A stretch of 64,000 nucleotides of DNA from Rozella allomycis CSF55 (lineage: Eukaryota; Rozellomycota): the NCBI GenBank assembly GCA_000442015.1, contig KE561209.1, positions 322,390 through 386,389 on the forward strand, written 5' to 3'. A program made the position numbers and the translations under genes. This document shows positions 1 to 64,000 of the stretch, piece after piece; position 1 is the first letter of the stretch; the number at the start of each line of letters is the position of its first letter. The notes under the pieces are model-generated. The model saw only the letters and a list, made by a program, of their open reading frames with translations, was not told the DNA's origin and ran no database searches.

Positions 1-2273
1 ATTCAATTCTTTAATTTTATTTTCTTTATTATTTTCTATAATTTCAATTTCATTTCTTAATTGTTCTTTTTCATTCAAATTTACATTTTCCATTTCATCA
101 AAACTATTCTTCAATGCTTCATATTTCATCTTTAATTCATTCAATTCTTTGTTAGTTTTATTCAAATTTAAATCTTTTTCTTTTAACTCTTTTTCCATTT
201 CAATCAATAATTTATTCTCTTCTTTTGAAATAAAACTAAAACTATTATTTGATATAAAACTATTAGAGGGATTATTTACAGACGTGGAACGAATATTACC
301 ATGAGGGTTATTCATAGAATACACTGAAGAACTAACCACACCATATGAACTATTAACTTTGCCAACATTGGCTGATTCAATTTTACAGTCAAAAGTTTCT
401 TCAAAACATTTAATCCACTCATCCTTCACACTAATCTCCACAAGATCAACCCTCCCACCTTTATCCTTTTCTCTATCCTTTGAAATCTTATCGCCATTCG
501 TCTGCATCTTCAAAACATTCTTAAACTCCACACAATCATCCAAACTCTCAACCCTCACACTCCCCACATCCTCCATCCAAATCAAATGCAGTTTCTCCCT
601 CCAATCCTTCTTCACATACACCAAACAATCACTAAACATTATCAATCTCCTCTGCTTCTTATACTTGCCCTTTATCCCATACACCAAATCATTCCTAATC
701 AACCTCCTTCCTTGCTTCTCCAATTCAATCTTTTCCGAAAATTGTTTCTGAATTTCCAAAATCTTTTCTTGATTCTCATTGCTTATAAAATACTCGAAAT
801 CTTTAATCAGTTTCAACTCAAATTGCTTTATTTCTGCATTTGCACTGAATTTATTGATTTCTTTAAATAACAATGGATACTTGCACAGCCTTTGGATTGG
901 CTTTAATAGGTAGCTGGACAGATTCAGCTGTTTCAAGTCTTTGCCAAGTGAATCTAGTAATGTTTTAAATGCTTTATTGGAATTTATTGTTTCTGTTAGC
1001 TCTTTCATCGCTTTCGCGTAATTGTCGCAATACTCTTTAAACGGTTTCATCGTCTCTTCAACCGGATAAAATATGACTGCGATATCTTCAATCAAATTAT
1101 TCTTCAATCTAATCTCCTCCATTCTACGCAACAAATTCTACAATTCAATCTAGACTCATCCATTACTTTATTATTAATAAAAACATCTTCCAAATTGCTA
1201 AAAATCAATCGAAACTTTTTCTCATTAATAATCCTCTTGCTAGGAATCATCACAATCTATCATTAAATGAAACACTCTTTACATTCACAATCAACTCCAA
1301 ATCACCAACAAATAAATCTTCAGTCTTTATCAGCTCCAAAATAACCATCTGCCTCTTTCTCTCCTCCTCCTCCAATCCAGCCATATTAAACGACAATTGG
1401 TCCAAATCTTTTCTACTCGATGTCACATCCGAATGTCGTCTGTTCAGCTTAAATGAATTCAAACTGTTATTGGAAAGGGACTCTGAGGGAATTGATTCCA
1501 GGTTGGTCAATTTTAATACATTCGCTGTTCTGCTCGGAAGCGACATGGCTCTCGTTCTATCGGTTTTATTCTTGGCTGTATCGTTAGTAGATAGATCATT
1601 CAAAGAATTATTGCAAAGATCATTCAAAGCAATCATATAATGATCATCAACATCATTTCCATCCGTATTCTCTGCTGCATTATTAACAGTATCATTAACT
1701 TCATTCGTTTCATTTTCAATTGCAGCATTAATTTGAGGATTCGCAAGAACAGTCGCATCTTTGGGAAACCACCCACTCTCATCTCCTCCAACAAGTCTGC
1801 CAAAATACCAGCCGCCAACAGGTGCCTTTTCCACAACAATCTCCTGACCAACAACCAAACTCAATTCATCCGTCTTCGTTTTTATATACTCGCTCACTGT
1901 ATAGAGCACAACTCCTGGCTCAACCTCATTCTCAATCTCAGGTTCGTCCACATTCTTAANCCTCATTTTCAATCTCAGGTTCTTTCACATTCTCAACAAT
2001 ATGATTAACCTCAATTTCAATCTCAGGTTCATTCACATTCTCCACAGCATGATTAACCTCATTTTCNTTAACCTCATTTTCAATAACAGGCTCTATTGGA
2101 CTAATTGGACTGAAAAATTCAGTATTTGGCGATACATTGTTACCGATATCGTCTAATGGTAATACCAACGCCTCCTCTGTTTCATTAGCCGGTGGATGTG
2201 CTTCAGTCTTCTGCTCCTTTTGTTGCCCCTTCTTTTTCTTTCGTTTCTTGCCTTTGAAATTTTCATTGGTTAT
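1..2273 (-). CDS. RhoGEF with SH3, DH and PH domains (3' end off the window)
   Basis: Guanine nucleotide exchange factor for a Rho-family GTPase, acting at membranes on the actin cytoskeleton. Read on the minus strand, an acidic N-terminus with repeated NEPEIENEV-like units is followed by an SH3 domain (about 1910-1760, GGWYFGRL, SGWFPKD). A DH domain (about 1390-840) starts with VILELIKTEDLFV and ends with the diagnostic YLLKPIQRLCKYPLL. A PH domain follows (about 790-390, RLIMFSDCLVYV), then a coiled coil running off the left edge. Introns of 26 nt (near 1247-1272) and 29 nt restore the DH frame. Single n bases at 1960 and 2067 lie in the repetitive acidic N-terminus, so its length is uncertain. 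The frame is open up to a stop just above 2273 with no obvious ATG, so the first exon is probably upstream. The family call is secure; the substrate GTPase is unknown. Confidence 0.85.
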
Positions 2274-2449
2274 CTATCGTATTGTTTTTGGAAAATTACA
2301 TGTCGGGTTTCCATTATTTATTATGACAACGTGCACAATCAATAACAGTCCTGGTCATAATCGCACAAATATTAGCTTGGTATGGTTTTGCCTTGAAAAA
2401 TGAAACCCAAATTTACATCACATTATTTGCATTTAGAGCTCCGCACATA

Positions 2450-2499
2450 GGCTCCGCAACAAACAAACAAACACAAATACTAGGGTTGACAAATGTTTG
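2450..2499. repeat. 50-bp repeat, copy 1 (putative hAT terminal region)
   Basis: Starts GGCTCCGCAACAAACAAAC and ends TAGGGTTGACAAATGTTTG. It is identical to 2722-2771. The first motif recurs as an inverted variant (GTGCGGAGCCCTA) at 5047, next to another contig joint. Confidence 0.75.
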
Positions 2500-2721
2500 T
2501 AGAACGAATACCTTTGTTATTTGTTTGTTTTGTGAGTTTGTCAAATAGTTTGCAAATACTTTCGATTTTTATTGGCGTGTTTTTCTCGCGTACTCCTTTG
2601 CATATAGATTATAGAATAAATGGTCGGTTAAGGGGACTCCAAGTGAAGACATGGAANTATTCTCTTATTGTCACTTGTGAGTTATCATAACATAATTCTA
2701 TCAATTGTAAGCACTCGGTAG

Positions 2722-2771
2722 GGCTCCGCAACAAACAAACAAACACAAATACTAGGGTTGACAAATGTTTG
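2722..2771. repeat. 50-bp repeat, copy 2
   Basis: Exact copy of 2450-2499. It ends directly at the n at 2772, so this repeat probably broke the assembly. Both copies face the same way. Confidence 0.75.
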
Positions 2772-2894
2772 NCAACAACACCGCAGTTTGAAATGTTTTT
2801 AAACGACATGGATTATATATCTATAAATAGCTTTCATCTTAAATATGGCATCTCCAAAATTTCCCAAAATAACTTTTGACGCACTCAGCCACCC

Positions 2895-3353
2895 ATGATT
2901 TTTTTGGTAGTAGCACTACTTGTAACGTCATTTTGTTCGGCCTTGTCAATAAGCCAATACAAGAATTTGGAAAGCGAAGTGCATTCGACTGACTTCGTGG
3001 CCTATCAAAGCGCTTACAAGTTGACCACTCCAGTGACAATTATTGACGCTCTAGGTGTGCCACGAAATATTGAAAAACTCGAGTTTAAACAGCTAGGTGA
3101 AAACGTGTTTTATGTTATTGTGGAAGACGAAGTGAAAGAATTATTTGTACAAGCGGAAAAGCCTTTTATGGAAATCATGGTCCAGGAAGACGATGATCAT
3201 GTTTTTATTAAACCTGACGGGAAATTGAAGCATCTTTGCGAGAATAGTGCTTATTCAGCTAAACTAGGAGATGAATCATGGATGCCCATTTCTTTGTGTG
3301 GCGAGAAAATAAAAAGAAGTGATCTTGAGTCATTGTCAAATGGAAAGTCTAAN
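2895..3353 (+). CDS. Small secreted protein, 3' end lost at a contig joint
   Basis: The ATG at 2895 opens a 153-codon frame with a clear signal peptide (MIFLVVALLVTSFCSALS) followed by an acidic, lysine-containing mature region with two cysteines. I do not recognise a family. The frame is cut at the n at 3354. The sequence after the n belongs to a different contig and repeats material found near 2600, so the true C-terminus is missing. A secreted protein of unknown family in a repeat-rich, transposon-littered stretch of a presumed parasite is a reasonable effector candidate, but nothing in the sequence shows a host target. Confidence 0.6.
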
Positions 3354-3469
3354 CAGCTCTTTCTCCCGTATTATGATTGGTTCATTTCACGTACTCCTAT
3401 GTATATAGAATAAATGGTCGGCGTTAAGGGGAAACTCCAAGTGAAGACATGGNTCTGCCCGAAAATGAA

Positions 3470-3592
3470 TGATTCTGTGTTCACGCAAGAATCTTTTGCT
3501 GAACAGATCGTCAAATTTATAGTGAAACAGGACCAGTCGTTTGCCGTGACTGAATTAAAGGCGTTCAGAGAGCTAGTCCATCTTGACTTTTG
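3470..3592 (+). pseudogene. hAT transposase fragment, copy A
   Basis: The frame reads FAEQIVKFIVKQDQSFAV followed by ELKAFRELV. This resembles the core of BED-finger hAT transposases (pattern FvxxDxQPFxxVExxxFRxLv). It stops abruptly and has no catalytic residues. A diverged second copy lies at 4006-4109. Degenerate and non-autonomous. Confidence 0.6.
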
Positions 3593-3599
3593 ATTACTG

Positions 3600-3757
3600 T
3601 CTACTGTGACCGTTATGGCATGCATTATTGGCTTTAATATTGGCTTGAAACTTAATAATAGAACACAAAACACTTAAGCGAATCTTGCATTTGGCCTTGG
3701 CGTCATTCTCTTCCAGCGTGAATATCTTCCAGACGTCTGTTACTTGTTTGCAATGGG
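3600..3757 (-). pseudogene. BED zinc finger of a hAT transposase, inverted broken copy
   Basis: The minus strand encodes VTDVWKIFTLEEN followed by AKCKIR. This is the start of a BED finger in which the second zinc cysteine is replaced (CKIR instead of CKIC), after which similarity ends. It is the reverse complement of 3764-3845 across the n at 3762, forming an inverted pair. Nonfunctional as a zinc finger. Confidence 0.6.
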
Positions 3758-3763
3758 TAGANC

Positions 3764-3994
3764 ATGGCAAACATGAAACAAGCATCAGACGTCTGGAGGA
3801 TATTCACGCTGGAAGAGAATGTTACCAAGGCCAAATGCAAGATCTGCGTTAAGCTGCTTAAGCATAATCCAAAGACGACATCGAATCTCCTTACGTACGC
3901 AAGGGGACACAATATACATTGCGAAAGAGCGCAAGCTGGAAAGACGACGCTGTGTCTGACATTCGCGCGAAAAAATGCGCAGAATAAGTTCTGA
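3764..3994 (+). CDS. BED-type zinc finger, N-terminal fragment of a hAT transposase
   Basis: An ATG at 3764 opens a 76-codon frame. It contains SDVWRIFTLEEN, KAKCKICVKLL, TTSNLL and a terminal H...H pair, the layout of a BED zinc finger (W-F, CxxC, TSNL, HxxxH). BED fingers bind transposon ends or promoters. Here the frame ends soon after the finger and the transposase body appears only as separate fragments (3470-3592, 4006-4109), so this is most likely a relic rather than a host gene. The n at 3762 sits just before the ATG, so the upstream context is not reliable. Confidence 0.6.
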   Translation: MANMKQASDVWRIFTLEENVTKAKCKICVKLLKHNPKTTSNLLTYARGHNIHCERAQAGKTTLCLTFARKNAQNKF

Positions 3995-4005
3995 CCTTCT
4001 TTGTG

Positions 4006-4109
4006 CACGCAAGAGTCTTTTGCTGAGCAGATAGTCGAATTTTTGGTTAGTCGTTTGACATGATTGAATCCAAGGAGTTCAGAGAGCTAGTCCATCTTGA
4101 CATTTGATC
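4006..4109 (+). pseudogene. hAT transposase fragment, copy B
   Basis: Diverged direct repeat of 3475-3592, sharing GCTGA[AG]CAGAT, GTTCAGAGAGCTAGTCCATC and the downstream GTTATGGCATGCAT. The reading frame is shifted and deleted relative to copy A. Marks repeated insertion or local duplication of a dead hAT element. Confidence 0.55.
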
Positions 4110-4240
4110 ACTGACTTTTGTTGCTCGTTATGCCCAGAGATAGTTATGGCATGCATGTGTCTAAAATTGTAGCTTTAAAATTCAAAATTAGTAAACAAGG
4201 TATTTGCAAACTATTGCAAACTATTTGGTTTGTATTTTGG

Positions 4241-4300
4241 GCAACTATTTGTTTGTTTTGTGTTCTATGTTTGATAGAACAAAACACAAATAGTTTGTTT
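4241..4300. repeat. Imperfect palindrome near the end of the hAT relic
   Basis: ACTATTTGT...GTGTTCTAT is followed after five bases by ATAGAACAAAACAC...AATAGT, giving a long near-perfect hairpin. Together with TTTGTTTG motifs it resembles the subterminal and terminal inverted repeats expected for a hAT element. Confidence 0.5.
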
Positions 4301-4451
4301 GTGTGCATCAGTTACGTTTAGATACTGGAGACTTAAAAAAACGTTTCTATGTTAACTATTAACTATATGAAATAAGGTTTTTCAGGTTAGTTAAAAAGTT
4401 GTTTTTAAAAAGTTGGGAAATGAGGTTTTGTAGGTTTGTATTTTAAGAAAA

Positions 4452-5045
4452 ATGAATGTTCCACATGAGATTTGGCTCGTCGTTTTGTCACGCTTGGATC
4501 TAGATGATGTGAAAAGGGTTTCTAAAACATCACGCTGGTTTCGTTCACTTTGTTTCGAATTTGCAGTTTATCAAAATGCTGAAATGAGTATCTCGTGGAA
4601 TAGCCCATATGTAATTCAACATATTGTCAAAACGAGATGTGGTAAACTACTGACCGAACGTTTGTGCATGGATATCCTTGAGAATAGCGAATACAGCGAC
4701 AGATACGTGTGCTTTTTAAAGTTTCTAAAACAGGAAATCGATCTTTCTCAAAATGATGCCAATTATGCATTCCAATTCGCATGTCAGTATGATGTTATGC
4801 ACGTTATCTCTAATTGGGATAGTATTGGGAATGACATTCAACCTGATCCTTCAGCAGACGATAACTATNATTCTCTAATTGGGATAGTATTGGGAATGGC
4901 ATTCAACCTGATCCTTCAGCAGACAATAACTATGCGATAAGATTAGCTTCCAAAAATGGGCACACTGAGATTGTTAAGCAGCTTTTAACAAACCCAACTG
5001 TAGATCCAAGTGCAGAGAACAATTATGCTATTTGTCGGGCTTCCA
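4452..5045 (+). CDS. F-box plus ankyrin-repeat protein, split by contig joints
   Basis: The ATG at 4452 starts an F-box-like motif (MNVPHEIWLVVLSRL, DDVKRVSKTSRWFRSL). F-boxes normally bind SKP1 in an SCF ubiquitin ligase. A middle region follows, then ankyrin-type units (ASKNGHTEIVKQLL, NPTVDPSAENNYAI). The n at 4869 separates two nearly identical 61-bp stretches (2 mismatches). Collapsing them keeps one continuous frame, so the break is probably an assembly artefact. The frame is cut again at the n at 5046. The sequence resuming at 6780 (KNNYAIFW...) looks like the continuation of such an ankyrin array, although another contig is placed between. This is probably one member of a lineage-specific F-box/ankyrin family. 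Confidence 0.65.
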
Positions 5046-5125
5046 NGTGCGGAGCCCTAGCACTCGGGGATTAAAGAATAAAGAAATATTGTTTGAAATG
5101 ATTAAAATTTATTTCAAGAGAGTAA

Positions 5126-6517
5126 CTATTTAAAAAATATAACTTTGATGGCAAGAAAAAGGACTGCAAGCAATTGTATCGGATGAAAAATCTCAAACAA
5201 CATGCCGAAAATACGCCTAACGTTTTCTCGTATTTCTTTTTCTTTAGTGGACGTGTCTTCGATAATAGACTCGCCCAACTTTTTAGTATCCACAGAGTTC
5301 ATTCTTCCACGATCCTTGCCCATCATTTGCGAATTTGAATTCTTCTTCACACCCACACTATCATTTGGGCGTTTTTCCATCTTTTGCGTATTTTTCTCTG
5401 TAGGTACCTTTTCCTTATTCACTTCCTTTTTCGTATTCGTAGTAACAATTGAGCGTTTTTGCGCATTCGCAGTAACAGTTGGGCGTTTCTCCATCATCTT
5501 CACATCCACAGTAACAGTTGGGTGTTTCTCAACCTTTTTCGGATTGGCAGTAACAGTTGGGCGTTTCTCATCCTTTTTCGCATTAGCAGTAACAGTTGGG
5601 CGTTTCTCATCCTTTTTCGCATTGGCAGTAACAGTTGGGCGTTTCTCAACCTTTTTAGCATTGGCAGTAACAGTTGGGCGTTTCTCATCCTCTTTCGCAT
5701 TGGCAGTAACAGTTGGGTGTTTCTCAACCTTTTTCGGATTGGCAGTAACAGTTGGGCGTTTCTCATCCTTTTTCGCATTAGCAGTAACAGTTGGGCGTTT
5801 CTCATCCTTTTTCGCATTGGCAGTAACAGTTGGGCGTTTCTCATCCTTTTTCGCATTGGCAGTAACAGTTGGGCGTTTCTCATCCTTTTTAGCATTGGCA
5901 GTAACAACAGGAGGCTTATTCGCTTTCACGCTGAATTTCTTTATTTCAGTTGGTTCTGTTTTTTCTGTTTTCACCATTTTGTAATCATCGTAAATCTTCA
6001 ACTGTTTTATTGGTTCGTGGTTAGCCTGTTGCTGCACAAAGTTAACACTGTTATGGTAAAAAATGTTAGGAATCAAAAAGTACATTACACCACACAAGAA
6101 AACAATTGACAATCCCATTTTTTTCATACCTTCAAATTTCTTATATTCAACCGCGTATAAAACAAGATCTAACGGTTTGCCATCTTCACTAACCGCGCTA
6201 AACGATAGATGACCGCCCTCATCTAACTTCGCTATAAGCATATACGAATCCCTTGGCTCGTAAGGTGGGAATGTTACGGTTAGCTCAGTTATTAAAATTC
6301 TAGAATCTTTATCACGCCGATATATTTCATGTTTATATTCTTTTTTTGAATGATCACTTGTCATCATTTTAGTGTTTTCCACTGGTAAAAGTGTACCTTT
6401 TGAAAATAAGGTTTCAAAACCATCAGCTAACTTAATTTCAAAGTCATTCAAAAGTTTTGTTTGAGAAGTATTACGTATGGCACATACCAATAAAAGTAGC
6501 AAAGGAAAGAGATTCAT
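5126..6517 (-). CDS. Membrane protein with 13-residue tandem repeats
   Basis: A 463-codon frame from the ATG at 6517. It shows a signal peptide (MNLFPLLLLLVCAI), a beta-rich luminal or extracellular region of about 110 residues (FPPYEPRDSYML), a transmembrane segment (GLSIVFLCGVMYFLIPNIF), then a strongly basic region. That region holds eleven full copies and one partial copy of a 13-residue unit TVTANAKKDEKRP (about 5500-5910), followed by a diverged Lys-rich stretch and a second hydrophobic C-terminal segment (PIQLLAVLFLAIKVIFF). A higher-order pattern is visible: the PKKVEKHP variant recurs after blocks of AKKDEKRP. I do not recognise the family. Topology suggests a short luminal domain and a charged cytosolic tail between two membrane anchors. 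The repeat DNA (39-bp period) is stop-free in several frames, so antisense open frames here are shadows. Confidence 0.7.
   Translation of the reverse strand: MNLFPLLLLLVCAIRNTSQTKLLNDFEIKLADGFETLFSKGTLLPVENTKMMTSDHSKKEYKHEIYRRDKDSRILITELTVTFPPYEPRDSYMLIAKLDEGGHLSFSAVSEDGKPLDLVLYAVEYKKFEGMKKMGLSIVFLCGVMYFLIPNIFYHNSVNFVQQQANHEPIKQLKIYDDYKMVKTEKTEPTEIKKFSVKANKPPVVTANAKKDEKRPTVTANAKKDEKRPTVTANAKKDEKRPTVTANAKKDEKRPTVTANPKKVEKHPTVTANAKEDEKRPTVTANAKKVEKRPTVTANAKKDEKRPTVTANAKKDEKRPTVTANPKKVEKHPTVTVDVKMMEKRPTVTANAQKRSIVTTNTKKEVNKEKVPTEKNTQKMEKRPNDSVGVKKNSNSQMMGKDRGRMNSVDTKKLGESIIEDTSTKEKEIRENVRRIFGMLFEIFHPIQLLAVLFLAIKVIFFK
5500..5910. repeat. 39-bp tandem repeat within the membrane-protein gene
   Basis: About eleven units with the plus-strand core GTAACAGTTGGGCGTTTCTC. 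The period is 39 bp (13 codons) with few substitutions. Several units are identical, implying recent expansion or homogenisation. Confidence 0.9.
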
Positions 6518-6778
6518 TTTGTCACCAGGGTTTTACGTGGCGCCACTGTCAACAAAGAAATTCCAAGAGAAGAATGGAGTAACTTAATTACAAAAGCCAA
6601 TCGTTAACATAGATTTTGAAGGAGATTACTCATTTTAATTATTTAGTCTGCTATTTTTATAAAATATGCAATTCATTATTTACAGGCTGTTTACTTGTTT
6701 CTTCTTGACACGTAAGATTTCATGAAACTTTTTTTAATAAGTTAAAGAATTTATTTATAATAATCTTTCAAATCAGCC
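6518..6778. other. Short intergenic segment ending at a contig joint
   Basis: No gene seen. It includes ACTTGTTTCTTCTTGACAC...AAGATTTCATGAA at about 6691-6726, which recurs almost exactly at about 43764-43799, also near a contig end. The n at 6779 closes this contig. Confidence 0.5.
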
Positions 6779-6779
6779 N

Positions 6780-7814
6780 AAGAACAATTATGCTATTTTT
6801 TGGTCTTGCTATTTTGGCCATTCAGAAGTTGTTAAACTATTGCTTGCCGATTCAAGGGTAGATCCCACTATAAGGAACAATATTGTTATTTGGTGTGCTT
6901 CCCATTCTGGTAATGCTGAAAATGTTAAACTATTGCTTGCCGATTCAAGGTTAGATCCAAGTGCAACTAACAATTGTGCTATATGGGAAGCTTCCGTGAA
7001 TGGTCGTGCAGATATTGTGAAACTTTTGCTTGCCGACTCTAGAGTAGATCCAAGTGCAAAAGACAATGATGCTCTTCAGGGGGCATCGAAGAATGGTCAC
7101 GTGGAAGTTGTTAAACTGTTGCTTGCCGACTCTAGAGTATATCCAAGTGCAAATTTCAATACTTTTATTCAGCAGGCTTCGGAGAATGGCCATTCAGAAG
7201 TTGTTAAACTATTTCTTGCCGATTCAAGGGTAGATCCAAGTGCAAATGACAATTGTAATATTCGGGTCGCTTCCGAGAATGGTCATGCAGATGTTGTTAA
7301 ACTATTGCTTGCCGACTCTAGAGTAGATCCAAGTGCAAATGACAATGATGCTATTCGGGTCGCTTCCTTGAATGGCCGTTCAGAAGTTGTTAAACTATTG
7401 CTTGCAGATTCAAGGGTAGACCCAAGTGCAGATGACAATGATGCTATTCGGGTCGCTTCCGTGAATGGCAATTCAGAAGTTGTTAAACTATTGCTTGAAG
7501 ATTCAAGGGTAGATCCAAGTGCAAATTACAATGTTGCTATTCGGCGCGCTTCCGAGAATGGTCACTCAGATGTTGTGAAAGTATTGCTTGCAGATTCTAG
7601 AGTAGATCCAAGTGTGGATGATATTCGGCTTGCTTACGACAATGGTCATGCAGATGTTGTGAAGCTATTGATTGCAGATTCTAGAATAGATCCATGTGCA
7701 CATGACTATTTGGCTATTAGGCTGGCTTTTAAGTATCATCAGGTAGAAGTTGTTAAATTATTGCTTGCCGATTCTAGGGTAATGCGTTCACTACATAACA
7801 GTGACGATTACTGA
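6780..7814 (+). CDS. Ankyrin-repeat array protein (5' end missing)
   Basis: The frame is open from the base after the n at 6779 to TGA at 7814. It encodes about eleven ankyrin units of 32-33 residues with the consensus ASENGHSEVVKLLLADSRV and DPSANDN. Ankyrin arrays bind proteins; the partner is unknown. Unit-to-unit identity is very high in the centre, which fits recent tandem expansion. No start codon is credible inside the array, so the N-terminus lies on a missing segment. The F-box/ankyrin fragment at 4452-5045 ends with the same type of unit and could be the upstream part, in which case the contig between them is misplaced. The last unit ends atypically (VMRSLHNSDDY), and decayed ankyrin DNA follows, so the present stop probably truncates a longer array. 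Confidence 0.75.
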   Translation, partial: KNNYAIFWSCYFGHSEVVKLLLADSRVDPTIRNNIVIWCASHSGNAENVKLLLADSRLDPSATNNCAIWEASVNGRADIVKLLLADSRVDPSAKDNDALQGASKNGHVEVVKLLLADSRVYPSANFNTFIQQASENGHSEVVKLFLADSRVDPSANDNCNIRVASENGHADVVKLLLADSRVDPSANDNDAIRVASLNGRSEVVKLLLADSRVDPSADDNDAIRVASVNGNSEVVKLLLEDSRVDPSANYNVAIRRASENGHSDVVKVLLADSRVDPSVDDIRLAYDNGHADVVKLLIADSRIDPCAHDYLAIRLAFKYHQVEVVKLLLADSRVMRSLHNSDDY

Positions 7815-8160
7815 TTTTTTTATTGTTACAGATGAATAAAATTATGATATACACCCGATGATGTTTACCTTACTAAAATTGTATGCGAGCCGTTCCATCA
7901 TACTGAGACATTCACCTCAATACTAATGTGTGATCCTATTTGATTGCGATCCCAGTTCTTGTGATAATGATGCTGTTCGATTTGCATCTACGTTTAGTCT
8001 TTGTAGATATTGTGAAATTATTGCTTGCTTCCAGGGTAGGTCCATAAATTAGCTATTCGGGCATCCCAGTATGCTAATGGCCGAGATGTTTTGAGACATT
8101 GCTTGCACATTCGAGAGCAATGTGTTTAGTGCTAAAGAGCTTCCAAAGAGTGTTTAATAC
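7815..8160 (+). pseudogene. Decayed ankyrin repeats downstream of the stop
   Basis: Pieces of the same unit are visible in changing frames: GATAATGATGCTGTTCGATT, GATATTGTGAAATTATTGCT, and AATGGCCGAGATG...TTGCTTGCACATTCGAGAG. Frameshifts and stops separate them. It is the dead 3' continuation of the array at 6780-7814. Confidence 0.65.
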
Positions 8161-8477
8161 TTAAGAAATCTATTGTCATACCTGACCTAGTAGGGTTCAT
8201 GAAAATGGCGAGGATATCGGTATACTATGGAAAATATGAAGATAGTGATAAAACAAGTAGTCACAAATGCAATTGGATCATTTATCCACTGAGAATTCTA
8301 AAATAGTCTAGACACAGATCAACGATTATTAGCTCTCATTTTGTTAACAAGCATCTCTCGTATTCACAAAACATGGACTCATCCGAAATTAGAATCTTTA
8401 GTTAACTAAAACTCCCTGTCCAATTAACGAGGACAGCGATCATTAAGAAATTACAAAGATATTTCTAAATTGCCTAA
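8161..8477. other. Intergenic region upstream of the solenoid gene
   Basis: About 300 bp with no coding frame, repeat or RNA gene that I can recognise. It presumably contains the promoter of the gene at 8478. Confidence 0.4.
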
Positions 8478-11400
8478 ATGAAGACTCATCAACCCCTTCA
8501 ATTTACCTTTGAAAAGTCTAAGCGCTCCATTCTAAGTCAATGGTTAAAAAACGTGCAACGGTACTTTTACCCAGTGATTCAAGACGACAAGCCGCTGAAA
8601 GCGTCGAATGCTGGTTCCATGTTGCAGTTTACGCAGCAGAGTATCAAGCCATTCCATTTCCAAATAAACTACGACTTGAGTTTTCTTGGCGACGTTCTTG
8701 AAGGTGCTGTTGTGAATTTCTGTGTCCAATTAATCGCGAACACTACGCATTCGAATAGCCAAGTGCGATTAGAAGCTGTATTTCTTGTGTACCAGCTGGC
8801 TACTATTCTTGATGCCAAGTTGGTTGAGCCTGCGGATGTGGTCTTGTCGTATTTCCAAAACGATGATTCGAGTATGTGTTTGGGTTGTTGTTGAGTAGAT
8901 CTTGAAGTTGGTGTTCAATTGCTTGTGAAGAAGGTTTCAAAGCCGTTTAGTGTGTTTGCGGTGGCACTTGCGACAGGACTGGAGGGTCTGTATGCGTGTC
9001 CGGAATCGGGAATTCGAGTGACATGTATTACGGCGATGGCTGTTCTTGTACATGAGAACGAAGAAGTTTTTGTGCATGAAGATCAATGTAAGTTTTATTA
9101 ATTTGAATTGTGATAGTTGCGTCGTTGTGGAATATGTATTTTGTGTTGGAAAATTACAAGGACAGTCATGTAGCACCGAAAGATAGGGTTGTTTTGATTA
9201 AAGCTTTGGGGATGCTTTCGCATTTCTATGTTGATAGGAATGTGCATTTTACTGAAAGATTGGTTGAAACATTGATGATGTTGAAGAACAAGACGTTGAG
9301 TGAAATAGCTGCATTGAAGGATGTGTTGAGTGAAATATTTAAGATGCAAAAATTGGATTGTTTTGTTTGCTTTGCTAATATTATTAATCCGCATGATGAG
9401 AATGCTTATGATTTGTTTACATGGGCTATTGAGTGTTACTTTATGGTCGATAGTAAGAAGAGGGAAAAAGCATTGAATGATTTCGTGTTTGGATTGATTA
9501 GTTTGTTTAGAGCGTCTCATGCGCTTGTTAGATATGGTGCGTTTCTTGGGCTTTACACTGCGACAAAGTTGATTAAGGATTTCTTAAAGCAGAATGTTGC
9601 TTATTTACCGTTTGTTATTGTAGGAACTGGCGATAGTGATTATTTAACTTCGTTTCTTTGTCGACAGATATTAGAAACGATGCAGCAGGAGAAGAGTTTA
9701 ATAGTGAGTGTTGACAAGCCAAAGAATTATGATGAGAGGTATGGAGGGAGAATGAGAATTAAGAGTTTTGAAGAATTGAATGAAAAGCAGTTTGAAAAGA
9801 TTATTGAAAGCAGTCCTATTATTTCGATGAATGTTTTACAAAAGATGGCGAGTGGGATGGAATATTTAAGTGATTCTCAGCAAATCAATCAATTGAAGAT
9901 GATTTCATTGTGGTGCAAAAAATTAACTGCGGTATTTTCATTTATTGGATTCAAAATAGTTTGAGCCATTTTTGATGCAATCTATTTTGCCTTTTACTCA
10001 AGTAGAGAAAATGAAAGTTCAGATTTCAGCGTTGCAAGTTATTCAATCTCATCAACAAGCGTTTCAATCATGCAATGAAGAAGAAATAAAATTAGTTTGG
10101 AGTCATTTGATGCCTTTATTGTCTAAAAGTGTTAATTCAGAATTGCTTGTTGAAATATTGAATACAGTTAAGAGTATTCCATTTAATAAACTAACAAATA
10201 CGTATTGCACTCAATTGTTGAAGATTCTTAATAAATTGACATTTCATTTAAATAAAAGTGTTAGAAGAACAGTTTATGAATTAATAAAAGAATTCAAAGG
10301 GTATTGGAAAGATAGAAATCTACATTCGCATGCTTACGTTTCGTTACTTTTATCACTTGGTGAACAAGATAAAGAAAACTTTAATGTTTTAATTGATAGT
10401 TTGAATGATTATATAAAGTTGGATTTAAAGTTTAATAACATGAAAATGATGAGTGATTTAGCTTGGAAAATTTGTGAAAATTCAGAAATAACAAGAATTG
10501 TAGCAGAAGATGAATTAGACATGTGTGATTATATTTATGATTATTTTCTTCCTGATTCAATTGAAAATATATTTTCTAATCATGATAATTACCCAACATT
10601 AAAGTTATTGGGCCAGGCGCCGTTTTGGGTTAGTTTGTTGTTTTATAGACTGAGAGTAGAACCCAAGAGAAAAGAAGATATTGGATTTGCTAGTCTGTTA
10701 GCACCCTTGTTTGGAATTAGTGATCCCGTTTTGAGGGTAAAGGCGAGTGAGTGTTATTTCTTGATTTGCACTGAAAGTGATAAAGTCACGATGAATGTAA
10801 AGATGGTTAATTTGGGATTGTATATGATAAAACATTATTTCATTCAGCATAAGCAATGGTCGTTTCAAGAGTAAAGTAATTTTATTGATTGTAATAGATT
10901 TTCATTTTCATTTTTACGCATGCTGGTTAGATCGAAAGCATTTACTATGCCATTGACGATCTGTTGGGGATTTTTAGAGAATGCAAGAGTTTGTTTAACT
11001 GAAGTTTTTAGCCCTAGTTTAAAGTTAGAAGCTATAAGATTTATAAAGGATTGTTTGATGATTGTTCCATTAGCTATTTCAAATAAATGGAGCGAACTGA
11101 GAGATACTTTTAGGAGCATTATTTTAGATGCAGATGAGATGGTTTCTACTGAAGCTTGTAATGTTTATTCATTGTTGTTTGAAATTGTTCCTGTAAACTT
11201 GATGGAAAGTGCGATTCAATTTATTAAAAATGATCTTATTATAATGGAAACCCCTGTAAAATTGAGTATTGAAGAAAAGAATAGTAAATTTACTAAATGA
11301 AATCAATCTAGTTGTTTTAAAAACTTCATTAAAATGTTTGGGAAGAAATAGTCAGAAATCATATGCCATGATTATAATTCAAATACTGGAAGATTATTTG

Positions 11401-13999
11401 CATGATCAAAGTTCTTCAGTAAGAAATATTGCATTCGAATCTATTATTAATCAAATGTCTTTGATAGAAACCAATTATACATTACTTTGGAGTCTTCTTC
11501 CTTTTGTTTATGATCCAAAGTTGAAAGAATTGTATGAAAGAAAGTTGAAAAATGAAGTAAACTTTCTGAATAGAAATTCATACAAATTTGATCAAAAAGA
11601 TCTTTCTGATAATTTAAGAGATTTGATTTTAAATGAAATTTACAAAATTGAAGGAGATTTTGATCTTGAAATTTCTATAAATGAAACCCCTGTCAATACC
11701 CTTGTTATTAACCCTGGTAATTCCACCGATTCGTCACACTTCAAAATTCCAGAGATTGTGACGCCAACTAATCTATTAAAAGAAATGCATAGATTGGCAA
11801 TGAATTTAAAGCCATTAGAAAAAACAAATGAAGTCTTGTACAAGATGGAGAACCTCAATGTAGTTAAAGGGCCAGTTTTGTTAGCGATGAGTGAATTTGC
11901 GCTTTCACATTTTGAATCTATTGGTAGTTTAGTTTTGGATGTTCTTTTGACGAAAGAAGTTGATGACTATTTCTTGTTGGCTATAAAGAATCTAAATGAA
12001 AATAACCAGAAAAGTATAAAATTTCTAATTTCAAAGATTCTTTCTAGCAATTTCGAAAATGAATTAATTCTTGTGATTTTTCTTTATGAAATTATTAAAA
12101 GAAATATCCCTGAAAAATCTGTAGATTTGTGTTCTAAATATATCCCAATGATTAACAATGCAAGATTTACAATAAAAAAGAGATTGCTTTCTATTTTAGC
12201 TTCTGTTCAAATGTCATTAATTGTTGGAAATGAAGAAATGATTAAAGTTTTAGATTCGTGCCATCATTTTATTGAACAAGTTGAAGAAGAAGAAATAGTT
12301 TTAAAAGTTTATTCAAGTGTTTCTAAAATATTCGATTCAATTGGAAACAAACATCCTCTTTTTACAGGGGTCATAAGTAGAATGAAACAAGTAAAAATCA
12401 TTAATAAATTCAATTTTAAAAGGATATTAAATCTCACATTTTATCCCACAGAAAAAGAGCTTTAGCTGTATTTAAGATTATGAGTCATTTAATGAATAAC
12501 GAAGAAAGGATTTGGGCGAGTTTATTATTCCTAAGTGATCCAGAAGATTCCATCTCAAAGCCAATTGTTAACATTCTTTCAGCCAAAGGAATAATAAAAG
12601 AAACGGTTAATAAAGTTGAAATCGATAGTCTAAATTACAATTACTATTTAAACAACAAATTAATCCAAAAGTAATACATTATTATCATTATCACTCTTGG
12701 TACAACATTAAAGTTAAACTGGTCAAACAAGAAAAGCCATTGTTTGTATTATTTGAAGATTATAGCTTTTCTTTTGAAAACGTCAATTCGACAGGGGTGT
12801 TGAACAATCTAGTTTCTTCAAATTTAACTTTAACTTCAAATTTATTGGATAATCTAATTAATTCCATCGATGAAGCTATTGAAAAGAAGGATAATGATTT
12901 GAACAAGTAATAAGCCTCTATTTGATTAATGAAGGTATCTCTTTCTAATTTCAGTCTTTTCAAACCTTTTAAGTTGTTATCCAGGTATTCAACAATTATA
13001 ACATTAAAAGATCCAATGAATTATGTCGAAAAAATGATAAAAATGGCTGTTCATTGTAGAACTGAATCAAATCAAATTAGACAACACCTATTCCAAGCGA
13101 TGGAAGATTCATTCTTCTTTTTCAATGAATTTGTTGACATCCCAGTGCTGGATGAAGAACAATTCGAAATTCTCGAAGCCTTCAAATCAGAATCAATGAA
13201 CGCCACTAATGATATGGTCAAAAATAACAAAACTGAAAAAATGAATTTAATTATTCAAACTAGAAAAGAATTGGACGAATCAATTGATGACAAGGTACCT
13301 CCATGTAATCAATATTGAACCAGGCTGAAATTTTGAGAAAATTCACTCTTCTGGAAGCAAGGCTAACTAAAGAATTGGGATCGCTATTTGTGTTGAGTCA
13401 AGAAAAAACTATTCTGGCGTTGGAATTCTTTGATCAAAGCATAAACAACGATCACAGGTGCGATTTCATTTTGTTAATTACTACAGGGATATTAGAGAAG
13501 CTGCCGTTGACGCTATTATTTCTATTGCTAAAACTCACAAGGCGAATCCTTCTGTGTGGAAAAAGATTCAATCGTTGCTTGAAAATTACACGGAATTACT
13601 CTATCACCAAAAACAGAATCTTTACTACAAAGTAATTTACAATATTATTGTTCATAATTAGAAAATGGATATTCTCAACCTTGTCTCTAATCTGTTGATT
13701 TATTCTACAAATGAATCTCTTTGTCAAAGGGCCGTGCAATGTATAACCGACCTTTGGAAAGATCCTGATTCTCAAATAAGATCATTTTCCATAACGCAAA
13801 TCAAAGTAACTTTATTTATTTAGCATAACTTTAGAACTTGGGAATAGCAGGTGTTAAACAAGTATTGGACAGCTTTGATGACAAGCAGCCAAACAACCTC
13901 GTAAAAATTTCTGCTACTTTGCTAAACAATCATTCATTTACTGAAAAAGATCAGCTAAATGATCTTCTTCAATGGTACTTTACTAGAAATAAGAAATAA
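8478..13999 (+). CDS. Large alpha-solenoid (HEAT/ARM-like) protein, family not identified
   Basis: The start ATG is at 8478 and the TAA ends at 13999. About 1,700 codons are assembled from at least thirteen exons. Introns I can place include 8872-8898 (24 or 27 nt), 9088-9116 (29), 9932-9959 (28), 12606-12628 (23) and others of 27-32 nt near 10872, 11280, 12390, 13297, 13457, 13630 and 13807, with one of about 48 nt near 12915. Every splice restores a continuous helical protein. The sequence is a chain of amphipathic helix pairs (SSSVRNIAFESIINQMS, SHRKRALAVFKIMSHLM, SLCQRAVQCITDLW), which fits a HEAT-type scaffold. No catalytic motif, signal peptide or membrane segment is visible. Giant HEAT proteins such as focadhesin, or condensin- and adaptor-like scaffolds, are possible relatives, but I cannot choose between them. 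Confidence 0.7.
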
Positions 14000-14062
14000 A
14001 CGTCTTTCTTTTCTTTAGATCTTGTAATCTTGATTTCCCCTTTTTCGGTGGCGCTTTTTCAG

Positions 14063-16351
14063 ATGAAAATTTTTCTTATCGCACTTTCCCTTTTACTCGG
14101 CATAAATGCTAAAATATTCAAGCGCAGTGACCAAGATATCCAAAACAAGAAATTGGGGGTTCTCACTGACGAATATCTAAATGGCATATTTCGGGAAAAT
14201 CATATTGCCACAGTTGGTGCACACACGATCGAGAATAGCGAAAATCTGATAATTCAATATGGTGATCCAGTGAGGGATGATTTTGAGAATGAGATTTCCG
14301 ATATGTTAAAGAGTCTAGTACCCAAATTCGAGAAAGATGCGGATTATTGCAGATTTTTGGCTTCTGTTACTTGGAGGAGCACCACAACATTGAATTCTGA
14401 AGAAGGTCTTCAATATAATATGCTTCTTCATGACTGTCTTTTAAAGCACGACAAAAAATACATGACTAAAGATCCAGACGTAGTTAAGTTTTTGGAAAAT
14501 TTAAAGGTGAATAGCGATTTCAAGTTATGCTTTGAAGAGAAAAAATTAGCAAAACTCACACCTTCAAGGTTTTTAAGTTCTCTTAAAGGTAGGTGTAGTC
14601 AATTTTTTGCCACCAGTGCTGGTAAAGCATTCTACTCAAGATTAGAGGAATTATTAAAACGCAATGTTATTTCCAATTGTGGGGGGTCTTCTGTAGCAGA
14701 TAGCGCAAATCCGCTGAAACATTTGGATTCAGCTCAAACTTGTACTATAGAGCCAAAAGGCAGAATTATTAGAGTACCAATTGAACACCCAGATTTATTA
14801 ACATACAATAAGCCAGATGTTAGAGATATAAAACCAAATGTAACTCCACTATATGAGATTCTTCATTACATTGTCAAGGCGCAGGCAGAAACCGATGATG
14901 GAAATGTTTTTCTTCTCACTATTGGGATCAAACCAGACAACAACGATGCTACTTGGGAATATTACCTTTTGGACGAGGACAAAGCCAGTAAGAGCCTAAA
15001 ATTTAGCAACCTTCAAATGGTATTTCTTATACTTTCCATTATTTAGGGACCTTTGCATTCAATAACTGTTCCTTTAGTGAAACACGCAAGTACCGACGAG
15101 TTGTATGTCTACGATCCTGTATTGCAGCTAACCCCAAAGTATAGACAAGGTCATTTTATGACAGTTGGGAATTACCTTCAAATGATTGAAAAAGGTTTAC
15201 ATAATTCAGTCCCCAAAGATAAATTAGCAGTTTTCATATCAACCTTTGAAAGTACGCTTACTTCTGAATATGTGTGGCATGCTTTAGAAACCGCAATAAT
15301 TAAGGACGTTGCAAATAACTTGAAGAACTATGTACCCTTAGAGCAAAATTTGAAGAGCGATCTAATTCTCCAGACTTCCACGCTTTTCAAGAAAAAGACT
15401 GAAAGACAATGGACTAATGTATGTGACTTAATTCAGTATTACGTGGCCCAACATGCCATTGACCGATCTAATGATTACGCTAATGCCATGCGAAAATATA
15501 GTGCAATCACAGATATCACATTGAAACAAGTTGATATTTTGCAAGGAAAGCAAAATATTACAAAATCACTAAAAAAACTTTCACAGTGGGCTATGAAGGT
15601 CATGGCTTCTCAAACTCATTGTATTATGGAGAACCTTCCAACACAAAAGGAAACTGCTGCCACTTTTGCCGTGGCCTTAAACGATGATATCACGGATAAT
15701 AATTTTTATTTTGGATTTTCAAACGGCTATCGAAGTAAAAATGGTATTTCTCTTTCAGATCGCCAAAAAGTTGTGGATATGTGTTTGAAACAGTATTTTG
15801 TAGCATGGCCCGCTGAGTTTAATAATGATATGTCTTTTATAAGAGAGTTACATGAGCGTAAAGTGAGGCAAGAACCTGCAAAAGCAGCTAATTATGCGAT
15901 TTCTAATTGTGCTGAAGATCAATGCTGTTCATTATCCATCTTTCAGGGTCCTTTGAGAGACGATGCTGATTTTGTTATTAATAAAGATTCATGGCCAAGT
16001 GTGATGCCATTGATCGTATTTTCTTATCGGTACTATAAAACACCTTCTCGATATTTCTTGGCTCCTATTGATAGATGCAGAAACTGTCAGCAATATAGAA
16101 TTTACAAGGACCAGAATTATCCTGATGGGATCGATGTTTCGTTTCAAGGACTAGCTATAACAGACTGGATATTTGAAACAATGAGGCAAGAATTTAACCG
16201 ACTTGATATTTTTGGTATACCAAATGGTGTGAGAAGACATGCCACAAATCCATTACCTATTGATAAAATGAAGGAGCTAAAGACTTTTCTAAAGACAAAT
16301 TATGACGCATTAAGAGTTCACGAAGAAACTAAAATTTACGCAACGACTTAA
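14063..16351 (+). CDS. Secreted protein of unknown family (about 750 residues)
   Basis: The start at 14063 is chosen because it opens a strong signal peptide (MKIFLIALSLLLGINA). In-frame codons upstream lack one. A single 27-nt intron at 15020-15046 joins two long exons. The mature protein has scattered cysteines, including a CSL/CCSL cluster near VISNCAEDQCCSLS and a CRNCQQY motif late in exon 2, which suits an exported, disulfide-bonded protein. I see no catalytic signature and cannot name a domain. It lies 63 bp downstream of the solenoid gene and converges with another secreted protein at 16405-17664. The pair may be secretory factors of a parasite, but function is unknown. Confidence 0.7.
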
Positions 16352-16404
16352 ATAATCTTAATAATGAATAAATAATCTACCATAAAAATTGGAAAATTTA
16401 TTGA

Positions 16405-17664
16405 CTAATTATTGATTTTGTGAAAACGTAATTCCGCTGCACCTCCAAACGTTATTATTATGTCTGAATAACTTGAATTACTTTTCTTTAACGATTTCAT
16501 GTTTTTCACTTCAAAATAATGTATTGGAAGAGATTTTATGCCATCATTGAAATAATCCTCAAGTCTGCCAACGTTTTTCATTTCAAGGCTATTATTTTTA
16601 TGATTGAACTGAATGAAATTTGATGGGTCTGATCTCAACATGACATAATTTCCCTTGAGGAAATATCCATAAAAAATACTGGGCAAGGTTGAAAGATCAA
16701 CAACGCCCTGTTTTGTCTTTGCACTTTTTAACTCAAGTTTGACAGGATCAGCATTCATTAAATAAAATACTCTAAGCCCATTCCAAACATACGCATCCTT
16801 TATCGCATTGGATAATCCTTCCTTTCCGAATTTCATGTTATACAGAGTCTCAAATTTGGAACAAGGATTGTTTAGAAATGCTTCAGATATTTCTTCCACA
16901 CTGAATTCATACGTCAACTTTTTACTATCTGGACATCTCTCAGCCAAAAAGTCAAACATATCTTTTCTCAATTGCAATTTAGCCTTTTTCACAAGTTCTT
17001 TGCTGATTTGAACTTCACCATACGAAAGAATTCTATCCAGAATCACCCTATCTCTTTCACCATTTCCACGTGCAAAAATACTAACTGCGTCTTCAAAAAA
17101 TAGCTTGATCTTTGTCTTTAAAAAGTTTGAAAACTTTGATATTTTCTTGATAGGAACAGAGCTATAACCTAGGTATATTTCGCGTATCATTTCTTCGTTG
17201 TTAATCCAAGCATTCCTAAAGTCGAACTTACCGCCCTTATAAATGAATGGCACTTCTTCTTTCAAAGGCAAAATAATTTCAGAGAAGACAAAGTCAATGT
17301 CATTTAAAGCATTTGTTTTAGATTCAATGTGCTTTGGATCATTTGATTCAAAGTCAATATCCTCTGGAATTAATTTCTTTAAATTTTCAGCATCCAAAGA
17401 AGGCATAAATAGTCCTGCTGGGTTCATATATACAATCTCTTTCGCCAAGTCATATTTCTTTAGTGAGATCGCGTGAACTACAGCAAATAATGTATTATCA
17501 ATGCTTATCCATCTTTTACAAATAAGTTCTTTCAACGTATCGTGGTCGTCGTTTTCAATACTCTTTTTTGTAAGGCTGCGAAACTGATCATAAGATGGAA
17601 AGTCAGGAATAGGATTCGCAATCATGAAACTTGCAAAAAATAACAGAAGTAAAATATTTTTCAT
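16405..17664 (-). CDS. Secreted protein of unknown family (419 residues)
   Basis: Single-exon frame from the ATG at 17664. The signal peptide is MKNILLLLFFASFMIANPIP. The mature part is largely helical and lysine-rich, with three or four cysteines. Its first part (KSIENDDHDTLKELI, AISLKKYDLAKEIV) looks like degenerate ankyrin-type helix pairs, but no clear repeat is preserved. Convergent with the secreted protein at 14063-16351, with a 53-bp shared 3' spacer containing AATAAATAA. Function unknown. Confidence 0.7.
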   Translation of the reverse strand: MKNILLLLFFASFMIANPIPDFPSYDQFRSLTKKSIENDDHDTLKELICKRWISIDNTLFAVVHAISLKKYDLAKEIVYMNPAGLFMPSLDAENLKKLIPEDIDFESNDPKHIESKTNALNDIDFVFSEIILPLKEEVPFIYKGGKFDFRNAWINNEEMIREIYLGYSSVPIKKISKFSNFLKTKIKLFFEDAVSIFARGNGERDRVILDRILSYGEVQISKELVKKAKLQLRKDMFDFLAERCPDSKKLTYEFSVEEISEAFLNNPCSKFETLYNMKFGKEGLSNAIKDAYVWNGLRVFYLMNADPVKLELKSAKTKQGVVDLSTLPSIFYGYFLKGNYVMLRSDPSNFIQFNHKNNSLEMKNVGRLEDYFNDGIKSLPIHYFEVKNMKSLKKSNSSYSDIIITFGGAAELRFHKINN

Positions 17665-17915
17665 TCCAGGGTACTGGGTATGATCTGATTTTGAAATAAA
17701 CCAAATTTTGATCTCTAATCTACGAAATTTCTATGGAATTATTGCTGATACGTAAAAAGGAAATGAACCGGGTTATAAGAAATGTCCAGGCTCTTTGACC
17801 ATCACCAAACCAACCGTCAAATTCCAATGCTCTCATCAATTCTGATTTCTGAATAAGGCTAGAAACTAGATGTGAGTTATATTGATGTTCAATAAATGGT
17901 CATCTTTATTTATAA

Positions 17916-19019
17916 TCATTCTTGAGACAACTTTGCTTCCACACCACATATGATCTTATTCACTTCATAGTCTAAAGCTCTAGATAGAATATCAGAAAAG
18001 GAGGAAATGCTAAGTTTTTCATCAAGTACATTAGTGATCTCGTTTTGGAAAATCTGTTCGATTGGAAGAGTTGTAATAGGAACTGGCACCTCGGGTTTAT
18101 TTAGGATCATTTTATCTTCATTGTCTTTAGTTGACATGAGACCAACCGTGGATTTTTGTGTTTTCAAAGTTCCTTTAACTTTTCATTAGTTATTGATGCA
18201 ATTACCGGGCAGCTGTGGAGTCAAACTCGGCGGTTTGGCAGTTTCCAAATTTGTCGCCGCATCCTCTGGTCTTACTTTTTTGTTGTTTTCTTTAGCTTTT
18301 GAATTCTTGTTTAAATCCTTTTCTTTCGGGGTGTTTGGTCTTGAATTCTTCTTAAGGGTCCCATTTTCATTCTTTGCCTCATTCGCTTTTGCTTGAGCTA
18401 TCTTCCAATCGTTATATTCCGCTAAGCGCATAGAAGATTTTAGGGAAGGAAATGTAAAAGGCGACGATTTTATGTCTACATTGGTTATAGTCAAATTTGT
18501 GCTTTCAGTGAACACAAATTTAATGAGTTTAATAACCTTTAGCACTCTATACTCTATCTACTTTATATTTACGTGTTTGATATAGATTTCATTATGACCT
18601 CTGTGTCTTTCCGGTCGAGTAAAACGTAATTCTTTTCAATCGACTTTTTCACTTGGTAAATTAGAACATCTGGTATTTGCTTGTCAAATATATTATCTGA
18701 TTTAGCTTTGAATAGATACTTTAGTTAGATTACAGATTAAATTTATGAGTAGATTGGCGACCATGTCATAGATTTTATCAATACAAGATTTATCGACCCC
18801 TCCTTTCCACATATCATTCAATAGCCCTTCCAATAAATCCTGTAGTATGTTTTGTTTTGCGAATAGCATTTCATCATTTGGCATGTCAAAGAAATATCCG
18901 TTTCTACTTTGAATTCCTTTGGCATCTTTTAAAAATATATCCAATCCTTTGTTTTTAAGGTCTTCTTTAATTTCCTGACGAGTCACTTGGTGATCATCAA
19001 GATTTTTGAAAACAGTCAT
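17916..19019 (-). CDS. Conserved-looking helical protein, unknown
   Basis: The ATG at 19019 begins MTVFKNLDDHQVTRQEIKE. Three introns of 28, 26 and 27 nt (near 18700, 18555 and 18175) restore a continuous frame ending with TGA at 17916. The N-terminal half is helical. The middle carries a low-complexity charged stretch (KKNSRPNTPKEKDLNK, KAKENNKKVRPEDAA) and the C-terminus ends ALDYEVNKIICGVEAKL. I recognise no domain; a cytoskeletal or ciliary adaptor is conceivable but unsupported. It is divergent from the kinase at 19150, with about 130 bp between starts. Confidence 0.6.
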
Positions 19020-19149
19020 GTTATTTTGTTTATTAGAAATATATCAATTGAATTTTAAATCCAAGAAGGTTCATCTTTAAGTCTTTGCGATATATGTAGT
19101 CTTAAATTATGATTTGCGATCGGATTGGAAGTTAGTGGCTTGGGTTAGA

Positions 19150-21086
19150 ATGGAGGATACGGCTGAATCATTTTCGATGAACGCAGAGGATTATGAGCTT
19201 GGAAAGACAATTGGTATTATATAAATTAGTATTTAAATAGGCTTTGGATCATCAGGGATTGTTTTTACCGCATTATATACGCCCTTAAAGAAACCTGTCG
19301 CAGTGAAAATGATAGATTTGGATAGTTTTGAAAGAAACCAAATCGATACATTACGAGTATTTAATGTTTTTGTAGATTAATTCAGAAAGAAATTCAAGTA
19401 ATGTCACTGTGTAAGCACCCTAATGTCTTGCCTGTGTATGCAAGCTTTTTAAACTCGAGAAAGTTGTGGATTGTTACACCACTAATGCAAATAGGTATTG
19501 TTTTTTATCTTTGATTAAATATAGGTTCATGTCTTGATGTTTTGAAAAATCATTATCCTGATGGTTTGGAAGAAGGGATTATAGCGTGTATACTGTATCA
19601 AGCTTTGCAAGGACTGGACTATCTTCATAAAAATAATCACATACATAGAGATTTTAAGGCGGGAAACTTGTTAATGGACAGATATGGAACAGTCTATTTG
19701 GCAGACTTTGGAGTGAGTTCTTCCCTAATGGAAGACTTTGAAAGAAAAGGGATACGCAAAACATTTGTTGGAACTCCATGTTGGATGGCTCCTGAAGTGA
19801 TGGAGATGACTAAAGGCTATGACACTAAAGCTGATATTTGGTCTGTTGGTATTACTGCATTGGAATTGGCTTATGGTTTTGCCCCCTTTGCTAAATTCCC
19901 GCCGATGAAAGTAAATAGCTTAATTTTTCTTTATAAAGGTTATTTATTTAACCCTTAACAATCAAGCCCCGACTCTTGATAAAAACCACGCGAACAGAAA
20001 GTATTCGAAGGCTTTTAAAGAAATGATTGATTGTTGTTTGCAGAAGGATCCTACTAAAAGGTTTTTCAATTGACTTAAATTTATGTAGACCAACGTGCGA
20101 AGTTTTATTGAAGCATTCATTCTTTAAGCAAATAAAGAAGTCATCTGGATTAGAAAAGTTTATAGAAGGGCTTTCAACAGTAGAAGAAAGAGCTAAAAAA
20201 GGTAAACAGAGCAAAAAGATTGAATTCAGATTTTAACCAAACCGTTTATGATACAACGGATGCTGAAGATAGCCATTCGTGGGATTTCGATAGTGTAAAT
20301 GGCGGCGATGAAGAATCTCAATTGGATGAATCAAAAAGTAGCAATGAAGGAAAGTCCAATGATTTTAACAAAAAGAGCAGATTCATTCTAGAATCTTCTA
20401 ATGCTGATACCCCGACAAAAGAAAATGTTTCAGAAATCAAAAAAGGGAGATTTTCTGTAATTGAAAAGCCTTTATTGCCCTCTGAAATCCCAAAAGCCAA
20501 TTTGCCAAAAGTTGAATCGTCAGAATCTATTAAGCCAATTCTACAGAGGCAACCTTCAACAGACAGCAGTGTATTTTCTTCTGGAAAGCGTACATTTGAA
20601 GTAAGAACTGTCGCAACTGAAGAGAAATCTATCTTATCGCCTTCAATATCACAAAGTCATTCCACTTCCACACAAAAGCCGAATGAACAAACTAGAGGAA
20701 GGTTTCAAGTTCTTTCAATTGATCCTCCAACAGATACAAATGGTAAAAAAATAATCAATTTCTTATGATTAGAAAATGGAAACGTTACATCTACGGCTGG
20801 AAACACACCAATTGAAATGCTTCCATCACCGGTTGTCAATACTTCACTAAAAAGCAAAGTCAGTTTTAACGAATCCATAGAAAAAATAATCCCTTTACCC
20901 GCCACAGATAAACAAAAACCGTAATTATTAATTTTATTAATAATTAGATCGGAAGAGAAATCAATGCTTGATGGGCTTTCATTAATATCGAATCTTGAAA
21001 AATATATTAAAAGTCTACTGAAAGAAAATGAAGATTTGAAAAGAGAAAATGAAGCACTTAAGCGATCAATCAATAGAGTTGAATAA
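19150..21086 (+). CDS. STE20/GCK-VI protein kinase, OSR1/SPAK-like
   Basis: Serine/threonine kinase of the family that relays WNK signals in other eukaryotes. After removal of a 27-nt intron the glycine loop reads IGFGSSGIV, followed by the catalytic lysine in VAVK (residue 44), the HRDFKAGN loop (Asp139), ADFG (Asp157) and [10 protein letters not shown]. The activation segment [15 protein letters not shown] and the PPMKVIYLTL stretch match OSR1/SPAK closely. Eight introns of 27-30 nt can be placed. The catalytic loop has Phe in place of the usual Val/Ile (HRDF). Beyond the kinase there is an acidic SWDFD stretch, a Ser-rich linker and a terminal coiled coil ([16 protein letters not shown]). 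I do not see the C-terminal CCT domain that binds RFxV motifs in animal SPAK. Convergent with the TLC gene, with only 12 bp between stop codons. Confidence 0.85.
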
Positions 21087-21098
21087 ATTATATTTATT

Positions 21099-21844
21099 TT
21101 ACATTTTGCTCCTATTCCTTACTTTCAAAGCCATTGAAACTATTTTACTCATCCAAAACACTTGAAGACCATAAACAAGTCTAAATCCCCATTTCATCGA
21201 AAATGATTCATTATATTCTTTATCATTCTTTTCAAATCGGTATATTTGCTTGCCCATCCAAACTATTCTCAATATAAAGAACAGACACACAAATGTAGCC
21301 AACGATCCTTTGTATATCTTACTGTGAATATATGTCTTTGGATTGAATTCTCTCAACAACCAGTTAACATTTAAGAGAATGGTGGAAAGTTCAAGAAGCG
21401 CAAACTTTGGAATCTCTTTAGAATACTTTTTAGAAGAAAATGCACCCAAGAGAATCATGAAACCTACCAGGTGATGGAACAATTCTGCTGGATATTCGCG
21501 CCAGTCATCTCTCGAAGCAAAAGTGTCGTGTGCGAAATAGCCGAGTAATGATGACATTGTATACACACTCAATGAATCATCAAGTCTTCCACTTTTATCG
21601 GACAGCTATATTCATTTTTGATTTAAATAGTTACTTTTAATATTCCAAATGATGATACAAATGTCGCGTTGACTGTAGACAGGAGCGTTAAAATAAGTCT
21701 CCTTAGTCTATTAGGATCATCAATTAGTCCAGGGAAATATTTCGGTAACTTTGTTTCGCAGGTCTTATACAGCAAATAGTAGATTAAACTCGAGGAACCA
21801 GCTGAAACGGCCAGTTTCGCAGTTGACGGGTAAACAAATCCCAT
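21099..21844 (-). CDS. TLC-domain (TRAM/LAG1/CLN8) membrane protein, TLCD4/TMEM56-like
   Basis: Multi-pass membrane protein of the lipid-related TLC family. The ATG is at 21844. A 29-nt intron (near 21594-21622) joins exon 1 to the exon containing LLGYFAHDTFA, WREYPAELFHHLVGF and LLELSTILLNVNWLL, the conserved TLC histidine-containing helices. About 240 residues is a normal length for small TLC proteins. Function in this family is generally membrane lipid homeostasis; the substrate is unknown. The 5' end (MGFVYPS...) is repeated after the n at 22371, as part of a roughly 540-bp duplicated segment. Confidence 0.8.
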
Positions 21845-22370
21845 TCTATAAATGGACCAAAATAATCAAACAAAAATAGACAATCACAAATTTATTACCA
21901 TTATATACATGCCCTGTCTATATTGTATGCTCAGAAAATCAAAAACATGGTCATTATATCAACCTTGTCAATAGATTGAGCAATGAACGGTTCAATAAAC
22001 AAAGGCGACAGATACAGCATTACTGAAAATGACCAAACCCACCCCACAATCCCATTCAAGCCATTCTTGAATATTTTCATTTCGCCAAAAGTCAGTATCC
22101 CATTCAATACAAAAAACAATGTCATCCCACCAGAAAAAGATTCAGCAAATGGCATTATCATGAATTCATGCATCAACCCGCTGAAAAAGAAAGTTAGCAT
22201 GTACAAGACAAACTTCATGCTTCCTTCATTTTTGGATTTCAGTTTACTGCTGTTTGCCAATGGCCTGTATATCATTCTAAAAAAGCATTGCTGAACGTGC
22301 CTGTTCCAACGATGGCCCCAAAAGTCTTTAAGGGATGTTGATTTCCATGGCCGATCGAACNTTGACGGGT
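21823..22370. repeat. Segment duplicated across a contig joint, copy 1
   Basis: Nearly identical to 22372-22906, with about eight to ten scattered substitutions. It contains the first codons of the TLC gene, the intergenic spacer and the 3' part of the acyltransferase gene. The copies abut at the n at 22371. The substitutions exclude a simple copy error and suggest two alleles placed in tandem, or a very recent duplication. Confidence 0.85.
21931..22370 (-). pseudogene. Partial second copy of the acyltransferase 3' end
   Basis: Encodes the same C-terminal part as 22470-22906 (FWGHRWNRHVQQCFF ... FSGLMHEFMIMPF) with a few amino-acid differences, and is truncated at the n at 22371. Probably an allelic contig end rather than a real gene. 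Confidence 0.7.
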
Positions 22371-22469
22371 AAACAAATCCCATTCTATAAATGGACCAAA
22401 ATAATCAAACAAAAATAGACAATCACAAATTTATTACCATTATATACATGCCCTGTCTATATTGTATGC

Positions 22470-23576
22470 TCAGAAAATCAAAAACATGGTCATTATATCA
22501 ACCTTGCCAATCGATTGAGCAATGAACGGTTCAATAAACAAAGGCGACAGATACAGAATTACTGAAAATGTCCAAACCCACCCCACAATCCCATTCAAGC
22601 CCTTCTTGAATATTTTCATCTCGCCAAAAGTCAGTATCCCATTCAATACAAAAAACAATGTCATCCCACCAGAAAAAGATTCAGCAAATGGCATTATCAT
22701 GAATTCATGCATCAACCCGCTGAAAAAGAAAGTTAGCATGTACAAGACAAACTTCATGCTTCCTTCATTTTTGGATTTCAGTTTACTGCTGTTTGCCAAT
22801 GGCCTGTATATCATTCTAAAAAAGCATTGCTGAACGTGCCTGTTCCAACGATGGCCCCAAAAGTCTTTAAGGGATGTTGATTTCCATGGCCGACGGAACA
22901 ATGCTCTGTATGTTCCGTTAAAAATTATTGCAAAGATGGAAAAGATTGATTTGTGGATAATTGAAAGCAAAAAGTACAAATGGAAGAAGAAAATGATGCG
23001 AAAAGAAATCGAAGAGGGTGATAATGTAAAGTTTTTGATTTGGTATTGTGGATCCATATACAAGTAGAGCTTCGACATAATCTGCAGCAATACGAAATCC
23101 AAAGCGACATCTACCAGAAGCAAAATAAAGACTCTGATTTTAGAACCATTTGAATTCTTGAACACGAGTTTTTCTAGCCACTTTACACCCGCGCATTCAG
23201 CCAAATCAGTGCTGCTCAATTTCCCCTTTGAATTCCCGTCATTTCCAATTTCATCAAAATTTTCAATCAAAAGCAAGGATCTTGCATACTCGTTAATGGA
23301 CATTGGCGGTCTGTGGGGATGAATGACAAACAGATCCCAGAAGCGCATTCCAAACACGATATACGACAGTGTGAGAAACCAGTTGTACGAGCACTGCACC
23401 ATATCTGAAGCGTCGAGTTTCGTGGTTGCGAAATAGTAGAACCCCGCGGCGAGACACACCAGCGCGGTTGCCGATCGGGAGGTGGCGTTGTGGTTGAGTC
23501 CGCAGGGGATGTACAATGTGCCTAGAATTATGGTTACTGTGAGTATTGCGTGTAACAGGCCTTGGATCATTGTCAT
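22470..23576 (-). CDS. MBOAT/wax-synthase-like membrane O-acyltransferase
   Basis: Polytopic membrane enzyme expected to transfer an acyl chain to a hydroxyl acceptor. Conserved segments are SLKDFWGHRWNRHVQQ (the wax-synthase-domain WGxRW motif) and FSGLMHEF, with the likely catalytic histidine in a membrane helix. At least eight hydrophobic segments are visible. I start it at the ATG at 23576 rather than the longer open frame to 23843, because the plus strand at 23617 begins a convincing TopBP1-like gene and the extra 89 codons lie antisense to its first BRCT domain. The resulting 368 residues is a normal size for fungal wax-synthase-domain proteins. The acceptor is unknown. Confidence 0.75.
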   Translation of the reverse strand: MTMIQGLLHAILTVTIILGTLYIPCGLNHNATSRSATALVCLAAGFYYFATTKLDASDMVQCSYNWFLTLSYIVFGMRFWDLFVIHPHRPPMSINEYARSLLLIENFDEIGNDGNSKGKLSSTDLAECAGVKWLEKLVFKNSNGSKIRVFILLLVDVALDFVLLQIMSKLYLYMDPQYQIKNFTLSPSSISFRIIFFFHLYFLLSIIHKSIFSIFAIIFNGTYRALFRRPWKSTSLKDFWGHRWNRHVQQCFFRMIYRPLANSSKLKSKNEGSMKFVLYMLTFFFSGLMHEFMIMPFAESFSGGMTLFFVLNGILTFGEMKIFKKGLNGIVGWVWTFSVILYLSPLFIEPFIAQSIGKVDIMTMFLIF

Positions 23577-23616
23577 GCAAAGTTGTAAATTCCGAGAAAT
23601 TGTTTGAAAAATCGGG

Positions 23617-26600
23617 ATGACTTCAAGTCTGATCGTGTGTACGACAGGTGTGTCTCCAGTGGACAAGGTAAAGTTTGATGTTTGAGAAATAAAGGCTGAG
23701 ATTAAACGCAAGTGTAGTGTGAAGGGGATCGAGTATACGACGGAACTAAACAGCCGCGTAACGCATTTGATTGCGAGTGCGTCGTGTTCGGCCAAGTATC
23801 GGGTAAATTCATAGTGAGTGTTTGATAGTTTGCTGTGGAGCATGGGATACCGATTGTGACGTGTGAATGGCTGGATGCTGTTGTGAATGGAGGGTCTGTG
23901 AAGCAGGTAAGCGATGCTGTTTGTGGGTGATGAGGCGACGATAGATCACAAGTTTCCGTGTTTTAAGGGGTGTTTGATTAGTATATCTGGGCCTATATTT
24001 GACAAGAGGGAGCGGGGTGTGTTGAAGGAGCTGATTGAGGGGCATGGCGGGGTGTATACGCCTGATTTGAAAAAGGACTGTACGCATTTGGTTACGTGTA
24101 CGACTGAGGGACTAAAGTACCAGTTTGCGAAAAAGTGGCGGATCAAGACGGTTGATAGACGGTGGGTGAGTGAAAGTGTGGCGAAGGGGGTGTTGTTGGA
24201 AGCTGAGATGTTTCCTATTGTTGAGGAGGGAGGGTGTGGATTTAAGATTGAGGATGTTGAGATTAATGAGAATAGTGAATCGTTTTTGGAGGGTTGTAAG
24301 ATATATTTGACGGACAGTTTTGATGATAAAGAGGTTTTGATATTGAAGAGATTGATACTGAGTGCGTGTGGATTGAGAATGCAAGAGTTTTCGTCTGGTG
24401 TGACGCATGTGATTAATAAGACGAATAATTTGAATTTGAAAACCAAAGAGATGATTGATTTGAATGAGAATAGTGCGATTGTTTTGAATGTGAAGTGGTT
24501 GGTTGAGTCTTATAAGCAGCAGAGGATGCTTTCGTATTCAAGTTTTATTGTGAGTGATGCTGTGCAGAAACTGCAGCGACAGTCATCAGTTTTGATTCAA
24601 GATTCAATTTGGCTTCAATCGTCGAATAAAGTTGAAAATAGATTTGGAGAAAAGATTAATAAAAAAGTTGGATTCTTTTCTGGATGTTCATTTAAAGTTT
24701 TGTGTAATCAAGTAAGAAAATAGATTGAATGATTTTTAAGAAGATTAATTTAGAGAAATCAATTATAGAAAATGGGGGAATTATTGAAGAAACAAATCCA
24801 AAATATTTCATTGTAGATTTAGATCAAAGTGATGAAGAGAGCAATTCACTAGTTTCAGAAACATTTTCTAATGGAGCTTCAACTTCCACTTTAATGGTGA
24901 CAACGTTGTGGGTTAATAGATGTATATTTGAACAAAGATNTAGATGTTTATTTGAACAAAGATTAATAAATATAAATGAATGCGACTATTTCAAACCATT
25001 GAGATTTAAGATTGAGTTTGAATATAAAGTTTGTGTGACAGGGTTTGAAGATAAAGAATATTTAAGAGAAGATTTGAAAAAGATTGTAAATTATTTTGGG
25101 GGTGAATTTCTTTCTTCTTTTTCTAAAAAATGTTCAATTTTAATTTGTGAAAAACCAAAAGGAATGAAATTTGAAAAAGCTAAAAGTTGGGAAATTCCTT
25201 GCGTTAAATTTGATTGGATTTTGAAAATTATTAAATTAAAGAAAATTATTCCATTTAATGAATTTTTATTCAATGGTGAAGCAATGGGGGAAGTAATGGG
25301 GGAATTAATGGGAGATAATAATGGAGTGAATAAAGACAATGGAGTGAGTAGAGATGATAGAGATGATAGGGTTAACTTGTTTAATACAGATAATTACATT
25401 AACTTGAATAAATTGAATGACGTTAAAGACGTTAACAGTGTTCAACAGAGTGATGTTAAGAGCTTTAAATCTGTTAACCCCTTTGAGACACCATTTGAAT
25501 TCTCTAATTCTAATAATGGAATATTTTCGCCTATCAATTCAAGTTTGAATCAAATGGTTAAAATAAATAATTTGAAATCTCCACTCTCTTCTAAACAAAA
25601 TAATTCTTCACAATCTAATTTAATTCTTCCATCATTTGATTCTTCTTTAATAAATGAAAATGAAATATTAAAAGATTGTATTATTTATGTTAGTCACAGA
25701 TTGTTTCACAGACGTCAAGAATTATCAAATTTAGCTTTAAAATGTGGCGCCAAATTTCTTTGGTCTTTTGAAAATGACGTCACTCACTTCATCCATCAAG
25801 GAAATAGAATTCACGAATCTTTCAAAGAATTCAAATTAGCTCAACAAAAGAAAATGTTCATTGTTTCTCCTTGGTGGTTATTCAACGTAAATTAATTCTT
25901 CATCTATCATTCTAGTCTGCTCAAAGTTGTACACGTCTAGATGAATCAAACTTTCCTCACATTTTTCATCCAAATAAACCAAGATTAGTATTCACTCCAC
26001 AATCTTTAACTTGTTCTCAAAATGTTGATTTCATTTACAAAACTTTTGAATCCAAAAACAACAAAAGAGATTTTAGAGAGAGTAAAGGTGCAATAGGAGA
26101 AGATAAAGAGAGTAAAGGTGCATTGAAAGAGAGTACAAAAGAGACAAAATTTGAAAGCTTCAAACATTTTGATAGTAAAGATTTCAACCAATTGGCTACC
26201 CCAGTGAAAGATGACGTTACTGATGCATTAGAACAAATTCTTTTAACAACTTCAAAATTCAAAGGAAAGAAGAGAGAAAGAGAAAATTTTAATGATTCAA
26301 ATGATTCAAGACAATCTCTCTCTAAATCAGAAAGCATTTCTAGCCCCATTAANAACATTCTCTCTCTAAATCAGAAAGCATTTCTAGCCCCATTAAATCA
26401 AACAAAGTCACAGTCAGCTATGACGATAAAGTTTTATCTTTAATTGAAAAAGAAAAATCAATTCAAATTAAGAAATCTGATAATGATTTATTCAACATTG
26501 ACATTGATTTACTCTCTGAATTGGAAAATCTATCAAAGGCGAATTGTTCAAAGTCAAATTGTTCAAATATAAATCTATCAAATTCCAATATAAATCAAAT

Positions 26601-27364
26601 TGAAACACACTCATCTNCACACTCTTCTTCTCCAATAAAATCTAAAAAGAGAAAAAGCAAAATAAATTTAGATTCTTCATTCAATTCAAGCGAACCCAAA
26701 CAAACTAAGAAAGTTTTCATCCTCTCATCAATAGAACACAAACTACGCCAAAAATTTACAAAAATTATAGAAAAACTTGGCGGCAAAATAATCGATGCTC
26801 CTCATTGGCATCCCTCATGCACCCATCTAGTAGCGTCAAATTTAATGCGAACAGAAAAATTCTTATCAGCCTGCGCTGTAGGCGCTTGGATCCTGCATCC
26901 AGATTATTTCTCTGCATGCCAATCACAAAATGCATTTGTTGATGAAGAAAAGTATGAATGGAGCGCTATTTGGAGTCCCAAAATTTCATCGCTTGTTAAT
27001 GCGCCTAAATATTGTCGGCTGATGAACAAGTCTAGAAAAGGTAATATAAATTATTCATAGAAATTAAAGTTTATGAGAATTGGAATGTTTTGCTGTTGAT
27101 TGATGAAAAGAGACTGGGTGGGTTTAAAAGATTAATTGAATTGGGCGGCGGGTATGTGTCTACTAGTGAAGATTCGTCATCAGTAAGTATTTTTAGTTTG
27201 GAAAATAGTTTACTCATGTAATTACGGATACAAACTCTGCATCGGCACTTCGAATTGATGCGTTCAAGTCTAGATATCCAAATGCTGTCATTGCTAAAAC
27301 TGATTACATTTCTGAATTTTTGATTAATGGAGATTCTTTTGATCCCTCTTACTTTATACTATAA
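23617..27364 (+). CDS. TOPBP1: TopBP1/Dpb11-like multi-BRCT replication and checkpoint scaffold
   Basis: Nuclear scaffold that binds phosphorylated replication and checkpoint proteins. The ATG at 23617 and introns of 27, 26 and 28 nt assemble a first BRCT (NSRVTHLIASASCSAKYRF, GIPIVTCEWLDAVV). A second follows at once (CTHLVTCTTEGLKYQFA, VDRRWVSE), then a third (VTHVINKTN, NVKWLVES), a fourth, and a fifth (CSILICEKPKG, CVKFDWILKI). A sixth has the order ELSNLALKCGAKFLWSF, VTHFIHQGN, IVSPWWLFNSAQSC, very like TopBP1 BRCT6. Two C-terminal BRCTs follow (CTHLVASNLMRTEK; FTHVITDTN). Introns of 26-29 nt lie near 24713, 25890, 27041 and 27182. The n bases at 24940, 26353 and 26617 sit beside short near-identical overlaps and look like unmerged contig ends that keep frame when collapsed. 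Divergent from the acyltransferase, with 40 bp between starts. Confidence 0.85.
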
Positions 27365-27525
27365 ATAAAGCATTTTTATTAAGCGGTAAAACTGTTCAGA
27401 AGCCCATCTTTCCATTTCTTAATTAAAAATTAATGGTTTCGTGAAAACAAAGATACATAATATCACCCATAACACGACATAGATTGTTATTGTTTGTATA
27501 AATCCTTGTTTATTTTTTAACACTA

Positions 27526-27612
27526 CGCGTACCGTGAGGGAAAGTTGAAAAGAACTTTGAAAAGAGAGTTAAAAGTACGTGAAATTGCTAAAGGGGAAAC
27601 GTTGGAAACCAG
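27526..27612 (+). rRNA. Fragment of nuclear large-subunit rRNA (28S, D1-D2 core)
   Basis: The motif TACCGTGAGGGAAAG, then GAAAAGAACTTTGAAAAGAG and GTACGTGAAATTG, is the universally conserved eukaryotic LSU rRNA core upstream of D2. Flanks quickly lose recognisable similarity and no other rRNA segment is near, so this looks like an isolated, displaced piece rather than an rDNA unit. It differs from the usual eukaryotic core at a few places (for example AAAGTTGAAAAG and AAATTGCTAAAGGGG). Confidence 0.7.
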
Positions 27613-27718
27613 TATTGGTCATTAGAAATCAATCTCTGTGGTATTCTATGTCATATATATTTTTTTCGGATGAAATTTCCTTTTTCAATCAACATCACCA
27701 CCGTCAAAAAAACCAAGN
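27613..27718. other. Unresolved spacer ending at a contig joint
   Basis: May still contain diverged LSU rRNA sequence (AAATCAATCTCTGTGG) but I cannot align it further. It closes at the n at 27718. Confidence 0.35.
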
Positions 27719-30339
27719 GCGAGTGTTTAACAGCAAAAACGTGTGTGAAGCGACGATAACTGATAAGCAATTGAAGCGGGGGATAGAGAAATGCTGTGTA
27801 TCGAGGATAGATGGGAGGATGAAGGTTGTTGGATGGGACGGCCGTGAAGTGTTTGTGTATGATGTGAGGAGACGGTGTGTTGAGGTGTGTGTGGGCCGGG
27901 AGGGAGTTGTTGAGATTGTTGGTGTCAAGGTAAGAGATTTGTTTGGGGTGGGTAGGATGGATATGTGTTGGTGGATGGGAGTGGGCTTGAGATGTGTTTG
28001 GTTGAGAATGGGGAGTGGGTTGTTTTTAGGAGGGAGGAGGAGGATATTGTTGGTGTTGGGGTGAGTGGGAGTGTGTTGAGTGTTGTGAAGGAGAATGGCG
28101 ATGTTGTTGTGTTTGAGGTTGATGAGGAGTTGATTGTGGAGAGAGGGAGGGTGAGTGTTGGGTGTTTTGGTAAGATTGTTTGGTTGAGATGAAAAGTTAA
28201 AAGAGCGGAGAGTGTGAAGAGTGAAGATGGGGTTTATATTGCAGCTGTTTGTGAAGGGTAATTTGTGTTGGTTTTTATCAAGTAGAAAAGTTTGTTTCTT
28301 TTTGGGAGAAGAAAAGATTGGAGAGTTTGGGATAAATAATAAAGAGTGTGAAGAATTTATGTGTTTTTGTAAACGTAAGGGGATATTTGAGGGGTGTTGT
28401 AGAGATTGATAGTTTTATAGTTAAAATATTTGTTAATAAATATAAAAGAGAAGAATTTCATGGGATTTCAATTCATTCATTTGTTTTGGAAAAGGAAAAG
28501 GTTGGAGTAGAGAGAACAGAAGAGTTTTCAACGTTTGATGAAGAGAGGGCAATTTTGGGGGTTGGATCTAAATATGGATCTAATGAAATAATTGTAATTT
28601 TTGAAGATAAAATAAGTTTATATAAATCACATTCGTATTTACCAAATGTAGAAAAGAAAGTTTATGAAATTTTGGATTTGATAGATTTTAAGAAATGTCC
28701 ATTTAATGAAGAGTTTAATTTGAAGATTAAAGAGAATAAAAGAGATGAATTGTTTATTGAGATTTTGTTGAAAGAAATGAAGAAAGAATTTCCACCAAAA
28801 AATGAAGATGAATGTGAGAATTTGTTTTTATTAATTTTGAATAGTTTAAAATCTGAAAATGAAAAATTAGAAATTCTTTTTTATTTTTTGAATTTCTTTG
28901 ATGAAAATTTAGCAGAAAAATTTGCAATGAAGAATGGATTTGAAAATAAAAGATTGATTAAAGGATTGTTTTATTTGGATCAGAATGAGATTGAATTGGC
29001 TACTGAAGAATTAATTAAATGTTCAGAATTTAAATTTTCAAATAAAATTTTAGAAAAATTTATAAAAGAAAATAGATTTGACCAGGGTTATAGATTGTTG
29101 ATCTGTGGCTTAGTTCCAAATGAAGATGAAAAAACTTTTGAATTAAAATTAGAAATTTTGATGCGAGTGAATTTTTTTGAATCTTTTTGTTTCCAAAGAA
29201 TGAAGAGTGGCTTATTTCTAAAATTTATTGAATTTGGATTAGAAAACAAAATGAAAGAATTAAATTTTATTCCATTTGATTCATTTGAACAAGGCCAATT
29301 AATTAATTTTTGTTCTTCTTCTTCAAATCCAAAAGTTCATGAATTTCTTTTTAATTATTTTATTAACAAGAATCAATTCATTGAAGCAATCCAATTTTAT
29401 AATGCAAGACCCTTGTTGAATAAAGTTAAAATTGTTGAAGAAATTAAATCTATTATTCCAGAATGTCAAAAGTATTTATTAAATGAAAAATTGTTTAATG
29501 AAAAGGTTGAAGATTTAAATCAAGAAATTGTTCATACTTCATCTTTTCAATCTATAGATTTGGATTTATTATCCCCTGTAAAAGTAACCAAAACTTTAAA
29601 AATGAATTTGAAAGTTTTAAAGGTTATGGAAGGGGATTCTCTAAGTAGTTTGAAGGGTGATTCTTTAAGTAGTTTGAAGGGCGATAGTTTGAAAGTAGAA
29701 TTAAATAATTCATTTAATTCTGTAGCCGTTAATTCTCCAGTTAGAACGTCTAGTTTAACACCAATCAAATCACCAATTCTTTCACCTTCAAGTGTTTTAA
29801 AATCAACTTCTGGTGAAACTAATTTAAATCTTCCAATTACTTCTCCATTAAAACAATATTATCTTAGACAATCACCTCAAACAGTTCAAATTCCTTCAAG
29901 ACCTAAAATTCCAATTCCTGATGAAATTCTTTCAAAAAAGAGAAGAACTTCTAAACTATCAATCGTCTCTTTTCCTGATGATGAAGAATCTTTAAAATCT
30001 ACAAGAAAGAAATTTCAATCTCTAAAAGTTCAAGAAATTACCCCTGTAAGAAGATCTCCAAGATTTTCAAGGCAGAAAATTTCTTTAAATGAAAAAGATT
30101 TAGAAAGCAAGAGCAAACTTTCTTTTAATACTATGGAACAAAATAACAAATCAAATAATGTTGAAAATAAGAGCAAATTGTCTTCTAATACTATTCAGTC
30201 TACTGTTAGTGGTGTTTGGTCCATCAAACATAAAAGTGATGATGATGTTTCAAAGAATAAACGTACATCCCCAAGGATTAGAAATGTTAATCCTAAAACT
30301 ACTTCAAGGCCACCAAGAAAGGATAGATCAAAGAAATAA
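27719..30339 (+). CDS. ELYS/AHCTF1-like nucleoporin (5' end missing)
   Basis: Nuclear-pore scaffold that in other eukaryotes seeds pore assembly on chromatin. The N-terminal part is beta-rich with repeated VVGWDGREVFVYD-like strands, suggesting a propeller. Introns of 26, 27, 25 and 28 nt (27930-28400) restore the frame. The middle is an all-helical domain with the ELYS pattern: EFPPKNEDE, a KLEILFYFLNFFDENLAEKFA segment, IKGLFYLDQNEIELATEEL, and NYFINKNQFIEAIQFYNA. The C-terminus is disordered and Ser/Lys-rich, with SPR-type motifs (TPVRRSPRFSRQK) that could bind DNA. The frame is already open after the n at 27718, so the true start is missing. The coding strand is strikingly G-rich and C-poor at the 5' end and becomes A/T-rich downstream. 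ELYS assignment rests on pattern, not a search. Confidence 0.65.
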
Positions 30340-30365
30340 ACGTCTTCAATTTTTAATGATATTTT

Positions 30366-30761
30366 TTATTGTGTTACCTCTGAAAGTGGCATCTGTGATA
30401 AAGGCTGTGGAGACCTATTCTGGACGGGATAGCACATTCCCATATACGTTATTTGACTAAGACGTTTGCAAACCTGGCAGTTATAAGCTACCCCATTCCT
30501 ATACACCACCTCCTTGCTGCATTTAATCGCATAGTCTTTTATAGAATCCTTGACAGTCTTTTCATCCCTTCCCTCATTCTCCTCGTGATGTCCATGTGCA
30601 TGTGGGGGATGGACATGCATCTCTTCGTGTTCAACAACATGCTCATTTGGGAGTTTAAACTGATTGTGCTTATATTGAACAGCGAAATTTTCTATAATAG
30701 GCTCCAATGGTTTAGACATCGCTGTAGCTGCAAGAAAGAGGAATAGTGCGGTCTTTGTCAT
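30366..30761 (-). CDS. Small His-rich secreted protein (131 residues)
   Basis: The ATG at 30761 opens a signal peptide (MTKTALFLFLAATAMSK). The mature part contains a histidine cluster (HVVEHEEMHVHPPHAHGHH) that could bind metal. A C-terminal cysteine set follows, with CSKEVV, CQVCKR and MCYPV, likely disulfide-bonded. No known family. Convergent with the ELYS-like gene, with 26 bp between stop codons. Candidate secreted effector or metal-binding cell-surface protein; function not shown. Confidence 0.65.
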   Translation of the reverse strand: MTKTALFLFLAATAMSKPLEPIIENFAVQYKHNQFKLPNEHVVEHEEMHVHPPHAHGHHEENEGRDEKTVKDSIKDYAIKCSKEVVYRNGVAYNCQVCKRLSQITYMGMCYPVQNRSPQPLSQMPLSEVTQ

Positions 30762-30931
30762 ATGAAACGAATGAAACAGGGGAAATCTATTTTAATCCCT
30801 TAAAAGAATCAAATCCATATATTAACTCGAATGAAATTTTCTTGTCCAATATCTTCTTATTTCAATCCACTCTATTTTAATCCACCTAAAATCTTTCTAT
30901 TTTAATCCACCACAAATCCGAATTTTACAAA
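30762..30931. promoter_or_regulatory. Short divergent promoter with a repeated TTTTAATCC motif
   Basis: The spacer between divergent starts at 30761 and 30932 carries TTTTAATCC at 30789-30797, 30871-30879 and 30899-30907, with related TTTCAATCC at 30851-30859 (two are preceded by CTA). A repeated motif in a 170-bp divergent promoter may be a binding site, but no factor is known. Confidence 0.4.
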
Positions 30932-32365
30932 ATGGCAAAAACTGAACACAACGTCAACCAAGCAATTCTCAAGAAAATCTACGATATCTACAACAGTCCC
31001 CAAAACCCTCTCAGTAACAAACACCCGCAATTCACACCAGGCCTAAACGCAATTTCTCAAAAGGTCAATATCAAAATATCAGCACCACGCAAGAAGGCTC
31101 TCATAATGCTGCTCGGAAACCACTCGGCGGGAAAAAGCTCCTTTATCAACTGGTACCACACACACAGACTCCATTTCATAAAGGTACACCGAGGACGCCA
31201 TCCAGCGAACCTCCGTAGCTATTGAAACCCAGGGATTCGTATTCGTCACCAGCGGCAAGGCAAGGAAGACTTTGAAGGGGCCGGCGACTGTTGAGCTGTA
31301 TCCGCATCTCGCGCCGATGGCTGCAATGCCCGGCGTGCTCGAGAATATGGCCACCGAGGTGTCGGAATCGAGGGCGAGGAAATTTGAAATGATGCATTTT
31401 GTGGATACTCCGGGGCTGGTCGATGGCGATATGAATGTAAGGGGTCGTCGCTCGTTTTTATAGTATCCGTTTGATCCTGATCAGGTTTTGAATTTTCTGG
31501 CGGAGGAAGCGCACTTGATTCTCGGTATGTTAGTTGCTATGCTTGAATAGTTTTCTTTGATCCTATTGGCCAGGCACTGTGCAGAAGGACGATGAATATT
31601 GTTGAAAAGCTGCATGACGTTCATGGAGACAAGATGAGGTATTATTTGTCGAAAGCTGATACTGTGCCGGATGAGTCTGATAGGCAAAGAGTTTTGATCC
31701 AAATTACGCAGAATTTGACTGCTAGATTGAAAAATAAACAATTTGAATTGCCGCCAATTTTTATCCCGACTTTGACGGACAAGGAGAGTAACTTTTTGAA
31801 TGATAGGAGAACAAAGGCAGTGTTAAGAATCACATTGATGGTGTTTGCAACGATATTGAAAAGGTTATCAATCTTAATGTCCAAAACACATTAAACTCTT
31901 TTGAAAATGATACAGTTAATCTACTGGCCAAAATTACAGAGTAAGGATGATTGTTAACTATTAATGAAATTTAAACCAAAATGAAAAGATTAAAAAGCAA
32001 AATTCTTCAGCTCGAAAGAGAGGTTTCTTGTTGTTCCTAGTTTCATTAATCTTTCCGGCATTTGTTATCGCGCATGCTGGTTATGACTTGATTCTACCAT
32101 TCATTCCTAAAGAAGCGTTATTCTATACAAATTTTATCAATGTGAAAATGACTAGACTAATTCCAGGTAACTCGATCGTAAATTGTTGAAAGAATATGAC
32201 ATGCCACAGATTGGAATCACGGTGGCGGTTTCTTTTCTGTTCTTTGCTATCTCTAATTATGTTTGGGATATAAAACCTACACTGAGCAGAAAAGATGTTA
32301 ATTATCTCAAAGAAGCCCATCGATATTTAAGCCAGGAAGCCACAAAGTTAAGGAGGAGTAATTGA
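30932..32365 (+). CDS. Dynamin/EHD-like GTPase with two C-terminal membrane segments
   Basis: The ATG is at 30932. The P-loop is LLGNHSAGKSSFIN and switch II is FVDTPGLVDGDM. A VFFDPIGQALC strand and YLSKAD (the NKxD-like specificity motif) follow. Introns of 31 nt (after FINW), 27, 26 and 29 nt restore NWYTEDAIQRTSVAIETQGF and later segments. A longer intron of about 79 nt near 31942-32020 is less certain. Two hydrophobic segments at the C-terminus (GFLLFLVSLIFPAFVIA; VAVSFLFFAISNYVW) suggest membrane anchoring. This subgroup of EHD/sarcalumenin-like GTPases is found in protists and algae; its role (membrane remodelling?) is not established. A CDS ending at TGA 32365 gives about 410 residues. 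Confidence 0.75.
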
Positions 32366-32441
32366 TATTTTGTTCAATCATAGATCTTTACGAAGAATAT
32401 TTTAGGCAATCTATAGAAAATGAAACACTTTAATAAAATTT

Positions 32442-33467
32442 TTATTTAGGATGCAGCATGTTATGAACCAAAGTATACAAAATCAAGGAATAAAGATCCA
32501 GCTTTGTTTTGAGGGTTAATAATAGGGCCTGGCAAAGTACTGCTTTAACAATTTGCGCATTTAACCCCTAATGGAAGATATAGATTTATCTTTACTTTAA
32601 ACAAGCCTCTGAATCCTTCAGATTTATAGACTTTTCTCATTACATCAATCGCACCTTTATATTGCAAATTCTCATTGTTTTCTTCGCACTTCCATTGTAG
32701 TCGGACTTTAGACATGATGTATGGATAAGTTAAAATTGTCGCCAAAGTCTTTGAGATTGCACCCATCCAAAAAATAAGAAGAGCGTTTGGAGACTTTTTG
32801 AATCTTTCCATGTACCAATGCTTGAGTTTCTCAAAAATTGCGTATGTAATGGATGGATTAATTACGAGTATTAGGGATGGTTTCAAACCTTTCCACAAGC
32901 CTGTAATGCCATCTTCATTCAAAACGTCAATCATGGTTTGGTGAAAATCTTTCGCGGGTCGTGTAGTCTGTTGCCTTGTAGCAATAACACTCTTTATAAA
33001 CGCCTTCAATAGGTTTACAACTGGTATAGTAAATAGCTGCCCTAGTGCAGCAGCGTGAGCACCTAATAGTAGTTCCCACAATGTCCCCATTTTGTCTTTC
33101 CCATAATCTGACTAAACAAAAGTTTGAATTCTACGCATTGCATATCTCTTTTCGTAAGCAGGCCGGAGCAGCCCGTAAAAATAAAAGTATGAAAATTGGC
33201 TGGATGCAGTGCTAATCCAATTGGCACCCAAACCATTCCAGTATAAACCTTGTATTCCTTCCTCTTTATATATTTGTTTTAATGCGTCTATCGTGCCTTT
33301 ATATTTCGTAGATTTCGCAGATTCTTTGTTTTGCACCTGCAGCCTTGTTTTCGCCCTATTAGTTTGTAAATGATCATTTACACGTCTAAGGGATAAACTA
33401 ATGTATTGGAAATTATTGCCCCGAGAGCTCCGGATATTGCATTTGCAAAGGGTGGCAAATTTGTCAT
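32442..33467 (-). CDS. ANT1: Peroxisomal adenine-nucleotide carrier (mitochondrial carrier family)
   Basis: Six-helix solute carrier exchanging nucleotides across the peroxisomal membrane. The ATG at 33467 starts MTNLPPFANAISGALGA. Repeat 1 has YPLDVAKTRLQVQ after a 26-nt intron. Repeat 2 has IPV-SVIATRQQT after removal of a 27-nt intron at 32992-33018 that has no stop and is a multiple of three. Repeat 3 has YPYIMSKVRLQ, then EGFRGLFKGLNAQIV after a 28-nt intron, ending with TAA at 32442. The ATRQQT and YPYIMxKVRLQ motifs are those of yeast Ant1/PMP34-type carriers rather than of the mitochondrial ADP/ATP carrier (RRRMMM is absent). The reading frame without splicing would add nine residues in a carrier helix. 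Confidence 0.8.
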
Positions 33468-34089
33468 TATTTGCAGAATGGCACAAATTGACAAATCGCA
33501 AATTTCTGTTTTTCATCTCAGTCATGATTATACAAACTTTGGCATTTCAATAGATTGTTAGTATTTGCATGNATGGAAATTGTGATTTCTTTTAAAATTA
33601 AATAGAGATATCTGATCTATTTCATTTTACCGCTTTCCTCTATCGCACGTGACCTTTGTCGCTCCATGCGCTCATAGAATCTTAATCCTCGTAAATTGGA
33701 TAATAAATCGTAAGATAAATAGTAAAAACCGAGGTCGATTGAGAATGGATTATCCTCCGTTNATACTAAGAGCCAAACAACAACGTATAATTATTCAAAA
33801 TAAAAAATACCACTCATATTAGTTGGCATCACGGAAGGTTTAATTTCTATTCTATTCTTGACAGCCGCCAATTACCATGGCAACTCCGCTTTTAGTATTA
33901 CAGATAGAGATATCTGATCTATTTCATTTTACCGCNNNNNNNNNNNNNNNNNNNNNNNNNNNNNNNNNNNNNNNNNNNNNNNNNNNNNNNNNNNNNNNNN
34001 NNNNNNNNNNNNNNNNNNNNNNNNNNNNNNNNNNNNNNNNNNNNNNNNNNNNNNNNNNNNNTTCAAGGAAATTTACTAAATATTTTTTA
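33468..34089. other. Gap-containing spacer with duplicated ends
   Basis: Contains single n bases at 33572 and 33762 and a run of n at 33936-34061. The text AGAGATATCTGATC...TTTTACCGC at about 33605-33632 is repeated at about 33906-33935, directly before the gap. The end of the middle contig (33724-33761) is an inverted near-copy of 42839-42876. No gene supported. Confidence 0.6.
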
Positions 34090-34875
34090 ATGGCACTTCC
34101 ACCTTCAGAAATAATATCAAACGAAGACGGAACCTTTACACAAATAGAATATCGTTTTGATGATAATAATAATATTCTTAAAGTTACACGTGTGATAAAG
34201 AAAGAGCTACACAAATCTTTGGCTAGTAAAAGTGTGAAGATGCGCAAAGTAATTCGTTCAAAGCTTGGTTTATAGGAATGGAAAAAATTTGGAGATTCAG
34301 CTAATGATACCGACGGTCCCCAAAACGGTATTACAAGTTTGGCGGATGAAATATTTTTGAAACTTAAAATTCCATCATTTGTAAAAACTATTATGTGCAT
34401 TTATTTAGCTTAAGGAAGATAATAAATCTATGGCTGCTATTGTTAAAACTGCCGCTAAACGTATTACCTGTGGAAACTGTGGCGGAGACCATATAACAGT
34501 TAGATGTCCATTGAAGAACAAAATTATTAAAGAGGAAAAGAAAGAAGAAGTTAAAAACGTTTATGTCGCTCCTTCTCGTCGCTCCGATAGAAAAGGTAAG
34601 ATATTATTTACGCTTGTACCAAAGATGACAATTGTACCCTTCGAGTTTCAAATCTTCCAGAAGAAACCACTGAAAGAGACGTACGCGAATTGTTTAAAAT
34701 GGCTGGTTATATTGCAAGATGTTATTTGCCTGTCGATCAAAACCGAGTTTGTAGAGGTTTCTGTTATCTGACATTTGGAAGCAAAGAAGAAGCTGAAAAA
34801 GGTATCCAAATTGTTAATGGACATCGATATGCCCACCGCGTTCTAAATGTGGAGTTTGCAGAACCAAGAAAATAG
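34090..34875 (+). CDS. TIF35: Translation initiation factor eIF3 subunit g
   Basis: Subunit of eIF3, binding the 40S ribosome and mRNA in the cytosol. The ATG at 34090 starts MALPPSEIISNEDGTFTQIE, the typical N-terminus. Introns at 34249-34275 (27 nt), then 28 and 29 nt, restore KEWKKFGDS, then the CCHC-type zinc knuckle (CGNCGGDHITVRCP). The RRM follows: CTLRVSNLPEETTERDV (RNP2) and RGFCYLTF (RNP1), ending LNVEFAEPRK. Length of about 230 residues is slightly shorter than yeast Tif35. All expected domains are present in order. Confidence 0.92.
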
Positions 34876-34945
34876 TATAATAAATTCATTTTCATTCCTG
34901 ATTAATCACTGTCAACTTTAGACCAGGGTCAACTGGATATCCAAA

Positions 34946-35454
34946 ATGCAAACCTCAAATCCCAAAGAAACAATATTAGAAAAAGATTTGAGCACTACCG
35001 AATCTGCGGATTATTCTGCTAGTGAAATACCTTTAGGCGCGTTAAGGCCTCGTAGACGAGTAACTTGAAGTCTCAGTACTAATGGTAGAGTGTATCCTTT
35101 GTCCTGGTTGAGGAAGGGACGCAATCTGAAAATGGATCTAACTTTTCATATTCCATCTTGGGTGGCAATGACATATCTTTCCATTCTGCGCCTTCAAGTC
35201 CAAAGTCAATTGGTTCCCATGGGACGTTTGGGCCTGAAATGTTAATGACTATACCGGAAATAGGGTCTGAGTCTTCATATGGAGAATCATCGGTGAATCT
35301 TTTGAAATCTCAAATCAAATTAATGGAACAAGAAATGAAAATCAAGGACCACATGATTCGTTCGTTGGAGCTTCAAGCGGAAGAAAAGGAACTTGGATTA
35401 ATGGAGAAAATCAACGCCTATTTTCAAGAATGGTTCAATGGTTTAGTACTGTAA
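34946..35454 (+). CDS. Small coiled-coil protein, unknown
   Basis: The ATG at 34946 lies 70 bp after eIF3g. One 29-nt intron (after LRPRRR) restores a frame of about 160 codons. The N-terminus is disordered and Ser/Glu-rich (SAPSSPKSIGSHGTFG). The C-terminus is a coiled coil (LLKSQIKLMEQEMKIKDHM) ending in an aromatic helix (FQEWFNGLVL). No family recognised; orientation and clean splicing support a real gene. Confidence 0.55.
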
Positions 35455-35684
35455 ACTATATTTTAGCCCAATTTTAGATTGTTAAAGAGAATTTGGTTTC
35501 AATTTCAATTTGGCTATCAAATGATGCTGGGATATTTGGAAGAATAAAATAAATAAGATGCTTTATTTAATTTTTTTATTTTCAAGTGTGATATTCAACT
35601 CAAAGTATAGATCAGAAGCTTAAAGCTTGCACTGGTCGAAATTCAGTTTTCAATTTACCAGGGTTCTAATTTTGATTGAAATAT

Positions 35685-36766
35685 ATGCAAGAAAACCTGA
35701 AAAGTAGTACTAGTATATCTCGTCTGAGCATACCAAACTTGCTAAATCAAGAACAAGAAAATGATAGAAAGGTACGTAAAGCCACTCACGCTGGAACATG
35801 GTATGAAGATAACAGTAAGAATCTTTTTTCTTTGTTAAAGGCGCTCGTCTCAATGACAAAGTACTAACATTTATTGACAATGTCGTCGCAGAAATAGATC
35901 AGAATCGCAAGCTTAAAGCTCTGATTGTACCGTAATTCCATTCTTTCCATTTTGTCAAGGCATGCTGGTCTAAAGTTTTCAGGGCAAACTGCGGCCTATT
36001 CATACAACCACTTACTACAGAAGATTAATGAAATGTAAATGCTCTTTTTTAATATCTCTACTTCTAGTTCTAAGATTTTTGTTTTAGGGCCATCTCACCA
36101 CTCTTATCTGGAAAAGCCTGCTGTAAGCACAGTGGACGTGTATGAAACACCATTGGGCAACATTGAAATTGATACTAAAAGTAAAAAATAGACACTATTA
36201 AAACAGTCGCCCATGAATTGATTTCTTCTGGAGCATTTTCTAAACTACCAAAAGATGTTGATGAAGATGAGCATTCAATTGAAATGCAATTGCCATTTAT
36301 TGCTCATATTCTAAATAGCGTGTCTTGCAAAGTTTCACTTATTCCAATCTTAATCGGACAAATGAACAAAGTTACACTTCATAGCACAGTGAAAACCTTG
36401 TTGCCATATTTTGCTGATACAGACACAGTTTTCATTATATCTTCTGACTTTTGTCATTACGGTCCTCGTTTTTCGTATACCCCGTTTTCAAACTCTAAGA
36501 CGCCTATCTATAGTGAAATAGAGCAATTGGATAATGATGCTATTAACATGATTTTGGATATGGATTTAAAGTCTTTCGAAATGTATTTGAACCAAACTGG
36601 AAACACCATTTGTGGTCGACATGCAATCAGAGTCTTGTTATCGATCCTCTCGGAATTCAAAGATGAATTCTCAGGCACTCTATTGCATTATTCGCAGTCT
36701 AATAAAGCAGTCTCAGGGACAGATTCATCAGTTAGCTACGCAGCCATAGCATTCACGACAAAATAA
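35685..36766 (+). CDS. MEMO1: MEMO1 family protein
   Basis: Conserved cytosolic protein of the AmmeMemoRadiSam superfamily; animal MEMO1 is implicated in cytoskeletal signalling and metal or redox chemistry. Exons joined by introns of 26, 28, 33 and 26 nt give the expected motif series: VRKATHAGTWYEDNS, VPHAGLKFSGQTAAYSYNH, VLGPSHHSYL, DEDEHSIEMQLPF, SSDFCHYG, CGRHAIRVLL and SVSYAAIAF. Compared with the usual start close to the HAGSWY motif, this protein has an extra 30 or so Ser/Glu-rich residues, if the ATG at 35685 is used. Length is otherwise typical at about 300 residues. Confidence 0.9.
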
Positions 36767-36800
36767 ACCAAAGCAAAGTGAGCATAAAATTATACATTTA

Positions 36801-37574
36801 TTACACTGCGCTGTAGCGATTAAACGTTCCCTGAAACAGTGACGCAGGTTTCAATTCTTTAGAATTCGAAGCCAGAATTCCATGCATACTTTTACTAGCA
36901 TTCTTCAACTTTTCTTCCAATTCCGGAAGAATCTGATCAACTCTTTTCTTTGTTGCCAAACTCGACACAGAATCGTCTTCCTTTTCAGCTTTCCTTTTCT
37001 TTCTTTTCGATTTGCTCTTGATAGCCGCCAGCAATAGTTTCTGTTCATCAGCCGTCGCATTCAACGGAACTTGCCCGCTAACATCCACCCCACAAACTGG
37101 GCATTTTTCAGTCTTTTCCTTTTCAACCAGCAGCTCATTAGCCCCCTTTTCACTCACAACGCACCCACACGGTCTATAATACAAAAATCGGGATGATCCG
37201 TTCATTTCCTTTCTAGTAATAGGACATATAAATTGCGCTACTATCACCTCGTATCCGTCATTCGAAGCTTGTTTCTCGTACAGTGGGTTCGCAGTGAGTT
37301 TCAGTTCAGTGACATCCTTGAGGGATCGGACGTGTCCGGCGACTGTTTCGCCGTCGCCATACGTTTCTTTGCCGAGAAGGTATTTGATGAGAGATTCTTT
37401 CGAGTATAAACGGCCGAGACTGCACGATACTATGGGCTGGTTGAGCCGCTCTTTTGATAGGGCGCAGAAGTGCCATTTAGCGGTCGTCTGTGGTTCAGGA
37501 TTTTCTTGCTTTTCTTTGGCTTTTGTTCTGATCATTTCGCAACGCTTTGGTATCGATCCGCCGTCGCAACCCAT
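36801..37574 (-). CDS. RTF2: Replication termination factor 2 (RTF2)
   Basis: The single exon starts MGCDGGSIPKR, the signature N-terminus of RTF2 proteins, which act at stalled replication forks (fission yeast Rtf2; human RTF2 is removed by the proteasome). Two RING-like zinc modules are visible: WHFCALSKERLNQPIVSC with GRLYSKESLIKYLL, and FICPITRKEMNG with CGCVVSEKGA and CPVCGVDV. The C-terminus is basic (KSKRKKRKAEK), a likely nuclear localisation signal. 257 residues, normal for fungi. Convergent with MEMO1, with 34 bp between stops. Confidence 0.92.
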   Translation of the reverse strand: MGCDGGSIPKRCEMIRTKAKEKQENPEPQTTAKWHFCALSKERLNQPIVSCSLGRLYSKESLIKYLLGKETYGDGETVAGHVRSLKDVTELKLTANPLYEKQASNDGYEVIVAQFICPITRKEMNGSSRFLYYRPCGCVVSEKGANELLVEKEKTEKCPVCGVDVSGQVPLNATADEQKLLLAAIKSKSKRKKRKAEKEDDSVSSLATKKRVDQILPELEEKLKNASKSMHGILASNSKELKPASLFQGTFNRYSAV

Positions 37575-37681
37575 TTCGATTTATTTGTGGCTGAGTAGAG
37601 AATGTAGAGAATGAAGAGTACAATTGTCCAAATATGTAACTATTACAGTATGTTTAAATGAATTATAATTTATTGAATTTA

Positions 37682-37745
37682 AATAAACCTCTACACAACG
37701 GACAAGAACTTTAAAATAAACTTCTGCACAACGGACAAGAACTTT
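37682..37745. repeat. Tandem duplication of the LTN1 terminal codons
   Basis: Units at 37682-37712 and 37715-37745, period 33 bp, two mismatches. Each unit encodes SSCPLCR(S/G)LF. The functional stop lies between them and the distal copy stays in frame. Confidence 0.85.
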
Positions 37746-40700
37746 GCGCTGAGCTTTTGAACCACTTGAACAAACAAGGCCCATGAAACTTATTCTTGCA
37801 AGTTTTGCACATCTGCGACGGCAGCGACTTGTCTGTGATATGAATGACCGAGTAGCAGATGGGACAATCGTCGATGCCTTCGAAGCGCTTGTCAGCGTTA
37901 TTCTTCCAAAGCAGCAGTGCATCGAGAATAGACAGATTCTAATTTATAATGGTAAAGATGAATACTTGGGAGGTGATTGCTGTTTGCGAGACGAGGAGCC
38001 ATTGCCTCCACTTGCCTTCATTAACGCCCGCGCGTTTGCCGCCTTCGACGGTGACTTGACGAAGCGGATATATGAGGGGGATGTTGACTTGGATTTCCAT
38101 TGACACATCGTCGATTGTGTATTTGGCGACTACTTGGGCGTCTGAGCCTGATGGCTGGATCACTTTGAAGATTGTGTTTTCGAGACATGATTGATCGAAT
38201 GATCGGATGAGACTTAATTCTCTTTGGATAAGAATTGGTGAAAAGTATTTCTTTGTGTATCTGTTGAATTGAATGAAATGTGTTACTGTTCGAGAGCCAG
38301 GGTGATTGAACGATTGTTGGATTCAGCGATCCATCTGCGTACAATGAATGATGAATGAAACAGTAACTTGTAGTAAAGGAATGCGCAAATTAGTTGTTTG
38401 CTGTTTGAATCGTTGAAGGAACTGAAGAATAGATTGGGAATGAATTCTGAAATATCAAACTTTGAGATATCGAAAGCTTTTTCAGAAATGTTTAAATTAA
38501 CACAGATGATTTCTAGTAATTGTTCGATTAAAGACCAATGGTTGTCTTTTAATGCAACCATAATATTTAAGCGATCTAATTCACCCTTTTATGAATGTGA
38601 ATGAAAATGTTTACTTTATCTTCAAGAATGTCAAAAAGTAAAAGAAAGCCAACAATCATTGAATCTAAACTCTAAGAATAGATTGAGAGAGTGTAGATTA
38701 CCTTGTTTGTGAATATTTTAAACAGCAGGGGGTCAATTGTGAGATCTTTTTCATTTTCAATTGTTATCCAATCAGTAATGTTTGTGGTATTCTTGACTAG
38801 AAGATACCCAATCATTGCCTTTTCAAAATATTCAGAATCCACAATTAAATCAGAAAAATTCAAATCTAAATCTATTTTGTTTAAATCTTTTATTTCAATA
38901 GATTCTTTCACTTCATTGGAATATTTTTCTAAATAGATTGAATAAAGAAGATTAAATAGATTAAAATGATTTGAATTTGAAATTTCAGAAAAGCAAAATC
39001 TAAAAATAGAATCATTGAAAGGTTTCTTTAAGACAGATTTTAACGCTAAATGTTTTAATTCCAAACAAGACAAAGAAAAGAAATCATCGACAGACAAATT
39101 TGATTCATCAGCCAAAGAAGAAAGCATTAAATTGATTTTATCAAACTTTTGAATTTCAAATTTCTCTAGATAGCCAGAATAATCAAATGGTTTAAATTTT
39201 AATAATTTTTGAAATTGAAGATTAAATTTTGCAAAAATTATTTCTCGTCTTGCTAGATCTATTTCAGAAATTTCATTTTGTTTGTTTAGAATTAACTTTT
39301 GAAGAATGAATGGAGTTGAATCTTTTTCAAATTCAAAACATTCCAAGAAATTAACAAATGAAAAACTAGAAAGAATAGCCAATGGATCTCTTAAAGAAAT
39401 TTTATCATTTTTAGAAAGTTTTTCTTCAATTAATGAATCTAAAAGAGATATTTCATTAAACAATTCTGGTTCAACATCCCTTGCATAAAGAAATAGATTA
39501 GATCGAAATTTTAATGCATTTTCAATAGAAAAGGAAAAAGATTCTTTTAGAAAATATATTACTAATTTTCCAATTGAAGAATAATTTTTAATTTCAAATT
39601 CAGAAACTAAAATGAATGGATCTAATTGTGGCTGGTGTATTTTATAAATAGATTCAGAAATTTCTAAAATATTCAAAAGTAAATCTTCTTGTTCTTTTAA
39701 AGTCTTTTTGTTTAGAATCAATTTAAACAATTTTAATGAAATCTCATTTGGATCTATTTTGTAATTTTCAAAAATATATTTAATGAATTTCTCTGGATTT
39801 GAAATATTTTTCAAGATTAAATTATCTACAAGGATTAAACTGAAATAGATTTGAAACATATAATTCTCATGTTCTTCAAATTTAGGATCTTCAATTTCTT
39901 TATCTAGAATCTTTTTGATTAATCTATAATAAAGATTTGGATTTGAATTCAAGATTAATTCATTGAGGGTTGAAACCCAATCTTGATTTAAATTATCTAA
40001 AAACATTTCATGTAAATTTTCTTCTTTACAAATTAATTTTAAATCTTCAAATTTTGGTTTAAAAATTTCAGAAAATGATTTTGGATTTTTACAAATAAAT
40101 TTTACCGCCAATTTTTGATTTAATGAAAATAAAACTTTTAACGCATTTATTACTTTATTATTTTCTTCTTTTCTTTCTTGATAAATTAAAATTAAATCTT
40201 CCAATTCCTTTTCATTCAAATCTCCAATTTCAATCTCTAAAACTTGTTCATTTAAATACTTTGGAAATTTAGAATAAAATGGCAACAAAATTCTCAAATC
40301 TTTAATTTTTATTATTTTTTCAATATTTTCTTCAACATTAACAATCTCTTTAACATTTTCTAAAATAAAACAAAATTTTCTAATCTCATTTTGATTTTTC
40401 ACTTTTTCATTCAAATTATTTAAAATTAATTCAATTTGTTCCTTTTGCAAATTTTCTAAAATAAATTTCACTTGATCGTTTCCAATTAATGAATCATTGG
40501 AAAAAAGCCAATCTTCAAATGGAATCAAAATTGCTTCTTTTTCCAACCAATCTTTTTCTCTTATTGAATTCTTTATTAAATAATTTAAATTCTCAACAAA
40601 TGTTTTAACAACAAGAAAGATTAATGAAAATTCTAAATATTCAGATCTAATTCCCTTCCAAATTGCATTCACAAACAATTTAACATTAATCTTTTCTCCA

Positions 40701-41689
40701 ATTAAATTCAACAATGGCAAAATAAATGGATAAACTAAATTTCCTTGTCTTTTACATCCATTTTCTAAATATCCATAAAATCTATTCAACAATGGCTTCT
40801 TTGGCACATTCTTCTCCCAAATCTCAATATTCCTTTCACTCATCAACAAAATACATTCCCACAAGCTTTCAACCAACAAACTCTCTTCTTCTTCAAACGC
40901 ATTCATCAAAATATTCTTTTGAATCTCCAAATTCAATTTCATCCCCTTGCTCAACATAATCTTTATCAATTTAAATCCAGATTGTCTCAAAAACACATTA
41001 TTCTCTTTATTCAAAATATTATTCCAAATCTCAACATCCATCATCCCCTCATTAACATCTTCCACATACCCATTCTCCACCAAATATCCCACCATCATCA
41101 ACCCACTTCCAACAATCCTAGCAAACTTAAACTCCACATCCTCATAATCCGCACAACTATCCTTCAAATCCCCCCTCTTAGTTTGCACAACACACCCCTC
41201 CACATACTTCAATACACTCTCCAAACAATACTCAATCACCATTCTCCTCTTATCCTCCCCAAACGCACTCTACTCACCCACTCCAATCACCCTTACCTCA
41301 AAATTACTCTTCGAAACACCTTGCACCGACAAAGCCGGATCAAACCACGAACAAAACCACGCACCACTATACTCTTTCAAAACAGGTGCAAGCGNACGAA
41401 CAAAACCACGCTCCACTATACTCTCTCAAAACAGGTGCAAGCGCCTTCTTATCCCTCTTCAAAATCTCCCCAACTACCCGATTCACACCCTCCCTCACAC
41501 TCTTCGCGCCATCCACACACAGCTTCACATACGGCTTCACAAACACTCCTGCAAACTCTCCAACATTGTCCACAGTCTCGATCATCGCGCTTATTTGCTC
41601 CAGCGATTTTTGGCGCGTTATTATATCCTTTTTACTCAGCTTCTTCAAAAGAACTACTAGCTCGGGGTCAAGCTCAGTGGCAGTCGGCC
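37711..41689 (-). CDS. LTN1: Listerin E3 ubiquitin ligase (N-terminus truncated at a contig joint)
   Basis: Ribosome-associated ligase that ubiquitinates stalled nascent chains on 60S subunits. The N-terminal module has [21 protein letters not shown] long helical solenoid follows (about 41240-38670). The C-terminal RWD region has [15 protein letters not shown] and [11 protein letters not shown], and the RING-CH finger has [26 protein letters not shown] and CPLCRSLF. Introns of 26-29 nt lie near 41270, 38680, 38605, 38270 and 37950. The n at 41395 separates a near-identical 47-bp overlap (two mismatches). Upstream of the n at 41690 I cannot follow the frame, so perhaps 60 residues are missing. 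The last ten codons are tandemly duplicated beyond the stop. RING ligands are all present. Confidence 0.92.
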
Positions 41690-41830
41690 NTACGTTGTTT
41701 CAATTCAATGTGGTAACTAAATATGTGCATCCGATTAAGTTTCAGTTAAACATTTAAATAAAATGAAATTTAATAGTTAAAAATGGTATGAGGTAATTAT
41801 AAAATAGAGTGCTTTATTGAAACTATGGTA

Positions 41831-42429
41831 TTAAGACGATGCCATGAAATCCCGAAAAGGCTTGCGATTCTGGGGATCGGAGATGCTTTTCAATATAATT
41901 CTAAAACACTTTAGCATACTGGGTTGATTGACGATTTTATGATGATTTTGCAATGATTTTAGTAAGTCCACTTTAACGTTGTCATTTTCAAGAAACGGAA
42001 TTAATAATTCAAGTGAATCTTCGATTGGGAACCGCACATTTTTAGAAAATAACTCCAATAGCAATAGATGTGGTTTCGGGGCAAACCCGACCAGGTCAAT
42101 TAACAATTTTAAGAACCAATGGCCTCTTCCTGTATTCAATGAAGCTTCATGGAACTTTAGTTCAAATAATCCGTAATTTGAATCTTTTATATAACCTAAA
42201 ATTTTCTTGAAAAGAATGGTTCTAGTTTTGTCCTCGGGCTTCCAATATTGAAAAGTTTCGATCCAATCAAGATCATACAGGAATGTCTTATCAATGTCTT
42301 CAAATGAAGTTAACAGCAATTCTTTTGTTTGAACCTCGAAGCTTTCATCTAGATCTTTTAGGAATCGTTTAAACATATATTTCCAGCGAGCTGCGATTTC
42401 TTTATATGTGCCAAACTTGGGGTATGTCG
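41831..42429 (-). CDS. Unknown helical protein, probably 5'-truncated
   Basis: The frame is open from the n at 42430 to TAA at 41831, with an internal ATG at 42376 giving 181 residues. It is predicted all-helical (LLIPFLENDNVKVDLLKSL, SMLKCFRIILKSI) and contains no cysteine cluster, membrane segment or motif I know. The in-frame codons upstream of the ATG (PSLAHIKKSQLAGN) suggest a longer protein cut by the contig end. Confidence 0.5.
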
Positions 42430-42430
42430 N

Positions 42431-42884
42431 AGCAAAAGATTTCGTTTATTGAGTTTACAAGGGTATCATTGTTAGGCCGTAAAGTAAAAGTAAGGAAAAC
42501 ACTAATCGCCTGTTGATTCCGGTGATAAATTTAATATTTGGAGGCTGCATGCTGTGTCAGTGGTCGAGACTGCCTACTTTGCAGGATCCCATTGGCATAG
42601 TTGGCCAATTAATTTATCTGAGGCTCTGAGCAAACTTGTTCATATATGCAACCAGGCATTACTGAACTGCCGTTCCATCACTTTCAAGAACCAATCCATA
42701 AATCTTTTCACGTAAACTCATGATAGTTCATAGTAGGATCCCGTTGGCATAGTTTGCCAATTAATTTTATGAATCGGACGGGANGATACTATTTATAGAA
42801 AAGACCCATATATAAAACTCTACGGATATACCAATAAATAGAACGGAGGATAATCCATTCTCAATCGACATCTGTTTTGCTNAT
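42431..42884. repeat. Repeat-rich contig pieces without genes
   Basis: A direct repeat of about 33 bp, GGATCCC[AG]TTGGCATAG followed by T[TG]GCCAATTAATTT, occurs at about 42584-42616 and 42737-42769. Contig joints lie at n bases 42785 and 42882. The end piece 42839-42876 is an inverted near-copy of 33724-33761. No coding frame supported. Confidence 0.6.
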
Positions 42885-43193
42885 ATGTTTCCTAAATTCA
42901 ATGATGCCATGTACAATTTAATGACAAAAGCATACATTTACTCATATGCCAGTCACATTTTGGATCAATATGAATTTAAAGTTCCAAAGGATGCCACAAG
43001 TTTTATTTATATATTCAATATATTTTTCAAAGAATCAGATAGAATCAAGTTATTCAGCATGCCATTCTATTCAAAATTTCGCCCCGATAATTCATTCTTC
43101 ATCGACAACATCAATATTTTAGAAGATTCGCTACATGAGTTCAACATCCAGAAATGGTTCTTGGATTGTTTTAAAAATAATGAACTTGAATAA
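42885..43193 (+). CDS. Short open frame of unknown function
   Basis: An ATG three bases after the n at 42882 opens 102 codons (MFPKFNDAMYNLMTKAYIY ...) ending at a TAA at 43193. The composition looks protein-like (aromatic, alternating helices), but there is no family match, and both neighbours are repeat pieces. It may be the 3' end of a truncated gene or of a repetitive family. Confidence 0.35.
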   Translation: MFPKFNDAMYNLMTKAYIYSYASHILDQYEFKVPKDATSFIYIFNIFFKESDRIKLFSMPFYSKFRPDNSFFIDNINILEDSLHEFNIQKWFLDCFKNNELE

Positions 43194-43278
43194 GGCCAAC
43201 AAGTCTCGCAGTGCTCCGTGCTCGTTGAATCGGACGGGGAGTTAATTAAGAAATAAAAACAAATTTCTTTACAATACN

Positions 43279-43619
43279 ACGTCTTGGGGGTACATTAATT
43301 TCTTTAGATCTTTTCCATAAATTTCCATTATTGATAAAAAACTTTTCGCTCATTTTCTTTACTTGCTTAATCTTATCGTGGGTTACATTTTCTGGGAACT
43401 GTAGCGTTAATAAATAATTGCATAATAAATTCCAATCTTCACTAAAGCTCTTGGTAAACCAGCGAAAAGTAATCTCAATACATCTCGTTTTACTAACTCT
43501 AATTCATGATCATTAACATGTTCATAAAGATGGGCTAAATTCCGATAAATAACTATATGTATCCAACTTTTTCTGAGCCAAAGCTTCAAAATCCTTAATT
43601 GAATATTTCTGGACGGTCA
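43279..43619 (-). pseudogene. Fragment resembling the RNaseH-integrase linker of a Ty3/gypsy polyprotein
   Basis: On the minus strand a frame reads EDWNLLCNYLLTLQFPENV, then KMSEKFFINNGNLWKRS. This resembles the region just before the integrase zinc finger of Ty3/gypsy pol. The preceding sequence runs in another frame, so the fragment is broken. It is bounded by n at 43278 and 43620. The call rests on pattern only. Confidence 0.4.
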
Positions 43620-43620
43620 N

Positions 43621-43648
43621 CCCCGGGTTCAATCCCCGGCGAAGCCCA
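43621..43648 (+). tRNA. 3' end of a tRNA gene truncated at a contig joint
   Basis: Directly after the n at 43620 lies a T-arm: stem CCGGG (43623-43627), loop TTCAATC (43628-43634) and stem CCCGG (43635-43639). Acceptor-like bases CGAAGCCCA follow, then a TTTTT terminator at 43651. The anticodon half is missing, so identity cannot be given. A tRNA-derived SINE is an alternative. Confidence 0.5.
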
Positions 43649-43650
43649 GC

Positions 43651-44837
43651 TTTTTGATTTCAAGCCTATAACAAACAATTATTAATTGAATCACGCACTT
43701 GGATCAAATCTAGAATCTGCAAGCAAAATTTTTCAATTTCCTCAATTTTTCATTCCTTTTATATACTTGTTTCTTCTTGACACGGAAGATTTCATGAACC
43801 TTCGTGGAAAACGNACACTAAGGATCTTGGTCTAATCAGTTTTCACTTGGTACTCCTGCTGATAACACTTCTGGTTTGCATATATGGGGGATTTGTAAAG
43901 GCAGTTCTTCTTCTTCATTAAGAAGAACTGCCAAACATGTGCATTTGTCCAAATTCCCCAGATATTGCAACGTCCTTTTCAGCGACGTTGATCGGTCCTG
44001 AAAGTGTCCTTTACATAGTCTTCTTTGATGTTTGATTGTTGAAATAGCGGAAACAGAGAGCGAAAAGATTTAAAAATTTCATCTCCCAGATACGCCGGCG
44101 GTACATAATGCGATTAAAGAGTTGGTAAACTTGTTGAATTTTAAAATTTTTTTTATANAGTTTTGTCACTTTTCACAATATATAACAATAACTTGAATTT
44201 TATTCCCACGTATTCTTGTACTACTCTTTTTTGTATGACTCTATTCCAAGGCGTAACGTTGCTAACCTTTCAGATTGAAAATCACCTTCATTTCCTTTCT
44301 ACACAGAATTATTGTTAGTCCGTGAAACCCCAATAGGCATAGCATCGAACATAAATATGTACAAAATAAAAATATAATATATACTACCTTGAAATCTCCA
44401 AAGCGGTGTTGAAAAAAGGCGATGAAAGTAGATTATTTCAACTCTAACGACAATTTCAGTATTTTTTTTTTATATTTTAAATATATACAGTTATTTGAAT
44501 AATCGTTTTTANTTGATCAATAAAAGGTTGAAATATTAAGAAGAATTCTTTTTTCTGATTTAATGGTGGAAAAATAACTCGAAAAAGGCTGTCGCACCGA
44601 CACAATCTCAGATTGGAAAAGATGAGTCGTATAAAGAATGTTAATAATCAATAATAAATAAATTAGTTTATCTAAATAATTAATTTTTTATTGGTCGATT
44701 CCAATTCCAAACTCCCTATCCCACGGAACATATGATTCCATAATATCTCATCAACAACTCAAACTGTAAGGATACCCTTACATAAGCATGTAACTCTTAG
44801 ATTTATTTCTTACACTTTAACAAGACTAACTATTAAC
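43651..44837. other. Mosaic of short contigs between retroelement fragments
   Basis: Joints at 43814, 44158 and 44512. It holds the 36-bp motif shared with about 6691-6726 and a perfect 13-bp hairpin at 43900-43932. I find no protein gene. The segment immediately before 44838 should contain the 5' LTR or leader of the retroelement, but I could not identify a terminal repeat. Confidence 0.4.
43900..43932. repeat. Perfect 13-bp inverted repeat (hairpin)
   Basis: GGCAGTTCTTCTT and AAGAAGAACTGCC are exact reverse complements separated by seven bases. There is no poly-T tail immediately after, so an RNA polymerase III product is not indicated. Confidence 0.8.
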
Positions 44838-47270
44838 ATGGATTTACAAGATTACTTTGTTGCACAGACCCAAGCATTGAATCAAATATCAGAAAAGCTT
44901 TTGGCAGTGAGTGCTGGAAGATCGGGAATGCCTAAAATTAGTGAGCCAGAATATTTCTACGGAAATCCAAAGAAACTTGCCGCTTTCCTGAGACAATTAG
45001 AGTTTGTGTTTGAATTGAATGAACAAATGTATAACACTGATAACAAGAAGATTATTTATGCAGCTTCATATTGTCGAGGACCTGTGAGCAATTGGTTAGA
45101 GTCATATTGGCTCATTGATGAAACATTAAGAACATACGAAGATTTTGTATTACAATTAAAGAGACAAATTGGATTAAGAGAAAATAAAGTAGCTATTCAG
45201 CAAGAGATAATGAAAATGAAGCAAGGGAGCAAGTCTGTGAGTGCCTTAATCGCTGAGTTTCAACGACTTGCACCTCTTTCAGGTTTTAATGATGAAGCCA
45301 TTCAAGCATTTGTATTTAAGTCCCTTAACCGAGATATTCAGCAAACTCTTGAGTACCACAATGAACCCAGAAATCTCCAAGAATTTTATAATTTACTTTT
45401 ATTGATTGAGGAAAGAAAATTGATAAATAAAATGTATTCTTTTCAAAAAACAACGAAACTGAATGATGAGTATCAGAATAATCTTGAACCAACTGAAACA
45501 TCAACATCAGAACCAATGATAATTGACGGAACATTCAACAAATTCTCTAAATTAACAGTGGAGGGTCGTGAAAAATGTAAGAGAGAAGGGCGTTGTTTTC
45601 GCTGCGGAGCGAAAGGACACTTAGCAAAAAATTGTACGACTAATTCTAATAGTTCTATAAAGAACAATTTATCTACGTACCATCTTGTTTTTCCTATTTC
45701 TTTTATGAATGATATTTGCACTCATGTTCTCATTGATTCGGGCGCCTCAACTTCGTTTATTGATAAAGATTTCGCTCAACACTACAGTATTCCGTCATCC
45801 ATTAGGTCGCATAGTGAAGAAATTGAAACCATTGATGGACAACGGTTGAAAATTGATCGACAATGTGAACATTTAACATTTGTTATAAATGAACAAGCAT
45901 ATCAGCATACTTTTAAATTAATTGGAAGTCCACACTTCAATATTATTTTAGGTATGGATTGGTTAGTTAAAACCAATCCCAATATTGATTGGAAACATCG
46001 AACCATGAATATAAATCTGGAAACTAATTGTAGAAATATTTCATGTAATAAGCCTAATGATTCTATATTATCCAATTCAAAAACATCAAATACTTATCAA
46101 ATGCATAAAGCAAAGAAATTAATTCATTCTATTAACTCCATCTTAAAAACGGATATTGATATTCATTCAAATCTCCCAGAAATTTATCATGAATATCTTG
46201 ATGTATTTAGTGAAGAAAATGCGTCCCAATCACCAGAGCATTCAGAATTTGATATTACAATTGAATTATTGAAAGACACTAAACCACCGTTTGGTCCAAT
46301 ATACAATTTATCACAAGACAAATCAATCAAGAGCCTTAAAGATATATTTAGATGAAAATCTTAAAAAGAAATTTATTGTTGCGAGTAAATCTCCTGCAGC
46401 TTCACCAATTATGTTTGTAAAATAGAAAGATAAATCTTTGAGACTTGTTGTAGATTACAGAAAATTGAATAATATAACCGTGAAAAATAGATATCCAATA
46501 CCACTTATTCAAAATTTAATAGATAACTTAAAAGGCTCAAAAATACTTACAAAATTGGATTTAAGAGGTGCTTGTAATTTAATAAGAGTTAAAAAATCAG
46601 ATCAATGGAAAACAGCATTTCGTACAAAGTATGGTCAATTTCAATACCAAGTAATGCCATTCGGATTATGTAACGCACCGTCCATTTTTCAAAATATGAT
46701 GAATAGTATTTTTCATGATTTATTAGATCAGTTTGTTGTTATTTATTTGGATGATATTTTGATATTTTCTAAAAATCTAGAAGAACATTCTCAACATGTT
46801 AAAATAGTTTTGCAAAAATTGAGAGAACATAATCTTTTTGCAAAACTGGGAAAGTGGTTTTTCCATGTCACAGAGGTTGATTTGTTAGGTTTTGATATTA
46901 ATACTAATGGTATTTCGATGCATAAGAATAAAGTTCAGTCAATTGAAAAATGGGAAGAACCAAAAAATATTAAACAGTTGCAAAGATTTTTGGGAGTCAC
47001 AAATTATAACAGAAAATTTATTTCTAATTACCCTAAAATTGCTGTACCATTGACCAATTTATTGAAGAAAAATATTGGAAAATGTAATTGGACAAATGAG
47101 TGTAAAAATGCATTTAAATTATTAAAATCAAAATTTATTAAAATGCCAATTTTGCAATTTCCAGATATGACTAAACCATTCATTGTTCAAACGAATGCTT
47201 CGGATTTTGCTCTGGGTGGCGTATTATTACAAACTGATTCTGAAAACATTCTACATCCAGTTGCTTAGCA
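44838..47270 (+). mobile_element. Ty3/gypsy-type retrotransposon, inactivated
   Basis: The first frame (44838-46355) encodes a gag with a CCHC zinc knuckle (CFRCGAKGHLAKNC) and an aspartic protease (VLIDSGASTSF). A one-base frameshift near 46330 and an in-frame TAG at about 46423 separate it from reverse transcriptase (LVVDYRKLN, VMPFGLCNAPS, VIYLDDILIFS). The start of RNase H reads QTNASDFALGGVLLQ, where the usual catalytic Asp of the QTDASD motif is Asn. A stop near 47266 and a run of n at 47298-47307 follow, and integrase is not seen here. The element is therefore dead. No LTR pair is recognisable. I describe the breaks only. Confidence 0.85.
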
Positions 47271-47307
47271 TTCCCGGAAATTCTCGTCTGCAGAGCTNNN
47301 NNNNNNN

Positions 47308-48366
47308 TAAAAATTTGAATAACTTTCTAAAATCTTTATACAAATATTTCCTGAGAAATTCAGTACTGTCCATTTATTATACCAAGTGTGGTGAAGGACT
47401 ATATTTGAATATGAATATTTTGTTGTTTTTAAATCCATATAAAATGAAGCAAGCGATAATAATTGGAGTATTGCATGTTACCGCAGGCGCAATCATGCAA
47501 AGAATTTGTAGATTAAAGTAAAAAGGATTCAATTTTCATTGAAATATTCAACGATACCATGTTTCGTATCTTATCTGCACAAACCTTTTATCTCGCGTAT
47601 ATTTTTTCGTAATAAGATATTCGAGCTGTGTATTAATACCTCATTGGTAAATGCGACATTGCTTTCCCGTCACTGAAAACAACTTCCAATATTGTCTCTT
47701 TTTTTATAATTTATTTACTGAGACATGGGAAACATGCCGAGTAAATATCTTTTTGACATTATATTTAAACGAGTATTTGCTCAGCCTGTTTCCCGTGTCT
47801 AAATAGCTCATTGAGGGGAGATTTTCTTTTTTTACCCAACTATCAACAAACAATTCTTTGATCATATGAAGGATTTAGTTATTCAGATGACATATCCGCG
47901 GAATGAAAAAGAAAATGGGACAAGCAAGAGAAATTATAATTAGGTGACCGAGAAAGAAATTTCTGATATTCCAGATCTCTTAGTGTTATAAGCACTCATA
48001 GTCCGCAACGGCATGGTTAGGTTCCTTGTTCAATGGGTATGGATTCCACTGGAACTTTAATAGAAAATGTTGAGTTTGCAGATGATACCCTGGTTAATAT
48101 CACTTGAATATAGTAATGCGCAGCCAAGTATCATGCGGAATGATAACTCGCTTATTATATTTTGGGTATTATTTTTCGCAGGGATATAATGTCCTTTCTA
48201 ATAACTGGAGGCATTTCCATAATTTGTAAAGAATGGAATAAAGAAATGCAGAATCACCTCAAAGTGAATCCTTTCCTTCTTTAATGTATGAAAGTGAAGA
48301 CCACAGGTTTGGATTACCTCCCTTAAAAAAGCAATTTTATTTTTAGGATTCATTATGTGCACAACT
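47308..48366. other. Intergenic region after the retroelement
   Basis: About 1 kb without a convincing gene. It contains an imperfect inverted repeat at 47721-47800. The remainder is AT-rich and I see no RNA gene or coding frame. Confidence 0.4.
47721..47800. repeat. Imperfect 28-bp inverted repeat, MITE-like
   Basis: Arms at 47721-47748 (AGACATGGGAAACATG...) and 47773-47800 (...GTTTCCCGTGTCT) pair with about five mismatches around a 24-bp centre. This could be a tiny inverted-repeat element or the hairpin of an RNA. Confidence 0.6.
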
Positions 48367-49085
48367 TCACCATTCACTATAGACAGCTTGATCGCACTGT
48401 GAGCCCTGTTTTCTTGTCGCGCCATAAAATATTTTTATCAAATATATATTGTTGAATGAAGTATTAATCCATGGCGTGTGATGCATAAGAGAACATTGAT
48501 CTTGTGAAATAACTATGTGCTTTAAATTAAATTGGTTTAATAGAGCAGCAATATTCCAAAAACAACTACGATTAGTCAACAGTGATTGATATACTCTCTG
48601 TCTTGTATTGTGACTAGAGCATAGCATTGATCATTTTGTGACAAAGCAGAATAAAGGGTATAGATAAATTTATCAAAAAACCAGGGATTGTAAAGTGTAT
48701 CGGAAGCAAATATAAATGATACTTTCTCTTGAATTTGTTCTGCCCAAACGATTGGTTTGATTTTATACTTCAAAATTGAGTTGTGGCGACACGAGGTTTC
48801 AATATTATCAAACCAAGATTTTTCTGGCAAGTCTGTTAATGTAACATTGGCACCGCATATTTTTTCTGCGACCATTGACACTAAACCTGTTCCAGAGCCC
48901 AACTAATCAATTTTTGTTTCATTATTTACTTCCAAAGTCTTAAACCCGGTAAGATCTAAATTTTTTGCGATATAGTTTGCGAGAATAATAGCGCAGGGCC
49001 ATGTGTAACTAGAGTAGTTTTCTGAAGAGCTTTCTAAAACAAAAAATGGCTTGTCCTGTATGACAATCTTTTTAAGATTTTTCAT
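48367..49085 (-). CDS. METTL21/EFM-type protein lysine methyltransferase
   Basis: Seven-beta-strand SAM-dependent methyltransferase of the family that modifies elongation factors and chaperones. The ATG is at 49085. A 27-nt intron joins YTWPCAIILANYIAKN and TGFKTLE to motif I, LGSGTGLVSMVA. VTLTDLPE and the FIFASDTLYNP segment (in the position of the DxxY-type catalytic region) follow, then a 29-nt intron near 48570-48600 and a C-terminal exon ending at 48367. About 220 residues is typical. The substrate cannot be told from sequence. It sits next to a retroelement-rich block but has no sign of damage. Confidence 0.75.
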
Positions 49086-49624
49086 AAAGCCTAAAGGTGA
49101 AATGAGAATATAAAGCTAGCTCCTGGTTCTAAAAAATTAATGAGAAAAAGACAAAAGTATGTATTCTACTACCCTTCTTCGTTGAAGTCTTGATTAAATT
49201 ATTATCTTTTCTTATCGATTATTACGAGGAGACCATTAGCCTCTAAGCTCAAAAAGATTTAATTAAGATTTCCAATCAGCGATCAGCGATGTTTAATTTT
49301 AATTTTTAGATATCATTGTTGCACTCTAAATACTACAAGTGTGATTTTTTTCGATTTTCGCTCGTTAGAGAAATGACTGGTGACTACTAAATCGCAATTG
49401 TAAATAAATTAATTGACCGTTCATTACTATTACGGAATTCCTTTACAGTTTCGGCACCATGACCATCATTGAAAATTGACCACTTCTGAACTCTGACAAG
49501 ACTTGAAGTGGTGTATTTCCAAAATATTTCCTACTATGGCATTCTAAAGGCTTAAAATTATTAATTAACCATTTCATTATTGTGAGGCATCTTTCTAGTT
49601 TCTGGATCTCTGCGCCACATTGCC
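49086..49624. other. Divergent promoter region between methyltransferase and SLA2
   Basis: About 540 bp, AT-rich, without coding frames or repeats that I recognise. It is one of the longer intergenic spaces in the compact half of the window. Confidence 0.4.
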
Positions 49625-52153
49625 ATGATTCCTAATTATGCTGAACAAGAGTTGTGTGAACATATTAGAAAAGCACTTAATAATGAAGAAACAGCACCCA
49701 AGCAGAAACATGTGAGGGCCATAATAGTTTTCGCCTTTGATTACGGAACAAGTGGACCGTTTTGGAATATGTTAGGATTGTTACCTATATTTTCTGATGA
49801 AATAGTCTGCTTTAAAAGTCTTATAACTATTCATAAACTTGTCAGTTCCGGACCGCCGATCGTAAGGTTATTAAAAAGTTATAAAAGTGTATCAAGGATG
49901 CCATAAAGAACATTTCGATATTAGATAACTGTGATCGATATGCGTCTGAAGGATATATGGGCTATTCTGTTCTAATAAAGCTGCATGTTAAGTTTTTGAA
50001 AAAGAAATTAGAACTCCATAAAATCCATCCAGAGTTTACTGGATCGTTTGACTTTAAGGAATACATTGCCTTAAAAAGAGTTGATGATCCAAATGATGGG
50101 TAATTTATTTATTCCAACTTTTCAGTTATTTAACCATTAGTGAATTGATGGATTTGCAAGATTCCATTGAACAATTTCAGCACACAGTTTTCTCAAGTTT
50201 TAGGCCATCATCTAATAACGAATGTAGAATTTCATCTTTGGTTCCATTGATCGAAGAATCCTTTGGTATTTACCAATTCGTCACATCCTTGCTCAAGGCT
50301 ATGTTTAATAGTAATCAGTTGTAACAAGGAATATAGTTTTAAGCGACGATTGCGATGTTTTGTTGCCTTTAGTTGATAAATATAAAATTCAATTTACTGC
50401 TTTGAGAAAGTTTTACGACGAGTGTCGTAACATTCGCTTTCTGTCTACCCTTGTCAATATACCCCAGCTTCCTCAAGTAAATTCACGAATAAAATCTGTT
50501 AGAATCCTCCAGACTTTTCTAAATGTTCATCTCAGGCAATATCGAGAAGCGGTTCACAAAATTTGGTTGTTGCCCGGGAACCAGAAACAACCTTGGTTGA
50601 GACAACAGTAACTTATAATCATTTTCAGGAGCAACAAAACCAAGAGATGTCACAGCAAATTCAAACTTTGCTTCTGCAAAATGAGATGGGAAAGCAAGCA
50701 CTGCAGCAGTATCAACAACATCTCAATGACATGCAATTTCAAATACAGCGATATAATTCAATTTTAGTTGAAAAAGAATCTTCCTACATGCAATCTTTAA
50801 ATGCGGCAAATGAAGAAACATCAATGTGGAGAAATAAATTCGAAGGCATGTCTAAAATCTACCAGGGTTTAAGGGGCGAGCATTTAGAACTTTTACAGAA
50901 GTACACGAAATTATCACAATCAAGTGATAAAAAGGGTGAAATGAATCAAAAGGTTGAAGCTTTAAAAGCCGAATTAGAAAAGAAAAGTGTGGAATTGATT
51001 GACAAACAAGGGGCACTTGAAAGGCTTAGAAATGATCTTCAAGAAGAAAAGTCCCGCAACTCCAACTTTGTGATTAACACAAAGTCACATTTAGAACAAC
51101 TGGTGGCTTCATTGCAAAATAAGAATGAAAGTTTGTCGAATGAAATCGCATTAAAGGATATTGAAATAAAAAATCTTAAGAGTGATTTATTAATGATGAA
51201 TGAGAAGCTTGAAGTAAAAATTTCACATACTTTTAATTTAGGCGATGAAGCAAAACGCTGATAATGAAATCGCTTCCTTGAAAAATGTAATCAATTTTCT
51301 TTGTATTCACAAGGCGTTACAATTAGAAACTTTACAGACAAAGGAACTTCAAAATCGAGAAATGGTGCTAATGAACGAAATAGTTGATCTTAAAAGTAAA
51401 AATAATCAATAAATATTAAAAGATAAATTAGGCGATGAAAATAAATCAAAAGACCTGGATGCTGAAATGAAGGAAGCTTTTCTTATAGTTCAGAATGCAA
51501 TTGACAGGCTTGGAAGTCTAAAATCAGATGCCGGTTTTTTAATAAAGTTGGATAAAAATATCCATGAAAAAATCATTGAAACGACAATGAATTTAATGGA
51601 TTCTATTGCAAAATTAATATATGCAGCCACTTTAACCCAAAAGGAAATTGTAAGCCAGGGTAAAGACACCGCCAACCCCGATCAATTCTATAAAAAGAAT
51701 AGTCGATGGACTGATGGACTTATTTCCGCTGCCAAATCCGTGGCCCTTACCTGTAAATTTCTTGTAGAAGCCGCTGATGGCGTGCTGAATGGTACAAACG
51801 TTTTTGAAGAACTAGTGGTGGCTTCCCATGAAGTTACTGCCAGTACTAGTCAACTACTCTCTGCTTCTAGAGTCAAAGCTTATCCTAATAGTCAAGCATT
51901 GAAGCAATTAGAACAGGCTGCTAAACAAGTTTCTGAAGCAAACAAACTTCTTGTACAATCTGTAGATAACGTCAATGAAGAAGGTGATGTAACTAATGCC
52001 ATGAAATCTTTAAGCATGAAACAGTACAAAGTATTGGAAATGAAGCAACAGGTAGAAATCATGACTTTGGAAAAACACTTATCGGTTGCAAGAAAAAAAT
52101 TGACGGATATGAGAAAACTTTCTTATCACACCTCGGATGAAACCATTGAATAA
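49625..52153 (+). CDS. SLA2: SLA2/HIP1R endocytic adaptor (ANTH plus talin-like I/LWEQ)
   Basis: Links clathrin-coated pits to actin. The ATG at 49625 begins an ANTH lipid-binding domain (KQKHVRAIIVFAF, SLITIHKLVSSGPP, GYSVLIKLHVKFLKKKLEL). A central coiled coil follows (50,600-51,400). The C-terminal I/LWEQ actin-binding domain has SRWTDGLISAAKSVA, FEELVVASHEVTAST, SQLLSASRVKA and QLEQAAKQVSEANKLL. Introns of about 35, 26, 26, 27, 28 and 27 nt restore the frame. The first is placed at 49862-49896 in preference to a 20-nt alternative. About 750 residues, shorter than yeast Sla2 mainly in the linker. Domain order is canonical. Confidence 0.92.
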
Positions 52154-52347
52154 ATAATTTCTATTTCTACGCAATATAGTCGAGTTATCTCTTTTATTTC
52201 TTTTTTGTGATACCTACATGATGTAAACATGTCGACGGTGGCGCCAGTGCCATACAAGTGAATTTTAGATCATATTTTGCTCTAGTAAAATTTGAGACAA
52301 CATGAATTTGAAAAAATAATTCTTTTACAATTTATTAGAATCCAAAA

Positions 52348-53425
52348 CTATTTTCCCTTTGCGCTTTGCAGCATTTTGTCGACATGTGAATATTCAATAT
52401 TATATTTCTTAATGGCAGCCTATGAAATTAAAGGGCAGAAACTTACTTTCCAAATGTCGAAAGTGAAGCCAAAAACAAACTGTCTGTTATTTTGTTCCTC
52501 CAATTCTTCTAAATTCTGTTCATTGATGTAAACCATTAGTTCTTTGTTTTCTTCCTTTAAAGTCACTCTTTTCTCTTTCACCAGGAATGAAAAAAAGAAT
52601 AAAAGTTCAACTGATCTCCCAAACGAATTGGGATCGATCAAAAACTTGAAAAAATTTATTGGATTCTCTTGCTCCAGACATCTAAACAGAGAGAAAACCA
52701 TTTTGGTCGTTTCTGTTGTACTATTTACTAGGACGTCTTCCCTTGATAACTCTCTGGGTCTTTCAACTTCTGCTTTTAACTCGTTATTATTTCTTTTTCT
52801 TTCAATCTTCCTTTTTTCCTTTTTCTCTATTTCAAATGACCCAAGCCTGTTTATTATGAATCTAAATGTTACAATGAATTAAAGGTAAAAACACCACAAG
52901 TGGCATTGAGAGCCATTGCACCAACTGCCCTCCAATCGATTCTACCATGCGGTCGTAATTCTGGCTGTCGTGAAAATAAGTTTTTAACTTGATCTCTAAA
53001 GGTACCTAAATCTAACGGATGACGACCAAGTTGTAACTTTGACACTTTTTCAGCACTCAAATCGGCAGATATCATAAGCAACCTCGCATCTAATACTGCT
53101 TCGGATGTTCCGCGGACTATTTTTAATAAATGATTGAAATACTGTGCTGGGATAATTGGTTTGCCCGCTCAACAACTTCACTTAGTAGCTATTATCAAAT
53201 ATGCAACACTTTTACATTCGAATCAGCCTTCAATGCCTCGGCTTTATTTTCTTCTAGAATTTTTGCCATGTTTCGGTACTGGTTTCTTACAAATCTCTTT
53301 ACACCTATGGACTGATTAGGATCGTACAACTGAGTTTCCTGTATTTTTTGTTTTTTGGTTTGGCTATTTAAGATGTTATTTCGTTCTCTTTCCGAATAGT
53401 TTTCCTCTTCTTCCATCTGTTGCAT
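52348..53425 (-). CDS. NSE4: NSE4, kleisin subunit of the SMC5/6 complex
   Basis: Bridges the SMC5 and SMC6 heads in DNA repair. The ATG at 53425 opens an acidic N-terminus. The N-terminal kleisin helices follow (VRNQYRNMAKILEENKAE, LLSEVVERANQLSQHS, TSEAVLDARLLMISADLS). The C-terminal winged-helix block has NPINFFKFLIDPNSFGRS, VELLFFFSFLVKEKRV and NEQNLEE, matching Nse4. Four introns of 26-28 nt give a continuous frame ending with TAG at 52348. About 320 residues is the usual size. Convergent with SLA2, about 195 bp between stops. Confidence 0.9.
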
Positions 53426-53540
53426 TTTTACAAGAAAAAGAAAATGTGAAATATCTATTTTAACGTTTACATCCGAAAACCTGTAAAGAGGGATAAAATA
53501 GATGCAAAAATATAAAAAATGAAATGTTCAAATGTATCAT

Positions 53541-53929
53541 TTATTGTTGAATGGTAACCTCAACATCAACTCCAGTTTCAATTTTGAATGATGTGATTTG
53601 TCTGACAATTTCAGTTGGGCTTTCCAAATCAATAACACGCTTGTGAATGCGCATTTCATAACGGTCCCAAGTCTTGGATCCTTCACCATTTGGTGTTTTT
53701 CTTGTAGTAATACGTAGAGTTTTAGTTGGCATGCGAACTGGTCCTTTGACTGGAAGTTCTTTTTCTTTTGCACGTTGAATTAACTCGGAGCAAACTAAAT
53801 TTACAAAAAAAATCACAAAATACCTTTCTCAACTTTGCTTACATCACGAGAAGTAAGGGTGACACGAATACGATGGATTTTTAATGGAGCAGATTCTTCT
53901 TGTCCAGCTTTAGCAACTTTGGAAGCCAT
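53541..53929 (-). CDS. RPS20: Small-subunit ribosomal protein uS10 (RPS20)
   Basis: The ATG at 53929 ([20 protein letters not shown]) and a 29-nt intron at 53795-53823 give a complete uS10. Key segments are [49 protein letters not shown] and [11 protein letters not shown] at the C-terminus. 119 residues, normal for eukaryotes. The gene has a more GC-balanced codon use than its neighbours, as expected for high expression. Confidence 0.95.
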
Positions 53930-54485
53930 TTTTCAAAAGGGTTTCTAGAGGGGCTTGGTTTTTTTTCAAATGCTTGAAAATTCCGAAAATTCGAAAACAG
54001 CGTCTGAGTAAGAAAAGAAAAAAATGTTGTATTTTATAAACCTCACGATTTTTAGTGCTTTTAGAAAACTTTCGGACAAACTTTGAACTAGATAATTTTA
54101 TGATGGCACATTAATTTACAACCATTTGATGGTTCACTTAATATTTCTAATCATGATTTGGCTAATATTATGTCAAATTGAAGCCCGAGACCGCAAAACA
54201 AATTTTCTTTGATATCGCGCTGAGTGAATATTCATAAATCGAGCTTTAGCAAATGGCCATACAAATAAGTCACCAAAATAAAACATAAATAACAATGTTA
54301 TTCTCTCTATTTAGTATTTATCAATGTCAGTATAAACTCTTTCAACAATGGCCCTCATTTTTGTTTAGAAAAGAAAAGTAATACGTGACTCCGTAAGATT
54401 GACTTTGTAATAAAATAATATTTATGTTCGACATCATTAATTTTACTTTATAGACGCCTCCAATAAACGAAATTTGCACCCCTGC
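53930..54485. other. Intergenic region upstream of uS10 and the zinc-finger gene
   Basis: About 555 bp, AT-rich, divergent promoter space. A poly-T/A rich block lies directly upstream of the uS10 start (53940-54060). I see no gene, RNA or repeat in the rest. Confidence 0.4.
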
Positions 54486-57315
54486 ATGACTGTAAAGGAA
54501 GCCTCGTTATTTCCTAAAACCCAGAGAAGACATAATATAGATGTTGATAACGTGACAATATTGGATAATTTTGTAATATTTTTTAGTAAATCACAAAGGG
54601 AACACTGTCTAATCTGTTTGATATTGCAAAGAGGGGGCCGTTTGTTGGGAATGGAATAGTATCGGCAGAAAACAAGGCCAAATATCCAAATCAATGTGGG
54701 GCTAAATTTGAGTTTAAAATATACCAGTATTATATTACGTACTACGCGGAGACACCTTTGAAACCTGATGTATGGTTGAGAGGCGATCATTGTTATTTTA
54801 GGATTATGGTAAGCGGTACATAGTTTAGAGATTAGAATCCTTCATTTAAATATAAAGCTACGTATGAAGAATGCTGGAAGATGTTTCAATTTACTTCATT
54901 GTCTTTTGAATATTTGAAGGAAAACAAGGGCAAGTCTTTTGATTGGAAGAATTATTTTGAGACGGTAAGTCATTTTTGGAATGTTTAAAAGCTTATTATA
55001 AAGTTAGAGTTTAAAAGCCAAGAGTCTTTGATTGATTTTTTGTTTGAAGTTTCATCATTTTTTATGAATCAGTTGAGTCAAATGGCAGAGTATGAAAGAG
55101 ACTGTGGCGATCATATTGTTGTAAAATTGATGCAAAAAAGTCTTCAAACAAAATCCAATCAATTTAAGGGCTTGTTGGATTTAGAGATTGACCTCCCCCT
55201 TAAGCCCCTTGTAGCGTACACGAAAGCATTAAAGCCACAATGTATACCTCCATTGATAACGATTGTATTTTAAATGAGTTTTCGTAACAAAGATTAATGA
55301 TTTGAATTATCGTAATGGTTATTTCAAGTGCCCTGCATGCTATCAATCGTTTGACACTAGTGTAGATGGTGTTATTGATAATATTCTTTTACCGCATATA
55401 CAACAGCACATGAAATCACTTTGCGGCGATTTGAAAACGGAAGAGGAGTGGCTTGGTATCTACAATTCTTCGGCGGCAAAAATAAAGAAGCATGAAAAAT
55501 GTGACAAGGAGCATTATTTTTCACGATCTTTTCCCAGCAGAAATGTGATCAAGTCAAACTTTGGGGTAATGTGATGTTTTTTTGATGTTAGTTAATCAAA
55601 GGTGTGAAAGAAGAAAAGGTTTGTTTTATAGAGCCAGAAGTGGAGGAGATTAAAGTGAAAGAAGAGGTTTATTCAGAATTTGATGATTTTGTGGATATTC
55701 CCCTGATGGAGCCTTTAAATAATGTTGAAAATAGGGTATTTTATTTTGATTTAAAAGATAGCCTGTACGTGAGACCAGGGTTAATAATCAACCTTTGAAG
55801 AAGAAAAGGGCCAAGAGCGACAAGCCTGAATCGTCTAAAATAAATAATGCGGATTTAAAGCAAGAAAATGAAGACTATAGATTAGAGATAGAAATTCCAT
55901 CGATGAATTTGGAAATAAGTGAAATGACCCTTGATGAAGAGAGCGAAGAAGAAAAAGTTTTTAAAAAACGCAGAATTAGAAATAGAAAAGACAAAAGACG
56001 AAGAAACAGAAAAGAAAAAGAATTTCTTCCAGAGATTTTGACGTTTGCGAGAACCCTTGCGAATGATCTTTTGACTTTTTTGAAAACATTTGGCAATGAC
56101 AATCGAAGTGTTCCATTTGAAGGAAGCAAAGAAAAGGAGCAAATTTGTTTTAATGTTATGTGTTATTTCGGTCTGGGGATTGTAGAAGCAAAGGAGGTGT
56201 ATGACACTGTATTGAAATCTGATTATGAATTGATTGAAGAGTTTATAACGCTCGCAGAAGATTGTGGAATATTGGAAGAGATTTCTTTATTTTGTTTGAG
56301 ACCAAAAAGAGTAAAAACTATTTCCGAAATTTCCAATAAATTTTCTTTGGATGAATTGGCAGAAAAGATTGGAAGAAGCAACAAAAATAATGTAGAAATG
56401 AAAACAAGACAATCTAGAAATAAAAGAAATAAACAAATTAATCAAAATAGCACGAAGAGTGAAAATGTTTCAACTGAAGATTTAAGGAAGGCTATTGAGA
56501 TTTATAAGAAGAAATTTAACGTTGAGATTTCTATTGAAGATCTTTTTGAAATTTTAGAAAATTTAAACGAAGCAGAAAAAGAAGCAGAAGTAGAAGTAGA
56601 AGAAGTAAAGGGAAAGAGCTTTAAAGTAAATGAAGAAAACTTTGATGTAAATGAAAACTTTAAAGCAAATGGAGAAATCGTTGAAGAGATGCGAGAAAAC
56701 TTTAAAGACAAGAGGGAAGAAGAAGAAATACCAAAGGAAGAGAGGAGAGAAATCTTTGAAACAAAGGCAGAAGAAAGAGAAGACGAAGATTTAGAATTGG
56801 AAGAAACAAAAATTGAAGATGAAAAAAATGATCTGGAAATTGAAATCTTTGATGAAAATAAAAAAATAGATCTACATTTGGCATTGGATGATTTCATTAT
56901 TGAAGACGATCCAGAAGATCTTTTAATTGAAGACCCTGAACCTCTAAGGGACCCTGAACCTCAACTTTTCTTAGAACCTTCGAGGGACCCTGAACCTCAA
57001 ATATCTACAAGGTCTAAGCCTCCACTATTAATAGAAACATCAAAATCCAAAGTAGAAAATTTGATTGACGTTGTGGAAATAGAAGCGGACAGTTTTGCAT
57101 CAATTTTGTCAGAATATGAAAATTCAAACGCCCCTCTAAGAAATGTTTCAAATCAAAATTCAAATTCTTTTTGGAGTTGCAAAACATGCAATAAAATGCG
57201 TCAAGGTGCAAAATGTTTATTTTGTGGAAGTTTATGGGAATGTCCCAAATGTCTTTTAAATCACTCGATGAATTCTTCATGTCCGAAAAATCAGAAAATA
57301 ATTTACATTGAATAA
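54486..57315 (+). CDS. Chromatin-type zinc-finger protein with an RFTS-like N-terminus
   Basis: The ATG at 54486 and introns of 26, 27, about 39, 28, 26 and 32 nt link what look like several separate frames into one protein of about 870 residues. The N-terminal region reads VTILDNFGTLSNLFDIA, PFVGNGIV, KPDVWLRGDHCYFRIM and NPSFKYKATYEECW. This resembles the replication-foci-targeting (RFTS) domain of DNMT1-type proteins, but no methyltransferase motifs follow. Next come a possible C2H2-type finger (FKCPACYQSF ... HIQQHM), a basic segment, a helical region (ICFNVMCYFGLGIVEAKEV) and a long acidic, Glu/Lys-rich stretch. A C-terminal zinc ribbon (SCKTCNKMRQGAKCLFC, CPKCLLNH) ends it. The RFTS resemblance is my weakest element; zinc-binding and nuclear character are likelier. 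Confidence 0.55.
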
Positions 57316-57382
57316 AGGGTAATTTTAAAGACTAAAAGATTTAAAATTTATAATCTAAAATATTAAAGATTCTTTTATTTAT

Positions 57383-60341
57383 TTAATTCCACCATTGGAA
57401 ATCTTTCGATGATGGCAACGGGAGAATTCTAACAGGCTCATCAAAATCTATCAAGGAAATTTCATTTGTGATTTTTCCAATTTCACTCTTTTCAGAATTC
57501 ATGCTTCTTCTTAATTCATTTCGAAGTCTTTCTTTCTTTTCCTTGTCTATCAATAAAACCTTAATTAAAAATGTCGACTTTACAGGCTTATGATCCGATA
57601 GTCTCAATTCTGCTCTTGAATACCCTTGTTGCACAATCTTTATTAAATACATCAATCCTCTCTTACATTCTGCCCCTTAAATAAAATGCGATCAGTCCAC
57701 GCTGGAATTCTCTGCTTCTCGCTAGTGTCGTATTCATCAGTCCCATTGTCATATTTGTACGTTGGATTAAAATTGATTTCTCCTTCAATAAACCCTTTAA
57801 ATGCATTTCCCTGTTTTAATTGATTATTTAACTTTCATCATGTCAAACATTGCTTACCTGGTCCTGGCGAAATAGTTCACTCAAATTTCCTTTTGATATC
57901 AAGTCTTTGGTTTGCCAGATTCCTAAATCAATTCGATAATTAAAATCTCCCAGCCAAATCACATTGTCGTGCACTTCAATTTTCTTTCCATGCTTAAACA
58001 CCAAGCCATCGGATATCGTCATGTAATCTCTATTCCTTTCCTCCACATTTCCATGTCCAGCTGCCAAATGCGCACAAATAAAACAAAACGACGAATCATA
58101 ATAATCAAATCTAATGCCAATGCCACCTTTATTCCCTGCCATCCCCTTTAACCCGGTCTATCATCTTATTCATACACACTTACTTTCTTTATTCCCACCT
58201 CTACATTTCGAAGATTTTTTATTATTGATAACTTTGCAAAAATACACAATGACGCGCCAACTAGCTGTCCGGATGTTACAAGGGTATATTTTTCACCATC
58301 CGCATTCAGTGACTTTTGTATTTGTCTTTCCCACAAAAGTCGCTTATCTGGATCGGTCATCATGATCTTTCTTTGAAACATCCTTGAATCTTACCTGCGC
58401 TGGAGTCAATTCCACAATCTCCTGAAATCCAATCACATACAAATCAGGATGGCTTTCTAAAACAGCAATCAAAAAATAGACTACCAGATGATAACCAGGG
58501 TGAAAGGCTTTCATGATTTATTGAAGGGCTCTTTCCATTCACATTCCACGTAGCAACAAAGACCGAAAGTGGAAAGTATGTTGAATACTCATTAATGCGA
58601 TTGTCCAATTCAATTCTAATCGAATTCAAAATAGGATTAAAAATAAAAACCGACGAATTTGGAATATTTCCTAAAAGTATATCAATGGTAGTCTGCTTAG
58701 ATTTATCAGTAAAATTGTTAACGTAAAATCGTTGTGCTGATTTTTTAGCGTCATCCATGAGTCCTGTAACTTATTTTAAAAACTCATTACCGGCAATGGT
58801 GCGCTTTCCAGTCCGCGTAAATCCAGACTTTAGGGCACCCGTCCCAGTGTATATTCGACTCAACTCATCGCCATTGTCCGCCCAAATGTCATTGAAGACT
58901 GGATGATCACTAAACTTGGCAGGAATTAACTTTAAACTCAAAAAATTATCTAAAACATATTTAACAATTGCCGTTTGCACAACATTTGTCCTTTTTAAAA
59001 ATACAGACAGGGGTACCTGTCCAAACAATCCAAGCAATTCACTCTCATAACGCCCCTTTGCATCATTAAAAGTTCATTTGTCTTCAAATCAATCACAGAG
59101 TACATTTGCTGCTGCAAAGCTACTTCTATCATTGTTAGCAAAACGCTGAGTCGATCGTAGCTTGTTCCTTTCATGTGATAGTGAAAATCAAACGCCGTTC
59201 TAGTTATCGGCATTCCACAGTTTTCTGTTTGAATTCTATATGCATTTCCCAACAATTCTTCTGCGTTCCCATCTCTCTGGGACAAAAGATCAATGATATG
59301 CACATTATCGTATTGATTTATTAAGTCTTCGAAATGACGATCAAAAGCGGGCTGTGTTGCCGCTATCGATCTGGTTATCTGAATTTTATGACCGCCAACC
59401 TGCAACCCTTGTTGTTCCCAGAATACAAAAATTAGAGGCAAAGTTATACTTTACCTGGCACTGATCCTCTTAAAATCACAAAAGAAAACAATTGGTCTGG
59501 TTGATGCTGGAAAACAACCTCCGTCTCCACAAAATTCGCAACATTCCCATCATCGTCAATCCCTCGTACATTGTACCTAGTCCCAGCTCTTTTGCTACTA
59601 AGCCTAGAAAAAACGGCTAAAAATGATTTTTCTCCGTTTATTTTTAAATCACAAACTTCAACAAATCCTTGAATGGCCAATACAAACAATGCACTTGAAT
59701 CTATATATCTTTTCTCTTCTTCCGCCAATTGGGCTCTAAATTTTATTATTTGTTTTAAAATAGATTTGTTCCACACCTTCATTGTAGTTTATTTTTTGTA
59801 TTACGAATCTATCGTCAAATGTTTCGAATAGGTGTCCCTGGGACCTGGTTCTGTTGCAAGAATTTAACGTGAGGTCAAATGAAGGCGAGAAATAAAATGA
59901 TCCCGAACTCATGTATTTTATCAAATCTTGGCAGGGATGAATAATCTTTTGTTCTTCATTTTGAATGGAATCAAAAGACACCATATCATATTTAGTGGAA
60001 TTAATCGAAATACATTCAACAGCCGTGATTCTAAATAATGGGTGTGACAAAAATGATCCAACTCTTTCTACGCTCTGTATACTGATTAAAAAATCATCTA
60101 GCAATAACTTTCATCCACATTATTCACCTTCATTAATTTTAACCATCCCCAGAATTCCGAAACATACTTTTGAGCCTGTAGGTACCTTTATGTTGTCTGT
60201 CACACAAAGCTCGGCATTTACACATTGTATATTTGTTTTATATGGTTTTATAGTTAGCAAAAATGGATTCGATGGGTCAGTACAATGAATAGACACTACT
60301 CTCTGTTTACCACCTTCAATTGTAATGTAGAAATTGGACAT
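57383..60341 (-). CDS. Synaptojanin-type phosphoinositide phosphatase (Sac1 plus 5-phosphatase)
   Basis: Dual-domain enzyme that removes phosphates from PI(4,5)P2 and related lipids during endocytosis. The ATG is at 60341. The Sac domain includes RFVWNKSILKQIIKFR after a 28-nt intron, RGSVPVFWEQQG, and the catalytic loop VNCLDCLDRTNVVQ, assembled across a 26-nt intron. After a DDAKKSAQRFYVNNF linker comes the 5-phosphatase: FVATWNVNGKSP, HPDLYVIGFQEIVEL, AGNKGGIGIRF, AHLAAGHGNVEERN, WLGDFNYRI, IPAWTDRILF and LSDHKPV. The C-terminus is short, with no long proline-rich tail. One splice site (59426-59454) appears to be GT-TG. Together with SLA2 8 kb away it fits an actin-dependent endocytic machinery. 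Closest yeast counterparts are INP51/52/53. Confidence 0.93.
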
Positions 60342-60480
60342 AACCCTGCGCCACCCCTCTTACTATTAAATAGAAATAAAAATAGATCATATTAATGTTA
60401 ATGTAAATTACTAAATAACAAAAAATGTTTATTCTAGTCATGTACTATTTACTAAAATTTTTGCAGTAAAACCCTAGTTC

Positions 60481-61044
60481 ATGAGAAAAGATTTGAAAGA
60501 ACAAGCTATAGCTGAAATCGGACACTTGCTGTTAAAAGGGTGGACTATGACAGATAAAAACTGTTCAATTTGTTCGGTAATATATTTATGTAACATAAAG
60601 TTTCGACTGTCCTTATGCGTGAAAAAGGAAGCGAAAAAACGAAATGCTGTTTCTGTGATTTAAAAAATCAAGAGTCTTCAGCTTTTCATAACATGGTCGA
60701 AAATGTCACGGCCAGCTGTGAGGTTTTGAATGAAATTTGTCCAACTTGTGAAGGAACGGTATAATCACAAATTTTAAGTTTACAAGAACTCCCTTTTAAA
60801 AAATGATGATAAAAGTTTACTTTGCTTGCAATGCAACCAGAAATATTACCTTGAAATTCCGAATAAACCACTTGATCAAGAAAACGAGTCCAGTGAAATT
60901 AATTCCATTCAGACTGAGGTTTTAAGAAACTTAGCTAATGCCCTCAAAGCTTCGAGAGGACTTCTTGACAAGAACCGTGCATTAGGATTCGATCTAATTA
61001 ATGAACTATCATTAACCATACATAAAGTAATAAGCATTGAATAA
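60481..61044 (+). CDS. ZNRD2 (SSSCA1/p27 autoantigen)-like zinc-ribbon protein
   Basis: The ATG at 60481 opens an exon with IGHLLLKGWTMTDKNCSIC, the diagnostic start of the ZNRD2/p27 family. A second exon has LMREKGSEKTKCCFCD, completing the zinc-binding CxxC...CxxC. The first intron is 24-29 nt but I cannot fix its exact boundaries, because the frame that keeps CSIC and LMREKG requires an unusual junction. A 28-nt intron near 60757-60784 leads to a third exon with a further CLQC and a helical C-terminus. Molecular role of the family is not well defined. Convergent with the cullin gene, 23 bp between stops. Confidence 0.65.
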
Positions 61045-61067
61045 AAAAGAGTTTTATTAATAAAACG

Positions 61068-63241
61068 CTATGCTAAATACTTGTAAAATTGCCTATTTAA
61101 GATATTCAAAGTTTGATACTTGTTTTCTTCATCTCTTTCAATGAATTCTTTTTCAATTAGATTTTCAATCCGCTTTTTAATAACGGAAGGCTCTGGGTGG
61201 AACCTTGATGAAAGGATTTTAATCACTGAAGAGACAAGAATTGTGTGTTCAACTTTACGTCTTGATTTCATTATCCTCACTATGGCTGCATCAATCGTGA
61301 CGTTAAGGATACATACATATTATATGATAGAACTAATAAACAACAAAAAGGATATTGATATCTTCGATCTTCCTCGACTTGTTCAATTGAATGTTCTGCG
61401 TTGGGCACCTCAGAGTTCGATGGTTTTATTTGCAGTAAAGGAACCTTAAACTTGAAAGCTTTGTGTTTAAAAGAATTGTTAAAAGTAAAAATATCAGAAT
61501 TCCTTAAAAAATTGTCGCCGGGGGTCTTTTGTAGAATCTTAAATCTTCCCAGTGCTAGGGAAAGTATATGCCGTTCCATTTCATGAAGAGTTATATTCAA
61601 GGATTTTGAAATTTGATCAGCATTTAATGTTTCCGCCTCCTGAAATAACAAAAGTATAAACATTTGGATTGTAGAGACGTTGACTTCATGTCGACTCTCT
61701 AAAAAGTTTATTACAAGATCCGCTTGACCCTTTCAAGTGAATTTATGAAATTTACTAAATTAAATTGCCAGTTTAGTCTTCTGCCATTGTGTTTGAGCAA
61801 GTATGATTTCTCAAATACATCCAACTGTTCTTTAAGCTTTAAAGGTAAATTAATCGAGGATTTAGTAGATTTGAGAGGCCAGAAGCTCGTTGTCAATATG
61901 ATTGGTTGTAGCGACTTTTCTTTGTAATCTGCGGATAAGGCTGCGTCATTGATCATTCCCTCCATTTTCTGGGTGTATTGAAGGCCACATTCACTCTTTT
62001 TTAATTGGTATAAATGATAGATACTTTTAATCTCACCACGAAACTTTGAATTAACGAAATATCTTTTCTCTGAATCAGCTGCTTTGCCAATAGTTTCCGA
62101 AACAAAAGATCAAAAACATCCTTATCGGGTATAAAACGAAAAATAATAATTAATTTATCAAAAATATTTTCGAATTCTTCTATATTTTCTCTGAATATTT
62201 TGTCTAGATACGAAATCAGGTGTGAACATGCATTAGACTCATTCTTTATGCAGTCTCCAAACGCCTATCGATAAAACAGTGCTAAAGTACCTGATTCATA
62301 CATTTCCATATATCTTTATTGTTTACAAAGCACTCTATTTGAACAAATGATAGATACTCATAAAAATTTATCATTTCATTCATCCAATTACTTTTTTCCG
62401 CTGTAAAATTAACAATAAATGTTCGAACGTAACTATTTAGAACCTCCATACAGCCACAAGGGTTGAATAAATTGTAAAACAACGTCAGGCATTCATAGTC
62501 TTTGTGTGCTAGCCTTTTCGAAATTCCTCCATTCAACTCGCATATCTTAGAGGAGGGTTGTTTGATAAAGATATCGTAAACTAAATCAATAAAGTTCTTT
62601 TGCGAAATTTCAGGAAAAAACATGACAATCCTTTCTTGTTCCCCTTCAAGTCGTGCTTTAACTTTCGCCAAGTACATTTTAGTATCATCGAATTTCATCA
62701 AAATTTCCTGTTCTTGAACAAAATAATCTCTTGTTTTCTCCATGAAATAGTCGTAGTCTATGGACTCCAACTCGTTCATCATTGTAAATATTTTAGACAA
62801 TGTGTCACGCTCAATTATATTCCCATTTCTTTCTTTATTTATTTCTTCAATTAAAGATCCATTTATTTTTGTTAATTGATTGCTAATGACAGTCTCCTTG
62901 AAGCAATCCAAGGCTAATTCCATGGTCTCCCTTATTCTCCTTTGTCTACAATACCCATTATTCATGTAAAGGCACACATCCGATACCATAGACACTGATA
63001 GCTTAAAGTTTTGCCATTCCTTTGACAAGTGTGCCAAATACTGATATCCTTGAAAAATTTCAATCCTCGCACCGATTTCTGAACACTTCAACATGAAGTA
63101 TTCTTCTATCTTTCCATAAAATACTTCTGCTTCTGACATTAAGCATAAGTTATAGCAATATCGATATAATTTTTCAAACGAAAGTTGAGATGTTTTTTGC
63201 CCAAATATTTTTTCAAAGGAGCTTACCAAACAATCCATCAT
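61068..63241 (-). CDS. Cullin scaffold of a cullin-RING ubiquitin ligase
   Basis: The N-terminal cullin repeats start with SFEKLYRYCYNLCL (ATG at 63241). The KINGSLIEEINKERNGNIIE segment is typical of the CUL3/CUL4 group. Downstream exons contain MEGMINDAALS, FWPLKS, FEKSYLLKHNGRRLNWQF and the winged-helix part LNADQISKSLNITLHEMER. The C-terminal neddylation block has IVRIMKSRRKVEH, RFHPEPSVIKKRIENLIEK and ends FYKYLA after a 27-nt intron. The lysine of IVRIMKSR is the expected NEDD8 site. The intron just before IVRIMK has no clean GT-AG solution that keeps TIDAAIVRIMK. The paralogue (CUL1, 3 or 4) is not settled; substrate adaptors such as F-box proteins exist in the window. Confidence 0.88.
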
Positions 63242-63591
63242 ATCTTTGGAAGACAGATTTTCATTATTCTACATTTTTTCTTACATATAGCGCTTACAAA
63301 TCTTGAAAATGGTTTTAGCCCCATTTTGGAATTTACTTAAAAGACAAACTAAAATCTTCAAAATTCAAACTTCGAAATATAATTATGAAAAATAATACTC
63401 GTGGCTATTTGCCGAATTTAGAACAATTAAATTCTTTTTCACGCATTAATTTTTCAGGCAGTTCATCCGGTTTTTCGTAAATTTTCTAGGTAATTTTGAA
63501 ACCGATTTTTACCTAAAACTTTGTTTCGGAAAAATCGACATTAGGAAATTTGAACTGAATTTGAACCCTTTTTTTGGAAATATCGAAAAAA
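63242..63591. promoter_or_regulatory. Divergent promoter region between cullin and the last gene
   Basis: 350 bp of AT-rich sequence with several TTTGAA/TTTCGG stretches and no coding frame. It should carry both promoters. I see no defined motif. Confidence 0.35.
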
Positions 63592-63964
63592 ATGTCGCCA
63601 CCTGATTTGATACCTACCCATAAAGCTATCGCAGATAAATTCGCGTAATGTAGAAAAAGATTACTTATTCAGTGGTATAAATAGTTTAACCTTTTACAAA
63701 CGAGACGATTACGAAGCACTTCGCTTTGAGTGCCTGCGGGAAATGGACTGCGATTTGAAACCGCATAGCCAAGAATTTCGTGAGCTAGATAAAAAAGTTA
63801 AAGGTAACTTGCTAACGAAACCTCTTTCAGGTCTCGTAAGTCCACGGAAGATTGCAAATCAGACTTCCGAGTCGATTTGGGCTAGAGCGGATGCTGATGT
63901 GAGAGCAGTCGTTGATAAAGACGTTTTTGATTCTATTGCAGTCGCGGATATGGATACCAAATAA
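63592..63964 (+). CDS. Small conserved-looking protein, unknown
   Basis: The ATG at 63592, a 28-nt intron at 63645-63672 and TAA at 63964 give 114 residues (MSPPDLIPTHKAIADKFAG ... NSLTFYKRDDYEALRFECL). No domain is recognised, and there is no signal peptide or membrane segment. The protein is charged and predicted helical. Because the window ends 36 bp later, a further exon in another frame cannot be excluded. Confidence 0.5.
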
Positions 63965-64000
63965 ACATGTCTCGCTTGATTAAAGAATCGAATGAGGAAA

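Follow-up and report, generated by a model that had tools for sequence, protein, structure and literature searches.

Ultra-short introns as such are already known. Those of nucleomorphs are numerous, span a very narrow range of 18 to 21 nt, and belong to a reduced nucleus. Among ciliates, the available portions of the reports give a mode of about 25 nt for Paramecium and a range of 21 to 29 nt for Nyctotherus, and on these portions both resemble Rozella in their narrow range near 25 nt, GT-AG ends, and A+T-rich sequence (PMC5014332, PMC2633312, PMC12862383). In Rozella, the 3n deficit of Paramecium is absent and the length range begins sharply at 26 nt. In the accessible part of the Nyctotherus work a motif search gave no branch signal, whereas Rozella introns carry a clear adenine at +23 from the 5′ splice site. 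Stentor coeruleus, with introns of 15 to 16 nt, is described in the portion available as having canonical U1/U2 pairing and a branch adenine that is positional with little motif, as appears to be the case in Rozella (PMC9505925). According to the same portion, that adenine lies at position 10 of 15-nt introns and position 11 of 16-nt introns and is thus fixed to the 3′ end (PMC9505925), whereas the Rozella adenine is fixed to the 5′ end over lengths of 26 to 32 nt.

Within the group where Rozella is placed, the microsporidian Encephalitozoon cuniculi also has short introns (22 to 76 nt, from the part of the record available). As far as the available text goes, its introns are few (37), with a strict 5′ splice site and a CTAAY-type branch motif (PMC3629993, PMC2483917). 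In contrast, our analyzed set of Rozella sequence has about 1.8 introns of 26 to 32 nt per coding kb (published density, 2.5 introns/kb) and no strict motif. Mikrocytid introns (16 to 17 nt) are, like those of Rozella, numerous and very narrow in size range in a parasite, but they share highly conserved sequences in the portion of the report available (PMC10245619), while Rozella introns conserve little beyond GTAA, the +23 A, and AG. A ruler anchored to the 5′ end was not found in the literature searched.

Identification of introns

The window is the whole stretch of DNA analyzed, 64,000 nt of Rozella allomycis CSF55 (Rozellomycota). Introns were called with a home-made Viterbi gene finder whose training set was long uninterrupted open reading frames (ORFs) only. 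A flat-prior run weighted intron lengths of 12 to 200 nt equally and defined splice sites as GT..AG without any further model. In the trained run, the length distribution was re-estimated from that flat start. Both were applied to 288 kb of the Rozella genome (the window, stretches L001-L008, and 20 other 10-kb stretches). A final run, on the window, started from the learned length prior, capped introns at 60 nt, and permitted TG ends. Raw GTAAGT..TAG matches were counted across the whole genome, independently of the gene finder. The genes of the window and their introns follow, with the gene finder as the basis unless another is given.

1138..2299, minus strand: gene that we take, by eye, to be RhoGEF/SH3-like; introns 2274-2299 (26 nt), 1257-1282 (26 nt), 1138-1166 (29 nt); A at +23 in 3/3
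8619..13999, plus strand: HEAT-repeat gene; 13 introns of 26 to 32 nt, 8872-8898, 9088-9116, 9932-9959, 10871-10897, 11284-11311, 12391-12422, 12671-12699 (candidate with GT-TTG ends), 12907-12934, 12985-13010, 13295-13323, 13458-13486, 13632-13661, 13806-13834
14063..16351, plus strand: gene with the single intron 15020-15046 (27 nt)
17916..19019, minus strand: gene; introns 18706-18733, 18547-18572, 18179-18205
19150..21086, plus strand: OSR1/SPAK-like kinase (gene finder, Pfam, structure match); 8 introns of 27 to 30 nt, 19214-19240, 19357-19385, 19495-19524, 19911-19938, 20061-20088, 20202-20229, 20743-20772, 20921-20947; A at +23 in 8/8
23617..26353, plus strand: BRCT-repeat gene (gene finder, Pfam); introns 23668-23694, 23803-23828, 23907-23934, 24712-24740, 25887-25915; an extra 54-nt call spans an N
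27022..27364, plus strand: weak gene call (score 16) that may continue the BRCT-repeat gene; introns 27041-27069, 27183-27208
27819..30339, plus strand: gene; introns 27930-27955, 28170-28196, 28258-28285, 28375-28402
31592..31944, plus strand: weak gene call (score 15); intron 31788-31816
34090..34875, plus strand: eIF3g gene (gene finder, Pfam); introns 34249-34275, 34381-34408, 34596-34624
34946..36766, plus strand: two genes (gene finder, Pfam), one with introns 35060-35088 and 35451-35477, the other Memo-like with an incomplete start and intron 36181-36206
38576..41585, minus strand: gene; introns 41270-41296, 38672-38701; an extra 55-nt call spans an N
49625..52153, plus strand: Sla2/HIP1-like gene with ANTH and I/LWEQ domains (gene finder, Pfam); introns 49862-49887, 50100-50125, 50311-50336, 50477-50502, 51214-51241, 51396-51422
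52348..53075, minus strand: weak gene call (score 17); introns 52847-52872, 52420-52446
53795-53823, minus strand: 29-nt intron of ribosomal protein uS10 (RPS20), from homology; A at +23
54486..57315, plus strand: gene; introns 54573-54598, 54809-54835, 54965-54991, 55265-55292, 55566-55591, 55736-55761
57383..60341, minus strand: synaptojanin-like gene, SAC plus 5-phosphatase (structure matches); 10 introns of 26 to 30 nt, 60098-60127, 59777-59804, 59426-59454 (GT-TTG ends), 58991-59016 (which splits CLDCLDR/TN), 58764-58790, 58457-58484, 58367-58394, 58158-58183, 57832-57857, 57638-57666
61280..63139, minus strand: cullin gene (gene finder, Pfam); introns 62265-62290, 61996-62024, 61730-61755; A at +23 in 3/3

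Intron length and its lower edge

With the flat prior, 76 GT..AG introns of 26 to 29 nt were called in 288 kb, compared to 2 to 16 for each of 16 decoy dinucleotide pairs. The trained run called 285 introns, of which 237 fell within 26 to 32 nt (71, 69, 41, 38, 9, 7, and 2 at successive lengths), with single calls at each of 17, 22, and 25 nt. Intron length has a hard lower edge at 26 nt. The raw genome counts at 24, 25, 26, 28, 29, and 35 nt were 40, 26, 121, 101, 86, and 32. As in other genomes with ultra-short introns, lengths across the genome form a single narrow range below about 35 nt. The 27-nt class (69/285) was close to the 26-nt class (71/285), and a stop was present in 62/66 of the 27-nt introns, those without one being hard to detect. 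The sequence-only reading had claimed ultra-short GT..AG introns with a mode of 26 to 29 nt; the distribution is sharper than that claim, it peaks at 26 to 29 nt, and it is not centered well above 35 nt.

Calls outside 26 to 32 nt made up 48/285 of the trained run, 10 in the window and 38 elsewhere spanning 17 to 400 nt. Within the window, 64/74 introns of the trained run and 73/78 of the final run lay in range. Of the five final calls out of range, four include an N of the assembly; the remaining one is 17 nt long and lies within an ankyrin-repeat ORF. Each of the ten longer window calls of the trained run could be traced to an N in the assembly, to genes merged into one, to a frame break in a retroelement, or to one of two candidate introns of 29 nt with a TTG end. 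The few longer introns (about 35 to 79 nt) that had been proposed are unsupported in the window. A 78-nt call, 12907-12984, resolved into 28 nt, a short exon, and 26 nt.

The sharp edge at 26 nt and the fast decay above it speak for a neutral origin, in which introns of a compact genome shrank through deletion bias until they reached a floor, without selection on length itself. The available part of the mikrocytid report makes the same argument (PMC10245619). By itself, however, a neutral origin leaves the adenine fixed at +23 unexplained, and we give it even odds. It addresses how the introns arose, not how they are removed, and is compatible with a fixed-distance explanation.

Homology across the junctions

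Removal of these segments is needed for a continuous conserved protein, as expected of spliceosomal introns. Fifteen junctions in five proteins lie inside single Pfam matches, bearing out the earlier claim that removal restores family-matching proteins: five in Pkinase (match 15-278, OSR1/SPAK-like kinase), three in Cullin (5-530, 3/3 junctions), two in eIF3g (6-126, 2/3 junctions), four in ANTH (12-268, Sla2/HIP1-like), and one in Memo. The kinase also matched the OSR1 structure 2vwi (E = 1.5e-90), the uS10 alignment was gap-free across its junction (2.6e-50), and 10/10 synaptojanin-like junctions fell inside matches to solved structures. Elsewhere in the genome, the gap implied between neighboring kinase-domain exons was 23 to 32 nt in 22/28 pairs; the other six were 22, 34, 52, 53, 177, and 249 nt. 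Eleven further pairs, with a profile overlap outside −1 to 12, were set aside; 7/11 of these fell outside 23 to 32 nt, and their inclusion gives 26/39.

Deposited Rozella proteins remove mostly the same segments. The synaptojanin-like protein has the same junctions in 9/10 cases, and P0121 agrees with the HEAT-repeat gene at 8/11 covered junctions, differing at 12671, 12907, and 12985. P0121 also lacks two more in-frame stretches of that gene (15 and 22 residues), where no intron was called.

Could the segments be sequencing frameshifts or IES-like elements that the gene finder bridged with GT..AG? The assembly is a draft with many single N bases, which lends this some support, but decoy boundaries gave no peak, raw genome matches rise abruptly at 26 nt, the junctions lie inside conserved domains, and the deposited proteins mostly concur. 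We regard such an artifact as extremely improbable.

Five of the six example introns of the sequence-only reading held up: 9088-9116, 9932-9959, 15020-15046, 34249-34275, which sits inside the eIF3g match, and 53795-53823, which was found by homology and is absent from the calls of the final run. The sixth, 12606-12628 (23 nt), was rejected, as the reading frame is open through it. The real interruption most likely lies further on, at 12671-12699 (29 nt, TTG end).

Splice-site sequences and splicing machinery

The 5′ splice site reads GTA in 99% of introns, with A at +4 in 83% and a weak G at +5 (22%). As in U2-type introns, the ends are GT..AG and the 5′ splice site is complementary to U1 (ACUUACCUG). 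Genome searches for U1, U2, and U6 gave matches of 139 bits for U2, 88.5 for U6, and 69.0 for U1 (cut-off, 69.5). On the RNA side the pairing elements are intact and canonical, namely, the U1 5′ end, U2 GUAGUA, and U6 ACAGAGA. Together with the GT-AG ends and the hard edge at 26 nt, these agree with the earlier description of spliceosomal introns near their physical minimum.

The same reading had suggested a modified intron-definition mechanism, which the RNA side does not support. A spliceosome or intron-definition machinery altered in the Rozella lineage would fit the weak +5 G and a distance from 5′ splice site to branch of 22 nt, about half of the 46-nt minimum given for human constructs in the available part of PMC11291888. 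RED (RED_N) was also not found in the genome, in a search without a positive control. Against this stand the canonical pairing elements of all three snRNAs and the presence of SF1 (SF1-HH) in the genome, and we consider an altered machinery rather unlikely.

An adenine anchored to the 5′ splice site

Adenine occupies +23 in 175/237 introns, compared to a background of about 35%, and is enriched there in every length class. Each position from 8 to 22 has A in 66 to 90 of the 237. In introns of at least 28 nt, A is at +23 in 70/97 (P = 2e-14) and at −4, −5, and −6 in 47, 33, and 47 of 97. Position −6 coincides with +23 in 28-nt introns, which contribute 29 of the 47 at −6 in this way. Because A stays at +23 and is weaker at −4, −5, and −6 in these longer introns, its anchor is the 5′ end. 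The +23 A was also present in 58/86 introns called with no splice-site model and in raw genome matches: among those listed, 63 of 100 of 26 nt and 59 of 100 of 28 nt, and 49/86 of 29 nt. In a coding-only set, the 29-nt class had it in only 5/12. The +23 A is missing from 62/237 introns, and 27-nt introns have A at +23 in 45/69 and at +24 in 43/69. The near-equality of +23 and +24 in 27-nt introns implies about 1 nt of play in the ruler or an added preference at −4.

No clear YTNAY motif surrounded +23 (T at +21 in 86/175, versus 86 at +20, 85 at +11, and 85 at +15), and the strict branch motif was rare in the 237 introns (CTAAC, 2 sites; CTAAT, 6 sites). We infer that the branch point is the +23 adenine, positioned by its distance from the 5′ splice site and probably selected by distance rather than sequence. 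It counts against this reading that a branch point 3 nt short of the intron end would be a tight fit.

The 3′ splice site and a proposed model

In 236/237 introns, and in 85/86 of the set without a splice-site model, the earliest AG to end at +26 or beyond marks the 3′ splice site. For introns of 28 to 32 nt the rule holds in 96/97, compared to 1730/2261 (76.5%) random exon GT..AG pairs. AGs ending at +24 (12 observed, 11.8 expected) go unused; at +25, 7 were observed and 10.4 expected.

The +23 A might instead be part of 3′ splice-site recognition (e.g., by U2AF35), with the true branch point upstream at no fixed place. It coincides with −4 or −5 in 26- and 27-nt introns, and A is at −4 in 63% of all introns and in 47/97 of the longer ones. 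In introns of 28 to 32 nt, however, the A remains at +23 (70/97) instead of shifting with the 3′ end, and AGs before +24 are ignored, although 98/237 introns have one within the interval +9 to +23. We find 3′ recognition a distinctly unlikely reading of the +23 A.

We favor, with a probability of about 0.78, U2-type introns compressed to the shortest length that the Rozella spliceosome can remove. U1 would pair with the 5′ splice site (consensus AAG|GTAA), the branch-point A would lie at a nearly fixed +23 with almost no surrounding motif, and the 3′ splice site would be the first AG with its G at +26 or later, scanned from the branch point. With the branch at +23 and first-AG use, the range of 26 to 32 nt would mostly be the branch-to-AG distance (3 to 9 nt). 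The pattern would follow if a branch helix were kept as near as possible to the 5′ splice site. Selection on intron size, as proposed earlier, was not borne out as such; a fixed distance from 5′ splice site to branch plus the first AG describes the pattern better. These sites are probably spliced in cells. We lean slightly toward a purely metric, motif-poor splice code on canonical snRNAs, in which the branch is set by a 22-nt distance, AGs before +26 are ignored, the first later AG is used, and perhaps 2% of introns end in TTG.

With hundreds of Rozella introns against the floor, the ruler is directly readable: 22 nt to the branch A, if the +23 reading is true, plus at least 3 nt to the intron end. 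This would offer a concrete, testable model of minimal-distance splicing in a fungus that is placed close to Microsporidia, a group with introns that are few and likewise short. In practice, Rozella gene models can err where they presume longer introns or AG-only ends, and the deposited synaptojanin-like protein apparently shows such an error.

Rozella introns fall in a narrow length range

In its first form, our Viterbi gene finder scored coding composition only, trained on long uninterrupted open reading frames, and admitted GT..AG segments of 12 to 200 nt at equal cost. In the 288-kb sample, it placed 76 introns of 26 to 29 nt, compared to 2 to 16 for each of 16 other boundary pairs used as decoys in place of GT..AG. 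With learned splice-site weights and a flat length prior, the peak persisted (28, 40, 16, and 17 introns of 26, 27, 28, and 29 nt, respectively, of 198). When the lengths were also learned, the model converged at 285 introns in the same sample, 237 of which were 26 to 32 nt long (71, 69, 41, 38, 9, 7, and 2 for each successive length); below 26 nt there was one intron each of 17, 22, and 25 nt. The mode of 26 to 29 nt proposed in the sequence-only reading was correct, and the narrow intron-length distribution in Rozella is real. Histograms of raw GT..AG pair lengths in the window were too noisy to show anything. An in-frame stop was found in 62 of 66 27-nt introns, a proportion that cannot be read as selection since stop-free 27-nt introns are almost undetectable by this method. 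The short introns had a G+C content of 25.7% versus 34.7% in the predicted exons. The 5' splice-site consensus was approximately AAG|GTAA with a weak G at +5 (22%), and the 237 introns ended in TAG (132), AAG (77), CAG (19), or GAG (9).

Length checks independent of the gene finder's length model

Rozella allomycis is classified under Rozellomycota, and its assembly comprises 9.97 Mb in 213 contigs; the window is G000:C191:322390-386389 of that assembly and lies within a 719,121-base contig. Across the whole genome, GTAAGT..TAG matches of set total length numbered 40 at 24 nt, 26 at 25 nt, and 121 at 26 nt, the last step being a nearly five-fold increase over one nucleotide. At 28, 29, and 35 nt, the counts were 101, 86, and 32, respectively.

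Kinase domains gave a second measure. For neighboring exons whose profile overlap was −1 to 12 (28 pairs), the implied gap was 23 to 32 nt in 22 pairs and 22, 34, 52, 53, 177, and 249 nt in the other six. The gaps of 52 and 53 nt could be two introns each. Another 11 pairs, set aside for their overlap, had gaps of 25, 26, 26, 28, 37, 52, 54, 55, 73, 78, and 82 nt. The gaps of ~177 and ~249 nt, at G000:C132:110061-110231 and G000:C99:6595-6834, lie outside the short-intron rule and could represent inserted coding sequence, more than one intron, or introns of greater length.

In the window, a full-length synaptojanin-like protein requires ten introns of 26 to 30 nt, and its catalytic CLDCLDR/TN motif is interrupted by one of them. 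The spliced product is 99% identical to the deposited R. allomycis CSF55 protein, and nine of the ten junctions are the same in both. Other family-matched genes carry eight introns (OSR1-like kinase), three (cullin), three (eIF3g), six (ANTH protein), and one (uS10). For the HEAT-repeat gene, the deposited Rozella protein (P0121) has 8 of 11 covered junctions in common with our model. As counterevidence, two in-frame segments of our model, one of 15 residues (635 to 649) and one of 22 residues (679 to 700), are absent from P0121 at places where we have no intron; these may be extra introns there or errors of the deposited model.

An adenine is enriched at a fixed distance from the 5' splice site

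Aligning the 26- to 32-nt introns on their 5' ends, we found A at +23 in 175 of 237 (74%), against 28 to 38% at positions 8 to 22. By length, the proportion was 85% (26 nt), 65% (27 nt), 71% (28 nt), 68% (29 nt), 8/9 (30 nt), 5/7 (31 nt), and 2/2 (32 nt), and the final window models had this A in 56 of 73 introns of 26 to 32 nt. Among the 97 introns of at least 28 nt, 70 had A at +23 (P = 2e-14) and fewer had it at −4 (47), −5 (33), or −6 (47, of which 29 are accounted for by 28-nt introns, where −6 coincides with +23), so the adenine is tied to the 5' end. The signal was not made by the splice-site weights because 58 of the 86 introns found on coding composition alone also carried it, with only 5 of 12 in their 29-nt class. 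Raw genome matches carried A at +23 in 63/100 (26 nt) and 59/100 (28 nt) among the matches listed and in 49/86 (29 nt), with binomial P values relative to positions 8 to 22 of 4.5e-11, 1.1e-8, and 3.0e-5, respectively. In 27-nt introns, +24 was almost as A-rich (43 of 69) as +23 (45 of 69), implying that the ruler has a play of about one nucleotide.

The acceptor is almost always the first AG ending at +26 or beyond

Of the 237 introns, 236 had as their acceptor the first AG ending at or beyond +26, as did 85 of the 86 introns called without splice-site weights. For introns of 28 to 32 nt, the rule held in 96 of 97, compared to 1,730 of 2,261 (76.5%) length-matched GT..AG pairs taken at random from within predicted exons. 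Unused upstream AGs were frequent, with 98 of 237 introns carrying one between +9 and +23. AGs ending at +24 were as numerous as expected (12 versus 11.8), and those ending at +25 were slightly fewer (7 versus 10.4). These data fit scanning from the +23 adenosine, in which an AG overlapping or abutting that A would be unusable.

From its position, we infer that the adenosine at +23 serves as the branch point. If so, the spacing from the 5' splice site to the branch would be set at 22 nt, and a branch-to-AG spacing of 3 to 9 nt would give the range of intron lengths. In human constructs, the minimal productive donor-to-branch length is given as 46 nt in one report (PMC11291888). Motif evidence for the branch is thin, and the argument rests on position, since T at +20 and +21 (86 of 175 each) did not stand out from T at +11 and +15 (85 each). 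A k-mer search for a branch motif returned TGTTT and GATTG as over-represented, none with a placed position.

U2, U6, and U1 each had a single genomic match, scoring 139, 88.5, and 69.0 bits, respectively. The U1 candidate (L030 1501-1659, in another stretch of the genome) is just under the Rfam cutoff of 69.5 bits and has a canonical 5' end. The pairing elements (U2 GUAGUA, U6 ACAGAGA, and U1 ACUUACCUG) are intact, so the RNA elements checked give no hint of a changed spliceosome. SF1-HH was found in the genome; a genome search for RED_N, run without a positive control, had no match.

Longer calls and candidate TTG-ended introns

The sequence-only reading had also allowed for a few longer introns, for which we found no support in the window: each of the ten calls above 32 nt in the trained run could be accounted for in another way. 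This accounting covers the window's ten; the trained set's other 38 out-of-range calls belong to other stretches.

Calls above 32 nt in the window and their probable causes
1955-2072, spans assembly N
6579-6782, spans assembly N
24922-25041, spans assembly N
41367-41421, spans assembly N
41654-41919, spans assembly N
13975-14238, gene merge
34596-34985, gene merge
46294-46429, call in retroelement-like ORFs
Two further calls, candidate 29-nt TTG-ended introns

Window introns of 47, 78, and 95 nt were rejected and replaced by candidate 29-nt GT-TTG introns or by a pair of short introns (12907-12934 and 12985-13010) with a short exon between them. Of six introns offered earlier as examples, five stand; the sixth, 12606-12628 (23 nt), was discarded, as the reading frame is open through it, and the frame break lies beyond it, most likely at 12671-12699.

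Permitting one extra acceptor dinucleotide per run, we obtained six introns with TG, all of 26 to 29 nt, all ending in TTG, and five with A at +23. Other dinucleotides gave zero to four introns of 26 to 32 nt each. The TG excess is small because TT (three with +23 A) and TC (two with +23 A) reach four each, and TTG-ended introns are weakly supported as a true class.

Candidate GT-TTG introns of 26 to 29 nt (L numbers, other stretches of the genome)
Window 12671-12699
Window 59426-59454, 29 nt, keeps the conserved RGSVPVFWEQ
L001 2336-2364
L012 6311-6337
L020 7157-7182
L023 7112-7138

The intron at 12671-12699 stays a candidate because the deposited model, from another Rozella assembly, has a different intron there. 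At 59426-59454, the deposited synaptojanin-like model removes 47 nt (59408-59454), and with them VFWEQQ and thus the conserved motif. The RGS(V/I)P-FWEQ pattern is present in 118 of the 119 non-Rozella homologues listed, the remaining homologue, P0051, not matching the pattern. It is possible that this TTG end reflects a missing base or a base error in the assembly.

Relation to known systems and other features of the window

Nucleomorphs also have a narrow population of ultra-short introns. Rozella joins a known group with such introns, those of ciliates (PMC9505925, PMC5014332, PMC2633312, PMC12862383) and mikrocytids (PMC10245619) being on record. In Stentor, the branch A moves with the 3' end, at 10 in 15-nt and 11 in 16-nt introns (PMC9505925), whereas the Rozella A keeps its place relative to the 5' end. 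Short introns occur in Microsporidia as well, where they are few and have a strict branch motif (PMC3629993, PMC2483917). We found no statement on Rozella intron length or on a 5'-anchored branch point or ruler in the accessible portions of the open-access literature searched. An MBE survey gives Rozella 2.5 introns/kb (PMC8476143); its main text names Rozella four times, never with an intron length. The word "intron" is absent from the main text of Quandt 2017. The original genome paper (James 2013) lay outside this comparison, and Rozella intron length may well already be in print.

By eye, we noted other features in the window.

44838-47268, Ty3/gypsy-like retroelement ORFs with a broken frame (capsid-like, zinc knuckle, reverse transcriptase)
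5126-6517, tandemly repeated unit of ~13 residues within an ORF, TVTANAKKDEKRP
6790-7814, array of ankyrin-type repeats, the units alike and ~31 to 33 residues long
~2450-2500 and 2722-2771, short direct repeat near single N bases
~3680-3850, inverted repeat near single N bases

Single N bases are numerous and dispersed over the window.
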